Origin: Allomuricauda sp. TMED12 | Lineage (GTDB): Bacteria; Bacteroidota; Bacteroidia; Flavobacteriales; Flavobacteriaceae | Length of the DNA: 64,000 nucleotides | Direction of reading: 5' to 3' | NCBI GenBank assembly: GCA_002167435.2 | Contig: NHBR02000083.1 | Span: 1 to 64,000, forward strand | Shown here: in pieces, positions 1 to 64,000 of the stretch | Layout: each line of letters opens with the position of its first letter | Position numbering within the stretch: position 1 is the stretch's first letter | Position numbers and translations under genes: made by a program | Notes under the pieces: generated by a model | Database searches by the model: none | Seen by the model: only the letters and a program-made list of their open reading frames with translations | Told to the model about the DNA's origin: nothing

Positions 1-1
1 T

Positions 2-151
2 CCCTCCACGGTGGATATTAAAACCATCATAACCAAAGAAGGGGTGGAAAATGCCTCTAAAACCGAACTGCATACCTTAGCCAAACAGCTATTGGAAGAT
101 GGCGATACCATAAAGGCGATGGCGTATTTATTATTTGCGGAGAGTTTATAG
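2..151 (+). CDS. C-terminal end of an unidentified protein (partial)
   Basis: An open frame enters from the left edge and ends at TAG 149-151. It gives 49 residues rich in Lys, Glu, Ala and Leu, with a helical tail ending in YLLFAESL. The next gene starts 4 bases later on the same strand, so the two are probably cotranscribed. I do not recognise the family from this fragment. The start and most of the protein lie outside the window. Confidence 0.6.
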   Translation, partial: PSTVDIKTIITKEGVENASKTELHTLAKQLLEDGDTIKAMAYLLFAESL

Positions 152-155
152 CATT

Positions 156-1250
156 ATGAAAAAAGATATAGAATCCATTTTTAAGGCCCATTTGGTGCCG
201 AAAGAAGTATATAAAGGCGGAAAAAACATTCCCCCGACCGATAAAAAAATATACAAGTTATCCTCTAACGAGAATCCTTTAGGTGCCTCGCCCAAGGCAA
301 TTGCTGCAATGAAAGCAGCGCTTGACAAGATTGACATCTACCCCGACCAGACCGACATTCGCCTGCGCGAGGCCTTGGTCCAAGATTTAGATGGTCAGCT
401 GAGCGCCGACCAATTTTTATGCGGCAATAGTGGTTCTGAGGTTATTGATATGCTACTTCGGGCATTTATCAACGAAGGGGACGAAGTGATTTTTTCCAAC
501 CCTTGCTTTCTACCCTACTCCGTTTTTTCGAGATGGTATGGCGCCAACCAAGTGGACATACCCCTATTGGCCCCTAACTACGATTTGGATGTGGAGGGAA
601 TCTTGAATGCCATCAATGAAAAAACAAAGGTGATATTCTTGACCAGTCCAAACAATCCTACAGGAACCTATATTCCAAAACCCGTAATGGATGATTTTAT
701 GGCTCGTGTTCCCAAAAACATTTTAGTGGTGTTCGATGAAGTCTACCGCCATTTTGCCGATGCGGAAGATTATGTTACCGCATTGCCTTATGTTTTGGAA
801 GGCCACAATGTGGTTGGGCTCAATAGTTTTTCCAAAACCTATGGTTTGGCAGGACAACGCATCGGATATGGTTACACTACGCCGACCATTGCCAACTATG
901 TACGTCTAATCCACAAACCTTTTTTACTCCCATTGACCTCCATTGAGGCAGCCATTGGAGCTTTGAACGACACCGAATTCATTGAAAAAACGGTAAAAAC
1001 CGTTTTAGAAGGTAGAAACTATATCGCTAAGGCATTTGATGAATTGGGCATCAAATATTGGCCAAGCCAAGCCAACTTTTTTATCATTGACCCGCCATTG
1101 CCCGAAATGGAATTTACGGACAAAATGATGGAACAAGGTATCATGGTTCGCCCCGTTTCACAATTTGGCGCCCCTGGTAAAGTTAGAATCACCATTGGTA
1201 ATCCCGAGGCGAATGAGGCTTTGGTGAAGGCACTCAAAAAACTTGTTTAG
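156..1250 (+). CDS. hisC: HisC-like PLP-dependent aminotransferase
   Basis: A 364-residue fold-type I aminotransferase closest to the histidinol-phosphate aminotransferase family. These enzymes move an amino group between histidinol phosphate or aromatic keto acids and glutamate. Visible motifs are SSNENPLG near residue 37, FTSPNNPTG-like TSPNNPTG in the middle, FDEVY, and SFSKTYGLAGQRIGY with the PLP lysine near residue 226. A TTG at 135 would add seven residues inside the upstream gene; I chose ATG 156 because it follows the upstream stop by 4 bases. Its stop overlaps the convergent DUF5916 gene by 4 bases. The genes of the his operon are not nearby, so the substrate (histidinol phosphate or an aromatic acid) is uncertain. 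Confidence 0.85.
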   Translation: MKKDIESIFKAHLVPKEVYKGGKNIPPTDKKIYKLSSNENPLGASPKAIAAMKAALDKIDIYPDQTDIRLREALVQDLDGQLSADQFLCGNSGSEVIDMLLRAFINEGDEVIFSNPCFLPYSVFSRWYGANQVDIPLLAPNYDLDVEGILNAINEKTKVIFLTSPNNPTGTYIPKPVMDDFMARVPKNILVVFDEVYRHFADAEDYVTALPYVLEGHNVVGLNSFSKTYGLAGQRIGYGYTTPTIANYVRLIHKPFLLPLTSIEAAIGALNDTEFIEKTVKTVLEGRNYIAKAFDELGIKYWPSQANFFIIDPPLPEMEFTDKMMEQGIMVRPVSQFGAPGKVRITIGNPEANEALVKALKKLV

Positions 1251-3898
1251 AGTACAAATCTATAAGTAGCCTTCAACAAAAAGATATTGTGCGGTTTTTG
1301 TCCAAAAATATTATCCCCTAAACTAGACAACAATCCATCAGCAGGATTTCCTGATTGGGTCACATCTTGCGACCACACCAAGAAAATTTCCGAGCCCGGA
1401 ATATATTCCCAACGGATTACCAAGTTGGAACGGAACTGTACAAAAGAAAAGTCGGGGTCATCAAAACTAAAATCGGTCACACCATCCAAATCTTCATCAA
1501 TGGCATAAGTCCCATCGACCAAACTGGTTTGTTGATCGTTATACTGAACAAATCGATTATCAAAAGTTTTGGCTATGGGGTCGGTAATGTGTTTAAAGTT
1601 GGAATAGCGTCCTCTGGAAATAAAGGGTTGTCCCCAGTATTGAATGGTCAAATTCGGATTGATGGTATAGTTCAATCGAAACGACATGCTCAGCGTACGC
1701 TGATTGATTTCACCGTTCAGGTATCGCGGCGAACCATTCACATCATCAAAATTATCAATAAACTGTAATTTATCTTGATTGATTCTCAAGGACGGAAAAA
1801 CTGAAATCCGTAATGCATTTATGGGCTGGTACACAAAACCTCCTTCCATATAATAGTTCTTTATGGAGTTATCCAGAGCCTTTCTACCATTGTGAAAAAA
1901 CGAGAACCTTAATTTTTTTCTGTAGTCGGTGTTGACACTGTTCCAAAAACTCATCCAAGGGGATTGCCTTAACCTAGGGCCTCCCCGTAAAGCAAAATTG
2001 GAATATTCAATAGGTGCATAATTGAATCCAATGTTGGTTCTCCAGTTATTTTTCCAGTTTTGCCAACTGTTTGTATTAAACTGCAGATAATTATGATTGC
2101 CTTGAAAATCCCATGCTGTCCAATGGTTATAGTTGATGCCCACACGCCTAAAGGTGCTATCAGGTTTTAGGGTTTGATATCCTATCCAAGTATAATGCCT
2201 TACATCGTCAGCTTGTCGCTGAAATCCGATATCGTTGAGTTCCAATTCCGGTGAACGCCATGTGGCGCCAGATTCAAATTTCCAGTGACCATTACCCACC
2301 TTACCTATTTGTACGTTGCCTCCTGTTCCGGTCATTGATGTTCTTGTAGTATCCACTTCAACATGATCGGCACCAACCCTATTGAACAAATGTGTAATGG
2401 ATTCTTGGGTGTTTGTGATGGCTTCCTCACTTCCACGAACATGACTCATGGTAATATTACCCCCAACATACCAGTCACGATTGGCCCATTGATGCTTAAA
2501 ATCCAGACCACCAGTATAGGCGGCATCATGCAAAAAATTGAGCTGTTCGGGGATTTGTTCCCTATTGGTCGCCGTAAAGATTCCCCCTATGTAGGAGTTT
2601 CTTTGGTTAAAGTCTTTTTGTAATCTACCCACAAAATAATTGGTAAGGGGCTCCACCATTTCTTTACGAGTGTCCCCATCTCCATTTAAAATGGTAGCAG
2701 TTCGCTGTGCAGTCACACTTTCGAGCGCACCTATGGCCCATCCATCTTTGGTCTTGCCACTAAACTTTGCTGCGCCGATAATTGGAGTATTGTCAGGCTG
2801 GTCCACAAACTCGCCATCAGAAGTATTCGGATATCCTTGTGGACTCCTACCAATTCTTCTTGAATAAAATATGTTATCGGAACCAAATGTATTGCCAGCT
2901 TCGGATTGGGAAACCCTAAAATCGAAGATATTTTTGTTCTCCACAAAAAATGGACGTCGTTCTTGGAAGAATATCTGAAACCCGTCCAACGCAATAGCCG
3001 AAGGGTCGGCATCCACTTGTCCAAAATCGGGGTTGACCGTCAAATCCAAGGTTAAGTCGTTGGTAATTCCAATTTTGGCATCCAATCCAACGGTGATATT
3101 ACTTTCGCTACCATCTCGAAACGGATTCCCTTCTTCCGCTTCGTAGGTTTCGGTTTTTGCTACCGTGTAGGGTTGAATCTCCAACTGCTTTTGCGGCTCA
3201 ATATTTTTTAGACCATGTAGTTCTCCAAACTCACTTACCCAGCCAGGTTGATCCACAGGCTTACGTTGCCATACGGAGCGTTCTTCGTTTCTAAAAAATC
3301 GTCTGGTCGACTGGAAACCCCAAACTTGCTCCTCGGCACTTCCAAACTTTAATTGACTTAAGGGTATACGAAGTTCAGCGGTCCAACCCTCATCATCCAC
3401 ATGGGCCTTGGCATACCAGATAGGGTTCCAACTAGAATCCCAATTGTTCCCATTGTTTGATATAAACTCATCACCTTTTACCCCTGCTGCGGTAATGGTA
3501 AAAGAAAATGCAGTACGTTTATCAAAATAACTGTCAATATTAAACTCCACCCAGTCACCATCAAAACCATCCCTTCGAGACAATCTTTTTACGATTTTAT
3601 CGGGCTCATCATCATAACAGCGTACACCTATATATAGGTTCTTGCTATCATATAGTATCTTAAATTTGGTTTGATGGGAAGGTGGTGTGTTCTCATCGGG
3701 TTGCCATTCAATATAATCACCGCCCCATTCTACCAGATTCCATGCCTCATCCTCCAAAATACCATTTATGGTAGGAGCTGCATATTCCCCTAAGGCCTGG
3801 GTGGTATATTGTTTTTTGATGATTACTTCGGTAGAATCTTGTGCTTGAGTGTTGTAAATAAAGAATAGGGTCAGGAAAACCAGAACTGCGTTTCTCAC
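1247..3898 (-). CDS. CBM9-like / DUF5916 outer-membrane protein
   Basis: An 883-residue secreted protein. A signal peptide covers about residues 1-19 (MRNAVLVFLTLFFIYNTQAQ). Next comes a carbohydrate-binding family 9-like beta-sandwich, about residues 37-235, with INGILEDEAW and LYIGVRCYDDEPDKI typical of that domain. The rest is the long DUF5916 region, rich in alternating aromatic and polar strands (for example NIGFNYAPIEYS) and ending in a terminal aromatic strand (LLKATYRFVL), consistent with an outer-membrane beta-barrel. The start codon is GTG; an in-frame TAG lies 42 bases upstream and no ATG lies between. It is transcribed alone toward hisC. Proteins of this type are common in Bacteroidota. 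The substrate or ligand is unknown. Confidence 0.85.
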   Translation of the reverse strand: MRNAVLVFLTLFFIYNTQAQDSTEVIIKKQYTTQALGEYAAPTINGILEDEAWNLVEWGGDYIEWQPDENTPPSHQTKFKILYDSKNLYIGVRCYDDEPDKIVKRLSRRDGFDGDWVEFNIDSYFDKRTAFSFTITAAGVKGDEFISNNGNNWDSSWNPIWYAKAHVDDEGWTAELRIPLSQLKFGSAEEQVWGFQSTRRFFRNEERSVWQRKPVDQPGWVSEFGELHGLKNIEPQKQLEIQPYTVAKTETYEAEEGNPFRDGSESNITVGLDAKIGITNDLTLDLTVNPDFGQVDADPSAIALDGFQIFFQERRPFFVENKNIFDFRVSQSEAGNTFGSDNIFYSRRIGRSPQGYPNTSDGEFVDQPDNTPIIGAAKFSGKTKDGWAIGALESVTAQRTATILNGDGDTRKEMVEPLTNYFVGRLQKDFNQRNSYIGGIFTATNREQIPEQLNFLHDAAYTGGLDFKHQWANRDWYVGGNITMSHVRGSEEAITNTQESITHLFNRVGADHVEVDTTRTSMTGTGGNVQIGKVGNGHWKFESGATWRSPELELNDIGFQRQADDVRHYTWIGYQTLKPDSTFRRVGINYNHWTAWDFQGNHNYLQFNTNSWQNWKNNWRTNIGFNYAPIEYSNFALRGGPRLRQSPWMSFWNSVNTDYRKKLRFSFFHNGRKALDNSIKNYYMEGGFVYQPINALRISVFPSLRINQDKLQFIDNFDDVNGSPRYLNGEINQRTLSMSFRLNYTINPNLTIQYWGQPFISRGRYSNFKHITDPIAKTFDNRFVQYNDQQTSLVDGTYAIDEDLDGVTDFSFDDPDFSFVQFRSNLVIRWEYIPGSEIFLVWSQDVTQSGNPADGLLSSLGDNIFGQKPHNIFLLKATYRFVL

Positions 3899-4071
3899 GG
3901 ATTCGTTTTTTGAATTAGATTGATGCAGTAAAGACCACTAAAAATCGTATGAGTTACAGCAGAAATATTTTTTTAATCTTTTTTTAACACTTTCACGGAC
4001 TATATTGCCGCTCTCTTTTTTCACCCGAAGATTGAAATTGAAAAAAGTAGAAAAATATTCCAAATCAACCG

Positions 4072-4102
4072 TTTGTATTTCAATCTAATAATTGTACATT
4101 TG
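4072..4102 (+). promoter_or_regulatory. Bacteroidota promoter of rplM-rpsI
   Basis: A TTTG -33 element at 4072-4075 and a TACATTTG -7 element at 4095-4102 are separated by 19 bases. This matches the Bacteroidota primary-sigma consensus (TTTG, then TAnnTTTG). It lies about 47 bases upstream of the rplM start. Confidence 0.8.
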
Positions 4103-4105
4103 CAG

Positions 4106-4148
4106 CCCGTTATTCGGGATAGGTTATTAAATCAATAATATTCGAGAA
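4106..4148 (+). promoter_or_regulatory. Short structured 5' leader of rplM
   Basis: The roughly 40-base untranslated leader can form two small hairpins. The first is CCCG 4106-4109 with CGGG 4115-4118. The second is TTATT 4124-4128 with AATAA 4134-4138. They end 10 bases before the GTG start. I recall that an L13 ribosomal leader has been proposed in Bacteroidia; whether this leader belongs to it needs a covariance-model search. Confidence 0.4.
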
Positions 4149-4604
4149 GTGGATACATTAAGTTATAAAACTATTTCCGCCAATAAATCTACTGTTGACA
4201 AACACTGGTTATTGGTTGATGCTGAAGGACAGACCTTAGGAAGATTGGCGTCTAAAGTAGCCAAAATACTTAGAGGGAAATACAAGACCAACTTTACCCC
4301 TCATGTTGATTGTGGAGACAATGTTATTGTCATCAATGCTGAGAAAATCAATATGACCGGCAACAAGTGGGAGGATAAGGAATATCAAAGATATACAGGG
4401 TATCCTGGTGGACAGCGTTCTGCTTCCGCATTAGAAGTTTTGGAAAAACATCCTGAGCGCATCATTGAAGCCTCTGTAAAAGGAATGCTTCCAAAAAACA
4501 AACTTGGGGCTGACTTGTTCAGAAACCTTAAAGTGTATGCAGGTGCTGAGCACGGGCAAGAAGCGCAAAAACCAAAAGCTATAAACTTAAACGACTACAA
4601 ATAA
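4149..4604 (+). CDS. rplM: 50S ribosomal protein L13
   Basis: A 151-residue L13, one of the early-assembling large-subunit proteins. Family signatures include [17 protein letters not shown] near the N-terminus, [19 protein letters not shown], and the [11 protein letters not shown] segment near residue 115. Translation starts at GTG 4149; the family N-terminus ([13 protein letters not shown]) begins there and no better ATG exists. The stop shares one base with the rpsI start (TAATG), so the two are translationally coupled. A strong promoter and a small structured leader precede it. Confidence 0.97.
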
Positions 4605-4990
4605 TGGAAGTGGTTCATAAGATAGGTAGAAGAAAAACCGCTGTGGCTAGAGTATATGTTTCCGAAGGATCTGGAAACATCACAGTAAACAAAAGAGATC
4701 TTAACGATTACTTTACCACTGGTACATTGCAGTACAAAGTGAAACAACCTTTCACTTTAACTGAGACAGATGGTAACTACGACGTAAAAGTAAATGTTTA
4801 CGGTGGCGGTATCACTGGTCAGGCAGAAGCTGTTCGTTTGGCTTTGTCGAGAGCAATGTGCGAAATAGATGCAGAAAACAGAAGCGTTCTTAAACCAGAA
4901 GGTTTATTGACAAGAGACCCAAGAATGGTGGAAAGGAAGAAATTCGGTCAGAAGAAAGCCCGTAAGAAATTCCAATTCTCCAAACGTTAA
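4604..4990 (+). CDS. rpsI: 30S ribosomal protein S9
   Basis: A 128-residue S9, a small-subunit protein whose basic C-terminal tail reaches toward the P-site tRNA. It starts with the diagnostic HKIGRRKTAVARV, has YGGGITGQAEAVRLALSRA in the middle, and ends with the conserved RKKFGQKKARKKFQFSKR tail. It overlaps the rplM stop by one base, the rplM-rpsI pairing seen in most bacteria. A rho-independent terminator follows at 5037-5077. Confidence 0.98.
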   Translation: MEVVHKIGRRKTAVARVYVSEGSGNITVNKRDLNDYFTTGTLQYKVKQPFTLTETDGNYDVKVNVYGGGITGQAEAVRLALSRAMCEIDAENRSVLKPEGLLTRDPRMVERKKFGQKKARKKFQFSKR

Positions 4991-5036
4991 TATACTTTGG
5001 GTGCTACGGCATTCAATTATAGATAAGTTCATTGAA

Positions 5037-5077
5037 AACCCTGAAATTATGTACTATACTTTCAGGGTTAAATTTTT
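5037..5077 (+). terminator. Terminator of rplM-rpsI
   Basis: A perfect 10-bp stem (AACCCTGAAA 5037-5046 with TTTCAGGGTT 5060-5069) encloses a 13-base loop and is followed by AAATTTTT. It ends the rplM-rpsI transcript and separates it from rpsB. The 5078-5219 stretch before rpsB shows no promoter that I can support. Confidence 0.8.
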
Positions 5078-5219
5078 AACCAAGTTGTCGTTGTTCTAAA
5101 AAGGATAATGTATTCGACTTTTTGGAAACTAGTTTAGCATCTAAATGGGTTGGGCGAACAAAATTTTGTGACCACCAATGCATTGCTACTTACAACGGAA
5201 CGTAAACTAAGTACAAGAA

Positions 5220-6371
5220 ATGGCAAGTAAAATTGAAGTAAAAGACTTACTGGAAGCAGGTGTGCATTTTGGGCACCTAACAAGAAAGTGGAATCCAAAC
5301 ATGGCTCCTTACATCTATATGGAGCGTAACGGAATCCACGTAATCAATCTCTACAAAACGGTAGCAAAACTTGAGGAAGCTAACGAAGCCCTTAAGAAAA
5401 TTGCATCCTCAGGAAGAAAAATCCTTTTTGTAGCCACAAAAAAACAAGCAAAGGACATTGTAGCGGACAAAGTATCCAAAGTGAACATGCCGTACATCAC
5501 AGAAAGATGGCCAGGTGGTATGTTGACCAACTTTGTGACCATTCGTAAAGCTGTTAAGAAAATGGCAGCTATCGACCGCATGAAAAAAGATGGTACGTTC
5601 AACACACTTTCCAAAAAAGAAAGATTGCAAGTTGACCGTTTACGTGCGAAGTTGGACAAAAACTTAGGCTCTATTGCCGACATGACTCGTTTGCCAGGTG
5701 CACTTTTTATTGTTGACACCATGCGTGAGCACATCGCAGTTAAAGAAGCTCAAAAATTGAACATTCCAATTTTTGCCATGGTGGATACCAACTCTGACCC
5801 CCGCGATGTTGACTATGCTGTACCTTCCAATGATGATGCCGGTAAATCCATTGAAATTATCATGGAATCAGTGACTCAAGCAGTTGCTGAAGGTTTGGAA
5901 GAGCGCAAGAGCGAGAAAACGGGAGGAAAAGACAACGAAGAAGCTAAAGCTGCCAAAACAGAGGAAGCGCCTAAAAAAGAGGAGAAAAAAGCTGAGGCCG
6001 CTCCAAAAAAGGAAGAAAAGGCCGCTGAAGAAAAATCAGCCAAAAAAGCCGAAGCCGCTCCAAAGAAAGAGGAGAAAGCCGCTGAGGAAAAGCCTGCAAA
6101 AAAAGAAGCTAAAGCTAAGTCCGATGACCTTACCAAAATTGAAGGTATAGGACCAAAAGCTGCAGAGGCTCTTGTAGCTAATGGGATGAAGACTTACGCC
6201 GAACTTGCTGATGCCGATGCTGAAAAAGTTAAGGAAATTTTGTCCGAAGCGAGCTCTACTTTAGCTCATTTAGATCCAACATCTTGGCCAAAGCAAGCAA
6301 AAATGGCTGCCGATGGAAAATGGGACGAACTTAAAGAATGGCAAGACAGTGTAAAAGGAGGGGTTGAATAA
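5220..6371 (+). CDS. rpsB: 30S ribosomal protein S2 with HhH-type C-terminal extension
   Basis: A 383-residue protein, well above the usual S2 length of about 230-260. Residues 1-228 are a normal S2 (LEAGVHFGHLTRKWNPNM; FVATKKQA; ERWPGGMLTNF; LFIVDTMREHIAVKEA). Residues 229-300 are a low-complexity Ala/Lys/Glu linker containing a 19-residue tandem repeat. Residues 301-383 form a compact domain with a helix-hairpin-helix motif (LTKIEGIGPKAAEALV) and a Trp-rich end. From memory, a very similar module is fused to ribosomal protein L21 in Flavobacteria; its role is unknown to me. tsf follows after 79 bases, the classical rpsB-tsf pairing. Confidence 0.96.
   Translation: MASKIEVKDLLEAGVHFGHLTRKWNPNMAPYIYMERNGIHVINLYKTVAKLEEANEALKKIASSGRKILFVATKKQAKDIVADKVSKVNMPYITERWPGGMLTNFVTIRKAVKKMAAIDRMKKDGTFNTLSKKERLQVDRLRAKLDKNLGSIADMTRLPGALFIVDTMREHIAVKEAQKLNIPIFAMVDTNSDPRDVDYAVPSNDDAGKSIEIIMESVTQAVAEGLEERKSEKTGGKDNEEAKAAKTEEAPKKEEKKAEAAPKKEEKAAEEKSAKKAEAAPKKEEKAAEEKPAKKEAKAKSDDLTKIEGIGPKAAEALVANGMKTYAELADADAEKVKEILSEASSTLAHLDPTSWPKQAKMAADGKWDELKEWQDSVKGGVE
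5994..6107 (+). repeat. 57-bp tandem repeat in the rpsB linker
   Basis: Two adjacent 57-base units (5994-6050 and 6051-6107) encode residues 259-277 and 278-296, each reading EAAPKKEEKAAEEK followed by S/P-AKK-A/E. The copies differ at several synonymous positions. This suggests an older duplication kept as an extended, charged spacer. Confidence 0.8.
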
Positions 6372-6399
6372 ACCTTTTGATTTAACATTGTCCTAAACA

Positions 6400-6420
6400 A
6401 AAACACTTTTACAGTGTTTT
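6400..6420 (+). promoter_or_regulatory. Hairpin between rpsB and tsf
   Basis: AAAACACT (6400-6407) pairs with AGTGTTTT (6413-6420) around a 5-base loop and is followed by ACTTTAC. The stem is A/T-rich and has no uninterrupted U-tract beyond its own arm. It could be a weak attenuator that sets the S2:EF-Ts ratio, or mere chance. Confidence 0.3.
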
Positions 6421-6450
6421 ACTTTACATAAAATTTAAAAAGAAAAGAAA

Positions 6451-7275
6451 ATGGCAAAGATTACCGCCGCAGAGGTAAATAAATTAAGAAAGACCACCGG
6501 AGCTGGAATGATGGATTGCAAAAAAGCTTTGGTCGAAGCAGAAGGTGATTTTGATAAAGCAATAGAAATCCTAAGGAAGAAAGGTCAAAAAGTTGCAGCA
6601 AAAAGAGCCGACAGAGAATCATCTGAAGGTGCTGCCATCGCAAAAGTAAACGGTGATAGCACTCATGGTGTAGTTATCTCTTTAAACTGCGAAACAGACT
6701 TTGTTGCTAAAAACGACACCTTTGTAAAACTTGCGAACGATTTGGCTGATTTGGCACTAGGTTACGACAGCAAAGATGATTTTCTTGCTGCTTCCTTTGA
6801 GGGAATGACCGTTGCCGATAAATTGACAGAGCAAACCGGTGTTATCGGTGAGAAAATCGAAATCGGAAGCTTTGAAAGATTGAACGCCCCTTTTGTTGGA
6901 TCTTACATCCACGCTGGCAACAAAATTGCAACCTTGGTTGGTTTGTCCGCCAATGTTGATGGCGCTGCTGAAGCTGCTAAGGATGTAGCCATGCAAGCTG
7001 CTGCCATGAACCCGGTTGCCTTGAACGAAGATGGTGTAGATCAGTCAATCATCGATAAAGAAATCGAAATTGCAAAAGACCAATTGCGTCAAGAAGGTAA
7101 GCCAGAAGAAATGTTGGATAAAATTGCTCAAGGTAAATTGAAGCGTTTCTTTAAAGACAACACCTTGGTGAACCAAGATTTTATTAAAGATAGTAAGCAA
7201 AGTGTTGCTCAGTACGTTAAATCTGTAGATTCCAGCCTGGAAGTTACTGGTTTCTCAAGAGTAGCATTGGGTTAA
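6451..7275 (+). CDS. tsf: Translation elongation factor Ts
   Basis: A 274-residue EF-Ts, the nucleotide exchange factor that recycles EF-Tu. Recognisable features are the N-terminal UBA-like segment with VNKLRKTTGAGMMDCKKAL, the EF-Tu-contacting NCETDFVAKND near residue 80, and the two-fold dimerisation subdomains that follow. It is preceded by an A-rich ribosome-binding region and lies downstream of rpsB, probably on the same transcript. A strong bidirectional terminator follows. Confidence 0.97.
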   Translation: MAKITAAEVNKLRKTTGAGMMDCKKALVEAEGDFDKAIEILRKKGQKVAAKRADRESSEGAAIAKVNGDSTHGVVISLNCETDFVAKNDTFVKLANDLADLALGYDSKDDFLAASFEGMTVADKLTEQTGVIGEKIEIGSFERLNAPFVGSYIHAGNKIATLVGLSANVDGAAEAAKDVAMQAAAMNPVALNEDGVDQSIIDKEIEIAKDQLRQEGKPEEMLDKIAQGKLKRFFKDNTLVNQDFIKDSKQSVAQYVKSVDSSLEVTGFSRVALG

Positions 7276-7293
7276 TTACAACAATATAATTAT

Positions 7294-7326
7294 CAAAAAA
7301 AGCCCCTTTTAAAGGGGCTTTTTTAT
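7294..7326. terminator. Bidirectional terminator between tsf and the DUF4097 gene
   Basis: A near-perfect GC-rich stem (AAGCCCCTTT with AAAGGGGCTT) is flanked by an A-run on the left and a T-run on the right. It can therefore stop both tsf (plus) and the convergent sigma-factor operon (minus). Confidence 0.88.
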
Positions 7327-7344
7327 GTTTAAGATAATTGGTTC

Positions 7345-8154
7345 TTACTTTGATTTTATCAAAATATCGCCATTAAAGGTTTTGAACATTAGCTCGGGAC
7401 CACCCCCATTGATTTTTCCTTTCAACCATTGTTCCAACTTCACTTTATATTTTCCTGAAGCTTGCTTTTTATCCACTACAGGTTTGTTCTCCACAATGGT
7501 CACATCAAAATCCGTATAAATATCACCCATATCGGATTTTGCTTTCACATTTGCTTTCACCGAACTGGGAAAGACGACCTCAACATCTCCATTAAAGCTA
7601 CTAAAGGCCATATCTACCATATTCTTTAAACTTTTAAAGTCCACTTTCACCTCTCCATTGGTGGTATTGGCCGTTACGGCACCCTCCACACTACCCAGGG
7701 TTATACTTCCATTGACATTGCTAATTTCTAAGTCGCCCGAAACATCTTGAACACTGATGTCACCATTGTTTACCGTACTTAAGTTTAACGAAAAGTTGTA
7801 GGGCACCTTAATATCAAAATCCGTTCTTCTGTTCCAAGCCTCATTATCAATCGTTACCACGTTGCTGTCTTCTTCAGCACTTATGTTCAGCCCTGAATTA
7901 CCGATCCGTTTCATCCCATTTTTAGTCTTGTTCAAGGTTTCTTCACCCTCAACAACAAAAACTTTCACAATAACATCCTTGCCCTCATAACCAGTTACCG
8001 TAATTGATCCACTGATTTGATCAAGTTTTAACGTTCCTTCTTGCCCTGGACTGCTAAGTGGAACTGCAAACAAGTCCACTTCCTTTTTCTGCGCTGATAC
8101 TATTCCTGTAAAAAGAACTAGTCCAACAATTATTAGGTTTTTTATTCTTCTCAT
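7345..8154 (-). CDS. DUF4097-type secreted beta-repeat protein
   Basis: A 269-residue exported protein. The signal peptide MRRIKNLIIVGLVLFTGIVSAQ fixes the start at ATG 8154, nine codons after the first open-frame Met. The mature part consists of repeated short strands such as GSITVTGYEG, NGDISVQDVSGDLEISNVNGSI and NGEVKVDF, typical of DUF4097 right-handed beta-repeat proteins. These are envelope proteins of unknown biochemical role. It is the last gene of the sigma operon, 4 bases after the preceding DUF4097 gene. The pair may be the effector output of the envelope-linked sigma/anti-sigma module, but that is inference. Confidence 0.8.
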   Translation of the reverse strand: MRRIKNLIIVGLVLFTGIVSAQKKEVDLFAVPLSSPGQEGTLKLDQISGSITVTGYEGKDVIVKVFVVEGEETLNKTKNGMKRIGNSGLNISAEEDSNVVTIDNEAWNRRTDFDIKVPYNFSLNLSTVNNGDISVQDVSGDLEISNVNGSITLGSVEGAVTANTTNGEVKVDFKSLKNMVDMAFSSFNGDVEVVFPSSVKANVKAKSDMGDIYTDFDVTIVENKPVVDKKQASGKYKVKLEQWLKGKINGGGPELMFKTFNGDILIKSK

Positions 8155-8158
8155 GCCT

Positions 8159-9025
8159 TTATATTTTTTTGATGAATACATTTCCGTTCAAAGTCTCAAA
8201 ATCAAAATCAACTTTGCCCCCACCTATTTGTACAACAGGCCTAGTCTCATATTTATATTTGGGTTTGCCTGTACTTCCTTCCTTTTTATTTGTCTTCATA
8301 AACTGTTTGTCTATGTTAAAATCCGTGAACATTTCCCCATTCATGCTTTTGAAAGATATTTTGGCCGAAAGAGACTCTTGATACGAAATATTGATGTCCC
8401 CGTTCAATGCATAATATCTGGACTCCACACTCGGGTTTTCCGCGTATGAAATATCCACATCACCATTAATACAATGCACTTTGGTCTTTCCCATAATATT
8501 TGATAGGACAATCCCTCCATTCACATTATTTACCTCCACATATTCACCTTTGGTGTTTTTAACAAGTAATTCTCCATCGTTCACCGTACTTACATTGATT
8601 TTTACAGCATTGGGAACTTTCAACTTGAAGTTCAGTACATGCTCATAGGGAATATCCTCATTATTGTTGCACCAATTATACCGTAATTTTTCTTTATCAA
8701 ATTCTATGTACGGGGCATTGGGATAAAGAATGACCCTATCGGATTCTTGCACAACTTCTAGTGTAAGCTCTTCTTTTCCCCGTTCTAAATCACGAGCATT
8801 GTCCGCCGTAATAATCCTTTCAACCTCCAAAACAACTTCGTTACCACCATAACCTTCAACGGCAACAGAGCCAAATACATTTTTTACTACCAAACTATTG
8901 CTAGAAGTATTGACAAGGGCAATATTTTTTTGAATTACCTCCTTGAATTCCTTTTGTTGTGCCTTTGCACTCCACACACCAATCCCAAGAGAAAGACATG
9001 TCATAATTAATAACCGTTTCTTCAT
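8159..9025 (-). CDS. DUF4097-type secreted beta-repeat protein (paralogue)
   Basis: A 288-residue exported protein with a signal peptide ending near AKAQ (residue 22). Repeated elements such as VKNVFGSVAVEGYGGNEV, NVNGGIVLSNIMGKTKVHCINGDVDISY and ALNGDINISY match the DUF4097 repeat pattern. It is a divergent paralogue of the next gene downstream; both end in a -T(F/L)NG(N/D)(V/I)(F/L)IK- strand. It lies 60 bases after the anti-sigma-like gene in the same operon. Specific function unknown. Confidence 0.8.
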   Translation of the reverse strand: MKKRLLIMTCLSLGIGVWSAKAQQKEFKEVIQKNIALVNTSSNSLVVKNVFGSVAVEGYGGNEVVLEVERIITADNARDLERGKEELTLEVVQESDRVILYPNAPYIEFDKEKLRYNWCNNNEDIPYEHVLNFKLKVPNAVKINVSTVNDGELLVKNTKGEYVEVNNVNGGIVLSNIMGKTKVHCINGDVDISYAENPSVESRYYALNGDINISYQESLSAKISFKSMNGEMFTDFNIDKQFMKTNKKEGSTGKPKYKYETRPVVQIGGGKVDFDFETLNGNVFIKKI

Positions 9026-9085
9026 TTTTTAAAAATTTTGACTGTTCGTAATTTGATTTTGCCCAAAGGGCGATTGATAAATAAA

Positions 9086-9886
9086 CTATATGATTGATTC
9101 AATACTTTTCTCAATTCTCTTTTTTACCGTAGTATCCAATTCCTTTTGTTTGAGCAATTGCTTGAATGGTTCTATGGAAGCCTTTTCTTGCAACGCTACC
9201 ATTAAATTGGCAAGGGTAATTTGTAAAATGGGTGATTCTTGATTTGGAATGGACTTCACCAAGCCCTGCCTAACCAAAGGATTATCCACATAATTGATCA
9301 AAGACTCAACAGCAGCCAATCGTACATTTACATTGGAATCATGATTGAGGGTCTGCAAAAGGGCCTTGATCACAATATCATCTGCATTCTCGAACTTATT
9401 GGCTTCGCCTACCCCCTGCAATCTTTGATTGGCCGAAGGTTGATCTAAGAGCGTCAGCACCAACTTTTGCCTTACTTCCGCTGTTTCATTACCATTAACC
9501 GAAATTTGTATTGGCTGATCACGTCCCATCAATGGTGCAAAATAATAGCCTGCCCCTAAACCAATGACCAGCAATAAAATTGCAAATGCCAATTGCGGCC
9601 TAAAAATGGAGAACAATCTTTCAAGAAAATTACCACCCATAGAACTACTCCTTTTCTTATCTACTTCATTGGAAAGCATTTCAAAAAACGTTTCGTCCAT
9701 TTTAGCCGAGGGTTCTGGAGCGTCAAGAACGTCAACCATGTTCCACGTATCTACCAAATCTGTATACCTTTCTTTATACTTAGGATTTTTATCCAAAAAC
9801 TTCTCGAACTTCCTTGCCTTATCCGAAGACATGGCCCCCATCATAAAATCCATTGCTTCCAATTCAAATTTTCCTTCTTCCATCAT
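9086..9886 (-). CDS. Membrane protein with HEAT repeats, putative anti-sigma factor
   Basis: A 266-residue single-pass membrane protein. Residues 1-90 are cytosolic and helical, resembling the sigma-binding part of anti-sigma factors but without a zinc His/Cys motif. Residues 97-117 form a hydrophobic segment (FAILLLVIGLGAGYYF). Residues 137-266 contain HEAT-like repeats (VRQKLVLTLL; VNVRLAAVESLINYV; LQITLANLMVAL) that would sit in the periplasm as a sensor or docking surface. Its ATG overlaps the stop of the ECF sigma gene (ATGA), the usual arrangement for a cognate anti-sigma factor. That role is inferred from position and topology. Confidence 0.75.
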   Translation of the reverse strand: MMEEGKFELEAMDFMMGAMSSDKARKFEKFLDKNPKYKERYTDLVDTWNMVDVLDAPEPSAKMDETFFEMLSNEVDKKRSSSMGGNFLERLFSIFRPQLAFAILLLVIGLGAGYYFAPLMGRDQPIQISVNGNETAEVRQKLVLTLLDQPSANQRLQGVGEANKFENADDIVIKALLQTLNHDSNVNVRLAAVESLINYVDNPLVRQGLVKSIPNQESPILQITLANLMVALQEKASIEPFKQLLKQKELDTTVKKRIEKSIESII

Positions 9887-10437
9887 GCTGTTTCCAATTG
9901 TAAAAAAATCGTTCTTAACTCCTTAAGTGCCCTATGGGTCCTAACCTTGGCAGCCCCCTCGGTGCAACCCAGTATCTCGGCAATTTCATTCAACTTCAGG
10001 TCCCTGTACTTGCTCAAAAGCAAAATTTCTCTTTTGTCGTTAGGTAAAAGGGAAAGGGCTTGCCTCAACATAATTGCATTCCCATTTTGATCCATAGCTT
10101 CGTTTAGGCTATCCTCCGATCCCATTTCAGTATCTTCTGGAGCAATATCCCTGGATATGTTCTGTTTGGAAACCTTAATATGGTGGTCATAGTTGATATT
10201 CCTTGCCATACTGAACATCCAGGCAGTGAACGAACCCTCTCCCTTATAAGATCTCCTGTATTTCAAAATTCTCACAAACACATTCTGCACTAAATCTTCA
10301 CTCACCGAAGGATTGTTCCCCAAGTTGTAGAAGAAACCAAAAAGATTTCTTTTGTGCCGTTCATAGAGCAGACCCAACTTATCCAAGTCGCCATTCTTTA
10401 CTTTCATCATTAAGTTATTGTCGGTTAGGTTTTGCAA
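9883..10437 (-). CDS. ECF-type RNA polymerase sigma factor
   Basis: A 184-residue extracytoplasmic-function sigma factor. Region 2 spans about residues 12-85 with SEDLVQNVFVRILKYR and FTAWMFSMARNINYDH. Region 4 spans about residues 125-178 with LSLLPNDKREILLLSKYRDL and the helix-turn-helix LNEIAEILGCTEGAAKVRTHRA. It is the first gene of a four-gene operon with the HEAT anti-sigma-like protein and two DUF4097 proteins. It probably controls its own operon, though I see no standard Bacteroidota promoter in 10438-10500. Confidence 0.9.
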   Translation of the reverse strand: MQNLTDNNLMMKVKNGDLDKLGLLYERHKRNLFGFFYNLGNNPSVSEDLVQNVFVRILKYRRSYKGEGSFTAWMFSMARNINYDHHIKVSKQNISRDIAPEDTEMGSEDSLNEAMDQNGNAIMLRQALSLLPNDKREILLLSKYRDLKLNEIAEILGCTEGAAKVRTHRALKELRTIFLQLETA

Positions 10438-10570
10438 TTTTCTGGTTTTTTAGGCCTGTTGAAGGATATACCGTACTTTTTTAAAAAGGTTACAGAATGT
10501 ATGGATTTTTTTATTCTTTTTATTCTGGGCATATCTTATTTTTCTATGATTTCCCGTAAATAATTTTGAT

Positions 10571-10578
10571 TATTTTTG
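10571..10578 (+). promoter_or_regulatory. Possible -7 element of pyrH
   Basis: TATTTTTG fits TAnnTTTG and lies 22 bases before the pyrH ATG. A second match, TAATTTTG, lies at 10561-10568. No clear -33 TTTG accompanies either. Confidence 0.4.
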
Positions 10579-10600
10579 TCCGGACTTCAAGAAACTCTCA

Positions 10601-11308
10601 ATGCATTACAAAAGAATTTTATTAAAATTAAGTGGAGAAGCCTTAATGGGCGAACAACAATACGGTATAGATGCCAAACGATTGGACGAATATGCCGATG
10701 AAATAAAATCTGTTGTTGAGAAAGGTGTTGAGGTGGCTATTGTAATAGGCGGAGGAAACATTTTTAGAGGCCTTGCCGGAGCAAGTCAAGGGATGGATAG
10801 GGTCCAAGGCGACCATATGGGCATGTTGGCCACAGTAATCAACGGTCTTGCCCTACAGAGTGCACTCGAACTAAATGGAGTTCAAACTAGACTGCAGTCT
10901 GCCATAAAAATCAACGAAGTTGCAGAACCCTTCATAAGAAGAAGAGCCATTCGCCATTTGGAAAAAGGAAGAGTGGTAATTTTTGGCGGAGGAACAGGGA
11001 ACCCCTATTTCACTACGGATTCTGCAGCTGTACTTAGGGCCATCGAAATAAAAGCTGATGTTATTTTAAAGGGAACGCGTGTCGACGGTATTTATACATC
11101 GGACCCCGAAAAAGATAAAAATGCCACCAAATTTGATTCTATTTCCTTTAATGAAGTGCTTTCCAAAGGACTTAAAGTAATGGACACCACAGCATTTACA
11201 TTGAGTCAGGAAAATGAATTGCCCATTGTAGTCTTTGATATGAACACACGTGGCAACTTAATGAAAATAGTATCTGGAGAAAATATCGGAACTGTGGTCA
11301 ATGTTTAA
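10601..11308 (+). CDS. pyrH: Uridylate kinase (UMP kinase)
   Basis: A 235-residue hexameric-type UMP kinase of the amino-acid kinase fold. It phosphorylates UMP to UDP in pyrimidine nucleotide synthesis. Motifs are [11 protein letters not shown] at the N-terminus, [10 protein letters not shown] near residue 50, the acceptor-site [18 protein letters not shown] near residue 128, and [13 protein letters not shown]. It is followed 42 bases later by frr, the common pyrH-frr pairing. It is divergent from the ECF sigma gene. Confidence 0.97.
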
Positions 11309-11350
11309 ATTGACCTATACTTTGGTTTTAGTTTTTTAAATTTGAAAGTT

Positions 11351-11905
11351 ATGGACGAAGACGTAAAATTTATTCTTGATAGTACAAAAGAAAGTATGGA
11401 TGCAAGTATTGAACACTTGCAAAAAGCATTGACCAAAATTAGGGCAGGTAAAGCCAGCCCAATGATGCTTTCCACGGTTATGGTGGACTACTACGGGTCA
11501 CAGACACCGCTTTCCCAAGTATCCAACATCAACACTCCAGATGCCCGAACGCTTTCCGTACAGCCTTGGGAAAAAAACCTTCTTGGCGACATCGAAACTG
11601 CCATTATGAACGCCAATTTGGGATTTAATCCAATGAACAATGGTGAAATGGTAATTATCAATGTTCCACCTTTGACAGAAGAAAGAAGAATACAGCTTGC
11701 AAAACAGGCCAAAGGAGAGGCGGAAGATGCTAAAGTGAGTATCCGAAGTGCCAGACAAGATGCAAACAAAGAATTAAAAGCATTGGATATCTCCGAAGAC
11801 CTATTGAAAAATGCTGAAGTTGACGTACAGGAATTGACCAACTCCTATAGCGATAAAGTGGATGCCATCTTGACTTCAAAAGAGGCCGAGATCATGAAGG
11901 TTTAA
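11351..11905 (+). CDS. frr: Ribosome recycling factor
   Basis: A 184-residue RRF, which splits post-termination ribosomes together with EF-G. It has the family's long helical N-terminus (KESMDASIEHLQKALTKIRAGKASP), the central beta-domain with SVQPWEKN, and the LTEERR segment. A TTG three codons upstream keeps the frame open, but ATG 11351 gives the family-standard length and N-terminus. It is downstream of pyrH in the same operon. Confidence 0.97.
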   Translation: MDEDVKFILDSTKESMDASIEHLQKALTKIRAGKASPMMLSTVMVDYYGSQTPLSQVSNINTPDARTLSVQPWEKNLLGDIETAIMNANLGFNPMNNGEMVIINVPPLTEERRIQLAKQAKGEAEDAKVSIRSARQDANKELKALDISEDLLKNAEVDVQELTNSYSDKVDAILTSKEAEIMKV

Positions 11906-11955
11906 AACTTGGATTTTGGCAGGAGTCTTTCCTAGGAACACAACATATCATTTTT

Positions 11956-11963
11956 TACCTTTG
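11956..11963 (+). promoter_or_regulatory. -7 promoter element of the RND exporter gene
   Basis: TACCTTTG is a perfect TAnnTTTG match, 17 bases before the ATG at 11981. The -33 region lacks an obvious TTTG. Confidence 0.5.
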
Positions 11964-11980
11964 CGCCCAACAAAACCCAC

Positions 11981-14380
11981 ATGGTAGCAAAGCTCACTAA
12001 AGGATTTTGGCCAAAGGTCGCAGGAATCATACTTCGTAATAGAATACTCATTCTACTAGGTATTGTTGCCTTTACTGTTTTCTTGGCCCTACAGTGGAAA
12101 AACATGCGTTTTTCCAATACAGAAGCCAATATTCTTCCCGACGACCACCCAGCTAGTGTTCAGTACAATGCTTTTACCCAAATATTTGGCGAGGAAGGCA
12201 ATGCAATAGTTTTGGCCATCAAGGATTCTGCCTTGTTTACTCCCAAGAATTTCAACCGATGGAACACATTGAGCAAACAGCTTGAGGCTTTTCCTGAAAT
12301 TGATTATGTTATTTCCTTGGAAAACCTGAAGGAGCTAATTAAAGATAACGACACCCAAACGTTCTCCATGGAGCCCTTAATCGCCGCTCCTCCCAAAACC
12401 AAATCTGAAATAGATTCACTCACAAACCACCTTTTCAACGAACTGCCTTTTTACGATAATCTGGTTTACAATCCCAAAACCGGTACCATTCAAACCGTTA
12501 TTTATCTAGATAAGGATATTATGAACACGGCGGTACGAAACGAGTTTATTCTCAATGATCTCGCCGAGCTTGTAGATGATTTTGAACAAGAGACCAATAT
12601 GGATGTCCGTGTTTCCGGAATGCCCTACATTCGAACTTGGAATACAAAATCCATTGTGGACGAAATCGGTCTCTTTATAGTAGGTGCACTTTTGGTTACT
12701 TCTATTATTTTCTTCTTTTTCTTTAGAAGTTTTAGAGCTACGTTTATCTCCATGTGCGTTGTGATCATCGGGGTAATGTGGGCCTTTGGAATACTTGGCC
12801 TACTCAAATACGAAATCACGATTCTTACGGCTCTTATTCCGCCATTGATTATTGTAATCGGTATTCCCAACTGTATTTTCTTGATCAATAAATATCAGCA
12901 AGAGGTCAAAAAACATGGGAACCAAGCGCTATCACTACAACGGGTCATCTCCAAGATTGGTAATGCCACTTTAATGACGAACATTACCACGGCTTCGGGT
13001 TTTGCCACCTTTATTATTTTGGATAGTGACCTTTTAAGAGAATTCGGGATTGTAGCTTCCATCAACATTATTGGAATATTTATTCTATCACTCTTGATCA
13101 TACCCATCGTTTACAGCTTTATGCCGCTACCAAAAACCAAGCACTTAAAGCATTTGAACAAAAAATGGATGGACATTTTTGTCAATTGGATGGAGAACAT
13201 GGTAAGAAACCATAGAATTGCCGTTTACATTACCACCGTGGCCGTTTTGGTGTTGAGCATTATTGGAATTTACCAAATGCGGATAACAGGAAGCAGGATT
13301 GAAGACCTCCCGAAGAAAAGTCATTTCTATAAGGACATCCAGTTTTTTGAAGCCGAGTTTGATGGCATTATGCCCATGGAAATCGTGGTGGACACCAAAC
13401 GTAAAAATGGAGTGGTTAAACCTGCCACACTGAAACGAATGGATCGGTTGGGTACCGTTATCGACGAGATACCCGAGTTATCCAGACCCATTTCCATTGT
13501 GGACTTGGTGAAATACTCCAAGCAGGCCTTTTACAATGGAATTCCAAAATACTATCAGCTGCCGACGAGCCAAGAGAACACATTCATTATGAATGCCGTT
13601 CAAAAATCATCTACCGAAGGAACAGATTTTTTACAAAGCTTTGTTGACAGTACAGGCCAAACAGCTCGTTTGACCACGTACATGCAAGATGTAAAAATCG
13701 ACCGTATGGAGGAAATTGAAAAGGACCTTCAAGAAGCTATCGCAAAAGAATTTCCATCGGAACGATACGATGTTTTTATGACCGGGAAAGCTCTATTGTT
13801 CCTAAAAGGAACAAAATATTTGGTCAAAAACTTGCTATTGTCCTTAGCACTGGCCATCGGATTGATTTCACTCTTTATGGCTTATCTATTCCGGTCCTTT
13901 AAAATGGTTATCATATCCTTGGTGCCCAATTTACTGCCACTGGTAATCACTGCAGGGGTTATGGGGTATTTGGGGGTGCCTATAAAACCTTCAACCATCT
14001 TGGTGTTTAGTATTGCCTTTGGGATATCGGTTGATGATACGATTCATTTCCTGGCCAAATACCGTCAAGAACTCACCGCACATCGTTGGCACATTAAAAA
14101 ATCGGTATATGCCGCTTTGCGTGAAACAGGGGTGAGCATGTTCTACACGTCCATTGTTTTGTTCTTTGGGTTTTCTGTCTTTACCATCTCAAGCTTTGGA
14201 GGCACCAAAGCATTGGGAGGTTTGGTTTCGGCCACTTTGCTGTTCGCCATGTTGTCCAATTTGATTTTGTTGCCATCGTTGCTATTGTCTTTGGAAAGAA
14301 GTATTGCCAACAAACAGGTGCTCAAAAAACCTCAAATCGACATTTTGCCCCAGGACGAAGACAACCTCAAGGACAAATAG
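11981..14380 (+). CDS. RND-superfamily (MMPL-type) membrane exporter
   Basis: A 799-residue predicted proton-driven exporter of the RND superfamily, MMPL/HpnN-like group, in the inner membrane. It shows the internal duplication of the family. TM1 is at about 21-39, a periplasmic loop covers 40-225, and TM2-6 lie at about 229-381. TM7 is at about 412-431, a second loop covers 432-620, and TM8-12 lie at about 625-780. The motif SVDDTIHFLAKY in the second half and IGIPNCIFLINKY in the first are characteristic of TM4/TM10. There is no adjacent periplasmic adaptor or TolC gene, so the substrate (often lipids or hydrophobic compounds in this group) cannot be inferred. Confidence 0.88.
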   Translation: MVAKLTKGFWPKVAGIILRNRILILLGIVAFTVFLALQWKNMRFSNTEANILPDDHPASVQYNAFTQIFGEEGNAIVLAIKDSALFTPKNFNRWNTLSKQLEAFPEIDYVISLENLKELIKDNDTQTFSMEPLIAAPPKTKSEIDSLTNHLFNELPFYDNLVYNPKTGTIQTVIYLDKDIMNTAVRNEFILNDLAELVDDFEQETNMDVRVSGMPYIRTWNTKSIVDEIGLFIVGALLVTSIIFFFFFRSFRATFISMCVVIIGVMWAFGILGLLKYEITILTALIPPLIIVIGIPNCIFLINKYQQEVKKHGNQALSLQRVISKIGNATLMTNITTASGFATFIILDSDLLREFGIVASINIIGIFILSLLIIPIVYSFMPLPKTKHLKHLNKKWMDIFVNWMENMVRNHRIAVYITTVAVLVLSIIGIYQMRITGSRIEDLPKKSHFYKDIQFFEAEFDGIMPMEIVVDTKRKNGVVKPATLKRMDRLGTVIDEIPELSRPISIVDLVKYSKQAFYNGIPKYYQLPTSQENTFIMNAVQKSSTEGTDFLQSFVDSTGQTARLTTYMQDVKIDRMEEIEKDLQEAIAKEFPSERYDVFMTGKALLFLKGTKYLVKNLLLSLALAIGLISLFMAYLFRSFKMVIISLVPNLLPLVITAGVMGYLGVPIKPSTILVFSIAFGISVDDTIHFLAKYRQELTAHRWHIKKSVYAALRETGVSMFYTSIVLFFGFSVFTISSFGGTKALGGLVSATLLFAMLSNLILLPSLLLSLERSIANKQVLKKPQIDILPQDEDNLKDK

Positions 14381-14412
14381 TGTTTCCAAATGCCATAAAA
14401 TAGACGGTTCCA

Positions 14413-14445
14413 TTGCCATCGTTTTTTATCAAAAACCTATCTTTA
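14413..14445 (+). promoter_or_regulatory. Possible promoter of asnS
   Basis: A TTG at 14413-14415 and TATCTTTA at 14438-14445 (TAnnTTTA) are 22 bases apart, about 26 bases before the asnS start. The spacing is slightly long and the last base deviates from consensus. Confidence 0.35.
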
Positions 14446-14470
14446 CCAATTAAATTTCGATAGTATTAGA

Positions 14471-15904
14471 ATGATGTCTTATTCCATAAAAGAATTGCTA
14501 GCCAAGCAACCCGTAGGAGATTCCGTTGAAGTAAATGGATGGGTAAAAACATTTAGAAGTAATCGATTTATCGCACTGAACGATGGTTCGACCATACATA
14601 ACCTCCAATGTGTCGTAGATTTTGAAAATTTGGATGAAGCATTGCTCAAACAAATTTCGACCGGAGCTGCCCTTAAAATAACTGGAACTTTGGAAGAAAG
14701 CCAAGGCCGGGGACAAAGTGTGGAAATCCAGGCTACGGATATATTTGTACATGGTACCGCCGACCCGGAAACCTACCCTATCCAACCTAAAAAGCATTCA
14801 TTGGAGTTTTTAAGGGAAAAGGCACACCTTAGAGTGAGGACCAACACCTTTTCCGCTGTAATGCGAGTTAGGTCAGTACTTTCTTTTGCCGTTCACAGCT
14901 ATTTTCAGCAAAACGGGTTTTACTACATGCACGCTCCGATCATCACAGGTTCCGATGCCGAAGGTGCCGGGGAAATGTTCCGCGTATCTACTTTGGATGC
15001 CAAAAAACCACCATTGGACGATACAGGTGAAGTGGATTACTCAGAGGACTTTTTTGGAAAAGAGACCAACCTTACCGTATCAGGTCAGTTGGAAGCAGAA
15101 ACCTACGCCATGGGACTTGGTAAAGTTTATACTTTTGGCCCCACGTTTAGGGCGGAAAACTCCAATACATCACGCCACTTGGCAGAGTTCTGGATGATCG
15201 AGCCCGAGATGGCCTTCTTTGATCTGGATGCCAACATGGACCTTGCGGAAGATTTCATAAAATATATTATACAGTACGTCTTGGACCATTGCCAAGATGA
15301 CCTGGAATTCTTGGAAAAACGTTTGTTGGATGAAGAGAAGACCAAACCACAGAACGAGCGCTCTGAAATGGCATTGATAGAAAAGCTGAAATTTGTGGTC
15401 GAGAACAATTTCAAAAGGGTATCTTACACAGAGGCCATTGATATATTAAAGAACAGTAAGCCGAACAAAAAGAAGAAGTTTCAGTTCCCCATTGATGAAT
15501 GGGGTGCAGACCTGCAAAGCGAGCATGAACGCTTCTTGGTAGAAAAACACTTTAAGTGCCCCGTGATTCTTTTTGATTATCCTGCAGATATCAAGGCATT
15601 TTATATGCGATTGAACGAGGATGGTAAAACTGTACGTGCCATGGATGTACTTTTTCCAGGAATTGGGGAAATAGTTGGAGGTTCCCAAAGGGAAGAACGT
15701 TTGGAGGTGCTGGAGCAAAAAATCAAAGAGCTGGATATCGATGCCAAAGAGCTTTGGTGGTATCTGGATCTCAGAAAATTTGGAACCGCAGTGCATAGTG
15801 GTTTTGGACTAGGCTTTGAACGCATGGTACAATTTACCACAGGAATGGGGAACATTAGGGATGTAATCCCCTACCCTAGAACACCGCAGAATGCAGAGTT
15901 TTAA
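14471..15904 (+). CDS. asnS: Asparaginyl-tRNA synthetase
   Basis: A 477-residue class II synthetase that charges tRNA-Asn. An N-terminal OB-fold anticodon-binding domain spans about residues 1-110 ([21 protein letters not shown]). The catalytic core has motif 2 around [22 protein letters not shown] and motif 3 as [12 protein letters not shown] near the C-terminus. The segment [15 protein letters not shown] and the absence of the aspartyl-type insertion favour AsnRS. The start is one of two adjacent ATGs (14471 or 14474). rpoN follows after 48 bases. Confidence 0.95.
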
Positions 15905-15936
15905 TTTGATTTTATTATTTTAAGAAAGTAAGATTG
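15905..15936 (+). promoter_or_regulatory. Possible promoter of rpoN
   Basis: TTTG at 15905-15908 and TAAGATTG at 15929-15936 are 20 bases apart. The -7 box differs from TAnnTTTG at one base. It begins immediately after the asnS stop and ends 16 bases before the rpoN ATG. Confidence 0.45.
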
Positions 15937-15952
15937 TAAATCATCAATCCGT

Positions 15953-17410
15953 ATGCTGAAACAACATCTACAGTTTAAGCTTTCCCAAAAACTGTCTCCA
16001 CAGCAGATTCAGCTCATGAAACTTATTCAATTGCCAACACAGGCTTTTGAACAAAAGTTAAAGCAAGAGCTGGAGGAAAACCCTGCCTTGGAAAGCGGTA
16101 AAGAGGAAACCGATGCTTTGGATGATATTTACGAGGATACTTATGATGATTCGGCAGACAATGAAAACATTGACACCGAAGAAATCAATATTGATGATTA
16201 CCTGAGTGACGATGAAATTCCCGATTACCGCACACAAGCAAACAATTATAGTGCGGACGATGATGACAAAAGGGTTCCCTATGCTGCAGGAACATCGTTC
16301 AACCAATACTTGATCAATCAACTGAACACTGCTTATCTGGACGATCAGGAATGGGCCATTGCTGAATTTTTAGTGGGCAGCGTGGACGAAAGCGGCTATA
16401 TACGGAGACCGCTTGCTGACATTATGGATGACCTCGCCTTTACACAGAATATCTATGTGGAAGAGGATAAAATCGAGGAGGTTCTTAAAATTGTTCAAGA
16501 TTTGGATCCACCAGGTGTAGCTGCACGATCTTTGGACGAATGTTTGATTATTCAACTTAAACGAAAAGAGCAAAAACCATCTGTTGAGCTAGCCATAAAT
16601 ATTCTTGAAAAGTCCTTTGATCATTTCACAAAAAAGCACTACACCAAGCTTATACAGAAACACCACATTTCCGAGGAGCAACTCAAAGAGGCCATTTCAG
16701 AAATAGAAAAACTTAATCCAAAACCAGGAGGATCCTATTCAGGGAACACCCGAATGATCGAGCATATTGTACCTGATTTCTCCATTAAAATTGTTGATGG
16801 CGAACTGGAACTGACCCTAAACGGGCGAAATGCTCCAGAGCTCCATGTTTCCAAAGATTACAGCAATATGCTGGAAGGCTATAAAAATGCCAAGGAAAAG
16901 TCGAAATCCCAAAAGGACACGGTGATGTTCATCAAACAAAAGTTAGATGCGGCAAAATGGTTTATTGACGCCATAAAGCAGCGGCAGCAAACACTTTTTA
17001 TTACCATGAGCACCATTATGGAATATCAAAAAGAATATTTTATGACAGGGGACGAGAGAAAATTGCGCCCTATGATTCTGAAGGATATTGCAGACAAAAT
17101 AGACATGGATGTTTCCACGGTTTCACGGGTAGCCAACAGCAAATATGTGGATACGCCCTATGGCACCAAATTGATAAAAGATTTCTTTTCCGAGTCCATG
17201 AAGAATGAACAAGGAGAGGATGTTTCCACTAAAGAAATAAAAAAGATTCTAGAAACCGTTATTCGGGACGAAGAGAAGAAAAAACCCCTTACCGATGCGA
17301 AATTAGCCAAAATTCTAAAAGAAAGGGGCTACCCTATTGCGCGGCGAACCGTAGCCAAATACCGGGAACAGCTTGGCATACCTGTGGCAAGGTTAAGAAA
17401 GGAAATTTGA
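15953..17410 (+). CDS. rpoN: RNA polymerase sigma-54 factor
   Basis: A 485-residue sigma-54. The N-terminal Gln/Leu-rich activator-interacting region is clear (FKLSQKLSPQQIQLMKLIQL), followed by an acidic linker at about residues 50-105 (many Asp/Glu). The core-binding domain comes next (DLDPPGVAARSLDECL). The C-terminal DNA-binding region has TVSRVANSKYVDTPYG and the RpoN box, here ARRTVAKYREQLGIP. No bacterial enhancer-binding protein is encoded in this window. The next gene overlaps the stop by one base (TGATG). Confidence 0.97.
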   Translation: MLKQHLQFKLSQKLSPQQIQLMKLIQLPTQAFEQKLKQELEENPALESGKEETDALDDIYEDTYDDSADNENIDTEEINIDDYLSDDEIPDYRTQANNYSADDDDKRVPYAAGTSFNQYLINQLNTAYLDDQEWAIAEFLVGSVDESGYIRRPLADIMDDLAFTQNIYVEEDKIEEVLKIVQDLDPPGVAARSLDECLIIQLKRKEQKPSVELAINILEKSFDHFTKKHYTKLIQKHHISEEQLKEAISEIEKLNPKPGGSYSGNTRMIEHIVPDFSIKIVDGELELTLNGRNAPELHVSKDYSNMLEGYKNAKEKSKSQKDTVMFIKQKLDAAKWFIDAIKQRQQTLFITMSTIMEYQKEYFMTGDERKLRPMILKDIADKIDMDVSTVSRVANSKYVDTPYGTKLIKDFFSESMKNEQGEDVSTKEIKKILETVIRDEEKKKPLTDAKLAKILKERGYPIARRTVAKYREQLGIPVARLRKEI

Positions 17411-18012
17411 TGCGGCATATATTCCACATTATCTCGTACCTATTCCATCCACTATTTATACCAATTGGAGGCACGATTGTTTATTTCATGATTGCTCCTT
17501 ACAGTACTTTGGAAACCCAAAGCGGGAACATCCTTCCAATTTTCATACTAACTATAATTATCCCTATCATCTTTTTCTTGATCTTGAAGAACTTGGGGGT
17601 AATCAGCTCCATATTTTTACCGACCATACAAGAACGAAAATACCCTCTTTATATAAGCTGTATCATCTTTTTGATGATACTATATAAGGTAATACCAAAT
17701 AATTACGTAAACGAGCTCTTTTACTATTTTACAGGGTTGCTAACTGCTACTAGCGCTACACTTATCCTACTATTCTTTAAATTTAAGACGAGTATGCACC
17801 TGTTGGGTATGGGCAGTATCCTAACTTTTATGATTGCCTTGAGTATTCATTTTGAAATCAATATTACCATTGCGATCAGCCTGTTTACGCTTTTTACGGG
17901 GATGGTGGCTACTTCTAGATTATACCTTAGGGCACACACCAAAAACGAACTTTTGATAGGCTTTCTCCTTGGCTGTTGCTCCCAGTTGATTATTTTGAAA
18001 TACTGGTTATAG
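17410..18012 (+). CDS. PAP2-like integral membrane protein
   Basis: A 200-residue protein with about six hydrophobic segments. ATG 17410 overlaps the rpoN stop, so it is translationally coupled; the TTG at 17407 is not needed. Near the C-terminus the pattern SRLYLRAHTKNE mimics the third phosphatase motif of PAP2 enzymes (SR-x5-H-x3-D), with Glu in place of Asp. I cannot find the first two PAP2 motifs (K-x6-RP and PSGH); their region reads QERKYP and TSMH. It may be a divergent lipid-phosphate phosphatase or an inactive relative. Its tail overlaps the convergent porin gene by 6 bases. Confidence 0.65.
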   Translation: MRHIFHIISYLFHPLFIPIGGTIVYFMIAPYSTLETQSGNILPIFILTIIIPIIFFLILKNLGVISSIFLPTIQERKYPLYISCIIFLMILYKVIPNNYVNELFYYFTGLLTATSATLILLFFKFKTSMHLLGMGSILTFMIALSIHFEINITIAISLFTLFTGMVATSRLYLRAHTKNELLIGFLLGCCSQLIILKYWL

Positions 18013-18711
18013 GATATAGAATATCAAACCAATTCTAAGGATCCTAAAATCGATAGGATCACCAGCCTCAATAGTAGTTCCTTCCTTGAGTAAAGTATTT
18101 AAACCATAATAGGCATGAATGTTCCATGTATTGTACCCAAAATTCAATGTAAGTCCATATTGGAACTTTTCAATATCAGGATTGGAAAAAGTAGTATTAC
18201 CAGTTTCTGTCACCAACTTGGACCTACCGGAAAAAACATAACCCAATCTGGCACCGGCATAAATTCGCCAAAACTTATAATCTTCGGCGGTAGAAGTGCG
18301 CCATCTTAATTCGAAAGGAAATTCAATGGCATGAGTGGCCAACTTACTCCTATTAAAATTGGACTCATCCACTATTTCATATAAGAACGCATCAGCTTCT
18401 TCGGTAACCATTAAATTGGAATAATAGGAATTTATTGCATAGCCCAATCCCAAACCTATTCCAAAATTTCTTTTTCGATTGAATGGGATATCCTTAATAA
18501 AGCCAACTTGTAGATTATAGGAAAGATTGCGCTGCGCAACATTATCCGGTTTATCAACCAAAACATTGTAGCCAACTCCAATATAAAATTGATCTTCTAA
18601 ATACCTATCATCCACTTGTTGCCCATCATATAAAGTGGCCTGACCGAAAATAGGTGCTGACAGCAACATAGAAGCTGCCCCTAGTCCAAATCGAAATATG
18701 ATACGAAACAT
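18007..18711 (-). CDS. Porin-like outer-membrane beta-barrel protein
   Basis: A 234-residue exported protein with a signal peptide of about 23 residues (ending PIFGQ). The mature part alternates hydrophobic and polar residues in strands such as FYIGVGYNVL, FGIGLGLGYAIN, WRIYAGARLGYVF, YGLTLNFGYNTW and FRILRIGLIFYIL. Together with the terminal hydrophobic strand, this fits a small 8-stranded barrel of the porin-family/OmpW-like kind found widely in Bacteroidota. A terminator separates it from the ExbD operon upstream. Function beyond the outer-membrane location is unknown. Confidence 0.75.
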   Translation of the reverse strand: MFRIIFRFGLGAASMLLSAPIFGQATLYDGQQVDDRYLEDQFYIGVGYNVLVDKPDNVAQRNLSYNLQVGFIKDIPFNRKRNFGIGLGLGYAINSYYSNLMVTEEADAFLYEIVDESNFNRSKLATHAIEFPFELRWRTSTAEDYKFWRIYAGARLGYVFSGRSKLVTETGNTTFSNPDIEKFQYGLTLNFGYNTWNIHAYYGLNTLLKEGTTIEAGDPIDFRILRIGLIFYIL

Positions 18712-18732
18712 GATGATGTGTTTGTTTTAAAC

Positions 18733-18766
18733 AAAAAACGCCCCAAATTAAAAATTTGAGGCGTTT
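18733..18766 (-). terminator. Terminator of the ExbB/ExbD operon
   Basis: A long inverted repeat pairs AAACGCC-CCAAATT on one arm with AATTTGAGGCGTTT on the other. On the minus strand it ends in a T-run. It lies 22 bases downstream of the second exbD stop. Confidence 0.8.
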
Positions 18767-18788
18767 CCCACTAAATCTAAGCTATTGG

Positions 18789-19271
18789 CTACTGTAGATT
18801 GTTAAAAGCATCCCCTTCATAAGTGGTATAATTCACTTTAAGGGCATTAACTTCTCTCAATTGTTGCTTAATATCAGTGATAAGACCCATATTCGCATCT
18901 TTATCAACCTTTAAAGCAGTAGTCAATACATTTTGAAGTTCTTGCGGTTTTTTAGCACGTTCTGCCAATATGAATGTACCAACTTCGTCCACATTGGCAA
19001 ATTTATCATTCAATTGAATCTTCGGCTCTGTACCAAAAACCTTTTGATATTCTTGAGTAGGTGTTCCTACATAAATGTAAATTACGCGATCCTTCTTTTC
19101 CAACTTCTTTATTTCAGAAGCATTGGGAAGCGTATTGGCAACCATTAACGAACTATCTTTCATTGTGGTTACGGTCATAAAGAAGAACAGTAGCATGAAA
19201 ACGATATCTGGCAATGAAGCCGTTGACACCGCTGGCAAATCGCCATCCTTCTTTTTGGTAAACTTAGCCAT
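18789..19271 (-). CDS. ExbD/TolR-type biopolymer transport protein (second copy)
   Basis: A 160-residue ExbD/TolR family protein with one TM helix near residues 21-41 (PDIVFMLLFFFMTVTTM), where the Asp is the conserved proton-path residue. A periplasmic domain follows. It would work with the ExbB-like protein of this operon to couple the proton-motive force to TonB or Tol action. It lies 12 bases after the first exbD gene. Two unequal ExbDs in tandem are common in Bacteroidota. Confidence 0.9.
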   Translation of the reverse strand: MAKFTKKKDGDLPAVSTASLPDIVFMLLFFFMTVTTMKDSSLMVANTLPNASEIKKLEKKDRVIYIYVGTPTQEYQKVFGTEPKIQLNDKFANVDEVGTFILAERAKKPQELQNVLTTALKVDKDANMGLITDIKQQLREVNALKVNYTTYEGDAFNNLQ

Positions 19272-19283
19272 ATTAAATAGTTT

Positions 19284-19889
19284 TTAATTGGTTGTTGTTT
19301 CTGCTTCTGAAAGCTTTTGTGGGAACATATCTTGGATACGCTTCACCTTATCTTTCAACTCATCCCTTACGCTTGATGGGGTTTCTGGATTAAGGTACTC
19401 CGCTTCCATTTTGGTGAAATCCCTACCGAACAAACGTTGTGCTTCACGGTTACGCAAGTCGTTGTATGCACCTACCAATTCATTCTGAACTGTAATGTAT
19501 GTACTATACTTGGTTTCCCTATCATTTTTCAATGAGATAATGGCTTTTGTTGGGTTATCCGATGAGGAAGGATTCTTTCTACCTTTACAGTAACTACAAG
19601 TACCATCCGCACCATTTTCCAAAAATGCTGTGGCAGCCTCTCTTAAATCCTTAATTTCCATTAGATTATCCTCAACCAAAAGTTGTCCATTTCTATTGAT
19701 ATTAACAGTAAAAATGTTCTTCTGCTTAATGATTACATCTGTATCTGGCGGCTCAATAGGCGGTAACATACGGTCCAAACCTGCATCTGTTTCAATGGTG
19801 GTGGTCACCAAGAAAAAGATAAGCAAGAGGAATGCAATATCCGCCATGGAGCCGGCATTTACTTCCGGTGCTCCTTTTCTTCTAGGCAT
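19284..19889 (-). CDS. ExbD/TolR-type biopolymer transport protein (first copy, with CxxC insert)
   Basis: A 201-residue ExbD-like protein. The TM helix near residues 15-32 contains the conserved Asp (MADIAFLLLIFFLVTTT). The periplasmic domain is longer than in a typical ExbD of about 140 residues and carries Cys98 and Cys101 in the segment GTCSYCKGRK, a potential disulfide or metal pair. A charged, helical C-terminus follows. It is encoded 11 bases after the small membrane protein and 12 bases before the second exbD. Confidence 0.9.
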   Translation of the reverse strand: MPRRKGAPEVNAGSMADIAFLLLIFFLVTTTIETDAGLDRMLPPIEPPDTDVIIKQKNIFTVNINRNGQLLVEDNLMEIKDLREAATAFLENGADGTCSYCKGRKNPSSSDNPTKAIISLKNDRETKYSTYITVQNELVGAYNDLRNREAQRLFGRDFTKMEAEYLNPETPSSVRDELKDKVKRIQDMFPQKLSEAETTTN

Positions 19890-19900
19890 AATTAACTTTT

Positions 19901-20338
19901 TTACTTAACAAACATTCTTTTCAAACCTGGTACTACCATTAGAATTACCGCAATTAGGGTAAGGATAAAAAATACATTCAATCCCATTCCAATGTTCTTC
20001 ACAGTTCCTTCTGTGGTCTCTACGCCTCTTTGTGACATTGTTTCCACGACAGCCATATTATCAGATGAAAGTCCGTAAGATATAGCCACTACAATGGCCA
20101 ATCCGCCAATGGCGAAAAGGGCTTTCTTAATACTTCCTTTTGTGGTAAACAATTTTGCAAACCCGAAAACTACTGTAGTTATAACTGCAATAGCCAACAA
20201 GATGTACATAATAATGAACATAAAGTTCATTGAACCACTATTAATGGCGTTTGGATCATCGGCAGACGGAAGAGAGAACCAAAGCACGGCTGCAAGCAAT
20301 CCGATGACGATGAGTAATATTTTTACTATTTTATTCAT
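19901..20338 (-). CDS. Small four-helix membrane protein of the ExbB/ExbD operon
   Basis: A 145-residue protein with hydrophobic segments at about residues 4-22, 40-62, 73-90 and 115-139. I do not recognise a named family. It sits between the ExbB-like gene (26 bases upstream) and the first ExbD gene (11 bases downstream), so it is probably a lineage-specific component of the same energy-transducing complex. That role is inferred only from position. Confidence 0.75.
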   Translation of the reverse strand: MNKIVKILLIVIGLLAAVLWFSLPSADDPNAINSGSMNFMFIIMYILLAIAVITTVVFGFAKLFTTKGSIKKALFAIGGLAIVVAISYGLSSDNMAVVETMSQRGVETTEGTVKNIGMGLNVFFILTLIAVILMVVPGLKRMFVK

Positions 20339-20364
20339 GATTCTCGATAGTTTTTAATTCGTAA

Positions 20365-21093
20365 TTATTTCTTGTGGGCAGCCAACATATCAATCAATGC
20401 AATTGAGCTGTCTTCCATGTCGTTTACGATACTATCGATTTTAGCAATAATATAGTTGTAGAAAATCTGAAGGATAATCGCTGTGATCAAACCGAATACA
20501 GTTGTCAACAACGCCACCTGGATATCACCTGCAATCAAGGAAGCACTTAAGTTACCTACTGCAGCAATTTTCTGGAAGGCAGCAATCATACCGATTACCG
20601 TACCCATAAATCCAAGCATGGGGGCAATAGCAATAAACAAAGACAACCAAGAAACGTTTTTCTCCAATTGACCCATTTGTACACCTCCATAAGCAACAAC
20701 CGCTTTTTCAGCAGAATCAATTCCCTCATCTACTCTATCCAAACCTTGGTAATAGATAGAAGCAACAGGTCCTTTTGTATTTCTACAAACTTCTTTAGCA
20801 GCCTCAACACCTCCGGAAGCCAAAGCATCTTCTACTTGTTGCTTCAACTTAGTGGAATTTGTAGTTGCCAAATTCAAATAAATAATTCTTTCGATGGCTA
20901 CAGCCAATCCCAAGATCAAACAAAGAAGTACGATACCCATAAAAGCAGGTCCCCCTTGAATAAATTGCTCTTTTAATACTTGGGTGAAACCTTTGCTGGC
21001 TTCAGCTTCTTCTTGCAACATTGCTGCAGATGCAGTTGTAGTTCCCATCACAAACATTCCGGCAGCAGCCAGAGTAAAGGATATTTTTTTCAT
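20365..21093 (-). CDS. MotA/TolQ/ExbB proton channel family protein
   Basis: A 242-residue inner-membrane protein of the ExbB/TolQ family. An N-terminal hydrophobic leader (residues 1-24, ending ASAAM) resembles a signal peptide, as in many Bacteroidota ExbBs. TM helices follow at about 50-70, 150-172 and 190-215. The core SLFIAIAPMLGFMGTVIGMIAAF and DIQVALLTTVFGLITAI segments are diagnostic. It pairs with the two ExbDs downstream to drive TonB- or Tol-type envelope work. A -7 element lies 36 bases upstream. Confidence 0.93.
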   Translation of the reverse strand: MKKISFTLAAAGMFVMGTTTASAAMLQEEAEASKGFTQVLKEQFIQGGPAFMGIVLLCLILGLAVAIERIIYLNLATTNSTKLKQQVEDALASGGVEAAKEVCRNTKGPVASIYYQGLDRVDEGIDSAEKAVVAYGGVQMGQLEKNVSWLSLFIAIAPMLGFMGTVIGMIAAFQKIAAVGNLSASLIAGDIQVALLTTVFGLITAIILQIFYNYIIAKIDSIVNDMEDSSIALIDMLAAHKK

Positions 21094-21128
21094 TTTACTT
21101 AAACTTAAATTTAGTTAGTTAATAATGT

Positions 21129-21136
21129 TAAAGATA
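21129..21136 (-). promoter_or_regulatory. Possible -7 element of the ExbB/ExbD operon
   Basis: On the minus strand this reads TATCTTTA (TAnnTTTA), 36 bases before the exbB-like start. No clear -33 TTTG is present. Confidence 0.4.
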
Positions 21137-21171
21137 TAAAAATTTTATAATAGAAAAACTAAAATACCTTG

Positions 21172-21259
21172 CAGAGAGGAAGGGATTCGAACCCTCGATA
21201 CACTTTTGGTGTATACACACTTTCCAGGCGTGCGCCTTCGACCACTCGGCCACCTCTCT
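21172..21259 (-). tRNA. tRNA-Ser (anticodon GGA)
   Basis: On the minus strand the sequence starts AGAGAGG, which pairs perfectly with CCTCTCT at the 3' end. U8, a serine-type G discriminator, a D-arm (GGCCGAGTGG), an anticodon loop CTGGAAA with anticodon GGA, a long variable arm and a TTCGAAT T-loop are all present. The length of 88 with a long variable arm is typical of tRNA-Ser. CCA is not encoded. Confidence 0.95.
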
Positions 21260-21325
21260 ATTGTTTCATTTAGGGCGACCAATAAACAAAAAAATAATTA
21301 GTTATAGAAATTTGAAGCGTTAATT

Positions 21326-22357
21326 TTACACCATTTCACCGCGAAGTGGCGTCTCAAAAATTGTCTTGAATAATTTGTCGGGAACCCTTGTCCCAATTAG
21401 GTACATCGCCTTTGCAATAGCTGCCTCGGTTGTAATATCCTTGCCGTTAACCAGTTGCATCTCCTTAAGCTTTTCACTGGTTTCGTAATGCCCCATAAAA
21501 ACGCTTCCTCCAGAGCATTGAGTTACATTGATTATGTGCAATCCTTTTTCTTTGGCGATTTTTAATTCATTCAAAAACCAATCGTCCATTGGAGCATTAC
21601 CTGCGCCGTATGTTTCCAAAACAAGCGCCTTTAAATCAGGAATGTTCAACATGGATTGGAGTACATTTTGGTTAAGCCCGGGAAATAATTTTAAAATGGC
21701 CACCCTATTATCCATCTTTTTGTGGACTTGAAGCGACTTATTTTTGGTCACTTTTTTTAATAAATAGTTGTGATGCACCTTTAAATGAACACCGGATTCC
21801 ACCAATGGCGGATAATTTAAAGAGGCAAATGCCTCAAAATGTTCCGCATTTATCTTGGTGGTTCGGTTTGCACGATACAGTTTATACTCAAAATACAATC
21901 CCACTTCCTGCACCACAGGTTTCCCTTTTTTCTGAAGAGCCGCTATTTCAATAGAAGTAATCAGGTTTTCCTTGGCATCAGTACGCAAGTCCCCAATGGG
22001 CAATTGGGATCCTGTGAAAATGACCGGTTTCTCCAGATTTTCCAGCATAAAACTAAGTGCCGACGCAGAATAACTCATGGTATCGCTACCGTGCAACACC
22101 ACAAAACCATCATGGTCTTTGTAATGTTCTTCGATGATATCCGCAATCTTAGTCCAATAATTAGGATTCATATTTGAAGAATCAATGGGGTTTTCGAACG
22201 AAACTCCTTCAAGATTGCAATCCAACTGATTTAATTCCGGAATATTTTTGACGAGTTCATCAAAATTGAACGCTTTGAGCGCACCTGTTTTGTAATCCTT
22301 CACCATCCCGATGGTTCCCCCGGTATAGATCAGCAGTATGTTGGTTTTCTTTTTCAT
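21326..22357 (-). CDS. ansA: Type I (cytosolic) L-asparaginase
   Basis: A 343-residue asparaginase that hydrolyses Asn to Asp and ammonia. The first catalytic Thr sits in LLIYTGGTIGM and the second in VVLHGSDTMSYSASALSFM. QLPIGDLRTDAKENLI and ALVLETYGAGNAP are further family signatures. There is no signal peptide, so it is the cytosolic type. It starts 3 bases after the tatD stop and is probably cotranscribed with it. Confidence 0.93.
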   Translation of the reverse strand: MKKKTNILLIYTGGTIGMVKDYKTGALKAFNFDELVKNIPELNQLDCNLEGVSFENPIDSSNMNPNYWTKIADIIEEHYKDHDGFVVLHGSDTMSYSASALSFMLENLEKPVIFTGSQLPIGDLRTDAKENLITSIEIAALQKKGKPVVQEVGLYFEYKLYRANRTTKINAEHFEAFASLNYPPLVESGVHLKVHHNYLLKKVTKNKSLQVHKKMDNRVAILKLFPGLNQNVLQSMLNIPDLKALVLETYGAGNAPMDDWFLNELKIAKEKGLHIINVTQCSGGSVFMGHYETSEKLKEMQLVNGKDITTEAAIAKAMYLIGTRVPDKLFKTIFETPLRGEMV

Positions 22358-22360
22358 AGT

Positions 22361-23128
22361 TCAGATTCCGAATATTTCCTTGGAATTTTCCGTGGTGATT
22401 GCTGCAATTTCCTTTTCGGGCATACTATATATGGACGATAGTTTTTCCAACACTTTCACTATGTACGAGCTTTCGTTCCGTTTTCCGCGATAAGGTGCCG
22501 GTGCTAAATATGGCGAATCGGTTTCCAGAACAATATGTTTCAGGTCGATTTGGCTCAAAAACTGATCTATTTTGCCATTTTTAAAGGTAGCTACTCCCCC
22601 AATGCCCAACTTCATATTATATGATATAGCTTGATGGGCTTGCGCCAAGGTTCCCGTAAAACAATGAAAAATCCCGAAAAGGCCATCGTCTTTTTCCTGT
22701 TCCAATACTTCGAACACCTCATCAAAGGCATCACGACAATGGATCACTATGGGCAACTGATGCCTTTTGGCCAGTCGAATCTGATATGCAAAGGCTTCCT
22801 GCTGTTCTTTTAAAAAGGTCTTGTCCCAATACAGGTCCACCCCTATTTCCCCAACAGCGTAGAATTTTTTCTTGTCCAACCACTCTTCCACATGGACCAA
22901 CTCGTCTTTATAGTTTTCTTTGACATGTGTTGGATGCAAGCCCATCATCAAAAACACATTATCCGAATAATTGGACTCCAGATCTAACATGGATTGGGTG
23001 TAGGTCGAATCGATTGCGGGAATAAAAAAGCGTTCCACCCCGGCATCCAGGGCCCGCTGCATCATTTCATCTCTATCCTCGTCAAAGGCTTCACTATATA
23101 AATGAGTATGGGTATCGGTTATAATCAT
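22361..23128 (-). CDS. tatD: TatD-family metal-dependent deoxyribonuclease
   Basis: A 255-residue TIM-barrel hydrolase. Metal ligands are visible in the N-terminal DTHTHLY, in VGEIGVDLYW (Glu), in VIHCRDA, in FHCFTG and in VLETDSPYLAP. TatD proteins act as 3'-5' DNA exonucleases in repair and turnover. It heads an operon with ansA. A promoter with both elements lies directly in front, so close that the transcript may be nearly leaderless. Confidence 0.93.
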   Translation of the reverse strand: MIITDTHTHLYSEAFDEDRDEMMQRALDAGVERFFIPAIDSTYTQSMLDLESNYSDNVFLMMGLHPTHVKENYKDELVHVEEWLDKKKFYAVGEIGVDLYWDKTFLKEQQEAFAYQIRLAKRHQLPIVIHCRDAFDEVFEVLEQEKDDGLFGIFHCFTGTLAQAHQAISYNMKLGIGGVATFKNGKIDQFLSQIDLKHIVLETDSPYLAPAPYRGKRNESSYIVKVLEKLSSIYSMPEKEIAAITTENSKEIFGI

Positions 23129-23132
23129 ATCA

Positions 23133-23162
23133 CAAAAATAGATTTATCTTAGACGTCCCAAA
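23133..23162 (-). promoter_or_regulatory. Promoter of tatD-ansA
   Basis: On the minus strand TTTG (23162-23159) and TATTTTTG (23140-23133) are 18 bases apart. The -7 box ends 5 bases before the tatD ATG, so the predicted start of transcription falls on or next to the start codon. Confidence 0.5.
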
Positions 23163-23188
23163 ACTTTGTTTCTGATTATATACCAGAT

Positions 23189-23212
23189 CCTTCGACTGCA
23201 CTCAGGATGACA
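23189..23212. repeat. REP-like intergenic element, left copy
   Basis: It contains the 11-mer TCGACTGCACT (23192-23202) followed by CAGGATGAC. The same 11-mer recurs 501 bases away on the other side of the protease gene. From memory, sequences of this kind recur in intergenic regions of many flavobacterial genomes. Confidence 0.5.
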
Positions 23213-23229
23213 AAGCCCAAATAACGAAT

Positions 23230-23670
23230 ATGGCATCACTCAAAAAATTCCTCAAATCCAAAGAGTACATTAAAATACCTTTGGTATTGACCGAAACCAA
23301 CCACTTTGAACTGGTAGCTACCATCAATGGTATCACGGGCAAGTTTATTCTTGATACGGGAGCTTCCAACACCTGCGTGGGGATGGATAAAATCGAGTTT
23401 TTTGAAATGGCCTCAGAGGCTACGGATATTAAAGCTGCTGGAGCTGGTGCCACCGAAATGGAAACCTTGATTTCCAATAAAAACAAAATCCAGATTGGGG
23501 ACTGGAAAAAAAAGAAACTCAAAGTGGTACTTTTTGACCTCACCCACGTAAACCAAGCCTTGGTCGCCCACAATGCATTGCCCGTCGATGGCATTATCGG
23601 TGCCGATGTACTTAAAATGGGCAAAGCCGTAATCGACTACAATAAAAAATGCCTCTACTTAAAAAAGTAA
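23230..23670 (+). CDS. Retropepsin-like clan AA aspartic protease
   Basis: A 146-residue single-lobe aspartic protease. The catalytic triad motif is in FILDTGASNTCV (Asp near residue 42), and the second family motif is VDGIIGADVL. One-lobe proteins of this size act as homodimers. There is no signal peptide, so it should be cytosolic. It is divergent from tatD and convergent with sucB, and sits between two REP-like elements. Its target is unknown. I see no standard promoter in 23129-23229 for the plus strand. Confidence 0.85.
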   Translation: MASLKKFLKSKEYIKIPLVLTETNHFELVATINGITGKFILDTGASNTCVGMDKIEFFEMASEATDIKAAGAGATEMETLISNKNKIQIGDWKKKKLKVVLFDLTHVNQALVAHNALPVDGIIGADVLKMGKAVIDYNKKCLYLKK

Positions 23671-23684
23671 AGGCACTTGTTTCA
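23650..23684 (+). terminator. Hairpin overlapping the end of the protease gene
   Basis: TGCCTCTACTT (23650-23660) pairs with AAGTAAAGGCA (23665-23675), with a single C-A mismatch, around AAAA. The downstream tract CTTGTTTCAT is only moderately T-rich. The 5' arm includes the last codons of the gene. Confidence 0.55.
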
Positions 23685-23688
23685 TAAA

Positions 23689-23732
23689 CCTCTCGACTGC
23701 ACTTCGACTTCGCTTAGTGACCACGCTCGAGG
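23689..23732. repeat. REP-like intergenic element, right copy (hairpin)
   Basis: It holds TCGACTGCACT (23693-23703) and its ends are complementary (CCTC-TCGA at 23689-23696 with TCGAGG at 23727-23732), so it can fold back. It lies 11 bases downstream of the sucB stop and could also act as the sucAB 3' end. Confidence 0.5.
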
Positions 23733-23742
23733 TAACATTATC

Positions 23743-24963
23743 TTATAGTTCCAACGCTTTTTTCACGTTGCCGTCCATCAACAATTCTTCTGGACTTTCC
23801 AATGCTTCTTTAACGGCAACCAAGAACCCAACGGATTCCTTACCGTCGATAATTCTGTGATCGTAAGATAGCGCTACGTACATTACAGGTGCAATGGCAA
23901 TGGCTCCATCCCTAACAATGGCACGTTCCACAATATTGTGCATACCCAAGATTCCACTTTGCGGTGGGTTAATGATAGGGGTTGACAACATGGAACCAAA
24001 CACACCTCCGTTGGTAATGGTAAAGGTGCCACCGGTCATTTCATCCACAGTGATTTCACCTTCCCTTGCACGGATGGCCAAACGTTTTACTTCGCTTTCG
24101 ATTCCTCTAAATGTTAGGTTTTCGGCATTTCTGATTACGGGAACCATCAATCCTTTTGGTCCAGAAACTGCAATACTGATATCGCAGAATTCATAAGTGA
24201 TCATCTCTTTACCATCGATCATAGAGTTCACTGCGGGATACATTTGCAAGGCACGAATTACCGCCTTGGTGAAGAAGGACATAAATCCAAGACTTACACC
24301 ATGCTTTTCCTTGAACTCTTCTTTGTATTGACTGCGCAGCTCAAAGATTGCTGACATATCCACTTCGTTGAAAGTGGTCAACATGGCAGTCTCGTTCTTG
24401 GCAGACACAAGTCTCTCGGCCACTTTTCTGCGTAACATGGATAGCTTGGAACGACTTTCACTGCGGTTACCGCCTGTTGGAGTCCCCATGGATGGCACTG
24501 CTTTTACAGCATCTTCCTTGGTGATTCTTCCATCCCTTCCAGAACCTGATACAGAAGAAGCGGAAACACCTTTTTCGTCCAATATCTTTTTAGCTGCCGG
24601 AGACGGAGTTCCGGAAGCATAAGTTTCTTTTTTAGGCCCTTCTTTTTTGGGAGCCTCTTTTTTAGGTTCTTCCTTCTTGATTTCTTCCTTTTTATCGGAT
24701 GTATCCGATGAACCTTCTGGCTTTTCCGCACTCGTATCTATGAGGCAAACCACCTCTCCTACGGCAACGGCGTCGCCTACCTCGGCCTTTAGGGTAATAA
24801 TTCCGCTCTCCTCTGCAGGAAGCTCCAATGTTGCCTTGTCCGAGTCCACCTCGGCTATGGCTTGATCCTTCTCCACATAGTCTCCATCTTCTACCAACCA
24901 CTCGGCGATTTCTACCTCTGTAATGGATTCCCCTGGCGAGGGGACTTTCATTTCTAAAACCAT
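23743..24963 (-). CDS. sucB: Dihydrolipoyllysine succinyltransferase, E2 of 2-oxoglutarate dehydrogenase
   Basis: A 406-residue E2 subunit that transfers the succinyl group to CoA in the TCA cycle. The lipoyl domain spans residues 1-75, with the lipoylated Lys in EVDSDKATLELP. A Lys/Glu/Pro linker covers about 80-115. The peripheral subunit-binding domain covers about 118-155 (SPAAKKILDEKGV). The catalytic domain follows, with SYDHRIIDGKESV near the C-terminus. It lies 22 bases downstream of sucA, the conserved sucA-sucB order. Confidence 0.96.
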   Translation of the reverse strand: MVLEMKVPSPGESITEVEIAEWLVEDGDYVEKDQAIAEVDSDKATLELPAEESGIITLKAEVGDAVAVGEVVCLIDTSAEKPEGSSDTSDKKEEIKKEEPKKEAPKKEGPKKETYASGTPSPAAKKILDEKGVSASSVSGSGRDGRITKEDAVKAVPSMGTPTGGNRSESRSKLSMLRRKVAERLVSAKNETAMLTTFNEVDMSAIFELRSQYKEEFKEKHGVSLGFMSFFTKAVIRALQMYPAVNSMIDGKEMITYEFCDISIAVSGPKGLMVPVIRNAENLTFRGIESEVKRLAIRAREGEITVDEMTGGTFTITNGGVFGSMLSTPIINPPQSGILGMHNIVERAIVRDGAIAIAPVMYVALSYDHRIIDGKESVGFLVAVKEALESPEELLMDGNVKKALEL

Positions 24964-24985
24964 TCTGTTATAGTTTATACTTGTA

Positions 24986-27784
24986 TTATCTTAATTGCAT
25001 GTTATCCTTACTCTTGTCAAAAACGTAGTCCAATACTTGGGCATGACGTCTTTTTGAACGCACGGCACTACCTGCAGCGGGTGCGCCATAAAATCTACGG
25101 GATGCTACCCTAAACTGTTTGGCCTCGTCCAAATGCATCAACATGTGACTCCATGCCCCCATGTTTCTTGGTTCTTCTTGAGCCCAAACAATATCGTCTG
25201 CATTCTTGTATTTCTTGATAATGCTACGCATTTCTTTTGCCGGTACTGGGAACAATTGCTCCACACGAACCAAAGCTACATCATCTCTTTCGAGCTCCTC
25301 CTTCTTATCCAAAAGATCGTAGTAGAACTTACCGGTACAAAACACCAATGTTTTCACTTTGGATACTTTAGCATCGGCGTCATCTATCACCATTTGGAAA
25401 CCTCCTTTGGCCATCTCCTCTTTTGTGGAATGCACTTTTGGGTGCCTCAACAAACTTTTAGGCGTAAATACCACCAATGGCTTACGGAACTTGGCCTTCA
25501 TTTGTCTACGGAACAAGTGGAACAAGTTCGCCGGGGTGGTCACATCTGCCACGAACATATTGTCCTTGGCACAAAGCTGTAGGTATCTTTCCATACGTGC
25601 TGATGAATGCTCCGCTCCCTGACCCTCATAACCGTGGGGCAACAACAATACCAAACCGTTCTGCAATTTCCATTTGTCTTCTGCAGAAGATAGATATTGA
25701 TCTATTATAATTTGGGCTCCATTACTGAAATCCCCAAATTGTGCTTCCCAAATGGTCAATGTATTTGGGCTTGCCATGGCATAGCCATAGTCAAACCCCA
25801 TTACGGCATATTCCGAAAGCAATGAGTTGTAGATATGGAACTTTCCATTTTGGTTGTCACCCATTTCATTCAACAACACTACTTCTTCCTCGTGCATCTC
25901 TGTTTTGATAACGGCATGTCTGTGCGAGAAAGTTCCCCTTTCCACATCCTGTCCTGTCATCCTAACATCGTAACCTTCCTCGATCAACGATCCATAAGCT
26001 AAAAGCTCGCCCATGGCCCAATCCAGCTTGTTATCCTCAAAATACATTTTGTGACGGCCTTCCACCAACCTTACTAATTTCCTGAGGAACTTTTTATCCT
26101 CTGGAAGTTTGGTAATGCTCTTGGCTACCTCGTCCAACTTTTTAAGGTCGTATGTAGTATCCATGGGTTTCAGCATCACCTCTTCGGTCACCTGCTTAAA
26201 ACCTTCCCATTCATCATGCATGAAAGGGGTTATCCTAGTTTTCTCTATCTTACGGGAATCCAAAAGATCCTCCTCGAGATCGTTCTTATATTTTTCTTCG
26301 AGTTCCTTTACGTAGTTCTCATCGATTACACCTTCAGCAATCAATTTCTCTGCATAAATGTCCCTTGGGTTCTTGTGCTTGGAAATGGATTTGTACAATA
26401 ACGGTTGGGTAAATTTGGGTTCGTCACCTTCGTTGTGCCCATACTTTCTATATCCCAATAAATCCAAGAAAATATCGCGCTTGTAACGCATTCTATATTC
26501 CAACGCAAAGGTTGTGGCATGCACCACTGCCTCAGCATCATCGGCGTTTACATGAAGTACCGGGGAAAGGGTCACCTTGCCCACATCAGTACAATAGGTA
26601 GATGATCTCGCATCCAGGTAGTTCGTTGTAAACCCAATCTGGTTGTTCACTACAATATGAATGGTCCCCCCTGTTGTATATCCATCCAAGCGAGCCATCT
26701 GAATTACTTCGTATACTACTCCCTGTCCAGCAAAAGCCGCATCTCCATGGATCAGAATAGGAAGCACTTCCGTGATATCTTCTTGATGGTCCCGATCCTG
26801 CTTGGCCCTGGAAATTCCTTCAACGATCGAATTAACGGTCTCCAAGTGGGATGGATTCGGGGCAATGTTCATATTGACCATTTTCCCAGAGTCCGTTTCA
26901 CGTTTGGAGGTCCAACCCAAGTGATATTTTACGTCCCCGTCAAAAATGGTTTCTTCGTAATCTTTGCCATCGAACTCGCTAAAAATATCCTTTGGCGACT
27001 TTCCGAAGATGTTGGTCAAAACGTTTAAACGCCCTCTGTGGGCCATACCAACAACAAATTGTTTTACGCCTTGGTCGGCTGCCTTTTCGACAATAACATC
27101 CAACGCTGGAATCAAGGATTCGCCACCTTCGAGAGAAAATCGTTTTTGCCCCACATATTTGGTATGCAAAAAGCTTTCAAAAGAAACGGCTTCGTTTAAC
27201 TTCCTTAGGATATTCTTCTTTTCGTCGGCCGAGTAATTTGGGTGATTGTGGTTTTTATTGAGCCAATCCTGGATCCATTGGATACGTTCAGGGGTGCGGA
27301 TGTACATGTACTCCACCCCTATCGCATCACAATAGATACTTTCCAAGTGACGAATAATTTCTTTTAATGATGCCGGTCCGATACCCAGTATCTTTCCTGC
27401 ATCAAAAACCGTATCCAAATCCTCTTGGTTCAGACCAAAGTTTTCGATGTCCAAAGTAGGGGCATACTTTCTTCGCTCCCTTACGGGATTCGTTTTGGTA
27501 AAGAGGTGTCCACGAGAGCGGTAACCATCAATAAGGCGAATTACCTGAAACTCCTTTTGAAGTGCTTCGGGCATTTCCACTTTCCTACCATTGGAAAGCA
27601 CAACCATTCCTCCTTTATCAGATTCGATTCCCAAATCTTCTAGGGAACCTTCCAAACCAAAATCAAATCCTTGAAAAAAAGCCCTCCAACTGGGCTCTAC
27701 ATTATCTGGATTCGTTAGATATTTTTCGTATTGCTCCGCAAAAAACGAAGTATGCGCAGCATTTAAAAATGAATATTTGTCCAT
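24986..27784 (-). CDS. sucA: 2-oxoglutarate dehydrogenase E1 component
   Basis: A 932-residue thiamine-diphosphate-dependent E1o. The N-terminal E2-docking segment is present (SFLNAAHTSFFAEQYEKY). Also seen are VVGMAHRGRLNVL, the ThDP/Mg region ILIHGDAAFAGQG with NNQIGFTT, and the C-terminal transketolase-like LLLPHGYEGQGAEHSSARMERYL. It decarboxylates 2-oxoglutarate and passes the succinyl group to SucB. No E3 gene is nearby, so that subunit must come from elsewhere. Confidence 0.97.
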   Translation of the reverse strand: MDKYSFLNAAHTSFFAEQYEKYLTNPDNVEPSWRAFFQGFDFGLEGSLEDLGIESDKGGMVVLSNGRKVEMPEALQKEFQVIRLIDGYRSRGHLFTKTNPVRERRKYAPTLDIENFGLNQEDLDTVFDAGKILGIGPASLKEIIRHLESIYCDAIGVEYMYIRTPERIQWIQDWLNKNHNHPNYSADEKKNILRKLNEAVSFESFLHTKYVGQKRFSLEGGESLIPALDVIVEKAADQGVKQFVVGMAHRGRLNVLTNIFGKSPKDIFSEFDGKDYEETIFDGDVKYHLGWTSKRETDSGKMVNMNIAPNPSHLETVNSIVEGISRAKQDRDHQEDITEVLPILIHGDAAFAGQGVVYEVIQMARLDGYTTGGTIHIVVNNQIGFTTNYLDARSSTYCTDVGKVTLSPVLHVNADDAEAVVHATTFALEYRMRYKRDIFLDLLGYRKYGHNEGDEPKFTQPLLYKSISKHKNPRDIYAEKLIAEGVIDENYVKELEEKYKNDLEEDLLDSRKIEKTRITPFMHDEWEGFKQVTEEVMLKPMDTTYDLKKLDEVAKSITKLPEDKKFLRKLVRLVEGRHKMYFEDNKLDWAMGELLAYGSLIEEGYDVRMTGQDVERGTFSHRHAVIKTEMHEEEVVLLNEMGDNQNGKFHIYNSLLSEYAVMGFDYGYAMASPNTLTIWEAQFGDFSNGAQIIIDQYLSSAEDKWKLQNGLVLLLPHGYEGQGAEHSSARMERYLQLCAKDNMFVADVTTPANLFHLFRRQMKAKFRKPLVVFTPKSLLRHPKVHSTKEEMAKGGFQMVIDDADAKVSKVKTLVFCTGKFYYDLLDKKEELERDDVALVRVEQLFPVPAKEMRSIIKKYKNADDIVWAQEEPRNMGAWSHMLMHLDEAKQFRVASRRFYGAPAAGSAVRSKRRHAQVLDYVFDKSKDNMQLR

Positions 27785-27874
27785 TCTTTCTGTTTCTCCA
27801 AAACTTTATGGAAAATTTTCTCAAAAATACGGGTTTTAGCATTTATATGCTTGCATTCCCCTCAATTTCTTATT

Positions 27875-27882
27875 CAAATTTA
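27875..27882 (-). promoter_or_regulatory. Possible -7 element of sucAB
   Basis: On the minus strand this reads TAAATTTG, a full TAnnTTTG match, about 90 bases upstream of the sucA start. The -33 element is not evident. The rest of 27785-27993 is A/T-rich and shows no other feature I can support. Confidence 0.4.
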
Positions 27883-27993
27883 AAACTATATCACAGAATG
27901 CACATGAAAGCAATAAAAATGAAATTTTTAACTCAAATTAACAGGGTAAACTAAAAATAATTTAACTTGAGGACCTAGTTAAACCAGCCAAAA

Positions 27994-29094
27994 ATGTCCA
28001 AACTAAAAAATAGGTACCTTTCCCTAGATGTTTTCAGGGGTCTGGATGTCGCTTTAATGATTATTGTTAACTCTCCAGGCCGGGGATCAACCACATTTTC
28101 GCCCTTACTCCATGCAGAGTGGAATGGTTTTACTTTGACCGACCTAGTTTTCCCAACTTTTTTGTTTGTAGTAGGGAATTCCATGAGCTTTAGCATGAAA
28201 AAATATGAAAGTATGGGCAACCCAGCTTTTTTTAAGAAAGTGTTGAAGCGAACAGCAATTATCTTTTTATTGGGCTTTTTGATGTATTGGTATCCATTTT
28301 TTGATGATGGACAATTAAAGCCATTTTCAGAGACACGGGTTTTTGGGGTTTTGCAACGGATAGCACTTTGCTATATGTTTGCCTCCATAATTCTTCACTT
28401 TGTGAAGACCAAAACCGCTATCTGGCTGAGTGTTTCATTTTTAGTGGGCTACCACCTCATTTTAATTGGTTTTGGCGACCTCTCTTTAGCAGGTAATGCG
28501 GTCCTTAAACTAGATGAATGGCTCATCGGTGGCAACCATATGTATCATGGTAACGGCATTGCTTTTGACCCGGAAGGTTTGTTGAGTACCCTTCCCGCTA
28601 TCGTTAATGTAATCATTGGTTATTTGGCTGGACGATTTATCCAGAACAATGGTCAAAACTTTGAAACCGTTGCCAAGTTGATGATGGTTGGGTTTGCGCT
28701 GATTTTTGTCGGTTTGGCCTGGGACCTTATTTTGCCCATCAACAAAAAACTTTGGACAAGTTCCTTTGTATTGCTTACCTGCGGCATAGACCTTTTTGCC
28801 ATTGCCATTCTTATTTACATTCTGGACATGAAGAAGGCAAAAAGCTGGAGCTACTTTTTTGAGGTATTCGGCAAAAACACCTTGTTCATCTACCTATTAT
28901 CAGAGTTGTTCATTATCACTCTTTTTGCCATAGATGTAAATGGGGAATCTTTATACAGATGGATAGCCGATAACATATTCATTTCGTGGTCGGGTGGCCA
29001 TTTTGGGTCTTTGCTGTTTGCACTTTGGGTAATGCTTACCTGTTGGGCAGTTGGCTATATTATGGACAAAAAAGGTATTTATGTGAAGGTCTGA
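27994..29094 (+). CDS. HGSNAT/NagX-like membrane acyltransferase
   Basis: A 366-residue multi-pass membrane protein with about ten hydrophobic segments. The N-terminal SLDVFRGLDVALMIIVNSPG and HAEWNGFTLTDLVFPTFLFVVGNSM are the hallmark of the heparan-alpha-glucosaminide N-acetyltransferase (DUF5009) family. There the His near residue 41 is the presumed acetyl carrier. Bacterial members are thought to acetylate glucosamine-type sugars across the membrane. It is monocistronic, divergent from sucA. A specific sugar substrate cannot be read from the context. Confidence 0.85.
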   Translation: MSKLKNRYLSLDVFRGLDVALMIIVNSPGRGSTTFSPLLHAEWNGFTLTDLVFPTFLFVVGNSMSFSMKKYESMGNPAFFKKVLKRTAIIFLLGFLMYWYPFFDDGQLKPFSETRVFGVLQRIALCYMFASIILHFVKTKTAIWLSVSFLVGYHLILIGFGDLSLAGNAVLKLDEWLIGGNHMYHGNGIAFDPEGLLSTLPAIVNVIIGYLAGRFIQNNGQNFETVAKLMMVGFALIFVGLAWDLILPINKKLWTSSFVLLTCGIDLFAIAILIYILDMKKAKSWSYFFEVFGKNTLFIYLLSELFIITLFAIDVNGESLYRWIADNIFISWSGGHFGSLLFALWVMLTCWAVGYIMDKKGIYVKV

Positions 29095-29101
29095 CGCAGG
29101 C

Positions 29102-29458
29102 TTAACGACTATATTTGGCTTTGTACCATACTTTTTGCCATTCTCTTTTTAAAAGCAAAAAGGATACCTCCGCCGAAATATCCACTACATCCGACGGGGC
29201 TATACTTTTAACTTCTTTCTCGGAAATATCTATCACATATAACAAGTTGAGATATTCCGGAAACTTTTCTACGATCAGAAAATAGATTTTTTCGTGAATG
29301 GTGGTTTTAAGTTCATCTGGAGATATGTCCAAAGGTATATTGATGGGCACATTGGCCAATTCAAAATCCTTTTTGAGCTGTAGAATTAATTTTAGATAGA
29401 GTTGCTCCTTTTGAACACCTTCCAGCAATTCCAAACTATTGTTATAATTGGGCAGCAT
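29102..29458 (-). CDS. Conserved hypothetical protein
   Basis: A 118-residue soluble protein without signal peptide or TM helix. It has alternating helical segments (LELLEGVQKEQLYLKLILQLKKDFELANV) and an acidic middle. I do not recognise the family. It ends 7 bases from the convergent acyltransferase stop. It lies 41 bases downstream of galE on the same strand, so it may belong to the galE transcript. Confidence 0.7.
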   Translation of the reverse strand: MLPNYNNSLELLEGVQKEQLYLKLILQLKKDFELANVPINIPLDISPDELKTTIHEKIYFLIVEKFPEYLNLLYVIDISEKEVKSIAPSDVVDISAEVSFLLLKREWQKVWYKAKYSR

Positions 29459-29499
29459 ACTCTATTTACGTACAAATTGAACATCAGGATTATTCCCTC

Positions 29500-30516
29500 C
29501 TAACTTCTTACAATTTTCTCCCAATCCCATGCGGATTTCATGGCATCGTCCAGAGTGAACTTGGCTTTCCAGCCCAAAACTTCGTTTGCTTTTTTGGTAT
29601 CCGCATAAGCTTGGATTACATCACCAGGTCTTCGGTCCACAATTTTATAGTTCAACTTCTCACCAGAAACACGTTCAAAACTATGGATGACTTCCAAAAC
29701 AGTACTTCCTTTTCCAGTACCCAAGTTGAACACTTCGTAATTGCTTTCATTTTTTTCTTCCAATAGCCGCTGTAAGGCTGCAACATGGGCCTTGGCCAAA
29801 TCGACCACATGGATATAATCCCTAATGCAAGTACCATCTTTGGTCGGGTAATCATCGCCAAAAACAGAAAGTTGTTCCCGTAGACCTATGCCTGTTTGGG
29901 TGATAAAGGGCACCAAGTTTTGTGGTACTCCTATGGGCAGTTCTCCGATTTTACCCGATGGATGCGCCCCGATCGGGTTAAAATAGCGCAGGGCAATGGC
30001 TTTGATCTCTGGATGTACCTTGCAGGTGTCCCTTATAATTTCCTCGCCCACCTGTTTGGTATTGCCATAAGGTGATTCGGCAGGTTTTACAGGAGCGGCC
30101 TCGGTAATCGGCATTTCATCGGCCTGACCATAGACGGTACAAGAACTACTGAAAATAAAGCTTGCGCCCCCTTTCTTCTTTAATTCTTGAAGAATATAGA
30201 CCAACACTCCAAGGTTGTTTTCGTAATACAGTAAAGGGTTTTCCACGCTTTCGCCAACCGCTTTGGATGCCGCGAAATGGATAACCCCTACAATATCGCT
30301 ATGTTCTTGAAAGAAATCTTGAACCTTTGGTTTTTCCCGGAGATCGAACTCTTCAAAAATGGGCTTTTTACCCGTTATAGCTGCAATACCATTCAAAACA
30401 CCAATAGATGAATTTGAAAGATTATCCACAACTACTACTTCAAAGCCTTCATTTTGCAATTCAACAACAGTATGGGATCCAATAAATCCCAGCCCACCCG
30501 TTACGAGTATTTTCAT
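29500..30516 (-). CDS. galE: UDP-glucose 4-epimerase
   Basis: A 338-residue extended short-chain dehydrogenase that interconverts UDP-glucose and UDP-galactose. The NAD-binding TGGLGFIGSHT is at the N-terminus, the catalytic Ser/Thr is in FSSSCTVYG, and the YxxxK pair is in YGNTKQ. ALRYFNPIGAHPSGKIGE and VRDY-like CIRDYIHVVDLA also fit. It starts 2 bases after the DegT aminotransferase gene ends, so the two are cotranscribed. This suggests nucleotide-sugar supply for surface polysaccharide. Confidence 0.95.
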   Translation of the reverse strand: MKILVTGGLGFIGSHTVVELQNEGFEVVVVDNLSNSSIGVLNGIAAITGKKPIFEEFDLREKPKVQDFFQEHSDIVGVIHFAASKAVGESVENPLLYYENNLGVLVYILQELKKKGGASFIFSSSCTVYGQADEMPITEAAPVKPAESPYGNTKQVGEEIIRDTCKVHPEIKAIALRYFNPIGAHPSGKIGELPIGVPQNLVPFITQTGIGLREQLSVFGDDYPTKDGTCIRDYIHVVDLAKAHVAALQRLLEEKNESNYEVFNLGTGKGSTVLEVIHSFERVSGEKLNYKIVDRRPGDVIQAYADTKKANEVLGWKAKFTLDDAMKSAWDWEKIVRS

Positions 30517-30518
30517 TA

Positions 30519-31673
30519 CTACTTGTTTACAAAATCAATCACCAAATTGGTAATAAAGTCAATCTGCTCATCATCCAACTCCGTATGCATCGGAAGAGAA
30601 ATCACTTCTTTCACCAACTGATTGGTCACGGGGAAATCATCTTCGTTATATCTGTCATCCTTATAAGCTTTCTGCTTATGCAAAGGAACCGGATAATATA
30701 CTCCACAAGGAACATTGTTGGCGTTCAAATGCTGCACAAGTTCATCCCGTTTGCCATTTGTGATTCGCAATGTATATTGATGGAACACATGGCAATCGCA
30801 AACACTTTTTTCCATATCACACCCGCAGGATATTTTTGGAACCACGATATACTCTTGCCCTTTAAATGCAGTGGAATATTTTGAAGCAGCTTGCCAGCGT
30901 TTTTGATTGTAAAAATCCAATTTGGGCAACTTCGCCCTCAAAACAGCCGCCTGTATGGAGTCCAAACGTGAATTTACCCCTACTACATCATGATAATACC
31001 TTTCGTACATTCCATGATTAACGATACCTCGGATAGTATGGGCCAAGTCATCATTATTGGTGAAAATAGCACCTCCATCACCATAACATCCCAAATTTTT
31101 TGATGGGAAGAACGATGTTGCACCAACATGTCCAATAGTTCCTGCCTTTTGTTTGGAACCATCGTTGGAGTAATAAGAGCCGCCTATGGCTTGTGCGTTA
31201 TCTTCAATCACGTACAGATCATGCTTTTTCGCTAACGCCATAATCTCATCCATATTGGCACTTTGTCCAAATAAGTGTACAGGCACAATAGCCTTTGTTT
31301 TGGGAGTAATCGCCTTTTCAATAGCTTTTATATCAATATTAAAAGTGTCAGGCTCTACATCCACTAACACAGGGGTAAGATTTAAAAGACCTATTACCTC
31401 AACCGTAGCGGCAAAGGTAAAATCGGCAGTGATCACCTCATCACCAGACTCAAGTCCCAGACCCATCATGCATATTTGAAGAGCATCCGTTCCGTTGGCA
31501 CACGGAATTACATGTTTTACACCCAAATACTCCTCTAATTCATTTTGAAAAGCCTTTACGTGCGGACCATTTATAAATGCTGAAGAATCCAAGATTTCTG
31601 AAATGGCCTCATTGACCTCGGTTTTTATACCTTCATATTGACCTTTTAGGTCAACCATCTGTATTTTTTTCAT
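30519..31673 (-). CDS. DegT/DnrJ/EryC1/StrS sugar aminotransferase
   Basis: A 384-residue PLP enzyme of the family that puts amino groups on nucleotide-linked keto-sugars. Motifs are PCANGTDALQI, VPVHLFGQSANM, EDNAQAIGG and the PLP lysine K192 in SFFPSKNLGCYGDGGA. An uncommon Cys cluster lies at residues 283-295 (CGC, then CDCH) just before the strand HQYTLRI, which may bind metal. It is the first gene of a degT-galE unit and is divergent from waaA. The substrate is probably a UDP-keto sugar for LPS or polysaccharide. Confidence 0.9.
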   Translation of the reverse strand: MKKIQMVDLKGQYEGIKTEVNEAISEILDSSAFINGPHVKAFQNELEEYLGVKHVIPCANGTDALQICMMGLGLESGDEVITADFTFAATVEVIGLLNLTPVLVDVEPDTFNIDIKAIEKAITPKTKAIVPVHLFGQSANMDEIMALAKKHDLYVIEDNAQAIGGSYYSNDGSKQKAGTIGHVGATSFFPSKNLGCYGDGGAIFTNNDDLAHTIRGIVNHGMYERYYHDVVGVNSRLDSIQAAVLRAKLPKLDFYNQKRWQAASKYSTAFKGQEYIVVPKISCGCDMEKSVCDCHVFHQYTLRITNGKRDELVQHLNANNVPCGVYYPVPLHKQKAYKDDRYNEDDFPVTNQLVKEVISLPMHTELDDEQIDFITNLVIDFVNK

Positions 31674-31691
31674 CCGAATAAATTAATAGGT

Positions 31692-31699
31692 CAAAATTA
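31692..31699 (-). promoter_or_regulatory. -7 element of the aminotransferase-galE unit
   Basis: On the minus strand this reads TAATTTTG, an exact TAnnTTTG, 18 bases before the start codon. There is no clear -33 TTTG. Confidence 0.45.
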
Positions 31700-31753
31700 A
31701 GAAATTAAGATGCCATAATGGTCTCTGACCGAAAGAATGTATTTTAGCGAAAA

Positions 31754-32998
31754 ATGATGCCTTTGCGTTTTCTTTACAACATTCTGATTAACATTGCTTG
31801 GTTTGGCCTAAAAGTGGTTGCACTTTTTAATGCCAAGATAAAATTGTTCGTAAAAGGCCGGAAGAACTCCTTTCCCATGTTGAAAGAGCAAATCTCTTCG
31901 AACAATAAAACAATCTGGATGCATGTGGCTTCTTTGGGTGAATTTGAGCAGGGGCTACCCATTTTGGAAAGATTGCGCATTGATTATCCAGAACATAAAC
32001 TGGTTCTGACATTTTTTTCACCATCGGGTTATGAGATAAAAAAGAATACAACAGTCGCTGATTCAGTGGTATATCTCCCTATGGATAGCAATTCCAAAGT
32101 GAAGCGTTTTTTAGACCTCATCCACCCAGAGTTGGCCATTTTTGTAAAATATGAAGTGTGGCCCAATTACCTATATCACCTCAAAAAAAGAAAAATCCCA
32201 ACCATTTTGGTATCTGCCATTTTTTCCGAAAGACAGATTTATTTTAAGTCCTATGGTGGGTTTATGCGAAAGAGTCTGGATACATTTTCCCATTTCTTTG
32301 TACAAGATGAAAAATCCAAAAAGCTTTTGAAATCTATTGGCCTCAGCAATTCCACCATTGGTGGCGATACACGATTAGATCGTGTTTCTGAAATTTTGAA
32401 GCGAAACAACCAATTGGATTTTATGGACAGCTTCAAGAACAATCAATTGTGTTTGGTGGCTGGAAGCACTTGGCCCGAGGACGAGAAAATACTTATAGAC
32501 CACATCAACAATACCGGAGAAAAGGTGAAATTCGTTATTGCTCCCCACGAAATAAAACCTGCTCATATTGAGAAAATCACTTCTGCCTTGCACAAAAAAA
32601 CCGTTCTGTATTCCGAAATAGGAAATCAGAATTTAAAGGAGTTTGATGTGCTTGTGGTAGATACCATAGGCCTGTTGACCAAAGTATACAGCTATGCCAA
32701 TATAGCTTACGTTGGGGGTGGCTTTGCCACTGGGCTGCACAATACTATGGAGCCAGCGGTTTTTGGAATCCCCATCATCATCGGGCCTCAATTTGAAGGG
32801 TTCAAGGAGGCAAAGGACCTTGTTAAAGAGAAAGGCATACTACCTGTTTCCAATCAGGATAGCTTTGATAATTTGATGAGCGCCCTTTTAAATAATCCCA
32901 TTTCCATCAAAAATATTGGAGAAATCAACTCCAATTATATCAACTCCAACAAAGGTGCTGCCGATTTGATTATGCAGCATATTTCCAAGATTATCTAA
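31754..32998 (+). CDS. waaA: 3-deoxy-D-manno-octulosonic acid (Kdo) transferase
   Basis: A 414-residue GT-B glycosyltransferase that adds Kdo to lipid A at the inner face of the inner membrane. The N-terminus has a membrane anchor (residues 4-24). IWMHVASLGEFEQG holds the catalytic-base Glu region, and KYEVWPNYLYHLKKRKIP, LVAGSTWPEDE, VIAPHEIKPAHI and YVGGGFATGLHNTMEPAVFG are family motifs. It starts at one of two adjacent ATGs. It is divergent from the sugar-nucleotide genes, consistent with envelope assembly. Confidence 0.94.
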   Translation: MMPLRFLYNILINIAWFGLKVVALFNAKIKLFVKGRKNSFPMLKEQISSNNKTIWMHVASLGEFEQGLPILERLRIDYPEHKLVLTFFSPSGYEIKKNTTVADSVVYLPMDSNSKVKRFLDLIHPELAIFVKYEVWPNYLYHLKKRKIPTILVSAIFSERQIYFKSYGGFMRKSLDTFSHFFVQDEKSKKLLKSIGLSNSTIGGDTRLDRVSEILKRNNQLDFMDSFKNNQLCLVAGSTWPEDEKILIDHINNTGEKVKFVIAPHEIKPAHIEKITSALHKKTVLYSEIGNQNLKEFDVLVVDTIGLLTKVYSYANIAYVGGGFATGLHNTMEPAVFGIPIIIGPQFEGFKEAKDLVKEKGILPVSNQDSFDNLMSALLNNPISIKNIGEINSNYINSNKGAADLIMQHISKII

Positions 32999-33030
32999 AA
33001 TTTAGTTAGCTTTAGCAAAATTCATCCAGC

Positions 33031-34422
33031 ATGGACAAACGTATTTTTAGGATTTCATTGACAGCGGCCCTAGCGGGCTTTTTGTTTGGGTTTGACACCG
33101 TTGTTATTTCCGGTGCCAACCAACCCATAAAAGAAATATGGGACACCAATTGGTTTTTGGGCGATTCCATTTTCACCTTCCATGGAATCTTTATTATGTC
33201 CATGGCTCTTTGGGGAACGGTATTGGGTTCTCTTTTTGGTGGTATTCCTACCGATCGTTTGGGAAGAAAAAAGACCCTGTTCTGGATAGGAGTTCTTTAT
33301 TTTGCATCCGCCTTGGGTTCCGCCGTTGCTCCCGAACCCTTCAGTTTTTCACTTTTCAGATTTATCGGAGGGATCGGCGTAGGAGCCTCATCGGTTGCCG
33401 CACCAGTTTATATCTCCGAAATTTCAACCGCCCAAACACGGGGCAGGCTAACCGCCATGTACCAGTTCAATATTGTTTTTGGAATTTTGATCGCTTTTAT
33501 CTCCAACTACCTTATAGGAATAATTTTTGATGAAAGTGTAGCTTGGCGATGGATGCTGGGCATTGAGGGGCTTCCAGCTCTGATTTACACCATAATGGTG
33601 TTTAAGATACCTAACAGTCCAAGGTGGTTATTGATGAAGAGCCGCGCAGACGCCGTTGTTATCGAGTCCATCACTTTATTGGGGATTGCAAAAGACAAGG
33701 CTTCCATTCATTTGGAACAAATAAAAGTTGCTTTGTACGATACGACAGAAAAGAAGAAAGAAAGCCTGTTCTCCGGCAAATACAATAGACCCCTGATGCT
33801 GGCCTTTTTAATTGCATTTTTCAACCAACTTTCAGGAATTAACTTTGTGCTCTACTATGCACCGGAAATTTTGGAACGTGCGGGGCTTGCCTCTGGCGAA
33901 TCCCTTTTTAGTTCAATATCCATTGGGGTCATTAATTTGATTTTCACCTTTGTGGGAATTTCATTGATTGACAAACTGGGAAGAAAGCAATTAATGTACA
34001 TCGGCTCCATTGGCTATATCGTTAGTTTGTCCATGGTGGGCTGGTGTTTTTATTCAGGGGCGAGCTCCGTGCTTCTCCTCACCTTTATTTTGATTTTTAT
34101 TGCTTCCCATGCCATTGGGCAAGGTGCGGTGATTTGGGTGTTTATCTCGGAAATATTCCCGAACAAGGTTCGTTCCTACGGGCAGTCTTGGGGGACTGGA
34201 ACACATTGGGTATTTGCTGCTCTGATCACCTTGCTCACCCCTACCTTTTTAGATGCTGAAATAGGCATCTTTAAGGACAACCCTTGGCCCATTTTTATCT
34301 TCTTTGCGGTTATGATGGTACTTCAATTACTTTGGGTGATTTTTATGATGCCCGAGACCAAAGGAATCTCTTTGGAAGAACTAGGAAAACTGCTCAGTAG
34401 AAAAAAAGCAAAAACCAAGTAA
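33031..34422 (+). CDS. MFS sugar porter
   Basis: A 463-residue, 12-TM transporter of the major facilitator superfamily, sugar porter family (XylE/GLUT-like). Diagnostic motifs are GGIPTDRLGRKKTL after TM2, VYISEISTAQTRGRL after TM4, NSPRWLL before the central loop, SGINFVLYYAPEI in TM7, DKLGRKQLM, and the C-terminal PETKGISLEEL. It probably imports a hexose or pentose with protons or sodium. It starts 32 bases after waaA. It lies near the ROK kinase and PFK genes of the next region but not in their operons. Confidence 0.92.
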   Translation: MDKRIFRISLTAALAGFLFGFDTVVISGANQPIKEIWDTNWFLGDSIFTFHGIFIMSMALWGTVLGSLFGGIPTDRLGRKKTLFWIGVLYFASALGSAVAPEPFSFSLFRFIGGIGVGASSVAAPVYISEISTAQTRGRLTAMYQFNIVFGILIAFISNYLIGIIFDESVAWRWMLGIEGLPALIYTIMVFKIPNSPRWLLMKSRADAVVIESITLLGIAKDKASIHLEQIKVALYDTTEKKKESLFSGKYNRPLMLAFLIAFFNQLSGINFVLYYAPEILERAGLASGESLFSSISIGVINLIFTFVGISLIDKLGRKQLMYIGSIGYIVSLSMVGWCFYSGASSVLLLTFILIFIASHAIGQGAVIWVFISEIFPNKVRSYGQSWGTGTHWVFAALITLLTPTFLDAEIGIFKDNPWPIFIFFAVMMVLQLLWVIFMMPETKGISLEELGKLLSRKKAKTK

Positions 34423-34527
34423 TCGGTTTACACTACATACCAAAAACCTATCCTTTAGTCGAATAGTGAACTTGATTTTATAGTAAATGCGCAAATAATT
34501 CCGTAAATTGATGGAAATTACACTAGT

Positions 34528-34677
34528 ATGGGGGATGAAATTAGCATTGGGAACAAACTCATGGTCGGTTTTTTGCGGATCATGGTTTTTATATTGATTG
34601 TAATATTGATAGCAATTCCTATTTTGATTGCTTTAGATTTTCTAGGCGTATTGGAAGCAATGGGGCTTTCCTCCTAG
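34528..34677 (+). CDS. Small single-helix membrane protein (49 residues)
   Basis: ATG 34528 to TAG 34675-34677 encodes MGDEISIGNKLMVGF and then one strongly hydrophobic helix (residues 17-39, rich in Ile, Val and Leu), ending LEAMGLSS. Its stop overlaps the stop of the convergent lipoprotein gene by 4 bases, the same tight packing seen elsewhere in the window. I do not recognise a family. The gap 34423-34527 before it holds no clear promoter. Confidence 0.5.
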   Translation: MGDEISIGNKLMVGFLRIMVFILIVILIAIPILIALDFLGVLEAMGLSS

Positions 34678-35300
34678 AATATCACATCTTGTTCCCCCAT
34701 TGACTTTGTGACCAATTTTATATACGAGTCTATGGCTTTATTAACATTGGCAGGCTCTGTAACATCCACCTCACCTTTCCAGATCAATTCTATTTCCTTA
34801 CCAATACATATACAATAGAGCGAAGTCTCTGAGTGGTATATGTTAAACGTATCATAGTACTCGGGGTCATAATAAATCTCTTGGTGTTCCAAATAATCGT
34901 TGGTGAACCTCATGAACATTTTGTCCACATCATTGATGTGTTCCTTAAATGTCCTTCGATTTTCAGTACCGATCACCTTTGTAAACAAAATAGCATCAAA
35001 GCCCTTATCCAACAATTGTTGTTCCACCTCTTCCAGTTCTTTTTCAGATCGTTCCGAAGTAGTGAATTCTACATCAAAAAGATCCATACTGCGCACCGCA
35101 TCCACACCTTTTTCTTTCAAGGCTTCCACAAACTTGGTCTCATACTCCATTCGGGCATTGTCGTCTTGTACCATACCCACAACGAGTACTTGGTAAGCAT
35201 CAAAGAGCACTATATCTGGGTTCTTCCAAGTACTTACCAATCTGGTCGAGGAACACCCCATTAGGAGTATCATGCTTATGATTATTAATTTTGATTTCAT
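34674..35300 (-). CDS. Lipoprotein of unknown function
   Basis: A 208-residue lipoprotein with a type II signal peptide and lipobox (ILLMGCSS, acylated Cys near residue 16). A mixed alpha/beta domain follows (DAYQVLVVGMVQDDNARMEYETKF; FDAILFTKVIGTEN). ATG 35300 is preferred over the in-frame GTG 35303. It lies 47 bases downstream of raiA with no obvious terminator between, so it is probably in the same Fnr-controlled transcript. The family is not recognised. Confidence 0.75.
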   Translation of the reverse strand: MKSKLIIISMILLMGCSSTRLVSTWKNPDIVLFDAYQVLVVGMVQDDNARMEYETKFVEALKEKGVDAVRSMDLFDVEFTTSERSEKELEEVEQQLLDKGFDAILFTKVIGTENRRTFKEHINDVDKMFMRFTNDYLEHQEIYYDPEYYDTFNIYHSETSLYCICIGKEIELIWKGEVDVTEPANVNKAIDSYIKLVTKSMGEQDVIF

Positions 35301-35347
35301 CACTATGTTTTTTTAGATTGATGCACAGTATAGATCTTGTTTATCTT

Positions 35348-35647
35348 TTAATGCGTGGAAAATGTAGCTTGCCTTTTCTCAAGCTGTCTTCTCAAATCCT
35401 CTATGGTCTTGGACATGGACTTTTCAAAATCATCCGTATCGGACTTGGCAAAGATTCTGGGACCTGGAGCACTCAATTCGATTTCACAAATCTTACCATC
35501 TCCGGATTTATCATTCTCTGTTTTAAAAAGTACATTGGCCTTGATCAACCAGTTGTACTTATTTTCCAATCCTTCCAGTTTTTTCATTAACAATTCGGTT
35601 AATGATTCACTAGTCATCATTTTTTGATATTGAACATGTACTTCCAT
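35348..35647 (-). CDS. raiA: HPF/RaiA-type ribosome-associated factor
   Basis: A 99-residue protein of the ribosome hibernation (S30AE/sigma-54 modulation) family, which binds the small subunit and silences idle ribosomes. It shows the family's beta-alpha-beta pattern: MEVHVQYQKM, the helix SESLTELLMKKLEGLENKY, the basic and acidic strands VLFKTENDK and CEIELSAPGPRIFAKSD, and the final helix FEKSMSKTIEDLRRQLEKRQ. ATG 35647 is chosen because the upstream Met would begin between the -7 box and the predicted transcript start. A perfect TGAC-N4-GTCA operator controls it. Confidence 0.85.
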   Translation of the reverse strand: MEVHVQYQKMMTSESLTELLMKKLEGLENKYNWLIKANVLFKTENDKSGDGKICEIELSAPGPRIFAKSDTDDFEKSMSKTIEDLRRQLEKRQATFSTH

Positions 35648-35668
35648 GATTATTGTTTTGATTATAGT

Positions 35669-35711
35669 CAAATCTATAACTACTAAAGCTAAAATTTAAT
35701 GACAATTGTCA
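35669..35711 (-). promoter_or_regulatory. Fnr-type class II promoter of raiA
   Basis: The perfect palindrome TGACAATTGTCA (35700-35711) lies 23 bases upstream of the minus-strand -7 box TAGATTTG (35676-35669). This puts the operator centre near -41.5. No -33 TTTG is present, as expected for an activator-dependent promoter. Confidence 0.75.
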
Positions 35712-35728
35712 GTTTAAATTTCACCTAT

Positions 35729-37048
35729 TTATCCCAAAGAGAAGGGTTGTCCCGTACTTTGTAAAACCGAGAACCAAAACTCTCCCTCAAGATCTATTTT
35801 TTTTCTCTTTTTTGTGACTTCGGAAATAGGCACATACACATAACGATTATTGACCCTACTTGCCACAAATTTGGTCTTTCCCGCCATGGCACCGTGTACT
35901 GCTTGATAAGCCAATCTACTACAAAATACACTATCGCTTGAGTTTGCCGGGGCACATCTCACAATATAACTCGGATCGATATATTTTATGGTTACTGGAC
36001 TTTTACCCTTAAAGTATTCCGCAATTTTTTCCTTTAGAAAAACCCCGATATCCTCATGCTGAATATTTCCAGATGCATCCTTAACGATCTTTCTATCTTC
36101 AAAGAGCTGTTGTCCTGCTCCTTCCGCGACTACAATAACTGCGTGTTTTTTCTTTTGTAAACGTTTCTCCAACACATTTAAAAAGCCTTCTTCACCATCT
36201 AGGGAAAAATCCATTTCTGGAATCAGCACAAAATTCACCACGGGCATGGCCAAAGCGGCCGAAGCTGCAATAAAACCACTATCCCTTCCCATTAATTTGA
36301 TAATGGAAATTCCATTATAAGCTCCCGTTGCCTCGTTATGTGCATCTCGCAAGATAGGACTGGCCACATCAAAAGCGGTCTCAAAACCGAAGGATTCATC
36401 TATAAGGTCAATGTCATTATCAATGGTCTTTGGAATTCCCACAACACTGATTTTTGCATTCCTCTTGGAAATCTCTTCCCCCAAAGCATTTACGCCTTTC
36501 AAGGTTCCATCGCCTCCAATGGCAAATAGCATATCTACCTTATTATCTTGAAGTGTGTCGACCATCACGGAAACATCTTGCGCACCTCGGGACGAGCCTA
36601 AAAAAGTACCTCCGAATTGATGGATATCCTTTACTTTTTCGGGTGTCAATTCTATAAGTTCATGTCCCTTTTCAGGATTAAGGCCTTCATAACCATAGGG
36701 CACTCCAATGATTTTCTTGACCCCATAAAAATAATGCAAGGCCATTACCAAGCCCCGGATCACATTGTTGATTCCAGGGCATAGCCCTCCACATGTAACA
36801 ATCGCTGCGGTTGTATTTTCGGAATCAAAAAATAGGTTTTGCCTTGGGCCCGCTTTCTCCAAACAAAGTGGTTCCTCGCCTTTTTCTAAACATTTTTGGT
36901 AATGTTCCATGGAGAGATCAAAAACCAACTTATCAGATTCCCTGATAAAATCGAATATATGATCACCTTTTAGTGTACCAAGCTCTAGGGGCGACATAAA
37001 TTCAGGCACCCCTAAGCTTTCTATATTAAATCTGTTTCTGTCGTTCAC
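35729..37048 (-). CDS. pfkA: 6-phosphofructokinase
   Basis: A 439-residue phosphofructokinase of the long clade related to plant and trypanosomatid ATP-PFKs and PPi-PFKs. Motifs are VTCGGLCPGINNVIRG, FAIGGDGTLKG, GIPKTIDNDIDLID, KLMGRDSGFIAA and IPEMDF. The donor-site residues combine the ATP-type GGDG with the PPi-type PKTIDND. I recall this mix from ATP-using trypanosomatid enzymes, so ATP is the likelier donor, but PPi cannot be excluded. The start is GTG. It is the last gene of the usp-SLC13-pckA-pfkA operon, 12 bases after pckA. Confidence 0.9.
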   Translation of the reverse strand: MNDRNRFNIESLGVPEFMSPLELGTLKGDHIFDFIRESDKLVFDLSMEHYQKCLEKGEEPLCLEKAGPRQNLFFDSENTTAAIVTCGGLCPGINNVIRGLVMALHYFYGVKKIIGVPYGYEGLNPEKGHELIELTPEKVKDIHQFGGTFLGSSRGAQDVSVMVDTLQDNKVDMLFAIGGDGTLKGVNALGEEISKRNAKISVVGIPKTIDNDIDLIDESFGFETAFDVASPILRDAHNEATGAYNGISIIKLMGRDSGFIAASAALAMPVVNFVLIPEMDFSLDGEEGFLNVLEKRLQKKKHAVIVVAEGAGQQLFEDRKIVKDASGNIQHEDIGVFLKEKIAEYFKGKSPVTIKYIDPSYIVRCAPANSSDSVFCSRLAYQAVHGAMAGKTKFVASRVNNRYVYVPISEVTKKRKKIDLEGEFWFSVLQSTGQPFSLG

Positions 37049-37060
37049 TATATATTAATC

Positions 37061-38677
37061 TTAAAGATGTTCCGTCAAACTGTGATGCGAATCAATCAGT
37101 GGACCTCCATTCATAATTTCTTCTGAAGCTTGACTTGCAAACTTGTCAAAGTTAATATGGAACGAGTGTGCCAATTGTATCGCTTTGCTCACATAAGCTC
37201 CTTTTTGTAACCAAGTATTCATCGGATCCAAAATTTCCGTTGGAACCCCTGGACAATATTTTGGCATAAACAGGCCAAATATTGGGTGCGTATCAAAATC
37301 CACATCATCCAGTTTGCCCTCAAGAATGGCAGATATCATCCCTCTTGTGTATTTAAGCTTGATTCTAGACCCCACTCCATAAGGTCCTCCACTCCATCCA
37401 GTATTGACCAACCAAACATTAACACCTGAGGCTTTCATTTTTTCACTCAACATCTCTGCATAAACCGTTGGGTGCAATGGCATAAATGGTTCTCCAAAAC
37501 ATGCGGAGAATGATGGAACCGGTTCAGTAATGCCTGCCTCGGTACCAGCAACTTTGGCCGTATAGCCCGAGATAAAGTGATACGCAGCTTGACCTGGGGT
37601 CAATTTGGATACCGGAGGCAATACCCCAAAGGCATCACAAGTTAAGAAAAAGATATTTTTAGGGTTAGAGGCGTAGGAAGGCTCTTGAATATTATCGATA
37701 TGGTAGATAGGATAACTCACCCTCGTGTTCTGGGTGATGGAACTATCAAAATAATCCACCTCTTTGGTTCCCTTTTTGAATACCACGTTTTCCAACAATG
37801 CTCCGGGTCGGATAGCCCTGTAAATATCCGGTTCCTTTTCTTCAGTAAGGTCGATTACTTTAGCATAACAACCACCTTCAAAATTAAAGATGGTATCCTC
37901 TTTGGTCCATCCATGTTCATCATCCCCAATAAGTTTACGGTCAGGGTCTGCGGACAAGGTGGTTTTTCCCGTACCTGATAGCCCAAAGAAAATGGCAGTA
38001 TCACCATCTTCCCCAACATTGGCGGAGCAGTGCATGGGCAGCACTTCCTTTTCAGTTGGAAGGATAAGGTTAAGGGCGGAAAAGATACCTTTTTTCATTT
38101 CTCCGGTGTAGGCAGAACCTGCAACCAATGCAATTTTTTTAGTAAAGTTGAGAATGGAGAAGTTTCCACTTAAAATTCCAAAATCAGAAGGGTTCTGGGC
38201 TTCATAACCCGGAGCGCACAATACGAGCCACTCTTCTTCAAAATCTTCCAATTCGTTCTCATTCAACCGTAAAAACATGTTTTTAATGAAGTAATTGGAC
38301 CAAGGATATTCTGTAATGGTCCTAACATTCATTTTATATTTTGGGTCGGCACAAACGGCAGCATCCCTTACAAAAACTTCTTTACCCTCTAGATATTTAG
38401 TGACCTCACCGTACAATTTATCGAAGTTTTCCGGAGAAACTGGTTTATTGATTCTGCCCCACCATACCTTCTCCTTGGTATAGTCATCTTTTACCAAAAA
38501 ACGGTCCTTTGGTGATCGCCCTGTGAATTTACCCGTATTTACACAAAGGGTCCCGTTTTCGGTTTCGACCCCCATGTCTTTTTCGAGTGTTAGCTTTTGT
38601 AAGGTTTCGGCATCGAGATTCCATTGAGCCCGGACATTTTTTAATCCATACTTGCTTAAGTCTTTGATTGTGGTCAT
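37061..38677 (-). CDS. pckA: ATP-dependent phosphoenolpyruvate carboxykinase
   Basis: A 538-residue PEPCK that interconverts oxaloacetate + ATP and PEP + CO2 + ADP. The P-loop GLSGTGKTTLS, kinase-2 motif LIGDDEHGW, CSANVGEDGDTAIFFG and FTGRSPKDRFLV are all present. In anaerobic Bacteroidota this enzyme commonly runs in the carboxylating, ATP-forming direction toward succinate. Its placement in an Fnr-type operon with PFK and an SLC13 transporter fits that use here (inference). It lies 18 bases after the SLC13 gene. Confidence 0.96.
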   Translation of the reverse strand: MTTIKDLSKYGLKNVRAQWNLDAETLQKLTLEKDMGVETENGTLCVNTGKFTGRSPKDRFLVKDDYTKEKVWWGRINKPVSPENFDKLYGEVTKYLEGKEVFVRDAAVCADPKYKMNVRTITEYPWSNYFIKNMFLRLNENELEDFEEEWLVLCAPGYEAQNPSDFGILSGNFSILNFTKKIALVAGSAYTGEMKKGIFSALNLILPTEKEVLPMHCSANVGEDGDTAIFFGLSGTGKTTLSADPDRKLIGDDEHGWTKEDTIFNFEGGCYAKVIDLTEEKEPDIYRAIRPGALLENVVFKKGTKEVDYFDSSITQNTRVSYPIYHIDNIQEPSYASNPKNIFFLTCDAFGVLPPVSKLTPGQAAYHFISGYTAKVAGTEAGITEPVPSFSACFGEPFMPLHPTVYAEMLSEKMKASGVNVWLVNTGWSGGPYGVGSRIKLKYTRGMISAILEGKLDDVDFDTHPIFGLFMPKYCPGVPTEILDPMNTWLQKGAYVSKAIQLAHSFHINFDKFASQASEEIMNGGPLIDSHHSLTEHL

Positions 38678-38695
38678 ATCAGTGATTTTTGATGG

Positions 38696-40531
38696 TTAGA
38701 AGCTCCATATCCATGGAACCAATAATAAGGTTGCTATAAAGAAAAGTAGGAGCAAAGGCCCGCCTACTTTTGCATAATCAATAAATTTATATCCTCCCGC
38801 CCCCATCACCATGGCATTTGTGGTGGTTCCCACAGGTGTTAAAAATGCGGTCGAAGCACTAACGGCCACAGCAATCATAAAAGGTTTTGGTGAAACCCCC
38901 AAGGTTATGGATGCCATTACCGCTATTGGCGCCATTAATACTGCTGTTGCCGAGTTATTAATGGTTTGGCTGAAAGCCGCTGTCAATAAAAATATGCCTG
39001 CCAATAATGCCACAGGATGTATATTACCCAAAGTATTCACCAAACTATTGGCAGCTAATTGTGCCACACCTGTTTTTTGCAATGCCAATCCCATAGGTAT
39101 CATGGCAGCAATCATTACCACACTAGTCCAGCTAATCCCTTTGTACGCCTTGGAAATGGGCACACAGCCCGTTAGCATCATAATTCCGGCACAAACCAGT
39201 GCTGCAATAGCACCTGGCAATATTTTGAAAACCAAGAGTAGTATCATTAAAACCAAGGTTCCCATAGCAATATAACTTCTTGTGGTCAACTGGTCCACAT
39301 TTTTAGCAAGGGCTTCGGGGCTTCCTGAAATAACCAAGTTCTCGTACATAGATTTCAGTGCTATAATATTTTCCCACTGTCCGCGAATCACGAAGGCATC
39401 ACCCGCCTTAATCTTTATCTTACCAGTCAGCGGGGCATTATCTCGTGACACAGCCAAGAGCTGCACTCCCGCCTGTTTCAGGTAATGTCCCAAATTAATG
39501 GTCTTGCCCACAAAAACGGATTTAGGGGTAATGAGCATCTCTGCCATACCCACCTCTTGGTTGATCAGCTCTTTTTTGAGCATGTCCTTTTCAGGTTTTA
39601 GCGGTATTACCCCCAAGTGAAACTTCAGCACAAGTTTATCCACATCTTCTGGCTCGCCTTTCACTGTAATAATGTCGTGATAGCGCATTTCAGTATCCAA
39701 CCCTGGCATTTCCACAAATTGTGGAATTCTGTGAAGTTTGTTGGGGTGCCTACGTTTTAAACGCATAACGGAAACTCGCTGTTCCCCCTCAAAATTCCAG
39801 TCTCCTATTTTGGAATTTATCAATTGCGACATGGACCTTATACGTAATCTATACAGATTATCCCCTATACTGTAATTCTCTATCCATTTATGCATTTCTT
39901 GATCAATGGCCATCGGCTTATTGTTTGTCCTATGTGTAGGCAACAACTTGTAACCGATATACCTAAAATAGAGAACGGATATAATAAGAAGTGGAACTCC
40001 AATCAATCCAAATTCAAAGAACGAAAAGCCTTCAAATCCATTCTGGACCAAGGCATTGCTCACGATAATGTTAGGTGGGGTACCTGTTAATGTTAACAAT
40101 CCACCTGTATTCGAACCAAACGCTACTGGAATCAATAACTTAGAGGGCAGCGTGCCCGCATTCCAAGCGGCAGTTACCGTAACGGGAAGCAATGCCGCAA
40201 CGGTACCCGTATTGCTCACAAAGCCAGACAATAAGCTAGAACCCAATGTTACAATAACCAATAAGCGTGAAATATTCCTTCGTGCCCATTTCACAAAAAA
40301 TTGTCCTGCCATGGCGGTCCACCCGGTCCTGGAAAGCCCCTCTCCAATAATAAATAAGGCGGCAATCATGATCACCGTTGGATTGCTAAACCCCGCCAAA
40401 GTCTCACTGATATCCAAAATACCTGCAAGAAAAAGCGAGAGCATGGCCATCAGGGCCACAACATCCGGCGGAAACTTGCCCCATATAAACAAGAAAATGG
40501 TAATACCTAAAATAATCAGCAGTGGCAGCAT
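38696..40531 (-). CDS. SLC13/DASS-type transporter with RCK_C domains
   Basis: A 611-residue membrane transporter of the divalent anion:sodium symporter type. The first repeat has SGFVSNTGTVAALLP and GSNTGGLLTLTGTPPNIIVSNAL. The second has QTINNSATAVLMAPIAV and TPVGTTTNAMVMGAGGYKF. A central cytosolic insert (about residues 205-390) carries two TrkA-C/RCK_C-like modules. Substrates of the family are dicarboxylates, citrate or sulfate. Because it lies between a usp gene and pckA, a C4-dicarboxylate is my best guess. It is 22 bases downstream of usp. Confidence 0.88.
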   Translation of the reverse strand: MLPLLIILGITIFLFIWGKFPPDVVALMAMLSLFLAGILDISETLAGFSNPTVIMIAALFIIGEGLSRTGWTAMAGQFFVKWARRNISRLLVIVTLGSSLLSGFVSNTGTVAALLPVTVTAAWNAGTLPSKLLIPVAFGSNTGGLLTLTGTPPNIIVSNALVQNGFEGFSFFEFGLIGVPLLIISVLYFRYIGYKLLPTHRTNNKPMAIDQEMHKWIENYSIGDNLYRLRIRSMSQLINSKIGDWNFEGEQRVSVMRLKRRHPNKLHRIPQFVEMPGLDTEMRYHDIITVKGEPEDVDKLVLKFHLGVIPLKPEKDMLKKELINQEVGMAEMLITPKSVFVGKTINLGHYLKQAGVQLLAVSRDNAPLTGKIKIKAGDAFVIRGQWENIIALKSMYENLVISGSPEALAKNVDQLTTRSYIAMGTLVLMILLLVFKILPGAIAALVCAGIMMLTGCVPISKAYKGISWTSVVMIAAMIPMGLALQKTGVAQLAANSLVNTLGNIHPVALLAGIFLLTAAFSQTINNSATAVLMAPIAVMASITLGVSPKPFMIAVAVSASTAFLTPVGTTTNAMVMGAGGYKFIDYAKVGGPLLLLFFIATLLLVPWIWSF

Positions 40532-40553
40532 GCTTAATGGTCAAGGTTTAGGT

Positions 40554-41345
40554 TTAGTCAAGGGCCAACACCGGAATCTCCGAATGCAAGGTCAAAAGTT
40601 TGGTCAATCTGCCTTCAGATGGCTCACTCTTTTCCGTATGGTTTCGTGGCAAAATAGTTAACATGTCAATGTTTTTCTCAGTGATATAATCCAATATTCC
40701 TTGTTCCACATCATCATTTTTACTAAAAGAGTGGTCTTCATAAAAATGTTCCAAATAGTATTCCAACAGATTTTCATTCGACTCTTTAATGGCCTCCTCA
40801 TCATAAATGGACTCTTTGTAAATGGTCAGTGCATGGACGCGTGCATCAAAAGTGCGGGCAACATCCAAAAGGGTTTCCAAAACCTCTTTATCATCGATTT
40901 TTTCGCCACCCATTACCAAAGCAATGTTTTTGGGCTCCTTGATACTTGTTCCATAAGGAACTGATATTACAGGGCAGTTGGCTTTCAAAACCAATTTTGA
41001 AGTGTTGGTGATCGCTTCGTCTGTAATTTTATCGCCCATGGTTCCCATCATGATCAAATCTGCATTGCTCTTTTCTTGGGCCGACAGAATGGTACCAATC
41101 ACTTCACCCGTATCCGTAGTAAATTCCGGAGCAATTTTCAATTTCACATCAAAAGAATCCATCACTTTGGAAAAATCCTTTTCCAACTTTTCATTGTCCG
41201 TTTCACTAATGGGCATATTGCCCACATAAAGACCTAAAATACCTATGGAACGTTCTGTTCCAATAAAATTGACCACATATTCCAAGGCATTGATGGATGC
41301 CTCTGAAAAATCAAAAGGGATTAATATTTTTTTTAAACTGCTCAT
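40554..41345 (-). CDS. Universal stress protein (tandem UspA domains), usp1
   Basis: A 263-residue protein with two UspA domains, about residues 1-140 and 145-263. The first begins LKKILIPFDFSEASINALEY and has LIMMGTMGDK. Such proteins bind ATP or small ligands and aid survival under energy or oxygen stress. ATG 41345 is chosen because the longer reading frame would start inside the -7 box at 41379-41386. It heads an operon with SLC13, pckA and pfkA, controlled by an Fnr-type site. Confidence 0.88.
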   Translation of the reverse strand: MSSLKKILIPFDFSEASINALEYVVNFIGTERSIGILGLYVGNMPISETDNEKLEKDFSKVMDSFDVKLKIAPEFTTDTGEVIGTILSAQEKSNADLIMMGTMGDKITDEAITNTSKLVLKANCPVISVPYGTSIKEPKNIALVMGGEKIDDKEVLETLLDVARTFDARVHALTIYKESIYDEEAIKESNENLLEYYLEHFYEDHSFSKNDDVEQGILDYITEKNIDMLTILPRNHTEKSEPSEGRLTKLLTLHSEIPVLALD

Positions 41346-41378
41346 ACCTATTTTATTTATTGATTTCAATACTCTATC

Positions 41379-41421
41379 CAAAAGTAGAATCGGCCCATGA
41401 CCTAAAACATGACAGAAGTCA
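41379..41421 (-). promoter_or_regulatory. Fnr-type class II promoter of usp-SLC13-pckA-pfkA
   Basis: The dyad TGACAGAAGTCA (41410-41421) lies 23 bases upstream of the minus-strand -7 box TACTTTTG (41386-41379), the same geometry as at raiA. The predicted leader is about 28 bases. Confidence 0.75.
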
Positions 41422-41540
41422 GGATTTCCAACTTTTCTATGATATTAGGAAAAAATCCGTCCCTATAAAAGTACGGGAAGTTATTTTTTTGACGTCATAT
41501 TAATTATATTTAAAAACCATAAAATAACTAGACTTTAAAT

Positions 41541-42509
41541 ATGGATTTAGTAATTGGTATAGATATCGGAGGGACCAAAACCAAAATTGGTTTGGTGGAT
41601 GAATATGGTGAATGCTACGAAAAAACATTTTTTAGAACCAAGGAATATCCAAACTTGGATGCTTATCTGGATAAAGTAAAAACTACTTGTGATGAGCTTA
41701 TAGCACAGTTTGGAGAAGGCGCCAACATTATTGGGTGTGGCATTGGGGCACCAAATGCCTCAAGCAAAAATGGTACTATTGAAAGTGCAAGCAATTTAGC
41801 CTGGAAAGGAAGTGTTCCCCTTGTTAAACTGCTCAGGCAGAGAATGGATATGCCTATCCAGATAATGAACGATGCCAGTGCCGCAGCGTTGGGCGAAATG
41901 TTATTCGGAGGTGCGAAAAACATGACCGATTTTATTGTGATTACCCTAGGTACAGGTTTTGGCGCTGGTATTGTTGCCAACGGTCAGCTTATAGATGGAT
42001 TTGATGGTTTTGCGGGGGAATTGGGCCATGTGGATATGACCATTGGAGACGGAAGATTAACAGGACTTGGGGTAAAAGGGGGATTGGAAGCCTACGTATC
42101 CGCTACAGGATTAAAACGGACTGTTATGTACATGCAGAGCAAATATTTGGTCGATAGCAGGTTTAGGGACGTTGCTTATAACGATCTCCATGGAGAAGAC
42201 ATAACACAGGCTGCAGAAGAAGGCGACGAAATTGCCCTAAAGGCTTTTGATTATACGGCTCGTATCATGGCACAGGCATTAGCCAACTTTACGGCCTTTA
42301 CCCAGCCCGAAGCTTTTATTTTAATGGGCGGGTTGACCAATAGTGGTAAATGGATCATGACCCCATTGGAAAAATACTTTAATAGGTTCCTTTTGGATGT
42401 ATACAAAGGAAAGGTAAAACTATTGCATTCCAGCATGCACGGAAAAACAGCAGCCATTTGCGGGGCTGCAGCACTTATTTGGGAAAATCAAAGGAAAAAA
42501 CAGGCTTAA
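41541..42509 (+). CDS. ROK-family sugar kinase lacking the zinc cysteines
   Basis: A 322-residue ROK protein, probably a glucokinase-type sugar kinase. The ATP-binding DIGGTKTKIGLVDE is at the N-terminus, with NDASAAALGEMLFGG and ITLGTGFGAGIV in the middle. The EELGH-like ELGHVD supplies the conserved His. The usual CxCGxxGC zinc motif is replaced by TGLGVKGG just before LEAYVSATG, so the structural zinc is probably absent. No DNA-binding domain is present, which excludes a repressor. It is divergent from usp1 but lacks the operator spacing of its neighbours. Confidence 0.88.
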   Translation: MDLVIGIDIGGTKTKIGLVDEYGECYEKTFFRTKEYPNLDAYLDKVKTTCDELIAQFGEGANIIGCGIGAPNASSKNGTIESASNLAWKGSVPLVKLLRQRMDMPIQIMNDASAAALGEMLFGGAKNMTDFIVITLGTGFGAGIVANGQLIDGFDGFAGELGHVDMTIGDGRLTGLGVKGGLEAYVSATGLKRTVMYMQSKYLVDSRFRDVAYNDLHGEDITQAAEEGDEIALKAFDYTARIMAQALANFTAFTQPEAFILMGGLTNSGKWIMTPLEKYFNRFLLDVYKGKVKLLHSSMHGKTAAICGAAALIWENQRKKQA

Positions 42510-42541
42510 AACATCTTATTTTCCCTAAAAAGGATAATCTA

Positions 42542-42585
42542 TGACAAGTATCATACTCTACCATTGGTTTTAATGAGAAACTTTG
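42542..42585 (+). promoter_or_regulatory. Fnr-type promoter of the DUF2490 gene
   Basis: The dyad TGACAAGTATCA (42542-42553) is followed after 24 bases by AAACTTTG (42578-42585), a -7 box that keeps TTTG but lacks TA. This is one base off the spacing of the other sites and is the weakest member of the set. Confidence 0.5.
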
Positions 42586-42612
42586 TACTCCAACAATCCA
42601 AAACCTTAGATT

Positions 42613-43326
42613 ATGGGGTATGCAAAGTATTTTTCTGGATTGCTTTGTACCATAGTATTTTCAGCCCTTTTAGCCCAACCTCTTCATGCCCAAAATTCTT
42701 ATGAAGGCGAATACGGTTCCTGGTTGGTGCTGTGCGGCACTACCAAACTTCATGAAGATTGGAGCATACCTACAACTGGTATCATTCGACATCACCATAT
42801 GTTGGACAGGTATGGGTTTTTCTTTTTCAGTACAGGGGCCACCTATCGAATAAGTAAGGCTTCTTCCTTTACGAGTGGTTTTGCCCTGCTCAACTCGAAC
42901 TCTTATCCGGAACCCAACGATGTAATCACTACCAACCAATTTTGGATTTATGGAGAATACACTTTAAAATTCAAGTTTAATGATAATTCCATTGTACATC
43001 GATTACGATTGGAAAACCGTAGACTGGTCAATACCGAAAACCCCGAGGTCAACAATAGAATTCGGTATCGCCTTCAATTTACAAGACCAATATATAAGGA
43101 TATTTATTTTAAGGCCTTTGATGAAGCCTTTCTTAATCTGAAGGGCAACGCCTTTAATCAAAATAGAATCTTTGTAGGTGTGGGCCGCCATATCACGCCA
43201 AATTTAAAAGTGGACATCGGATACTTTAATAGAAAGTTTAGAAATTCCAATGAAGATATGATCCGATTAAGTCTTTCTTTCAATATTGATCTTACCCAAA
43301 ACGATTTGGCCCAAAACTCTGATTAA
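42613..43326 (+). CDS. DUF2490-type outer-membrane beta-barrel protein
   Basis: A 237-residue exported protein. The signal peptide runs to about residue 26 (ALLAQPLHAQ). The mature part shows alternating barrel strands such as FFFSTGATYRI, FTSGFALLN, FWIYGEYTLKFKF, VHRLRLENRRL and FVGVGRHITPNLKVDIGYF, typical of DUF2490 proteins. Their function is unknown. It is 103 bases downstream of the ROK gene, with its own Fnr-type operator and a predicted leader of about 23 bases. Confidence 0.75.
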   Translation: MGYAKYFSGLLCTIVFSALLAQPLHAQNSYEGEYGSWLVLCGTTKLHEDWSIPTTGIIRHHHMLDRYGFFFFSTGATYRISKASSFTSGFALLNSNSYPEPNDVITTNQFWIYGEYTLKFKFNDNSIVHRLRLENRRLVNTENPEVNNRIRYRLQFTRPIYKDIYFKAFDEAFLNLKGNAFNQNRIFVGVGRHITPNLKVDIGYFNRKFRNSNEDMIRLSLSFNIDLTQNDLAQNSD

Positions 43327-43373
43327 AAACATAAGTCATTCATAACAAAGGAGTTTCGACCCATAAATAAACC

Positions 43374-43416
43374 TGATTATTATCATGTTTTTTAATTTTT
43401 AACCAAGTTACCTTTA
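43374..43416 (+). promoter_or_regulatory. Fnr-type class II promoter of the TonB gene
   Basis: The dyad TGATTATTATCA (43374-43385) lies exactly 23 bases upstream of TACCTTTA (43409-43416). The predicted leader to ATG 43439 is about 18 bases. Confidence 0.7.
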
Positions 43417-43438
43417 ACCTAGTTAAATAGTAAAAGTC

Positions 43439-44167
43439 ATGAAACCAAAAAAGAACCCAAACGCCGAAATTGGACGCAACAGCAGTCTTTATTTCATGAT
43501 AGGATTAACTTCGGTATTGTTTATGACATGGCAATCCTTTGAAGTCAAGTTCTACGAAGAAGATTCCAAAGTTTCAGAAGTTGTACAAGTAATGGATGAA
43601 CTAAAGGAAGATGTACCCGTCACGGAAATGATACGAACTGCCCCACCGCCTCCACCCCCATCGGCTCCCGATGTAATTGAAATTGTGGAAGATGTGGACG
43701 ACGTGGAAGAAACTGTAATCGAAAGTACCGAGAGTAGCCAAGAAACCTTCATTGAAGATGCCGTTGTAAGTATTGAAGATGTTAATGTGGCAGAGGTTGA
43801 AGAAGATATAGTGGTTCCTTTTGCGGTGATTGAATATGTACCTGTTTTTCCTGGATGTGAAGACTTGCAAACCCAAGCCGAGCGCAAGGAATGTTTTAAC
43901 GAAAAAGTGCAGGAACATATTAAGAGGAACTTCAAATACCCCACAGCTGCTTTAGAAATGGGTGTAACAGGCAGAGTTTACTTGCAGTTTGTTATAGATT
44001 CCAAAGGGCATGTAAGCAACATACAAAAAAGAGGGCCCGATAAACTACTGGAAACAGAGGCTGTACGTATTATAGCTTCCTTACCAAAAGTAAAACCGGG
44101 AGAACAACGCGGAAAACCCGTAAGTGTTAAATACAGTATTCCAATTAATTTTGTCATGCAAAACTAA
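43439..44167 (+). CDS. Energy transducer TonB-type protein
   Basis: A 242-residue TonB-like protein. A short cytosolic N-terminus is followed by one TM helix at about residues 17-34 (SLYFMIGLTSVLFMTW). A periplasmic spacer contains a Pro stretch (APPPPPPSAPD) and many Val/Glu/Asp. The C-terminal TonB domain spans about residues 165-242 (FKYPTAALEMGVTGRVYLQFVI). It carries energy from an ExbB/ExbD complex to outer-membrane receptors. The VPVFPGCE element before the domain is common in Bacteroidota TonBs. It is controlled by an Fnr-type site and ends at a bidirectional terminator. No receptor gene is nearby. Confidence 0.88.
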   Translation: MKPKKNPNAEIGRNSSLYFMIGLTSVLFMTWQSFEVKFYEEDSKVSEVVQVMDELKEDVPVTEMIRTAPPPPPPSAPDVIEIVEDVDDVEETVIESTESSQETFIEDAVVSIEDVNVAEVEEDIVVPFAVIEYVPVFPGCEDLQTQAERKECFNEKVQEHIKRNFKYPTAALEMGVTGRVYLQFVIDSKGHVSNIQKRGPDKLLETEAVRIIASLPKVKPGEQRGKPVSVKYSIPINFVMQN

Positions 44168-44183
44168 ACACAATCCAAATAAA

Positions 44184-44217
44184 GAAAGGTCCAAGTTTAT
44201 ACTTGGGCCTTTTTTTA
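44184..44217. terminator. Bidirectional terminator after the TonB gene
   Basis: AAGGTCCAAGT pairs with ACTTGGGCCTT (one G-U) around TTAT and is followed by seven T. The A-rich left flank lets it also serve the convergent AstE-like gene, whose stop lies within it. Confidence 0.82.
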
Positions 44218-45417
44218 TTCTTGAAACCAAGCTGCATCGGCATATTCAAAAGATTTTGAGGCGCTTTCCCTGTTCTTGGCTATTAAGTGGGACCTATCAA
44301 ATTTTCTCGCCCTATACCCCAATAAGTGTAAAAAGGACTTGGCAAAAAAGCGAGCGACCCGTTGGTCCACCACTAAGGTATCCTTTTGGTCCGACTCCCA
44401 TTCCACTCCCGGTAATTTTACTAAAACATGATCTATTTTAAATCTCCTCAACTCTTTGGATATCCACAACAATATTTTCGGAATTGGTCTAATAAAGTAA
44501 AAGCCCTCATTCCCTTGGTCTTGGTAAAGTGGCATAAATATTTGTCGCTTCTTTGTTGCTTTTAGCTGAACACCATCAACAACAGCCAAACTCACACCCT
44601 TCGGGATTACCTGAAAATTTATAAACCCTGGGAGCATTTTAAAATTGTTTTTTGAGCCGATATCATGCTGATGGTATATTTCATAAAATCTATGGGGAGC
44701 ATTGCCGGAATCGGCAATCACACCTTTTAATTGTTGCCGTTTCTCTTCCGAAACATTCACAGATTGAGTCAATGTCAAGGAATAGCGAATAAATTCAATA
44801 CAGCTTTCCACCGCCTTGTCATCATCATGCTGGCCACTTTCAAAACCTAGAGAAACATAACCCAGCTCATTGATATAGCTCAACAAGGCACCTTTTAAAT
44901 ATTCTTCTATTCCCAAGATAATGGGCAAAGGGTAGTTTGACGCATATTTACGGTTCAACAAACTATCGTTGAGAACCATAAAAGGCGAAGTATCGCTCGA
45001 TGTGGTATGAAGATCCATAAAATAGAACGGAGGGGTTCCCGTATCCAGAATATTATGAAGCATACGGAATAATTGGCTCAGTTCCTCCTCTTCACTATGT
45101 TTGATTTCCCTGCTATGGACAATTCGTTCAATCCTTTCCTGAAACCAAATTCTATTCAAATCCTCATGCTGAAATCGCTGCTTGCTTTCCAAAGCTCCCA
45201 AATTTCCAGAAATAGCATATACTTCACCATTTACCGGGATTTTCTTGAACCTAATCTCCTCAAAAACATCTTTTAAAGCAAAAACACCGGCCGTCTCATT
45301 TCCATGAACACCTCCAAAAAAAACCACTGTAGGTCCTCCTTTCTTTCCTTGGATATGATCTATTACGCGATCAACTTTTACAGTTTCGTCCAGTGCTTTG
45401 CTGTGAACTAATGTCAT
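44215..45417 (-). CDS. AstE/aspartoacylase-like zinc hydrolase
   Basis: A 400-residue M14-type amidohydrolase of the succinylglutamate desuccinylase/aspartoacylase family. Zinc ligands are visible as GGVHGNETAG (H38, E41) and MDLHTT (H137), with EDLNR at 85-89 and a catalytic Glu candidate in GFESGQ. ATG 45417 is used because the longer frame starts inside the upstream gene. It follows the GCS2-CBS gene by 4 bases and is clearly coupled to it. There is no arginine-succinyltransferase pathway nearby, so a role in arginine breakdown is unlikely. It more probably cleaves an N-acyl or peptide bond in the product of its partner. Confidence 0.85.
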   Translation of the reverse strand: MTLVHSKALDETVKVDRVIDHIQGKKGGPTVVFFGGVHGNETAGVFALKDVFEEIRFKKIPVNGEVYAISGNLGALESKQRFQHEDLNRIWFQERIERIVHSREIKHSEEEELSQLFRMLHNILDTGTPPFYFMDLHTTSSDTSPFMVLNDSLLNRKYASNYPLPIILGIEEYLKGALLSYINELGYVSLGFESGQHDDDKAVESCIEFIRYSLTLTQSVNVSEEKRQQLKGVIADSGNAPHRFYEIYHQHDIGSKNNFKMLPGFINFQVIPKGVSLAVVDGVQLKATKKRQIFMPLYQDQGNEGFYFIRPIPKILLWISKELRRFKIDHVLVKLPGVEWESDQKDTLVVDQRVARFFAKSFLHLLGYRARKFDRSHLIAKNRESASKSFEYADAAWFQE

Positions 45418-45421
45418 ATTA

Positions 45422-47266
45422 TTACAAATCAACTTTACTGATGATTCCCACAATGTGGGTGCCCACACAAACCGGTAGACAACCTATATGGTACTTTTCC
45501 ATTATGCTTTCAGCAGTCTTTATCTCTGTTTTGGGCTCTACACTTATAACTTTTTTGACCATGATATCGGAAACCCTGGCTTCATTTTTATCGAGCTTTT
45601 CAAACTTCTCTATATGACTCCATGTTAGCAACCCTACCAACTCTCCTTTTCCGTTCTCCACCGGAAGATGGTGAATATTGTTCCATTGCATAATGGCCAG
45701 GGCCAAATTGGCGTAATCGTCCTCATACAATTTCATCAACTTTGTGGACATTATTTGGCTTACCCATCGGAATGAATCCTTTGTCTCCACCATACCCTCA
45801 ATAGGTTTCCATTGATGAACCGGTATATCTTCCTGTTGGTTTTTATACAATGCCTTGGTCAGTTGTACAATGGCACTGTCCAACTTCATTTGCTTGCGCA
45901 GCTCCCTAAAGTTTTTGATTTGCCAATCGGCCCCGGTTCCGCCATTTGTCCTTTTTTCGATAACCCCCAAAAGTCTATTTATATCTTCTTCATCAATATT
46001 AAACTTTTTAAGACCATTGTGCGCAATCGGCAATAGTTCTTGCCTGATTATTTTCTTCATGGTCATGGCTTTTCCCATCCAAGAAAACATTGCATGTCTA
46101 CCGCTCGTGGCCGCTCTAAGAAAATTTAGCTTGGCCGATCTAAAATCCATTAGATTGGGCATGTCATCATATTTTTTTGGTCTTCCGGCCATGAGTCCCA
46201 CCCAAAAAGCGAAATTGGCAATCTCATCTATAATAGTAGGTCCTGCCGGGATATACCTATTCTCAATCCGCAAATGTGGTTTTCCATTGCCCACGCCATA
46301 GCAGGGTCGGTTCCACCGATAGACTGTGCTATTGAACAAACTCAATGCTTCCAGTTTTGGCGTTTTCCCTGCTTCCAACAATTCCAAAGAACTATTTTGG
46401 ATAGGTTTGGTCAATAAAATACGATGCGTGGAAATATCTTGTTTAAAAATCTCCGCAACAGAATCCTTCTGCCATCTTTCGCCAAAGCCGACTCTTGCCA
46501 CTTCTTCCCTAAGTGCTTTGGTCCATATCCGCGTATCCAAGCTTTGCTGGAACAAAGCTATCCGGGTTTCCCTCCATAATTCTTTTCCCAAAAGGAGTGG
46601 TGAGTTGCAGCAAACTCCCAATACCGGTCCGGAAATGGCCTGGGCCCAATTATAGCTTTTGATAAAATCTTTCGGAGGTATTTGTAAATGAAGTTGAAAA
46701 CTGGTATTACAAGCTTCAAACAGCACAGAATCATGGTGTAGCGATAGTTCATCGGCACCTTTGATTCTCACCGTAAAATCATCGCCCCTCCATGCTGTTA
46801 AAACTTCATTGATTCTATAATATCTGGGAATTGGTGTCATAAAATCCATACCAAGCTCATCCTTGCTGATCGTGGGAAGTATCCCTGTCAATATAACCTT
46901 GGAATTGTATTTATCTGCGGACTTCTTCACCTTGTCCAACAACCCTCTCAATTGTTGTTCCATGGTTGTAAAACAATCTTTTTCCAAGGTATAAGGGTCA
47001 AGGTTGGCTTCAATATTATACGTGGCAAATTCTGTTGTAAAATGGGAATCGTCAATATCTTTTAATATGTCCAATGAGTTTGGAGATGGTCTGTAATCAT
47101 CCTTTATCAAACACATTTCTTGTTCGGCGCCAATACGGACAATATCGTCCTCTACCAATCCCCCTTTGATCATGTTCTCCAAGGCTTGGATATCATCGAT
47201 AAGATGTTGTACAAAAACCTTCCGCTCCTCTTCGCCAAATGAGCTTTCCTTGATATGTTCTCCCAT
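45422..47266 (-). CDS. GCS2 glutamate-cysteine-ligase-like domain fused to a CBS pair
   Basis: A 614-residue two-part protein. The first part (about residues 25-430) is a GCS2/YbdK-type carboxylate-amine ligase. Seen there are VRIGAEQEMCLI with the metal-binding Glu, EFATYNIEANLDP, SFQLHLQIPP, HLRIENRYIPAGPT and ATSGRHAMF. The last 115 residues hold two CBS motifs (VSQIMSTKLMKLYEDDYANLAL; VSDIMVKKVISVEPKTEI), which usually bind adenine nucleotides and would sense energy state. The substrate is unknown. The downstream AstE-like hydrolase is coupled to it. An Fnr-type promoter precedes it. Confidence 0.85.
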   Translation of the reverse strand: MGEHIKESSFGEEERKVFVQHLIDDIQALENMIKGGLVEDDIVRIGAEQEMCLIKDDYRPSPNSLDILKDIDDSHFTTEFATYNIEANLDPYTLEKDCFTTMEQQLRGLLDKVKKSADKYNSKVILTGILPTISKDELGMDFMTPIPRYYRINEVLTAWRGDDFTVRIKGADELSLHHDSVLFEACNTSFQLHLQIPPKDFIKSYNWAQAISGPVLGVCCNSPLLLGKELWRETRIALFQQSLDTRIWTKALREEVARVGFGERWQKDSVAEIFKQDISTHRILLTKPIQNSSLELLEAGKTPKLEALSLFNSTVYRWNRPCYGVGNGKPHLRIENRYIPAGPTIIDEIANFAFWVGLMAGRPKKYDDMPNLMDFRSAKLNFLRAATSGRHAMFSWMGKAMTMKKIIRQELLPIAHNGLKKFNIDEEDINRLLGVIEKRTNGGTGADWQIKNFRELRKQMKLDSAIVQLTKALYKNQQEDIPVHQWKPIEGMVETKDSFRWVSQIMSTKLMKLYEDDYANLALAIMQWNNIHHLPVENGKGELVGLLTWSHIEKFEKLDKNEARVSDIMVKKVISVEPKTEIKTAESIMEKYHIGCLPVCVGTHIVGIISKVDL

Positions 47267-47298
47267 AGCATTAAATTTAAGAGCAAGTCAAAATCATT

Positions 47299-47341
47299 TA
47301 AAGATACGATGTCGGCAACACGAAAAACATGATACTCATCA
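47299..47341 (-). promoter_or_regulatory. Fnr-type class II promoter of the GCS2-CBS/AstE-like operon
   Basis: The dyad TGATACTCATCA (47330-47341) lies exactly 23 bases upstream of the minus-strand -7 box TATCTTTA (47306-47299). The predicted leader is about 27 bases. Confidence 0.7.
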
Positions 47342-47381
47342 GGCCTATAATTAGAGTCCGATTCTTTTTACAAAGCAATAC

Positions 47382-47424
47382 TGACAATTATCATGTTTTT
47401 TGCAAGCCATCAAAAGTAATTTTG
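47382..47424 (+). promoter_or_regulatory. Fnr-type class II promoter of hemN-usp
   Basis: The dyad TGACAATTATCA (47382-47393) lies exactly 23 bases upstream of the perfect -7 box TAATTTTG (47417-47424). The predicted leader to hemN is about 22 bases. Confidence 0.8.
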
Positions 47425-47450
47425 AACTATAATGAAATGGTATGTAGCTT

Positions 47451-48809
47451 ATGTGCGAATTAGTTCAAAAATATAATGTTCCTGGCCCTCGATATACGAG
47501 TTACCCGACTGTACCGTATTGGGATTTGGAAACTTTTTCAGGAAAAAAATGGAAATCCAGTGTACTGAAAGCATTTGGGGAAAGTCCAGAAGAAGGAATC
47601 AGTGTTTATATACACTTGCCCTTTTGCGAAAGTATGTGCACCTTTTGTGGATGCCATAAACGCATAACAAAACGACACGAAGTGGAACGGCCGTATATAA
47701 ATGCGGTTTTAAAAGAATGGCAATTATACGTCGACCTTATGGGCTCCAAACCCGTTATAAAGGAACTACATTTAGGTGGTGGCACGCCCACCTTTTTTTC
47801 TCCAGAAAACTTAAAAATACTGATTGAGGGCATTGTTCGCCTGAGCAAAAAAACGGATGAAATTGAATTCAGTTTTGAAGGTCATCCCAATAACACCACC
47901 AAAGAACATTTGCAAGCACTTTACGATGTAGGGTTTAGAAGAGTATGTTTTGGTGTCCAGGATTATAACCTCACCGTTCAACGTGCGATAAATAGAATAC
48001 AGCCCTTTGAAAACGTGAAAAATGTAACTGAATGGGCCAGGGAGATTGGCTACACATCAGTAGGACACGATATCATTTATGGCCTGCCATTTCAGGAAAG
48101 TGGGGACGTGGAGAATACTATAGCAAAGACCAATGCCATAAAACCGGATAGAATTGCTTTTTACAGCTATGCGCATGTGCCTTGGTTAAAAGGTAACGGA
48201 CAAAGAGGTTATAAAGAATCCGACCTTCCCTCTTCCGAAGAGAAAAAGGCACAATACGAAATGGGAAAAAGGATGCTTGGCGAGTTTGGTTACAAAGATG
48301 TTGGGATGGATCATTTTGCCTTACCCACCGATAGTTTGTACAAAGCTTTGGAAAACGGAACACTACATAGGAACTTTATGGGCTACACCCCTTCCAAAAC
48401 CAAATTAATGGTTGGTTTAGGAGTATCGAGCATTAGCGATAGTTGGTATGGTTTTGCCCAGAACGTAAAAAACGTGGAAGAATACGAAAATTTGGTTTCA
48501 CATGGAGTTATCCCTATTTTTAGGGGGCACATTCTTAATGCTGAAGACGAAATCTTAAGAAGGCATATCCTCAACATCATGTGTCAATTTGAGACCACAT
48601 GGGACGTAGAGGAAGAACAAATAGTTGATTTTGAAAATATTTTGGCCAACCTATCGGAATTGGAAACGGACGGATTGGTCGAAATAAACGGCACAAATAT
48701 TAAAGTGACCGACAAAGGAAGACCTTTTGTAAGAAACATAAGTATGGCATTTGACTTAAAAATGCATCGAAAAAAACCAAATACCCGAATATTTTCCATG
48801 ACCGTTTAA
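47451..48809 (+). CDS. hemN: Oxygen-independent coproporphyrinogen III oxidase
   Basis: A 452-residue radical-SAM enzyme that converts coproporphyrinogen III to protoporphyrinogen IX without oxygen. The cluster motif CESMCTFCGC gives Cys59, Cys63, Cys66 and a fourth Cys68, as in bona fide HemN. The N-terminal YNVPGPRYTSYPTVPYW, LHLGGGTPTFF and YSYAHVPWLKGNQ-like segment (YSYAHVPWLKGNGQR) separate it from HemW. It is the first gene of a two-gene operon with usp2 and has a strong Fnr-type promoter, fitting haem supply for the cbb3 oxidase at low oxygen. Confidence 0.95.
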   Translation: MCELVQKYNVPGPRYTSYPTVPYWDLETFSGKKWKSSVLKAFGESPEEGISVYIHLPFCESMCTFCGCHKRITKRHEVERPYINAVLKEWQLYVDLMGSKPVIKELHLGGGTPTFFSPENLKILIEGIVRLSKKTDEIEFSFEGHPNNTTKEHLQALYDVGFRRVCFGVQDYNLTVQRAINRIQPFENVKNVTEWAREIGYTSVGHDIIYGLPFQESGDVENTIAKTNAIKPDRIAFYSYAHVPWLKGNGQRGYKESDLPSSEEKKAQYEMGKRMLGEFGYKDVGMDHFALPTDSLYKALENGTLHRNFMGYTPSKTKLMVGLGVSSISDSWYGFAQNVKNVEEYENLVSHGVIPIFRGHILNAEDEILRRHILNIMCQFETTWDVEEEQIVDFENILANLSELETDGLVEINGTNIKVTDKGRPFVRNISMAFDLKMHRKKPNTRIFSMTV

Positions 48810-48826
48810 CCTAAAAAAGCAATAAA

Positions 48827-49648
48827 ATGAAAAGTATAATCGTACCGGTTGATTTCTCAAATCAATCAGAAAAAGCCCTTAAAGTAGCTGCTTCTCTTGC
48901 GAAGCAACACAAGGCGGAGTTGTTGGTCCTTCATATGTTGGAACTTTCTCCTGCCATTATGGGAGAATCAGGATATATATCCCAAGAACAGGTGGTTCAC
49001 CTTATAAAACTTGGCGAACAACGATTTACGGACTTTTTGGACAAACCTTATTTAAAGGACATCAAAGTAGTTCCCGTAATCAAACACTATAAAGTGTTCA
49101 GTGAGGTGGCCGAGGTGGCCGAAAAACACAATGCCGATCTTATTGTAATGGGGTCACATGGTGCCGATGGTCTACAAGAGATCTTTATAGGATCAAACAC
49201 CGAACGTGTTGTTAGAACTTCTGATGTCCCCGTATTGGTAATCAAAGGTGATGTCGAAGATTTCAAACCAACTAATTTTGTGTTCGCTTCCGATTTTGAA
49301 GAAGAAAGTGTTTCTGCCTTAAAGAAAGCCAAGGCAATGGCCGATTTATTGGGATCCAAACTTCATTTGGTGTACATAAACACTCCTGGGGATGAATTCC
49401 TGAGCAATAATGATGCAAATGATAAAATCTCTAAATTTTTAAAAGCTGCCAATGTGGGCATGGAAGTAAAAATCTATAACGACTACACCGTTGAAAAAGG
49501 TGTTCTTAACTATAGTGAGCGAGTATCCGCTGACCTTATCGGTATTCCAACACATGGTAGAAGGGGCTTATCACACTTTTTTATGGGAAGTATTGGTGAA
49601 GATATTGCCAACCACTCCGAAGCACCTGTGATAACCTTTAAAATTTGA
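48827..49648 (+). CDS. Universal stress protein (tandem UspA domains), usp2
   Basis: A 273-residue protein with two UspA domains (about residues 1-142 and 148-273). The first starts MKSIIVPVDFSNQSEKALKVA, and the ATP-binding type motif VMGSHGADGLQEIFIGSNTERVV is intact. The second contains GIPTHGRRGLSHFFMGSIGEDI. It lies 17 bases after hemN and shares its Fnr-type promoter. A strong terminator follows. Confidence 0.9.
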   Translation: MKSIIVPVDFSNQSEKALKVAASLAKQHKAELLVLHMLELSPAIMGESGYISQEQVVHLIKLGEQRFTDFLDKPYLKDIKVVPVIKHYKVFSEVAEVAEKHNADLIVMGSHGADGLQEIFIGSNTERVVRTSDVPVLVIKGDVEDFKPTNFVFASDFEEESVSALKKAKAMADLLGSKLHLVYINTPGDEFLSNNDANDKISKFLKAANVGMEVKIYNDYTVEKGVLNYSERVSADLIGIPTHGRRGLSHFFMGSIGEDIANHSEAPVITFKI

Positions 49649-49681
49649 TGGATTGCATTTTTGATTGGTTTCATGCGATTC

Positions 49682-49720
49682 AAAAAAAGGGGGGCAATTT
49701 TAAAATTGCCCCCTTTTTTA
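49682..49720. terminator. Bidirectional terminator between usp2 and the CoA-transferase gene
   Basis: A long, nearly perfect stem pairs AAAAAGGGGGCAATTTT-type and AAAATTGCCCCCTTTTT-type arms. It can stop hemN-usp2 on the plus strand and the cco operon on the minus strand. Confidence 0.9.
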
Positions 49721-49744
49721 TGTTACAACCAATTTTTATTGACC

Positions 49745-51013
49745 CTAACCATGAAATCTTTCGTAGGCCGCTTTTTCCAGTGCTTCCCGATGATTTGGGT
49801 GTGCTATGGAAATTAAAGCTTCGGCCCGTTGATGTAGGTTTTTCCCAAAAAGATTCACCACACCATATTCTGTTGCTACATAGTGCATGTGGGCACGAGT
49901 GGTTGTTACCCCTGCACCCTGTTTTAAAAAGGGCGTTATTTTGGAAACTCCTTTTTTTGTGGTAGATGACATGGCTATGATGGGCTTTCCCCCTTTTGAA
50001 AGGGATGCCCCTCTCATAAAATCCATTTGTCCGCCCACTCCGGAGAATTGATATCCCCCAATGGTATCCGCGCAAACTTGGCCTGTCAAATCAATTTCTA
50101 TAGCACTATTAATAGCGGTCGCTTTCGGGTTTCTTCGGATTCTGGCCGTATCGTTGGTATAACCGGAGTCCCTAAAATCACATATGGGGTTGTCATCAAT
50201 GAAATCATATAGTTTTCGGGAACCCACTGCAAAGCAGCTTACAATTTTACCACGTTTTACTGCTTTTTCCTTTCCGTTTATGACACCACTTTCCAACAAA
50301 GGCAGAACCCCATCAGAAAACATTTCGGTATGAATTCCCAGGTTTTTATGGTTTCCTAAATTAGACAATACCGCGTTGGGTATGTTACCAATTCCCATTT
50401 GCAAAGTAGCACCATCTTCGATCAACGATGCCACATGCCTACCAATTTCATGTTCCACTTCCGATATTTCGGTCGGGTTATGTTCGTGAATGTGCCTATC
50501 TACCTCAATGGCAAATTCTATTTCATCTACATGAACAATACCTGTACCATGTGTTCGGGGAACTTGGGGATTTATCTGCGCTACAATTTTTTTGGCAGTT
50601 CTAACCGCTGGCAATGCAACATCAACGGATACTCCCAGTGAACAATATCCATGTTTGTCCGGAGGCGACACCTGAACAAAGGCCACATCCAAAGGAAGGT
50701 ACTCGTCGGCGAACAACCATGGTATTTCACTCAAAAATACAGGAATGTAATCGCCCATGTATGTGTTTACAAAATTCCTTACGTTGCCCCCAACAAAACA
50801 AGCGTTCAAAGTAAAGGCATCGCAATAAGGTTTTCTAGTATACTTAGCATCTCCTTCGGTATGGATGGAAATAATCTCTACATCATTAAGTTCCTCATGC
50901 CTATCACATAAGGCATCTATCAATTCGTTTGGGGTCATGGCCGCCCCTTGGAAAAAGACCCGGTCGCCTGATTTAACAATTCCTACCGCCTCTTTCGCTG
51001 ATGTTATTTTCAT
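49745..51013 (-). CDS. Acetyl-CoA hydrolase/CoA-transferase family protein
   Basis: A 422-residue enzyme of the acetyl-CoA hydrolase/4-hydroxybutyrate CoA-transferase family. Such enzymes move CoA between acyl groups (for example succinyl-CoA and acetate). Seen are FFQGAAMTPNELIDAL at the start, HTEGDAKY, VALPAVRTAKKIVAQINPQVPRTHG, MGIGNIPNAVL and the active-site Glu region GIHTEMFSDG. ATG 51013 is chosen because the longer frame overlaps the upstream gene. It lies 14 bases after the TauE/SafE gene and is the last gene of the cco operon, so it is probably induced at low oxygen. The exact acyl substrates are unknown. Confidence 0.88.
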   Translation of the reverse strand: MKITSAKEAVGIVKSGDRVFFQGAAMTPNELIDALCDRHEELNDVEIISIHTEGDAKYTRKPYCDAFTLNACFVGGNVRNFVNTYMGDYIPVFLSEIPWLFADEYLPLDVAFVQVSPPDKHGYCSLGVSVDVALPAVRTAKKIVAQINPQVPRTHGTGIVHVDEIEFAIEVDRHIHEHNPTEISEVEHEIGRHVASLIEDGATLQMGIGNIPNAVLSNLGNHKNLGIHTEMFSDGVLPLLESGVINGKEKAVKRGKIVSCFAVGSRKLYDFIDDNPICDFRDSGYTNDTARIRRNPKATAINSAIEIDLTGQVCADTIGGYQFSGVGGQMDFMRGASLSKGGKPIIAMSSTTKKGVSKITPFLKQGAGVTTTRAHMHYVATEYGVVNLFGKNLHQRAEALISIAHPNHREALEKAAYERFHG

Positions 51014-51027
51014 TGTGGATTTTATTT

Positions 51028-51738
51028 TTAGGGTTGATGGCATTCTATGGTCGCCGTTACTGAATCTGCTGGAGCTGACTTGGGGGAAACAAAGGGTATT
51101 CCCAATCCCAGTCCACGTACAATAAACAAAATACCTATGATGACCACAAATACCGGAATCAATTTCTGTATCTTAAATTTGATGGCACTACTGAACATTC
51201 CTTTGGAATAGACCACCAAGGACATAAGGGGAACGGTCCCCAATCCAAAAATCATCATGTAAAGACCGCCTTCCAAAGCACTTCCCATAGCAATGGCACC
51301 CAAAAGGGCCATATACACGAGACCGCAGGGTAAAAAGCCGTTCAAGAAACCAATGGTCAAAAAAGTATCGGGGGTCTTTTTTTTAAGTTCAGCGCCCAAT
51401 TTGGATTTCACCTTACCGATAATGGAGTAAATAGGTGATAAAAATTTATGCCCGTTCAAGTATTTTCCTGGAATCAGTACTAAAAGAATCATAAGTACAC
51501 CAATACCTATGGATAGTTTCTGCTGAATCCCGAAAAGGGACAAGCCCTTGCCCAAAAGACCAAATAGTACCCCAATAACACCATAAGCCAAAAGTCTTCC
51601 AAAATGGTAGATGGACAACTGTGTGGTCTTCTTTAGATTGTTTTCTTGATTCAAAGGCAGCATAAAGGCTATTGGCCCGCACATACCCAAGCAGTGCAAG
51701 CTTCCCAAAAGCCCTAAAACCAACGCGGATGTCAACAT
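51028..51738 (-). CDS. TauE/SafE-like membrane protein of the cco operon
   Basis: A 236-residue, about six-TM protein of the sulfite exporter TauE/SafE superfamily, UreH/DsbD-like subgroup. The signature SLHCLGMCGPIAF is in the first helix and NGFLPCGLVYMALLGA in the second half. The paired Cys residues could handle copper or thiols. Proteins of this kind regularly follow fixH in Bacteroidota and Proteobacteria cco clusters, suggesting a role in oxidase maturation. It starts 2 bases after the fixH stop. Confidence 0.8.
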   Translation of the reverse strand: MLTSALVLGLLGSLHCLGMCGPIAFMLPLNQENNLKKTTQLSIYHFGRLLAYGVIGVLFGLLGKGLSLFGIQQKLSIGIGVLMILLVLIPGKYLNGHKFLSPIYSIIGKVKSKLGAELKKKTPDTFLTIGFLNGFLPCGLVYMALLGAIAMGSALEGGLYMMIFGLGTVPLMSLVVYSKGMFSSAIKFKIQKLIPVFVVIIGILFIVRGLGLGIPFVSPKSAPADSVTATIECHQP

Positions 51739-51740
51739 GA

Positions 51741-52187
51741 TCAGTAGACCAATTTTTGTTTATGCAAAAAGGAATTACCTTCGTATTCCCAGTTTATGGA
51801 AATGTCCCAGCGACCGTCTACCAAGCGATTGTCAGGTATGAGCAAATGTGTTTTGGACAAACTTATAGAAAAGTTAGTATCCAAATGCTTGTTAGACGGT
51901 CTATATAGGGACACTGTTCCACTTATTTTTTTTGGGTCGAAACGCTCTGGAAAATAAATCACCAAACCCTCTTCAGTTTTTTCAACCTTTAGGTTGGCAT
52001 TCATTTCCGACGCTGTATTTGATGCATCGATTTCCTGCTGATAGGATAATTCTTTTTTATAGTATTCCTCCGTCACCAAATCGTGGTTGGCCCGATCATC
52101 GGTGCTCATCCTGAAGACGAAGTATAAAATGAAGGTTATAAAACCTATAAATGCCAAGACAATTCCCGTTCCCCAATTAATTTTCAT
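51741..52187 (-). CDS. fixH: FixH/CcoH-type oxidase assembly protein
   Basis: A 148-residue protein with one N-terminal TM helix (about residues 6-26, GTGIVLAFIGFITFILYFVF) followed by the family segment DLVTEEYYKKELSYQQEIDA and a periplasmic beta-rich domain ending WEYEGNSFLHKQKLVY. FixH helps assemble cbb3 oxidase. It is 10 bases downstream of ccoG, the standard order. Confidence 0.9.
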   Translation of the reverse strand: MKINWGTGIVLAFIGFITFILYFVFRMSTDDRANHDLVTEEYYKKELSYQQEIDASNTASEMNANLKVEKTEEGLVIYFPERFDPKKISGTVSLYRPSNKHLDTNFSISLSKTHLLIPDNRLVDGRWDISINWEYEGNSFLHKQKLVY

Positions 52188-52197
52188 TTCAATCTTT

Positions 52198-53607
52198 TTA
52201 ATTATAACTCCTTGGCGCCAAAAACTGGGTCACCGTGGTTTCTATGAGTTTATCATCACTATAGACCCCTATCTTTAACTTATCCTTGTCCCCGTTCAAT
52301 GCAGAGGCGTTAATCTCGATGAACAATGTTCCTTCTGCGATTTCTTCTGCTGGAACAGTAAAGCTGTCCTGGGACACCATTTTAATTTCTCCGTTATGGG
52401 ACATCAGTTCAAACCGAACATTTTCAATATCCTTTGTGGTCTTGTTCACCAATTTATAGGTGTACACATTACTGATAATATTGTTCTCCTTACGTTCATA
52501 TAACTGACCAGGTAAACGTAGTACATTGGCCTCGACCTCGTTCCTCATGAACAACATTCCGATAAGGATACCTGTAAGTACCGCAAGCACAGCCGTATAG
52601 CCCTTCATACGTGCCGTAAATTTGAATTTGTTGTTGTTGGTTATCTCATCTTCACTAGCGTATCTAATCAACCCTTTAGGTTTATTGATACTATCCATTA
52701 TGTGATCACACTCATCTATACAAGCTGTGCAGTTTACACATTCCAACTGTGTGCCATTACGGATGTCTATTCCCGTAGGGCATACATTCACACATTGAAA
52801 ACAGTCGATACAATCACCATGTCCAAGCGCTTCCCTATCTTCATTTTTCCTAAACTTTTTACGCCCACCCTCACCTTCACCGCGTTTATGATCATAGGCT
52901 ACCACAATGGATTTATCATCCAAAAGCACACCTTGCAATCTACCGTAAGGGCAAGCGATAATACACACCTGCTCCCTAAACCAAGCAAAGATGAAATAAA
53001 ACACCCCTGTGAAGATCAGCAATGGAACCATAGTGCTTAAATGTGCCATTGGACCATCTGTGATATAGGCCATCAATTGATCACTTCCTATTAGATAAGC
53101 CAAGAACACATTGGCTATAAAAAAGGATATGATGAAGAAAATAATCCACTTCAGTACTCTTTTCCGAATCTTTTTACCCGTCCATGGAGCTTTGGCCAAT
53201 CGCATTTGTGCCCCTCTATCTCCATCTATCCAATATTCGATGCGACGGAAGACCATTTCCAAAAATATGGTCTGGGGGCACATCCATCCACAGAAAATAC
53301 GACCATAAGCGACCGTAAACAGTGCAATGAATATTACTCCAATAATCATGGACACGACCACCAAATGGAAATCCTGGGGCCAAAACGGAAGTCCGAATAT
53401 ATTGAAACGCCTGTCCAATACATTGAACAATAAGAATTGGTGCCCGTTGACCTTAACAAAAGGAGCTGCTATCAAGAAAATCAGCAAAAAGTAACTTACA
53501 TACTTTCGATAATCATAATAACGCCCACTGGGTTTCTTTGGAAAAATAAAATTCCTTTTCCCTTCTTCTGTGATTGTGCCTATGGAATCCCTAAAGTTAT
53601 CTTCCAT
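52198..53607 (-). CDS. ccoG: CcoG/FixG iron-sulfur membrane protein
   Basis: A 469-residue membrane protein with about five TM helices and cytosolic ferredoxin-type clusters. FCGWMCPQT and CIIACPYGR are the NapH/CcoG motifs. The two 4Fe-4S motifs are CIDCFQCVNVCPTG and CVNCTACIDECDH. The C-terminus is an Ig-like periplasmic domain (VYTYKLVNKTTKDIENV). CcoG reduces copper for delivery to the oxidase. It lies 50 bases downstream of ccoP. Confidence 0.94.
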   Translation of the reverse strand: MEDNFRDSIGTITEEGKRNFIFPKKPSGRYYDYRKYVSYFLLIFLIAAPFVKVNGHQFLLFNVLDRRFNIFGLPFWPQDFHLVVVSMIIGVIFIALFTVAYGRIFCGWMCPQTIFLEMVFRRIEYWIDGDRGAQMRLAKAPWTGKKIRKRVLKWIIFFIISFFIANVFLAYLIGSDQLMAYITDGPMAHLSTMVPLLIFTGVFYFIFAWFREQVCIIACPYGRLQGVLLDDKSIVVAYDHKRGEGEGGRKKFRKNEDREALGHGDCIDCFQCVNVCPTGIDIRNGTQLECVNCTACIDECDHIMDSINKPKGLIRYASEDEITNNNKFKFTARMKGYTAVLAVLTGILIGMLFMRNEVEANVLRLPGQLYERKENNIISNVYTYKLVNKTTKDIENVRFELMSHNGEIKMVSQDSFTVPAEEIAEGTLFIEINASALNGDKDKLKIGVYSDDKLIETTVTQFLAPRSYN

Positions 53608-53657
53608 CGCATGTGTGGTTTATGGATAAATATTTGTTGCCTATGTGTCTCAAAGGA

Positions 53658-54632
53658 CTAATTCATGGCAACTTCTGTAGAATCTGTGGCCTGCTCCATT
53701 TCTTCTGGGGCAGTTTCTTCTGTTTCAGATTCTGTTCCATTGGATTCTTCGGGAGCATCCGGGTCTACCCAGATTTCTCCTTCGGGTTCCTTTGGATTGG
53801 CGGGTGTAGTGCCGCCCAAAGTGATTACATAACTGGCAACCTGAGCCATTTCAGCTGGTTTTAAGGTTTGCTTCCATGCAATCATACCCTTGCCATCTCG
53901 ACCACCTTCGGAAATTGTAGTAAAGATATTTTTGATACCTCCTCCCAAAATCCAATGATTGTCTGTAAGGTTTGGACCAATTCCACCGCCTCCGTCGGCC
54001 ATGTGGCAAGCAACACAATTGGCTTGGAATATCTTCTCACCTGCAGCCAAATCGGACTCATCCGAAAGGAACTCGACCGTACTGGCATCCACTAGATCCT
54101 TGGCAGTTCTTTTATATTCCTCAATTGCCAATTGCGCAGCGGCTACTTCTTGTTCATATTCAAGTTCTTGGTCGTATTCGCCGATGATATGGAAACGCAC
54201 CAAGTACACTACGGCAAAAACAATGGTCGCATAGAAAAGATATACCCACCATGGAGGTAGTACGTTATCCAACTCTCGGATACCATCATAATTGTGATCC
54301 AGGACTATTTCACCTTCACGCTCAATGGAGCGGCTTTTGGTAAGTCTTTTCATTAAGTTCTTGGCCCAAGTCCATTCAAACTTTTTGTCTTTGGCTTCCA
54401 AGTAACGCTCTTTTCCTTCTTCTGAAAGGGTTTGAAACATGATATTCTCAATGGAAGCTAAAATCAGTTCTATGGCAATAAGAATCATCAATACCAGCAG
54501 CATAAAAAACTGTGTGATCGGATATTCAATTATTGCAGGTTTATCACCAGAGTCTATAAAGAATTCCATCAATCCGAAGATTAAAAAGAATAAAACGGGG
54601 ACTCGTATCCACCAAGGTGTTTTTGTGCTCAT
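53658..54632 (-). CDS. ccoP: cbb3 oxidase subunit CcoP (single haem c)
   Basis: A 324-residue subunit. Two TM helices lie in the first 60 residues, followed by the FixP/CcoP N-terminal segment DHNYDGIRELDNVLPPWWVYLFYATIVFAV. One cytochrome c domain follows, with CVACH near residue 209 and the axial Met in GKGMIAW. The last 50 residues are an acidic Glu/Thr-rich tail. Proteobacterial CcoP has two haem c sites; here only one CxxCH exists. It passes electrons to CcoNO. It sits 4 bases after ccoQ. Confidence 0.93.
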   Translation of the reverse strand: MSTKTPWWIRVPVLFFLIFGLMEFFIDSGDKPAIIEYPITQFFMLLVLMILIAIELILASIENIMFQTLSEEGKERYLEAKDKKFEWTWAKNLMKRLTKSRSIEREGEIVLDHNYDGIRELDNVLPPWWVYLFYATIVFAVVYLVRFHIIGEYDQELEYEQEVAAAQLAIEEYKRTAKDLVDASTVEFLSDESDLAAGEKIFQANCVACHMADGGGGIGPNLTDNHWILGGGIKNIFTTISEGGRDGKGMIAWKQTLKPAEMAQVASYVITLGGTTPANPKEPEGEIWVDPDAPEESNGTESETEETAPEEMEQATDSTEVAMN

Positions 54633-54636
54633 AATG

Positions 54637-54825
54637 TTATAGTTTGTTTTGTTGATCTTCGTTATCCAATGGCAGTTCGGACATCTCCCTTATGTGTTCT
54701 TTGGTAGCGGTAAACACCCACCAGAACAATAGAACAAAAAACACAAAGAAGATTAGTAGGGAAACCATGGGATAGTTGGCTATCCCATCGATGGTTTCCA
54801 TATGTTCTTTTACAAATTTCAACAT
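54637..54825 (-). CDS. ccoQ: CcoQ-type small oxidase subunit
   Basis: A 62-residue protein with one TM helix (about residues 20-42, MVSLLIFFVFFVLLFWWVF) and a charged C-terminus. Its size and place between ccoNO and ccoP identify it as CcoQ, which stabilises the cbb3 complex. It starts 2 bases after the ccoNO stop. Confidence 0.85.
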   Translation of the reverse strand: MLKFVKEHMETIDGIANYPMVSLLIFFVFFVLLFWWVFTATKEHIREMSELPLDNEDQQNKL

Positions 54826-54827
54826 GG

Positions 54828-57029
54828 TTATTTGTTTTGAGATATAGTTTCTTCTGTTCCTTTAATTTTGATATCAGTACCCAATCGCTGCAGATAAGCA
54901 ATCAAGGATACGATTTCACGATCTCGCATTTCCACAAAATCCAATCCGTTTTCCTCGGCGTATTTTTTATCCGCTTCATACGTTTTTGCGAATTCAGGAT
55001 CCGTGTAAAGGTTCTTTTCGATTTGCTCTGCTTGCTCTGCCATGGATTGCGGAGCATTAGCAATATCCTCTTCGGTATATGGAACTCCAAGTTTTACCAT
55101 GGTTTCCATTTTTGCCTGTACATCGCTGCGGTCGTGCTCATCGGTGACCAACCATTCATAAGATGGCATGATTGAGCCCGCAGAAGTACTTTGCGGATCG
55201 TACATGTGGTTCAAGTGCCAGTTATCGGAATACTTGCCACCAATTCGCAACAAGTCGGGACCTGTACGTTTACTCCCCCAAAGAAATGGGTGGTCGTAAA
55301 CAAACTCCCCTGCCTTGGCGTATTCCCCATAACGTTCCACCTCGCTTCGGAACGGCCTGATCATTTGTGAGTGACAGCCTACACATCCTTCTCTTATATA
55401 AAGATCTCGACCTTCCAATTCCAGTGGTGTATAGGGCTTAACACTTGTAATGGTCGGTATGTTGGATTTCACCAATATGGTCGGTATAATTTGAACCACA
55501 CCTCCGATCAGGATGGCAACGGTGGCCAAGATGGTCAACTGAACAGGTTTTCTTTCCAACCAGTTGTGGAAAGTTTCACCTGCCACTCTTCTTTTGGCAA
55601 CTCGTTCCAATGCTGGTGCTTCTGCTTCTTCATCCTCTACTTTGCTACCAGACCTGATGGTCAGCACAACATTGTAAAGCAAAACAAACATTCCCAAGAT
55701 ATAAAGGGACCCTCCAATAGCCCTCATCCAGTACATGGGAATGATCTGGGTCACGGTTTCCAAGAAGTTACCGTAAACCAAGGTACCATCGGGGTTGAAT
55801 TCTTTCCACATAAGAGCTTGGGTGAATCCAGCTACATACATTGGAAGGGCATAAAGCACAATACCCAAAGTTCCTATCCAGAAGTGGAAATTCGCCAATC
55901 CTTTGGAGTGCAATTCTGTTTTGAACATTCGCGGCACCAACCAATAGATCATACCAAAGGTCAAGAACCCGTTCCAAGCCAATGCACCAACGTGAACGTG
56001 TGCAATAATCCAGTCACTAAAGTGAGCAATGGCATTTACGTTTTTCAAAGAAAGCATTGGACCTTCAAATGTAGCCATACCATAACCTGTAATTGCTACT
56101 ACCATAAATTTTAATGTGGCATCGGTACGAACTTTATCCCATACCCCGCGGAGCGTCAACAATCCGTTGATCATACCACCCCAGGATGGAGCGATCAACA
56201 TAACAGAGAACACCACACCCAAGTTCTGCGCCCAATCAGGCAAAGCAGAATACAATAAGTGGTGAGGACCTGCCCAGATATAAATGAATATCAGTGACCA
56301 GAAGTGGACGATGGAAAGTCTATAGGAATAAATGGGACGGTTGGCCGCCTTTGGAACAAAGTAGTACATCAACCCCAAGAAAGGAGTGGTCAAGAAGAAT
56401 GCCACTGCATTGTGACCGTACCACCACTGCACCAAGGCATCCTGTACACCTGCATATACGGAATAACTTTTAAGTGCGGTTACTGGAAGCTCCAAGCTGT
56501 TAAAAATGTGCAACACAGCTACGGTAACAAAGGTGGCCAAATAGAACCATATTGCCACATATAAGTGCCTTTGCCTTCTTTTTAAAATGGTACCGATCAT
56601 GTTCCAACCAAAGACTACCCAAACAACTGCAATGGCTAAATCTATTGGCCATTCCAACTCTGCATATTCTTTGGATGTGGTGTACCCAAGCGGTAATGTC
56701 AACGCGGCAGCGACAATAATCAATTGCCAGCCCCAGAAGTTGATGTTACTCAAGGCATCACTGAACATTCTTGCTTTTAGCAAGCGTTGCAAAGAGTAAT
56801 ACACCCCTGCAAAAATCGCGTTCCCCACAAATGCAAAGATCACCGCATTGGTATGCAATGGGCGTAAACGTCCAAAACTCAACCAAGAGATACCTTCTGT
56901 AACATTGGGGAACAAAAACATAAAGGCCAACAAGAGACCTACCGACATACCTACCACGCCCCATAAAATGGTTGCGTATAAGAACTTTTGTACGATTTTG
57001 TTATCGTAACGGAACTGTTGTATTTCCAT
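54828..57029 (-). CDS. ccoN: cbb3 oxidase CcoN-CcoO fusion
   Basis: A 733-residue fusion. Residues 1 to about 480 are CcoN, the catalytic subunit with haem b, haem b3 and CuB. Ligand regions seen are RPLHTNAVIFAFVGN, WWYGHNAVAFFLT, GPHHLLYSALPDW and AHVHVGALAWNGF. After a short linker, residues from about 510 are CcoO with a TM anchor and the haem c site CVGCHSQMIRP near residue 549. CcoO is a separate protein in Proteobacteria; the fusion is typical of Bacteroidota. It lies 2 bases after ccoS in the operon and is the core of high-affinity oxygen respiration. Confidence 0.95.
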   Translation of the reverse strand: MEIQQFRYDNKIVQKFLYATILWGVVGMSVGLLLAFMFLFPNVTEGISWLSFGRLRPLHTNAVIFAFVGNAIFAGVYYSLQRLLKARMFSDALSNINFWGWQLIIVAAALTLPLGYTTSKEYAELEWPIDLAIAVVWVVFGWNMIGTILKRRQRHLYVAIWFYLATFVTVAVLHIFNSLELPVTALKSYSVYAGVQDALVQWWYGHNAVAFFLTTPFLGLMYYFVPKAANRPIYSYRLSIVHFWSLIFIYIWAGPHHLLYSALPDWAQNLGVVFSVMLIAPSWGGMINGLLTLRGVWDKVRTDATLKFMVVAITGYGMATFEGPMLSLKNVNAIAHFSDWIIAHVHVGALAWNGFLTFGMIYWLVPRMFKTELHSKGLANFHFWIGTLGIVLYALPMYVAGFTQALMWKEFNPDGTLVYGNFLETVTQIIPMYWMRAIGGSLYILGMFVLLYNVVLTIRSGSKVEDEEAEAPALERVAKRRVAGETFHNWLERKPVQLTILATVAILIGGVVQIIPTILVKSNIPTITSVKPYTPLELEGRDLYIREGCVGCHSQMIRPFRSEVERYGEYAKAGEFVYDHPFLWGSKRTGPDLLRIGGKYSDNWHLNHMYDPQSTSAGSIMPSYEWLVTDEHDRSDVQAKMETMVKLGVPYTEEDIANAPQSMAEQAEQIEKNLYTDPEFAKTYEADKKYAEENGLDFVEMRDREIVSLIAYLQRLGTDIKIKGTEETISQNK

Positions 57030-57031
57030 AT

Positions 57032-57241
57032 TTATTGGTTTGTACTTTTAGTTTGTTTGATTTCCTTTTTATTTAGGTTTGATTTATCCTTGTCACTGAC
57101 CACCTCATCCTCAAACAACATTCTTACCGATGGGGTATAGGTATCATCGTATTGTCCGCTTTTTACTGAAAAAACAAAGGCTATAAAAAAGACTATGGCC
57201 ACCGTTATGCTAATGGCCAGCAACACATAAATAACACTCAT
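57032..57241 (-). CDS. ccoS: CcoS oxidase maturation protein
   Basis: A 69-residue protein with one TM helix at residues 3-25 (VIYVLLAISITVAIVFFIAFVF) and the family segment SVKSGQYDDTYTPSVRMLFED. CcoS is needed for cofactor insertion into CcoN. It is the first gene of the cco operon. Its promoter overlaps the end of ccoI. Confidence 0.92.
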   Translation of the reverse strand: MSVIYVLLAISITVAIVFFIAFVFSVKSGQYDDTYTPSVRMLFEDEVVSDKDKSNLNKKEIKQTKSTNQ

Positions 57242-57260
57242 ACCCTTGTTAAATTTGGGT

Positions 57261-57303
57261 TAAAACTACATTGATGATATCCTTCAAAAAATGACATATA
57301 TCA
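57261..57303 (-). promoter_or_regulatory. Fnr-type class II promoter of the cco operon
   Basis: The dyad TGACATATATCA (57292-57303) lies exactly 23 bases upstream of the minus-strand -7 box TAGTTTTA (57268-57261). The last three bases of the dyad are the ccoI stop codon (57301-57303). The predicted leader is about 15 bases. Confidence 0.75.
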
Positions 57304-59685
57304 GCTTTCTAAAGTTTTTAATTCTTTACCGAGATAATTTGTTGCCAAGGTCGTGAACACCACAATACTTATGGAACTCAACGGCATTAGAATAGCGGCA
57401 ATAACAGGCTGTAATTGACCTGTAACAGCAAAATACAATCCTACAATATTATAGCAGAGCGATAGCAAAAAGCTCATTTTTATTATCCGAATGGACTTTT
57501 TGGACAGTGTAATGAACTTTGGCAGCATTCTCAGTTTGCTCGCATCCAAAATTCCATCACAAGCTGGCGAAAACACGTTGATGTTTTCGGAAACGGCCAA
57601 ACCCACATCACTTTGGGCCAAAGCACCGGCATCGTTCAATCCATCACCAACCATTAAAACTTTGTGGTTTTCCTGCAGACTTTTGATGTATTCCAGCTTG
57701 CCCTCGGGCTTTTGATCGAACATCATTTTTGTCTTTTCTGGCAGCATTATTTGGAGCTGTTCCTTTTCCCCATCGTTATCTCCGGAAAGGATGCCGAGTT
57801 CCAAATCGGTCCCTAGTTCCTCAAAAATTTGACTCATACCATCCCGATACGTATTCTTGAAAACAAAACGACCTTTTACGTCCTCATCTGCACTTATATA
57901 AACCGTGGTATTGGTCAAAGAGTTTGCCTTATTCTCACCAACATAGGAAGCAGAGCCAACTTTAATGGAGTGTTGGTTGTATTTTCCCTCAATGCCTTTT
58001 CCTGTATGCTCTTGGAACTCTTCCAGGGTCATGATGGCATTCGACTTTAAAATATTATAGAGTGACCGGCTCAACGGGTGGTTAGATGCCCTTAAGGTTG
58101 TTTTTAAAAGTGCCGTCTCCTCTTCTGTGAGTTCCATCCCTTCATAGTGGATGGTATCTTTTATGTTTGTTGTGAGGGTTCCTGTCTTATCAAAAATAGC
58201 GGTATCGATTTTCGATAACCGCTCGATTACATTAGTGTTCTTTAGATAGAATTTATGTTTTCCAAAAATACGGAGCATATTGCCCAACGTGAACGGAGCT
58301 GCCAAAGCAATGGCACACGGACAGGCAATGATCAAGACAGAAGTGAAAACGTTAAGGGCCAAACTCGGCTCCAACATCAACCAAAAAATGGTGGCTACAG
58401 TGGCAATACTCAAAACTGCAATGGTAAACCGTTTGCCAATGCTATCGGTAAGGGTCTGAAATTGACTTGCCTTATCTTTTGAAAATATGGAGTTCCCCCA
58501 CAGCTGCGTTAAATAACTTTGGGAAACGGATTTTAATACTTCAACTTCCAAAACTCCCGAAAGTTGTTTACCGCCCGCAAACAATTTCTCTCCTGACTCC
58601 TTGAACACAGGTTCGGACTCACCAGTAACAAAACTATAATCAATCTCAGCTGTTCCTTTGATAAGGATACAGTCCACGGGAATGATTTCGTGACTACGGA
58701 TTAGTACCCTATCCCCTACTTCTATATTATAAATTTGAACATTCTCTTCTTCCCCGTCTTTCTTCAGTCGTGTAACAGCTATTGGGAAATAAGATTTGTA
58801 GTCCCGTTCGAATGATAGATAGGCATAGGTCTTTTGCTGAAAAAATTTCCCTAATAACAGGAAAAAGACCAATCCGGTAAGGCTATCAAAAAAACCGGAT
58901 CCCAAATCAAAAACTATATCAACGGTGCTTCGTAAAAAGAGCACCAATATTCCCAAAGCTATGGGGACATCAATGTTCAACAACTTGGAACGAATGCCTT
59001 TATAGGCTGAAATAAAATAATCTTGAGCGGCATAGAATACAACGGGCAAGGAAAAGGCGAACATCAACCAACGAAAAACGTGTTTGTATTGATCTAGCCA
59101 AAACTCTTCTACCTCGAAATATTCTGGGAAGGAAAACAGCATCACATTGCCAAAGGCAAAACCTGCAAACCCCAATTTATAAATTAAGGAACGATCCACC
59201 TTTTTTCCCTTTTTATTGTATTCCTCTAAAGAGATATAGGGTTCGTAACCAATGCTTCCCAACAAAAGCACTAATGCTTTTAGTGAGAAATCTTCAGTTT
59301 TATAGGTAACTCGAATGGTCTTCTTTGGGAAATCCACTTGCGAAAATGTAATGGCGGAATGTAGTTTGTTCAAGTTTTCCAATACCCAAATACAAGAACT
59401 ACAATGGATGGTAGGGATACTTAAACTGATTACTTGGACACCTTCTTCGTTAAATTCCACCAATTGCTGTACAATTTCCTGGTTGTCCAAAAAATCGTAT
59501 TTCTGGCGGATTTCGTTGGGTGTGGTTCCTGCCTTGCCTTCTATTTCATAAAAGGTGGACAGGCCATTTGATGTAAAAATCTCGTAGACGGTTTTACAAC
59601 CATTACAACAAAAGTCTTTATCATCAAACTCTACACTACTCTTACCGCACTCGTCTCCACAATGATAACAGGTCGAGTCTGCCAT
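57301..59685 (-). CDS. ccoI: CcoI-type copper-translocating P-type ATPase
   Basis: A 794-residue P1B ATPase that exports copper toward cbb3 oxidase assembly. The N-terminus has a Cys-rich zinc-ribbon-like region (CYHCGDEC; FCCNGCKTVYEIF) and an HMA domain with CSSC near residue 97. About eight TM helices follow, including the copper-site motif CPCAIALAAP. The phosphorylation site is DKTGTLT, with VTGESEP and GDGLNDAGAL. It is transcribed separately from, but directly upstream of, ccoS. It shares one operator with the divergent regulator. Confidence 0.95.
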   Translation of the reverse strand: MADSTCYHCGDECGKSSVEFDDKDFCCNGCKTVYEIFTSNGLSTFYEIEGKAGTTPNEIRQKYDFLDNQEIVQQLVEFNEEGVQVISLSIPTIHCSSCIWVLENLNKLHSAITFSQVDFPKKTIRVTYKTEDFSLKALVLLLGSIGYEPYISLEEYNKKGKKVDRSLIYKLGFAGFAFGNVMLFSFPEYFEVEEFWLDQYKHVFRWLMFAFSLPVVFYAAQDYFISAYKGIRSKLLNIDVPIALGILVLFLRSTVDIVFDLGSGFFDSLTGLVFFLLLGKFFQQKTYAYLSFERDYKSYFPIAVTRLKKDGEEENVQIYNIEVGDRVLIRSHEIIPVDCILIKGTAEIDYSFVTGESEPVFKESGEKLFAGGKQLSGVLEVEVLKSVSQSYLTQLWGNSIFSKDKASQFQTLTDSIGKRFTIAVLSIATVATIFWLMLEPSLALNVFTSVLIIACPCAIALAAPFTLGNMLRIFGKHKFYLKNTNVIERLSKIDTAIFDKTGTLTTNIKDTIHYEGMELTEEETALLKTTLRASNHPLSRSLYNILKSNAIMTLEEFQEHTGKGIEGKYNQHSIKVGSASYVGENKANSLTNTTVYISADEDVKGRFVFKNTYRDGMSQIFEELGTDLELGILSGDNDGEKEQLQIMLPEKTKMMFDQKPEGKLEYIKSLQENHKVLMVGDGLNDAGALAQSDVGLAVSENINVFSPACDGILDASKLRMLPKFITLSKKSIRIIKMSFLLSLCYNIVGLYFAVTGQLQPVIAAILMPLSSISIVVFTTLATNYLGKELKTLES

Positions 59686-59707
59686 TTCACATTTGCTTTA
59701 CCTGGTG

Positions 59708-59750
59708 CAAATTTGTAATACTCTTCTTCTTAAAAATATGATATTTATCA
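59708..59750 (-). promoter_or_regulatory. Fnr-type class II promoter of ccoI
   Basis: The dyad TGATATTTATCA (59739-59750) lies exactly 23 bases upstream of the minus-strand box CAAATTTG (59715-59708), which differs from TAnnTTTG only in its first base. The predicted leader to ccoI is about 18 bases. Confidence 0.7.
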
Positions 59751-59781
59751 GTAAATTGTTATTGTATATCAATTATTTTTG
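59739..59781 (+). promoter_or_regulatory. Fnr-type class II promoter of the regulator gene
   Basis: The same dyad, 59739-59750, lies exactly 23 bases upstream of the perfect plus-strand -7 box TATTTTTG (59774-59781). One operator is thus correctly spaced for both divergent genes, implying positive autoregulation or a shared switch. Confidence 0.78.
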
Positions 59782-59807
59782 TTGAATCAGGTAAACTAAT
59801 CATTATT

Positions 59808-60497
59808 ATGGAAAGCAGGTGTGAAAATTGTATAATTAGGCAGTTCAACTCATTACGTGCCATGAGCAAAGAAGAGTTGAAAAAAGTCTCTGACTCCAAA
59901 ACCACCAAGATCGTAAAAAAAGGTGAGCCCATATTTGAAGAGGGCGACAAACTCAATGGCGTCTACTGTGTTAGAAATGGGGTTTCCAAGCTTTCCAAGT
60001 TAAGTGCCAATGGAAAAGACCAAATTGTGAAGTTGGCCAGCAAAGGTGAAGTTCTTGGCCAGCGTTCGGTTATTTCCCAAGAGAGCACCAATCTTTCTGC
60101 CATTGCCGTAGATGATATGGAGGTTTGCTTTATTCCAAAGGAAAGTATCAACAATACCCTTCAAAAAAATCCGAATTTCACTCTGGAGGTTTTGCGTCAT
60201 ATGGCCCATGACCTCAAAGAAGCAGACGATGTAATTGTCAACATTTCCCAAAAAACGGTAAAACAAAGAATGGCGGAAGCTTTTCTATACCTAAAGAACA
60301 ATTTTGGAGAGGATTCCGATGGCTTTTTGGCCCTTACTCTATCTCGGGAAGATATTTCCAATGTTGTGGGTACCGCTACGGAATCTGCCATTAGAATCAT
60401 TTCCGAGTTCAAAAAGAAAGGCTTGATTCATACCTCGGGCAAGAAAATTGGCATCAAGGATGAACGTAAACTTTTGGAAATGGTCGAAGGCTTTTAG
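59808..60497 (+). CDS. Crp/Fnr-family transcriptional regulator (Fnr-like)
   Basis: A 229-residue regulator. A cyclic-nucleotide-type beta-roll spans about residues 22-120 (GEPIFEEGDKLNGVYCVRNGVSKL), a dimerisation helix about 121-150, and a winged helix about 155-225. The recognition helix reads SNVVGTATESAIRIISEF, where Glu192 and Arg196 align with the base-contacting Glu and Arg of E. coli Fnr; the Fnr Ser is Ile here. Cysteines are C5, C8, C54 and C107, so a 4Fe-4S cluster is possible but the spacing is not that of E. coli Fnr. Its divergence from ccoI over a shared dyad makes it the best candidate for the regulator of the whole region. Confidence 0.9.
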   Translation: MESRCENCIIRQFNSLRAMSKEELKKVSDSKTTKIVKKGEPIFEEGDKLNGVYCVRNGVSKLSKLSANGKDQIVKLASKGEVLGQRSVISQESTNLSAIAVDDMEVCFIPKESINNTLQKNPNFTLEVLRHMAHDLKEADDVIVNISQKTVKQRMAEAFLYLKNNFGEDSDGFLALTLSREDISNVVGTATESAIRIISEFKKKGLIHTSGKKIGIKDERKLLEMVEGF

Positions 60498-60513
60498 TTC
60501 ATTTTTAAAAAGC

Positions 60514-60556
60514 TGACAATTGTCATAGAATCCCCTACCCCATAGGTCTAATTTTA
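60514..60556 (+). promoter_or_regulatory. Fnr-type class II promoter of usp3
   Basis: The perfect palindrome TGACAATTGTCA (60514-60525), identical to the raiA site, lies exactly 23 bases upstream of TAATTTTA (60549-60556). The predicted leader to ATG 60577 is about 16 bases. Confidence 0.75.
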
Positions 60557-60576
60557 TGCATCATAATCTTAGTCAG

Positions 60577-61482
60577 ATGCAAAAGATTTTAATACCTACG
60601 GATTTTTCGGAAAATGCATGGAATGCAATAGATTACGCTATGCAATTGTTCCGCAACAGGCGTTGTACTTTTTACTTGCTCAACACCTACACCCCTGTTA
60701 TCCCCAGCAGCCGATTTATGGCAAAAATGATTGATGGAGTTCGCATCGTGGATGCGGTGAGAGAGAATTCTGAACGAGGATTGACCAAAACCGTGGAACG
60801 GATAAAGACCAAATATGGCAACCCCAACCACAGTTTTGAGACCATTTCTTCTTTTAACCTTTTGGTGGAGGAGGTGAAAGATATTGTGGAGACTTTTGAA
60901 ATCCATTTGGTAATCACAGGCACCAAGGGTGCTTCTGGTGTGGACGAGGTATTTATGGGCAGTAATACGGTACGGATTATAAAAAGCACCAAAAAATGTC
61001 CTGTTTTGGCCATTCCATATCATTTTGAATACGTAACACCTTCAGAAATTGCCTTTGCCACAGATTTTAATCGATTTTACACCTCATCCGAACTATCTCC
61101 TTTACTGGAAATGGCCAAGATGTTCAAAGCCACGATTCGAATTGTACATGTGCAATACGGTATCAAAGCATTGACGGAACTGCAGCAGTTCAACTTAAAC
61201 ATGCTACGACGTTATCTTGGTGATGTGGAACATTATGTTCATACAGTTTCCGAGCTAAATTCGGTTTCCCACACTTTGGAAACATTCTCTAAGGAATTGG
61301 ATATCCATCTTTTGGCGATGCTGAACTATCAGCATAGCTATATGGAGAAAATGACGCGAGAACCCATCATAAAAAGAACGGCGTTCCATACCCAGATACC
61401 CTTGTTGGTAATACCTGAATTGGGCATGGAAGGTGTCTCCAAGGAGGCAAAAGAAGAAGAGGAAGTAGAGTCGCACAATTAA
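60577..61482 (+). CDS. Universal stress protein (tandem UspA domains), usp3
   Basis: A 301-residue protein with two UspA domains (about residues 1-148 and 155-285). The first begins MQKILIPTDFSENAWNAIDYAM and has VITGTKGASGVDEVFMGSNTVRII, the ATP-binding type motif. The second domain is less conserved. ATG 60577 is chosen over ATG 60556 because the earlier codon begins at the last base of the -7 box. It lies 79 bases after the regulator gene and has its own operator, the third usp gene in the region with such a site. Confidence 0.88.
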   Translation: MQKILIPTDFSENAWNAIDYAMQLFRNRRCTFYLLNTYTPVIPSSRFMAKMIDGVRIVDAVRENSERGLTKTVERIKTKYGNPNHSFETISSFNLLVEEVKDIVETFEIHLVITGTKGASGVDEVFMGSNTVRIIKSTKKCPVLAIPYHFEYVTPSEIAFATDFNRFYTSSELSPLLEMAKMFKATIRIVHVQYGIKALTELQQFNLNMLRRYLGDVEHYVHTVSELNSVSHTLETFSKELDIHLLAMLNYQHSYMEKMTREPIIKRTAFHTQIPLLVIPELGMEGVSKEAKEEEEVESHN

Positions 61483-61493
61483 AGTTCCGTTGC

Positions 61494-61501
61494 TATCTTT
61501 A
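61494..61501 (+). promoter_or_regulatory. Possible -7 element of the dehydratase gene
   Basis: TATCTTTA fits TAnnTTTA and lies 29 bases before ATG 61531. There is neither a -33 TTTG nor an Fnr-type dyad upstream. Confidence 0.35.
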
Positions 61502-61530
61502 TACCGTAAAAAACCGGTATAAGGCAACCT

Positions 61531-62466
61531 ATGAACAAACAACTATTAATTGACTGCCACGAACGGATAAAACCTTTTATCCATAATACTCCTGTGCTCA
61601 CTTCCAGACTTATCAACGAGATAGCTGGCGCCGATTTGTACTTTAAGTGTGAAAACTTTCAACGGATGGGCGCCTTTAAAATGCGTGGTGCCGCCAATGC
61701 CATAATGCAACTAACAGACGAGCAGAAGCAAAATGGTGTTGTCACCCATTCTTCTGGTAATTTTGCCCAAGCCCTATCGCTTTCCGCACAAAGTCTAGGC
61801 GTAAAAGCCTATATAGTTATGCCAAATTCAGCGCCTAAAGTTAAAAAAGAGGCAGTCAAAGGATACGGTGGCATCTTGATTGAGTGTGAATCTACCTTAG
61901 AGGCTCGGGAACGTGAATCTGATCGTATTGTAAAAGAACATGGTGCTACTTTTATTCACCCCTCAAATGATGACCATGTGATTTTGGGGCAAGGAACAGC
62001 CTGCAAAGAACTATTGGAACTCCAACCAAATCTTGATTATGTGGTTACTCCTGTTGGCGGTGGTGGATTGATTGCAGGAACTGCCCTTGCTGCCCATTAT
62101 TTTGGAAACCATTGCAAAACCATAGGTGGGGAACCCTTTGAGGTTGATGACGCCTATCGGTCCTTACAAAGCGGAAAAATAGAGACCAACACCACAACAA
62201 ATACAATTGCGGATGGGCTCAAAACCCAATTGGGGGATAGAAACTTTCCCATCATTCAAAAATATGTGAACGAAATTGTTCGGGTAACAGAAGAAGAAAT
62301 CATTGCGGCTATGCGATTGATTTGGGAACGACTCAAAATTGTATGTGAGCCTTCCAGTGCAGTAGCCCTAGCGGCCGTTCTTAAGAAAAAAGATGACTTA
62401 GCTAACAAAAAAGTGGGTATTATAATATCTGGCGGAAATGTTGACTTAAGCCATTTGCCCTTTTAA
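61531..62466 (+). CDS. PLP-dependent threonine/serine dehydratase-type enzyme
   Basis: A 311-residue fold-type II PLP enzyme without the C-terminal ACT regulatory domain. This puts it with catabolic threonine dehydratases, serine racemases and threo-3-hydroxyaspartate ammonia-lyases rather than biosynthetic IlvA. The PLP Lys is in ENFQRMGAFKMRGAANA, the Ser/Asn phosphate and substrate loop is HSSGNFAQAL, and the Gly-rich PLP phosphate loop is VGGGGLIAGTAL. It is monocistronic and ends 4 bases from the convergent kinase gene. Confidence 0.88.
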   Translation: MNKQLLIDCHERIKPFIHNTPVLTSRLINEIAGADLYFKCENFQRMGAFKMRGAANAIMQLTDEQKQNGVVTHSSGNFAQALSLSAQSLGVKAYIVMPNSAPKVKKEAVKGYGGILIECESTLEARERESDRIVKEHGATFIHPSNDDHVILGQGTACKELLELQPNLDYVVTPVGGGGLIAGTALAAHYFGNHCKTIGGEPFEVDDAYRSLQSGKIETNTTTNTIADGLKTQLGDRNFPIIQKYVNEIVRVTEEEIIAAMRLIWERLKIVCEPSSAVALAAVLKKKDDLANKKVGIIISGGNVDLSHLPF

Positions 62467-62470
62467 GATA

Positions 62471-63928
62471 TTATTGAACTTTGGGGAAAGTTATGGTAAA
62501 AATGGTGCCAACATCCTTCTCACTCTCAACTTCTATTTTTCCATCCATGGCCTCCACTTGTGTCTTTACCAAATAAAGTCCAAAACCCTTACCCTCGGTA
62601 GTACCGCTAAGCCTACCATACATGTCAAAAATCTTTCGCTCTTTTTCCGGGGTAAGTTCCATTCCTATACCATTGTCGGAAAATCTCAACATAATAGCTT
62701 GTTCCGTTTTTTCTGCGATTATTTGGATATTGGCAGGAATATCTTGCTTAGAGTAATTGATTGCATTTAGTATAAGGTTATAAAAAATATTTACGATATA
62801 ACTCTTCGCACCAAATACAGTATCGACCTCTAAAAAGTTGGTTTCAATGGAAGCTCCATTTTTTGTGATTTCTTCTGATAGAAGCCCATTTACATCTTTC
62901 ATAACATCCCGAAGAGGAACATTCCTGAATTTTTCCTTGTCCGCAGATTTTAATGCCAACGAATGGTGAAGGTCCTTAATCGTTTGATCCAGTGCCTCTG
63001 TAGTATGCTCTATCTTTTTCATAATGTCGTCGTTCATCTCATCCTTGCCCCAATCATATATTTTGGACAACATTAAAAGATTTGATATGGGACCACGCAG
63101 ATTATGCGATATGATCCGAACAAAATTCTGGAGCTCGTGATTTTGTTCAACAATCTGCTGGTTGGAAATTACATCCCTGGTAACATCTTGTGTAGTCCCC
63201 CTCATTCGATAAGGCTTACCATTATCATCGTAAAAAGCTCTACCCTTTTGATGGACATACCTAATTTCTCCGTTACCTACCAAAATTCGATGAACAATAT
63301 CATGTGTTGTTTTTTCATCGATACATTTATTAACATCTTCATTAAAAGCATCTCTGTCCTCCGGATGAATGATTTCCATTAATGATTCGTAATTCGCTTT
63401 AAATGTTTCGGGACTTTTGTCAAAGATTCTGAAAAGTTGATCGGACCAAGTGATTTCGTTCTTTTTCATGTCCCAGTTCCAATGCCCCACATCGGCAACT
63501 TCTTGGGCTTCCCGATACTTTCTTTCACTTTCCCTTAATCGATGATTGTTGTTTACTTCCAGTGTAATGTCCTTTTGCCAGACACAACAACCAACAACAT
63601 CTCCAAAATGATTCATAAAAGGTTGGAAGGAAAACTCGTGCACCACTATTTTTCCATTCTCCTCAAAAGTATGCTTTGATGTGGTCGCGTAGCGATTTAG
63701 CGCCCTTTCACAACCTTGTTGACAAGGATTAAAGAAACCATCCACCTTATAAACCTCTTTAAGGTCCATACCCCTTTCAACATCTCCTATACCAACATGT
63801 TTAAGACGAGCCTTGAAGGAGGTATTAAAAGCGGTAAGCTTATAATCTTCATCCATTGCCCACACAAGGTCATCCCGATCCTCAACGATTTCAACTTTAT
63901 TTTGAATAAAGGCGTGGTTCTGTTTCAC
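62471..63928 (-). CDS. PAS-domain sensor histidine kinase
   Basis: A 485-residue soluble histidine kinase without TM helices. The first PAS-like domain spans about residues 18-125 and contains a CxxxC pair (PCQQGC). The second PAS plus PAC spans about 135-255 (GHWNWDMKKNEITWSDQLFRIF). The dimerisation domain has RIISHNLRGPISNLLM with the phospho-acceptor His near residue 293. The ATPase domain spans about 375-485 with NLILNAINYS, DNGIGM and GKGFGLYLVK. The start is GTG 63928; no ATG lies between it and an in-frame stop about 70 bases upstream. No response regulator is adjacent within the window, and the gene has no visible Fnr-type site. Confidence 0.88.
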   Translation of the reverse strand: MKQNHAFIQNKVEIVEDRDDLVWAMDEDYKLTAFNTSFKARLKHVGIGDVERGMDLKEVYKVDGFFNPCQQGCERALNRYATTSKHTFEENGKIVVHEFSFQPFMNHFGDVVGCCVWQKDITLEVNNNHRLRESERKYREAQEVADVGHWNWDMKKNEITWSDQLFRIFDKSPETFKANYESLMEIIHPEDRDAFNEDVNKCIDEKTTHDIVHRILVGNGEIRYVHQKGRAFYDDNGKPYRMRGTTQDVTRDVISNQQIVEQNHELQNFVRIISHNLRGPISNLLMLSKIYDWGKDEMNDDIMKKIEHTTEALDQTIKDLHHSLALKSADKEKFRNVPLRDVMKDVNGLLSEEITKNGASIETNFLEVDTVFGAKSYIVNIFYNLILNAINYSKQDIPANIQIIAEKTEQAIMLRFSDNGIGMELTPEKERKIFDMYGRLSGTTEGKGFGLYLVKTQVEAMDGKIEVESEKDVGTIFTITFPKVQ

Positions 63929-64000
63929 AGTATAATAGTTATTCAGAATAAAATTAAAGGCCTTCTTTAAATTAAGTAATTTAAGCTTGGTTATTTATTG

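Follow-up and report, generated by a model that had tools for sequence, protein, structure and literature searches.

Genes and promoter sites in the window

The window, that is, the whole stretch of 64,000 nucleotides analysed, encodes a regulator of the Crp/Fnr type together with hemN and genes of the cbb3 oxidase, and contains ten promoters in which the dyad TGAY-N4-RTCA precedes a -7-like box (Table 1). A first-pass annotation had placed this dyad ahead of ten named genes, separated from a TAnnTTTG/A-like box by 23 bases in nine promoters and by 24 in that of DUF2490; all ten dyads were found at these places and both counts were recovered. The description of the box stood in part: strict TAnnTTT[GA], in line with the Bacteroidota sigma-A -7 element TAnnTTTG, occurs at gap 23 in eight of the ten (raiA, usp1, tonB, GCS2-CBS, hemN, ccoS, crp/fnr and usp3), and the first T is missing in ccoI and DUF2490. 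The raiA product matches Pfam Ribosomal_S30AE, and CBS is the only domain that Pfam detects for the GCS2-CBS gene. The usp3 reading frame start at 60556 falls within the box, and a start at about 60577 was used instead.

Table 1 Promoter sites and genes of the window
Feature	Position	Strand	Dyad	Gap (nt)	Box	Remarks
raiA promoter	35669..35711	-	35711-35700	23	TAGATTTG	
usp1-SLC13-pckA-pfkA promoter	41379..41421	-	TGACTTCTGTCA	23	TACTTTTG	
DUF2490 promoter	42542..42585	+	TGACAAGTATCA	24	AAACTTTG	
tonB-like gene promoter	43374..43416	+		23	TACCTTTA	
GCS2-CBS gene promoter	47299..47341	-		23	TATCTTTA	
hemN promoter	47382..47424	+		23	TAATTTTG	
hemN	47451..48809	+				oxygen-independent coproporphyrinogen oxidase; TIGR00538 above cut-off
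ccoNO fusion	54828..57029	-				cbb3 oxidase
ccoS (FixS)	57032..57241	-				Pfam PF03597
ccoS promoter	57261..57303	-		23	TAGTTTTA	upstream of ccoNO-ccoP-ccoG-ccoH
ccoI	57301..59685	-				heavy-metal P-type ATPase
ccoI promoter	59708..59750	-		23	CAAATTTG	crp/fnr palindrome on opposite strand
crp/fnr own promoter	59739..59781	+		23	TATTTTTG	
Crp/Fnr regulator	59808..60497	+				229 aa; C5, C8, C54, C107; recognition helix GTATESAIRII
usp3 promoter	60514..60556	+		23	TAATTTTA	

Spacing, promoter class and conservation of the sites

The window holds eight strict composites against a mean of 0.015 and a maximum of 1 in 200 dinucleotide shuffles, far from the equal frequency in shuffled sequence that the first-pass annotation had named as fatal to its proposal; palindromic dyads alone number 14 against a shuffle mean of 4.8. 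When the scan was extended to the whole genome and to gaps of 10–38, 63 composites were found, of which 37 fall at gap 23 and one at gap 21, the wrong-gap control. Across 80 named loci, the counts of strict boxes are 0, 0, 171, 1 and 3 for gaps of 21, 22, 23, 24 and 25, respectively (two sets summed), and 14 other genomes of the family carry 234 sites at gap 23 versus 13 at gap 21. Twenty genomes of the same class outside the order contain 98 sites versus 11 at the wrong gap, so that the spacing allows regulon prediction across Bacteroidia. A relaxed search with arms included and up to three mismatches returned 27 matches versus 3 in a reversed control; since reversing the pattern alters its word content, the gap 21 control was added. 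At 36 of the 37 own-genome sites the distance from the end of the box to the start of a reading frame is at most 250 nt (median 26 nt), and at 31 of them at most 60 nt, with ccoS entered at 231 nt because the longer ccoNO frame was taken.

Bacteroidota sigma-A promoters carry a -33 TTTG, and the FNR box of E. coli-type class II promoters is TTGAT-N4-ATCAA at -41.5. With the former our sites have the -7 box in common; they differ in lacking the -33 TTTG, as first proposed, and carry an activator site in its place, TTTG occurring in 8 of the 37 own-genome spacers versus 7.65 in shuffled spacers. With the latter they share the core TGAT-N4-ATCA and the centre at -41.5, whereas the -7 box is of the Bacteroidota kind and T precedes TGA in only 5% of the 37 own-genome sites (A 38%, C 38%, G 19%). 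The centre is a prediction: flavobacterial start mapping, in the available text of PMC9723704, locates the -7 box between -12 and -5, which together with the 23-base gap puts the dyad near -41.5, the class II position named in the annotation. A pooled logo of the 171 sites displays strong AAA and TTT arms; we rejected these as a general rule, because the pooled sites are mostly orthologues near the regulator and the arms are weak in the 37 own-genome sites.

Comparison of promoters from related genera bore out the suggested composite, with spacers varying while dyad, box and gap persist. The sites of usp1-SLC13-pckA-pfkA and of the tonB-like gene are retained in all seven same-genus relatives and the DUF2490 gap of 24 in six; no such dyad was found at the DUF2490 promoter of G008, one of the seven. 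Conservation of targets declines with distance: of 30 loci examined in six g17 genomes, 15 have the site ahead of a homologue of a listed target (hemN at three, ccoS at four), and the share drops to just 1 of 10 sites for G025 and 1 of 4 for G036. Site number tracks presence of the regulator, from 9–40 sites in each of 24 same-genus genomes including our own, to 4–11 in seven same-order genomes with a regulator homologue at E ≤ 1e-43, to 0–3 in eight with a weaker or no homologue, a link confounded by the smaller size of the regulator-less genomes.

The regulator, its cysteines and its promoter

The regulator scores above cut-off for PF00027 and PF13545, which places it in the Crp/Fnr superfamily, and its structure model has a pLDDT of 88.6. 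The cluster cysteines of FNR are C20, C23, C29 and C122; three of these four have counterparts in the regulator, C20 in C5, C23 in C8 and C122 in C107, and the recognition-helix Glu and Arg are also common to both. An equivalent of C29 is missing in all seven aligned orthologues, each of which has C54 instead, S212 of FNR is replaced by Ile, and the NCBIfam Fnr model yields 112.2 bits against a cut-off of 228; for these reasons it does not count as a canonical FNR.

These differences could mark a flavobacterial FNR in which the cluster would be held by C5, C8, C54 and C107, one ligand having been relocated out of the N-terminal loop and onto a sensor-barrel strand, with the T of TTGAT avoided and the regulator's own promoter rewired across clades between auto-activation (dyad and box 23 bases apart) and auto-repression (9 bases). 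We hold this combined reading tentatively and lean somewhat against it. The canonical four-cysteine pattern occurs in 5 of 20 more distant paralogues, and C54 in none of those five, an absence that fits a ligand swap. Several homologues speak against a clean swap to C54: L216 and L219 contain C5, C8 and C107 but lack both C54 and a cysteine aligned with the third position, L218 and L224 combine C54 and C107 with the absence of C8, and an extra cysteine near position 28 is present in 15 of the 38 homologues listed, 14 of these having another near 58. Alignment A2 leaves out L114, L118 and L138, whose translated stretches contain stops.

As for the regulator's own promoter, 68 of 80 loci have a dyad in the 140 nt preceding the gene, four of the 80 having a dyad without a box, and no dyad was found at the regulator at the other 12. 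The gap is 23 in some clades and 9 in others, which may correspond to auto-activation and auto-repression, respectively. ccoI lies divergently beside the regulator at 70 of the 80 loci, and on its side 63 of 80 relatives have NAnnTTTG 23 bases from the dyad. Because ccoI is also missing next door at 9 of the 12 dyad-less loci, the dyad tracks ccoI more than self-control, which lowers the probability of the moved-ligand, rewired-promoter reading.

The incomplete canonical cysteine set also leaves room for a protein whose signal would be heme, NO or redox state, and not oxygen perceived by an iron-sulphur cluster, with the regulon following that signal. As described in the accessible part of PMC6955866, P. 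gingivalis has a heme-binding Crp/Fnr protein, PgRsp, and NO sensing by HcpR is said to depend on heme. All 46 homologues, however, retain C8, C54 and C107, and C5 is present in at least 90%, and three of the four cysteines align with the FNR ligands, so that we consider a different signal unlikely, albeit worth keeping in view.

A candidate low-oxygen regulon

Pfam annotation covered 30 of 31 downstream frames (L142, with gap 22, was left out). Beyond the window, targets comprise a NiFe hydrogenase, a ferritin/Dps-like protein, OmpW, FtsH, PPDK, cytochromes c and further Usp genes, a set that fits low oxygen; oxygen limitation raises cbb3 and heme enzymes in a flavobacterium, according to the available text of PMC9723704. 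Of the low-oxygen Fnr-type regulon predicted by the first-pass annotation, the class II Crp/Fnr regulon is supported by spacing, cross-genus conservation, targets and coupling to the regulator, with the qualification that the protein departs from canonical FNR. On sequence grounds, the protein encoded at 59808–60497 very probably activates a low-oxygen regulon through class II geometry on a Bacteroidota -7 box. From the sites, spacing and gene sets observed, we infer binding and activation by this regulator and oxygen sensing by a C5/C8/C54/C107 cluster. Under low oxygen, a Crp/Fnr-family dimer, most likely this product, would bind [A/C]TGAY-N4-RTCAT centred at -41.5 and recruit RNA polymerase with the main sigma factor to the TAnnTTTR box without a -33 element, a form of class II activation tailored to the promoters of Bacteroidota. 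The genes turned on in this way would include those for the cbb3 oxidase and its assembly, for heme synthesis independent of oxygen, for hydrogenase and cytochromes and, among others, for universal stress proteins and the ribosome hibernation factor.

Flavobacteria are abundant in sea and soil, and our literature searches found no described oxygen regulon for them. The data point to one activator that, in this marine flavobacterium and its relatives, would govern dozens of genes, many for low-oxygen life, through a fixed-distance switch. The pattern supplies a concrete candidate regulon together with a regulator, and individual bases and residues that can be examined. It also suggests how a class II activator may work with RNA polymerase in Bacteroidota, where promoters are unlike those in E. 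coli. The Crp/Fnr proteins HcpR, PgRsp and the MalR-like group share superfamily and phylum with the regulator (PMC1274295, PMC6955866, PMC8510549, as far as their available text goes). Within these same excerpts, the HcpR2 motif GTAACnnnnGTTAC is unlike the sites here, and earlier-described Flavobacteriales homologues are tied to MalR and carbon, not oxygen; PgRsp is heme-binding and near CooA by description (PMC6955866, available part).

The genome also encodes two REC-Crp paralogues, one on contig C108 and one on C37, both with a PAS histidine kinase as neighbour, and since their recognition helices (IATESLIR and VAKETAIR) resemble TATESAIR of the regulator they may act on some sites. That they are the true activators, in the manner of FixL-FixJ, with the 59808 protein secondary, we judge improbable: both loci are flanked by gap-23 sites, yet G007, with a single Crp/Fnr match (E ≤ 0.001), still has 23 sites, 14 of the 16 examined precede homologues of listed targets, and the 59808 gene has a site in its own promoter. 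Although dyad and box are both short and A+T-rich, the idea that the composite arises by chance from A+T-rich DNA between genes was ruled out by the shuffles, gap histograms and wrong-gap control and has negligible probability, as conservation and gap specificity also oppose it and a random motif would prefer no gap.

Composite sites in the window and the genome

The composite pattern is real and conserved. All ten dyads (TGAY-N4-RTCA) lie where the first-pass annotation had placed them, upstream of raiA, usp1, DUF2490, tonB, GCS2-CBS, hemN, ccoS, ccoI, crp/fnr and usp3. Its gap to the -7 box (23 nt in nine promoters, 24 at DUF2490) also stood, but the strict TAnnTTTR box is present in only 8/10; TGAY-N4-RTCA-N23-TAnnTTTR is matched exactly by eight sites, and the box reads CAAATTTG at ccoI (gap 23) and AAACTTTG at DUF2490 (gap 24). 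An excess over shuffled sequence, on which the proposal depended, was found: the window holds eight composites versus a mean of 0.015 (maximum 1) in 200 dinucleotide shuffles.

In the whole genome (4.34 Mb, 150 contigs; nearest named relatives Allomuricauda/Flagellimonas), the suggested scan at gaps 22–24 yielded 40 matches, 37 of them at gap 23. Gaps 10–38 gave 63 matches in total, so that 26 are scattered across the 28 other gaps (one at gap 21). An open frame begins within 250 nt past the box at 36/37 gap-23 sites (≤60 nt at 31 sites; median distance 26 nt), the sole exception being L010. Eight of the 37 overlap a mechanical ORF of ≥60 aa, and only L002 overlaps a long one (542 aa, opposite strand). 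The genomic logo is TGAY-N4-RTCAT, with T directly 3' of the dyad in 84% of sites; the preceding base is A or C, less often G and hardly ever T. Spacer analysis of these sites bore out the predicted absence of a -33 TTTG.

Mapped flavobacterial transcript starts (PMC9723704) locate the TAnnTTTG box at -12 to -5, with a median leader of 24. Combined with gap 23, this places the dyad at -47 to -36, in agreement with the proposed centre near -41.5; the DUF2490 dyad would centre at -42.5.

Coordinates of loci and sequence features
Feature	Location	Description
crp/fnr gene	window 59808..60497 (+)	regulator, 229 aa
Palindrome	window 59708-59781	appears common to divergent crp/fnr and ccoI promoters, gap 23 each way
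AGGTAA	window, about 59785-59800	crp/fnr leader
Part of cco cluster	window 49745-52187	FixH, DsbD_2 protein and acetyl-CoA hydrolase/transferase, after ccoG
L054	G002:C265:24496-25182	regulator frame with one TAG
L228	G027:C2:817950-818950	regulator homologue
L181	6015-7064	REC-Crp fusion
L182	3694-4767	REC-Crp fusion

Conservation of spacing and of target genes

The comparison of orthologous promoters upheld the spacing: around regulator orthologues in 80 named loci, 137 + 34 strict boxes stand at gap 23, none at gap 22 and one at gap 24. Spacer bases vary while dyad, box and gap are constant, for example in the crp/fnr and usp3 promoters. The gap of 24 at DUF2490 is retained in 6/7 relatives; only in G008 is this dyad absent. 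Within the genus, 24 genomes including our own carry 9–40 sites each versus 0–2 in the reversed control. The fewest (9) occur in G002, whose regulator frame is interrupted by a TAG (L054) that may be a draft error. Within the order, seven genomes with a regulator homologue at E ≤ 1e-43 have 4–11 sites, and eight with a weaker or no homologue, which are also smaller, have 0–3. In a sample of 148 genomes of the phylum, counts at gap 23 versus the wrong-gap control of 21 were 234/13 (same family, 14 genomes), 22/5 (same order, 2), 98/11 (same class, 20) and 68/38 (other classes, 111).

Outside the window, a Pfam scan covered 30 of 31 downstream proteins (28 at gap 23, two at gap 24). Gap-23 matches comprise MlaE permease, FtsH, flavin reductase, a PAS-type kinase, ABC1/UbiB kinase, PPDK, three Usp, NiFe hydrogenase small subunit, a biotin-lipoyl protein, OmpW, two cytochromes c, FadL/TodX, two thioredoxins, a pyridine-nucleotide disulphide oxidoreductase, which we read as SQR-like, and a ferritin-domain protein, read as Dps. 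The gap-24 genes encode cytidylate kinase and CpsB. Nine of the 30 had no Pfam match at 1e-5, one of which we interpret as DoxX.

In G007, homologues of the targets listed here follow 14/16 examined sites (doxX-like, two usp, ppdk, hydrogenase, sqr-like, cytochrome c, dps-like, biotin, HYC-like, ompW, thioredoxin, crp/fnr, usp3) and are missing after two. Six same-family genomes (g17) have them after 15/30 examined sites (four ccoS, three hemN, three Usp, two OmpW, one Cys-rich small protein, two weak PAS) and none after the other 15; G025 has one in ten (OmpW) and G036 one in four (a Crp/Fnr gene). The core of the predicted regulon thus travels, and the periphery does not.

A variant FNR as the predicted regulator

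The regulator combines a cNMP-binding domain with a Crp HTH; among solved proteins, it is closest in sequence to 2gau (a Crp/Fnr protein) and to FNR-type regulators. Its C5, C8 and C107 align with FNR C20, C23 and C122. C8, C54 and C107 are invariant in 46/46 sequences, and C5 is kept in at least 90%. Unlike FNR, all seven aligned orthologues lack a C29 equivalent, and all seven have C54; five of 20 paralogues show the canonical FNR cysteine pattern, with Phe or Tyr at position 54. Some homologues depart from these patterns. In the predicted structure, C54 lies in strand 51–57 and C107 in strand 104–110. The recognition helix GTATESAIR keeps the Glu and Arg of FNR but replaces S212 by Ile, which would fit the altered base preference before TGA. 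L228 has a near-identical helix (GTATESAIRLI) and none of the four cysteines, in a genome with 11 sites; judged by sequence, it perhaps reads the same site in response to a different signal.

Two REC-Crp fusions (receiver, cNMP, HTH) adjoin PAS histidine kinases elsewhere in the genome. Both have gap-23 sites and Usp genes nearby and a similar recognition helix, and they may control a subset of sites; G007, with one Crp/Fnr match and 23 sites, speaks against a need for them at the remainder. The data are best explained by a predicted low-oxygen, class II Crp/Fnr regulon with a variant FNR. Among the matches listed for open-licence literature, neither this composite nor an Fnr regulon of flavobacteria is described in any title or opening of an abstract. 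PMC9723704 reports that cbb3 and heme enzymes rise under oxygen limitation; "fnr" and "crp" are absent from its main text.

Self-control and the ccoI side

Upstream of the regulator, the 80 loci have the box at gap 23 (31), 9 (28), 25 (3), 14 (1) or both 9 and 23 (1); in four the dyad is not followed by a box, and 12 lack the dyad altogether. Nearly all gap-9 sites (29/30) lie at the regulator promoter, where the dyad would centre at -27.5, over the polymerase site, and we therefore infer auto-repression. On a quick tree in which 35/77 inner branches are weak, three changes of gap state suffice for the 62 loci at gap 9, 23 or 25. In L095 (Maribacter), one dyad has boxes at both gaps 9 and 23, perhaps an intermediate between two modes of self-control.

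On the ccoI side, NAnnTTTG stands at gap 23 in 63/80 loci, its first base being C (33), A (19) or G (11), never T in these 63. ccoI is divergent within 600 nt of the regulator in 70/80 loci, and is missing from 9/12 loci without a dyad versus 1/68 with one (L087); the dyad thus goes with ccoI, with self-control perhaps secondary.

The hexamer AGGTAA occurs in 0/139 other gap-23 leaders. In the 45 nt preceding the regulator it is found in 31 of the 80 loci (L061–L140) against ~1.3 expected from background, the loci being related and hence not independent, and on the ccoI side within 140 nt in 20 of 80. It is a candidate leader element.
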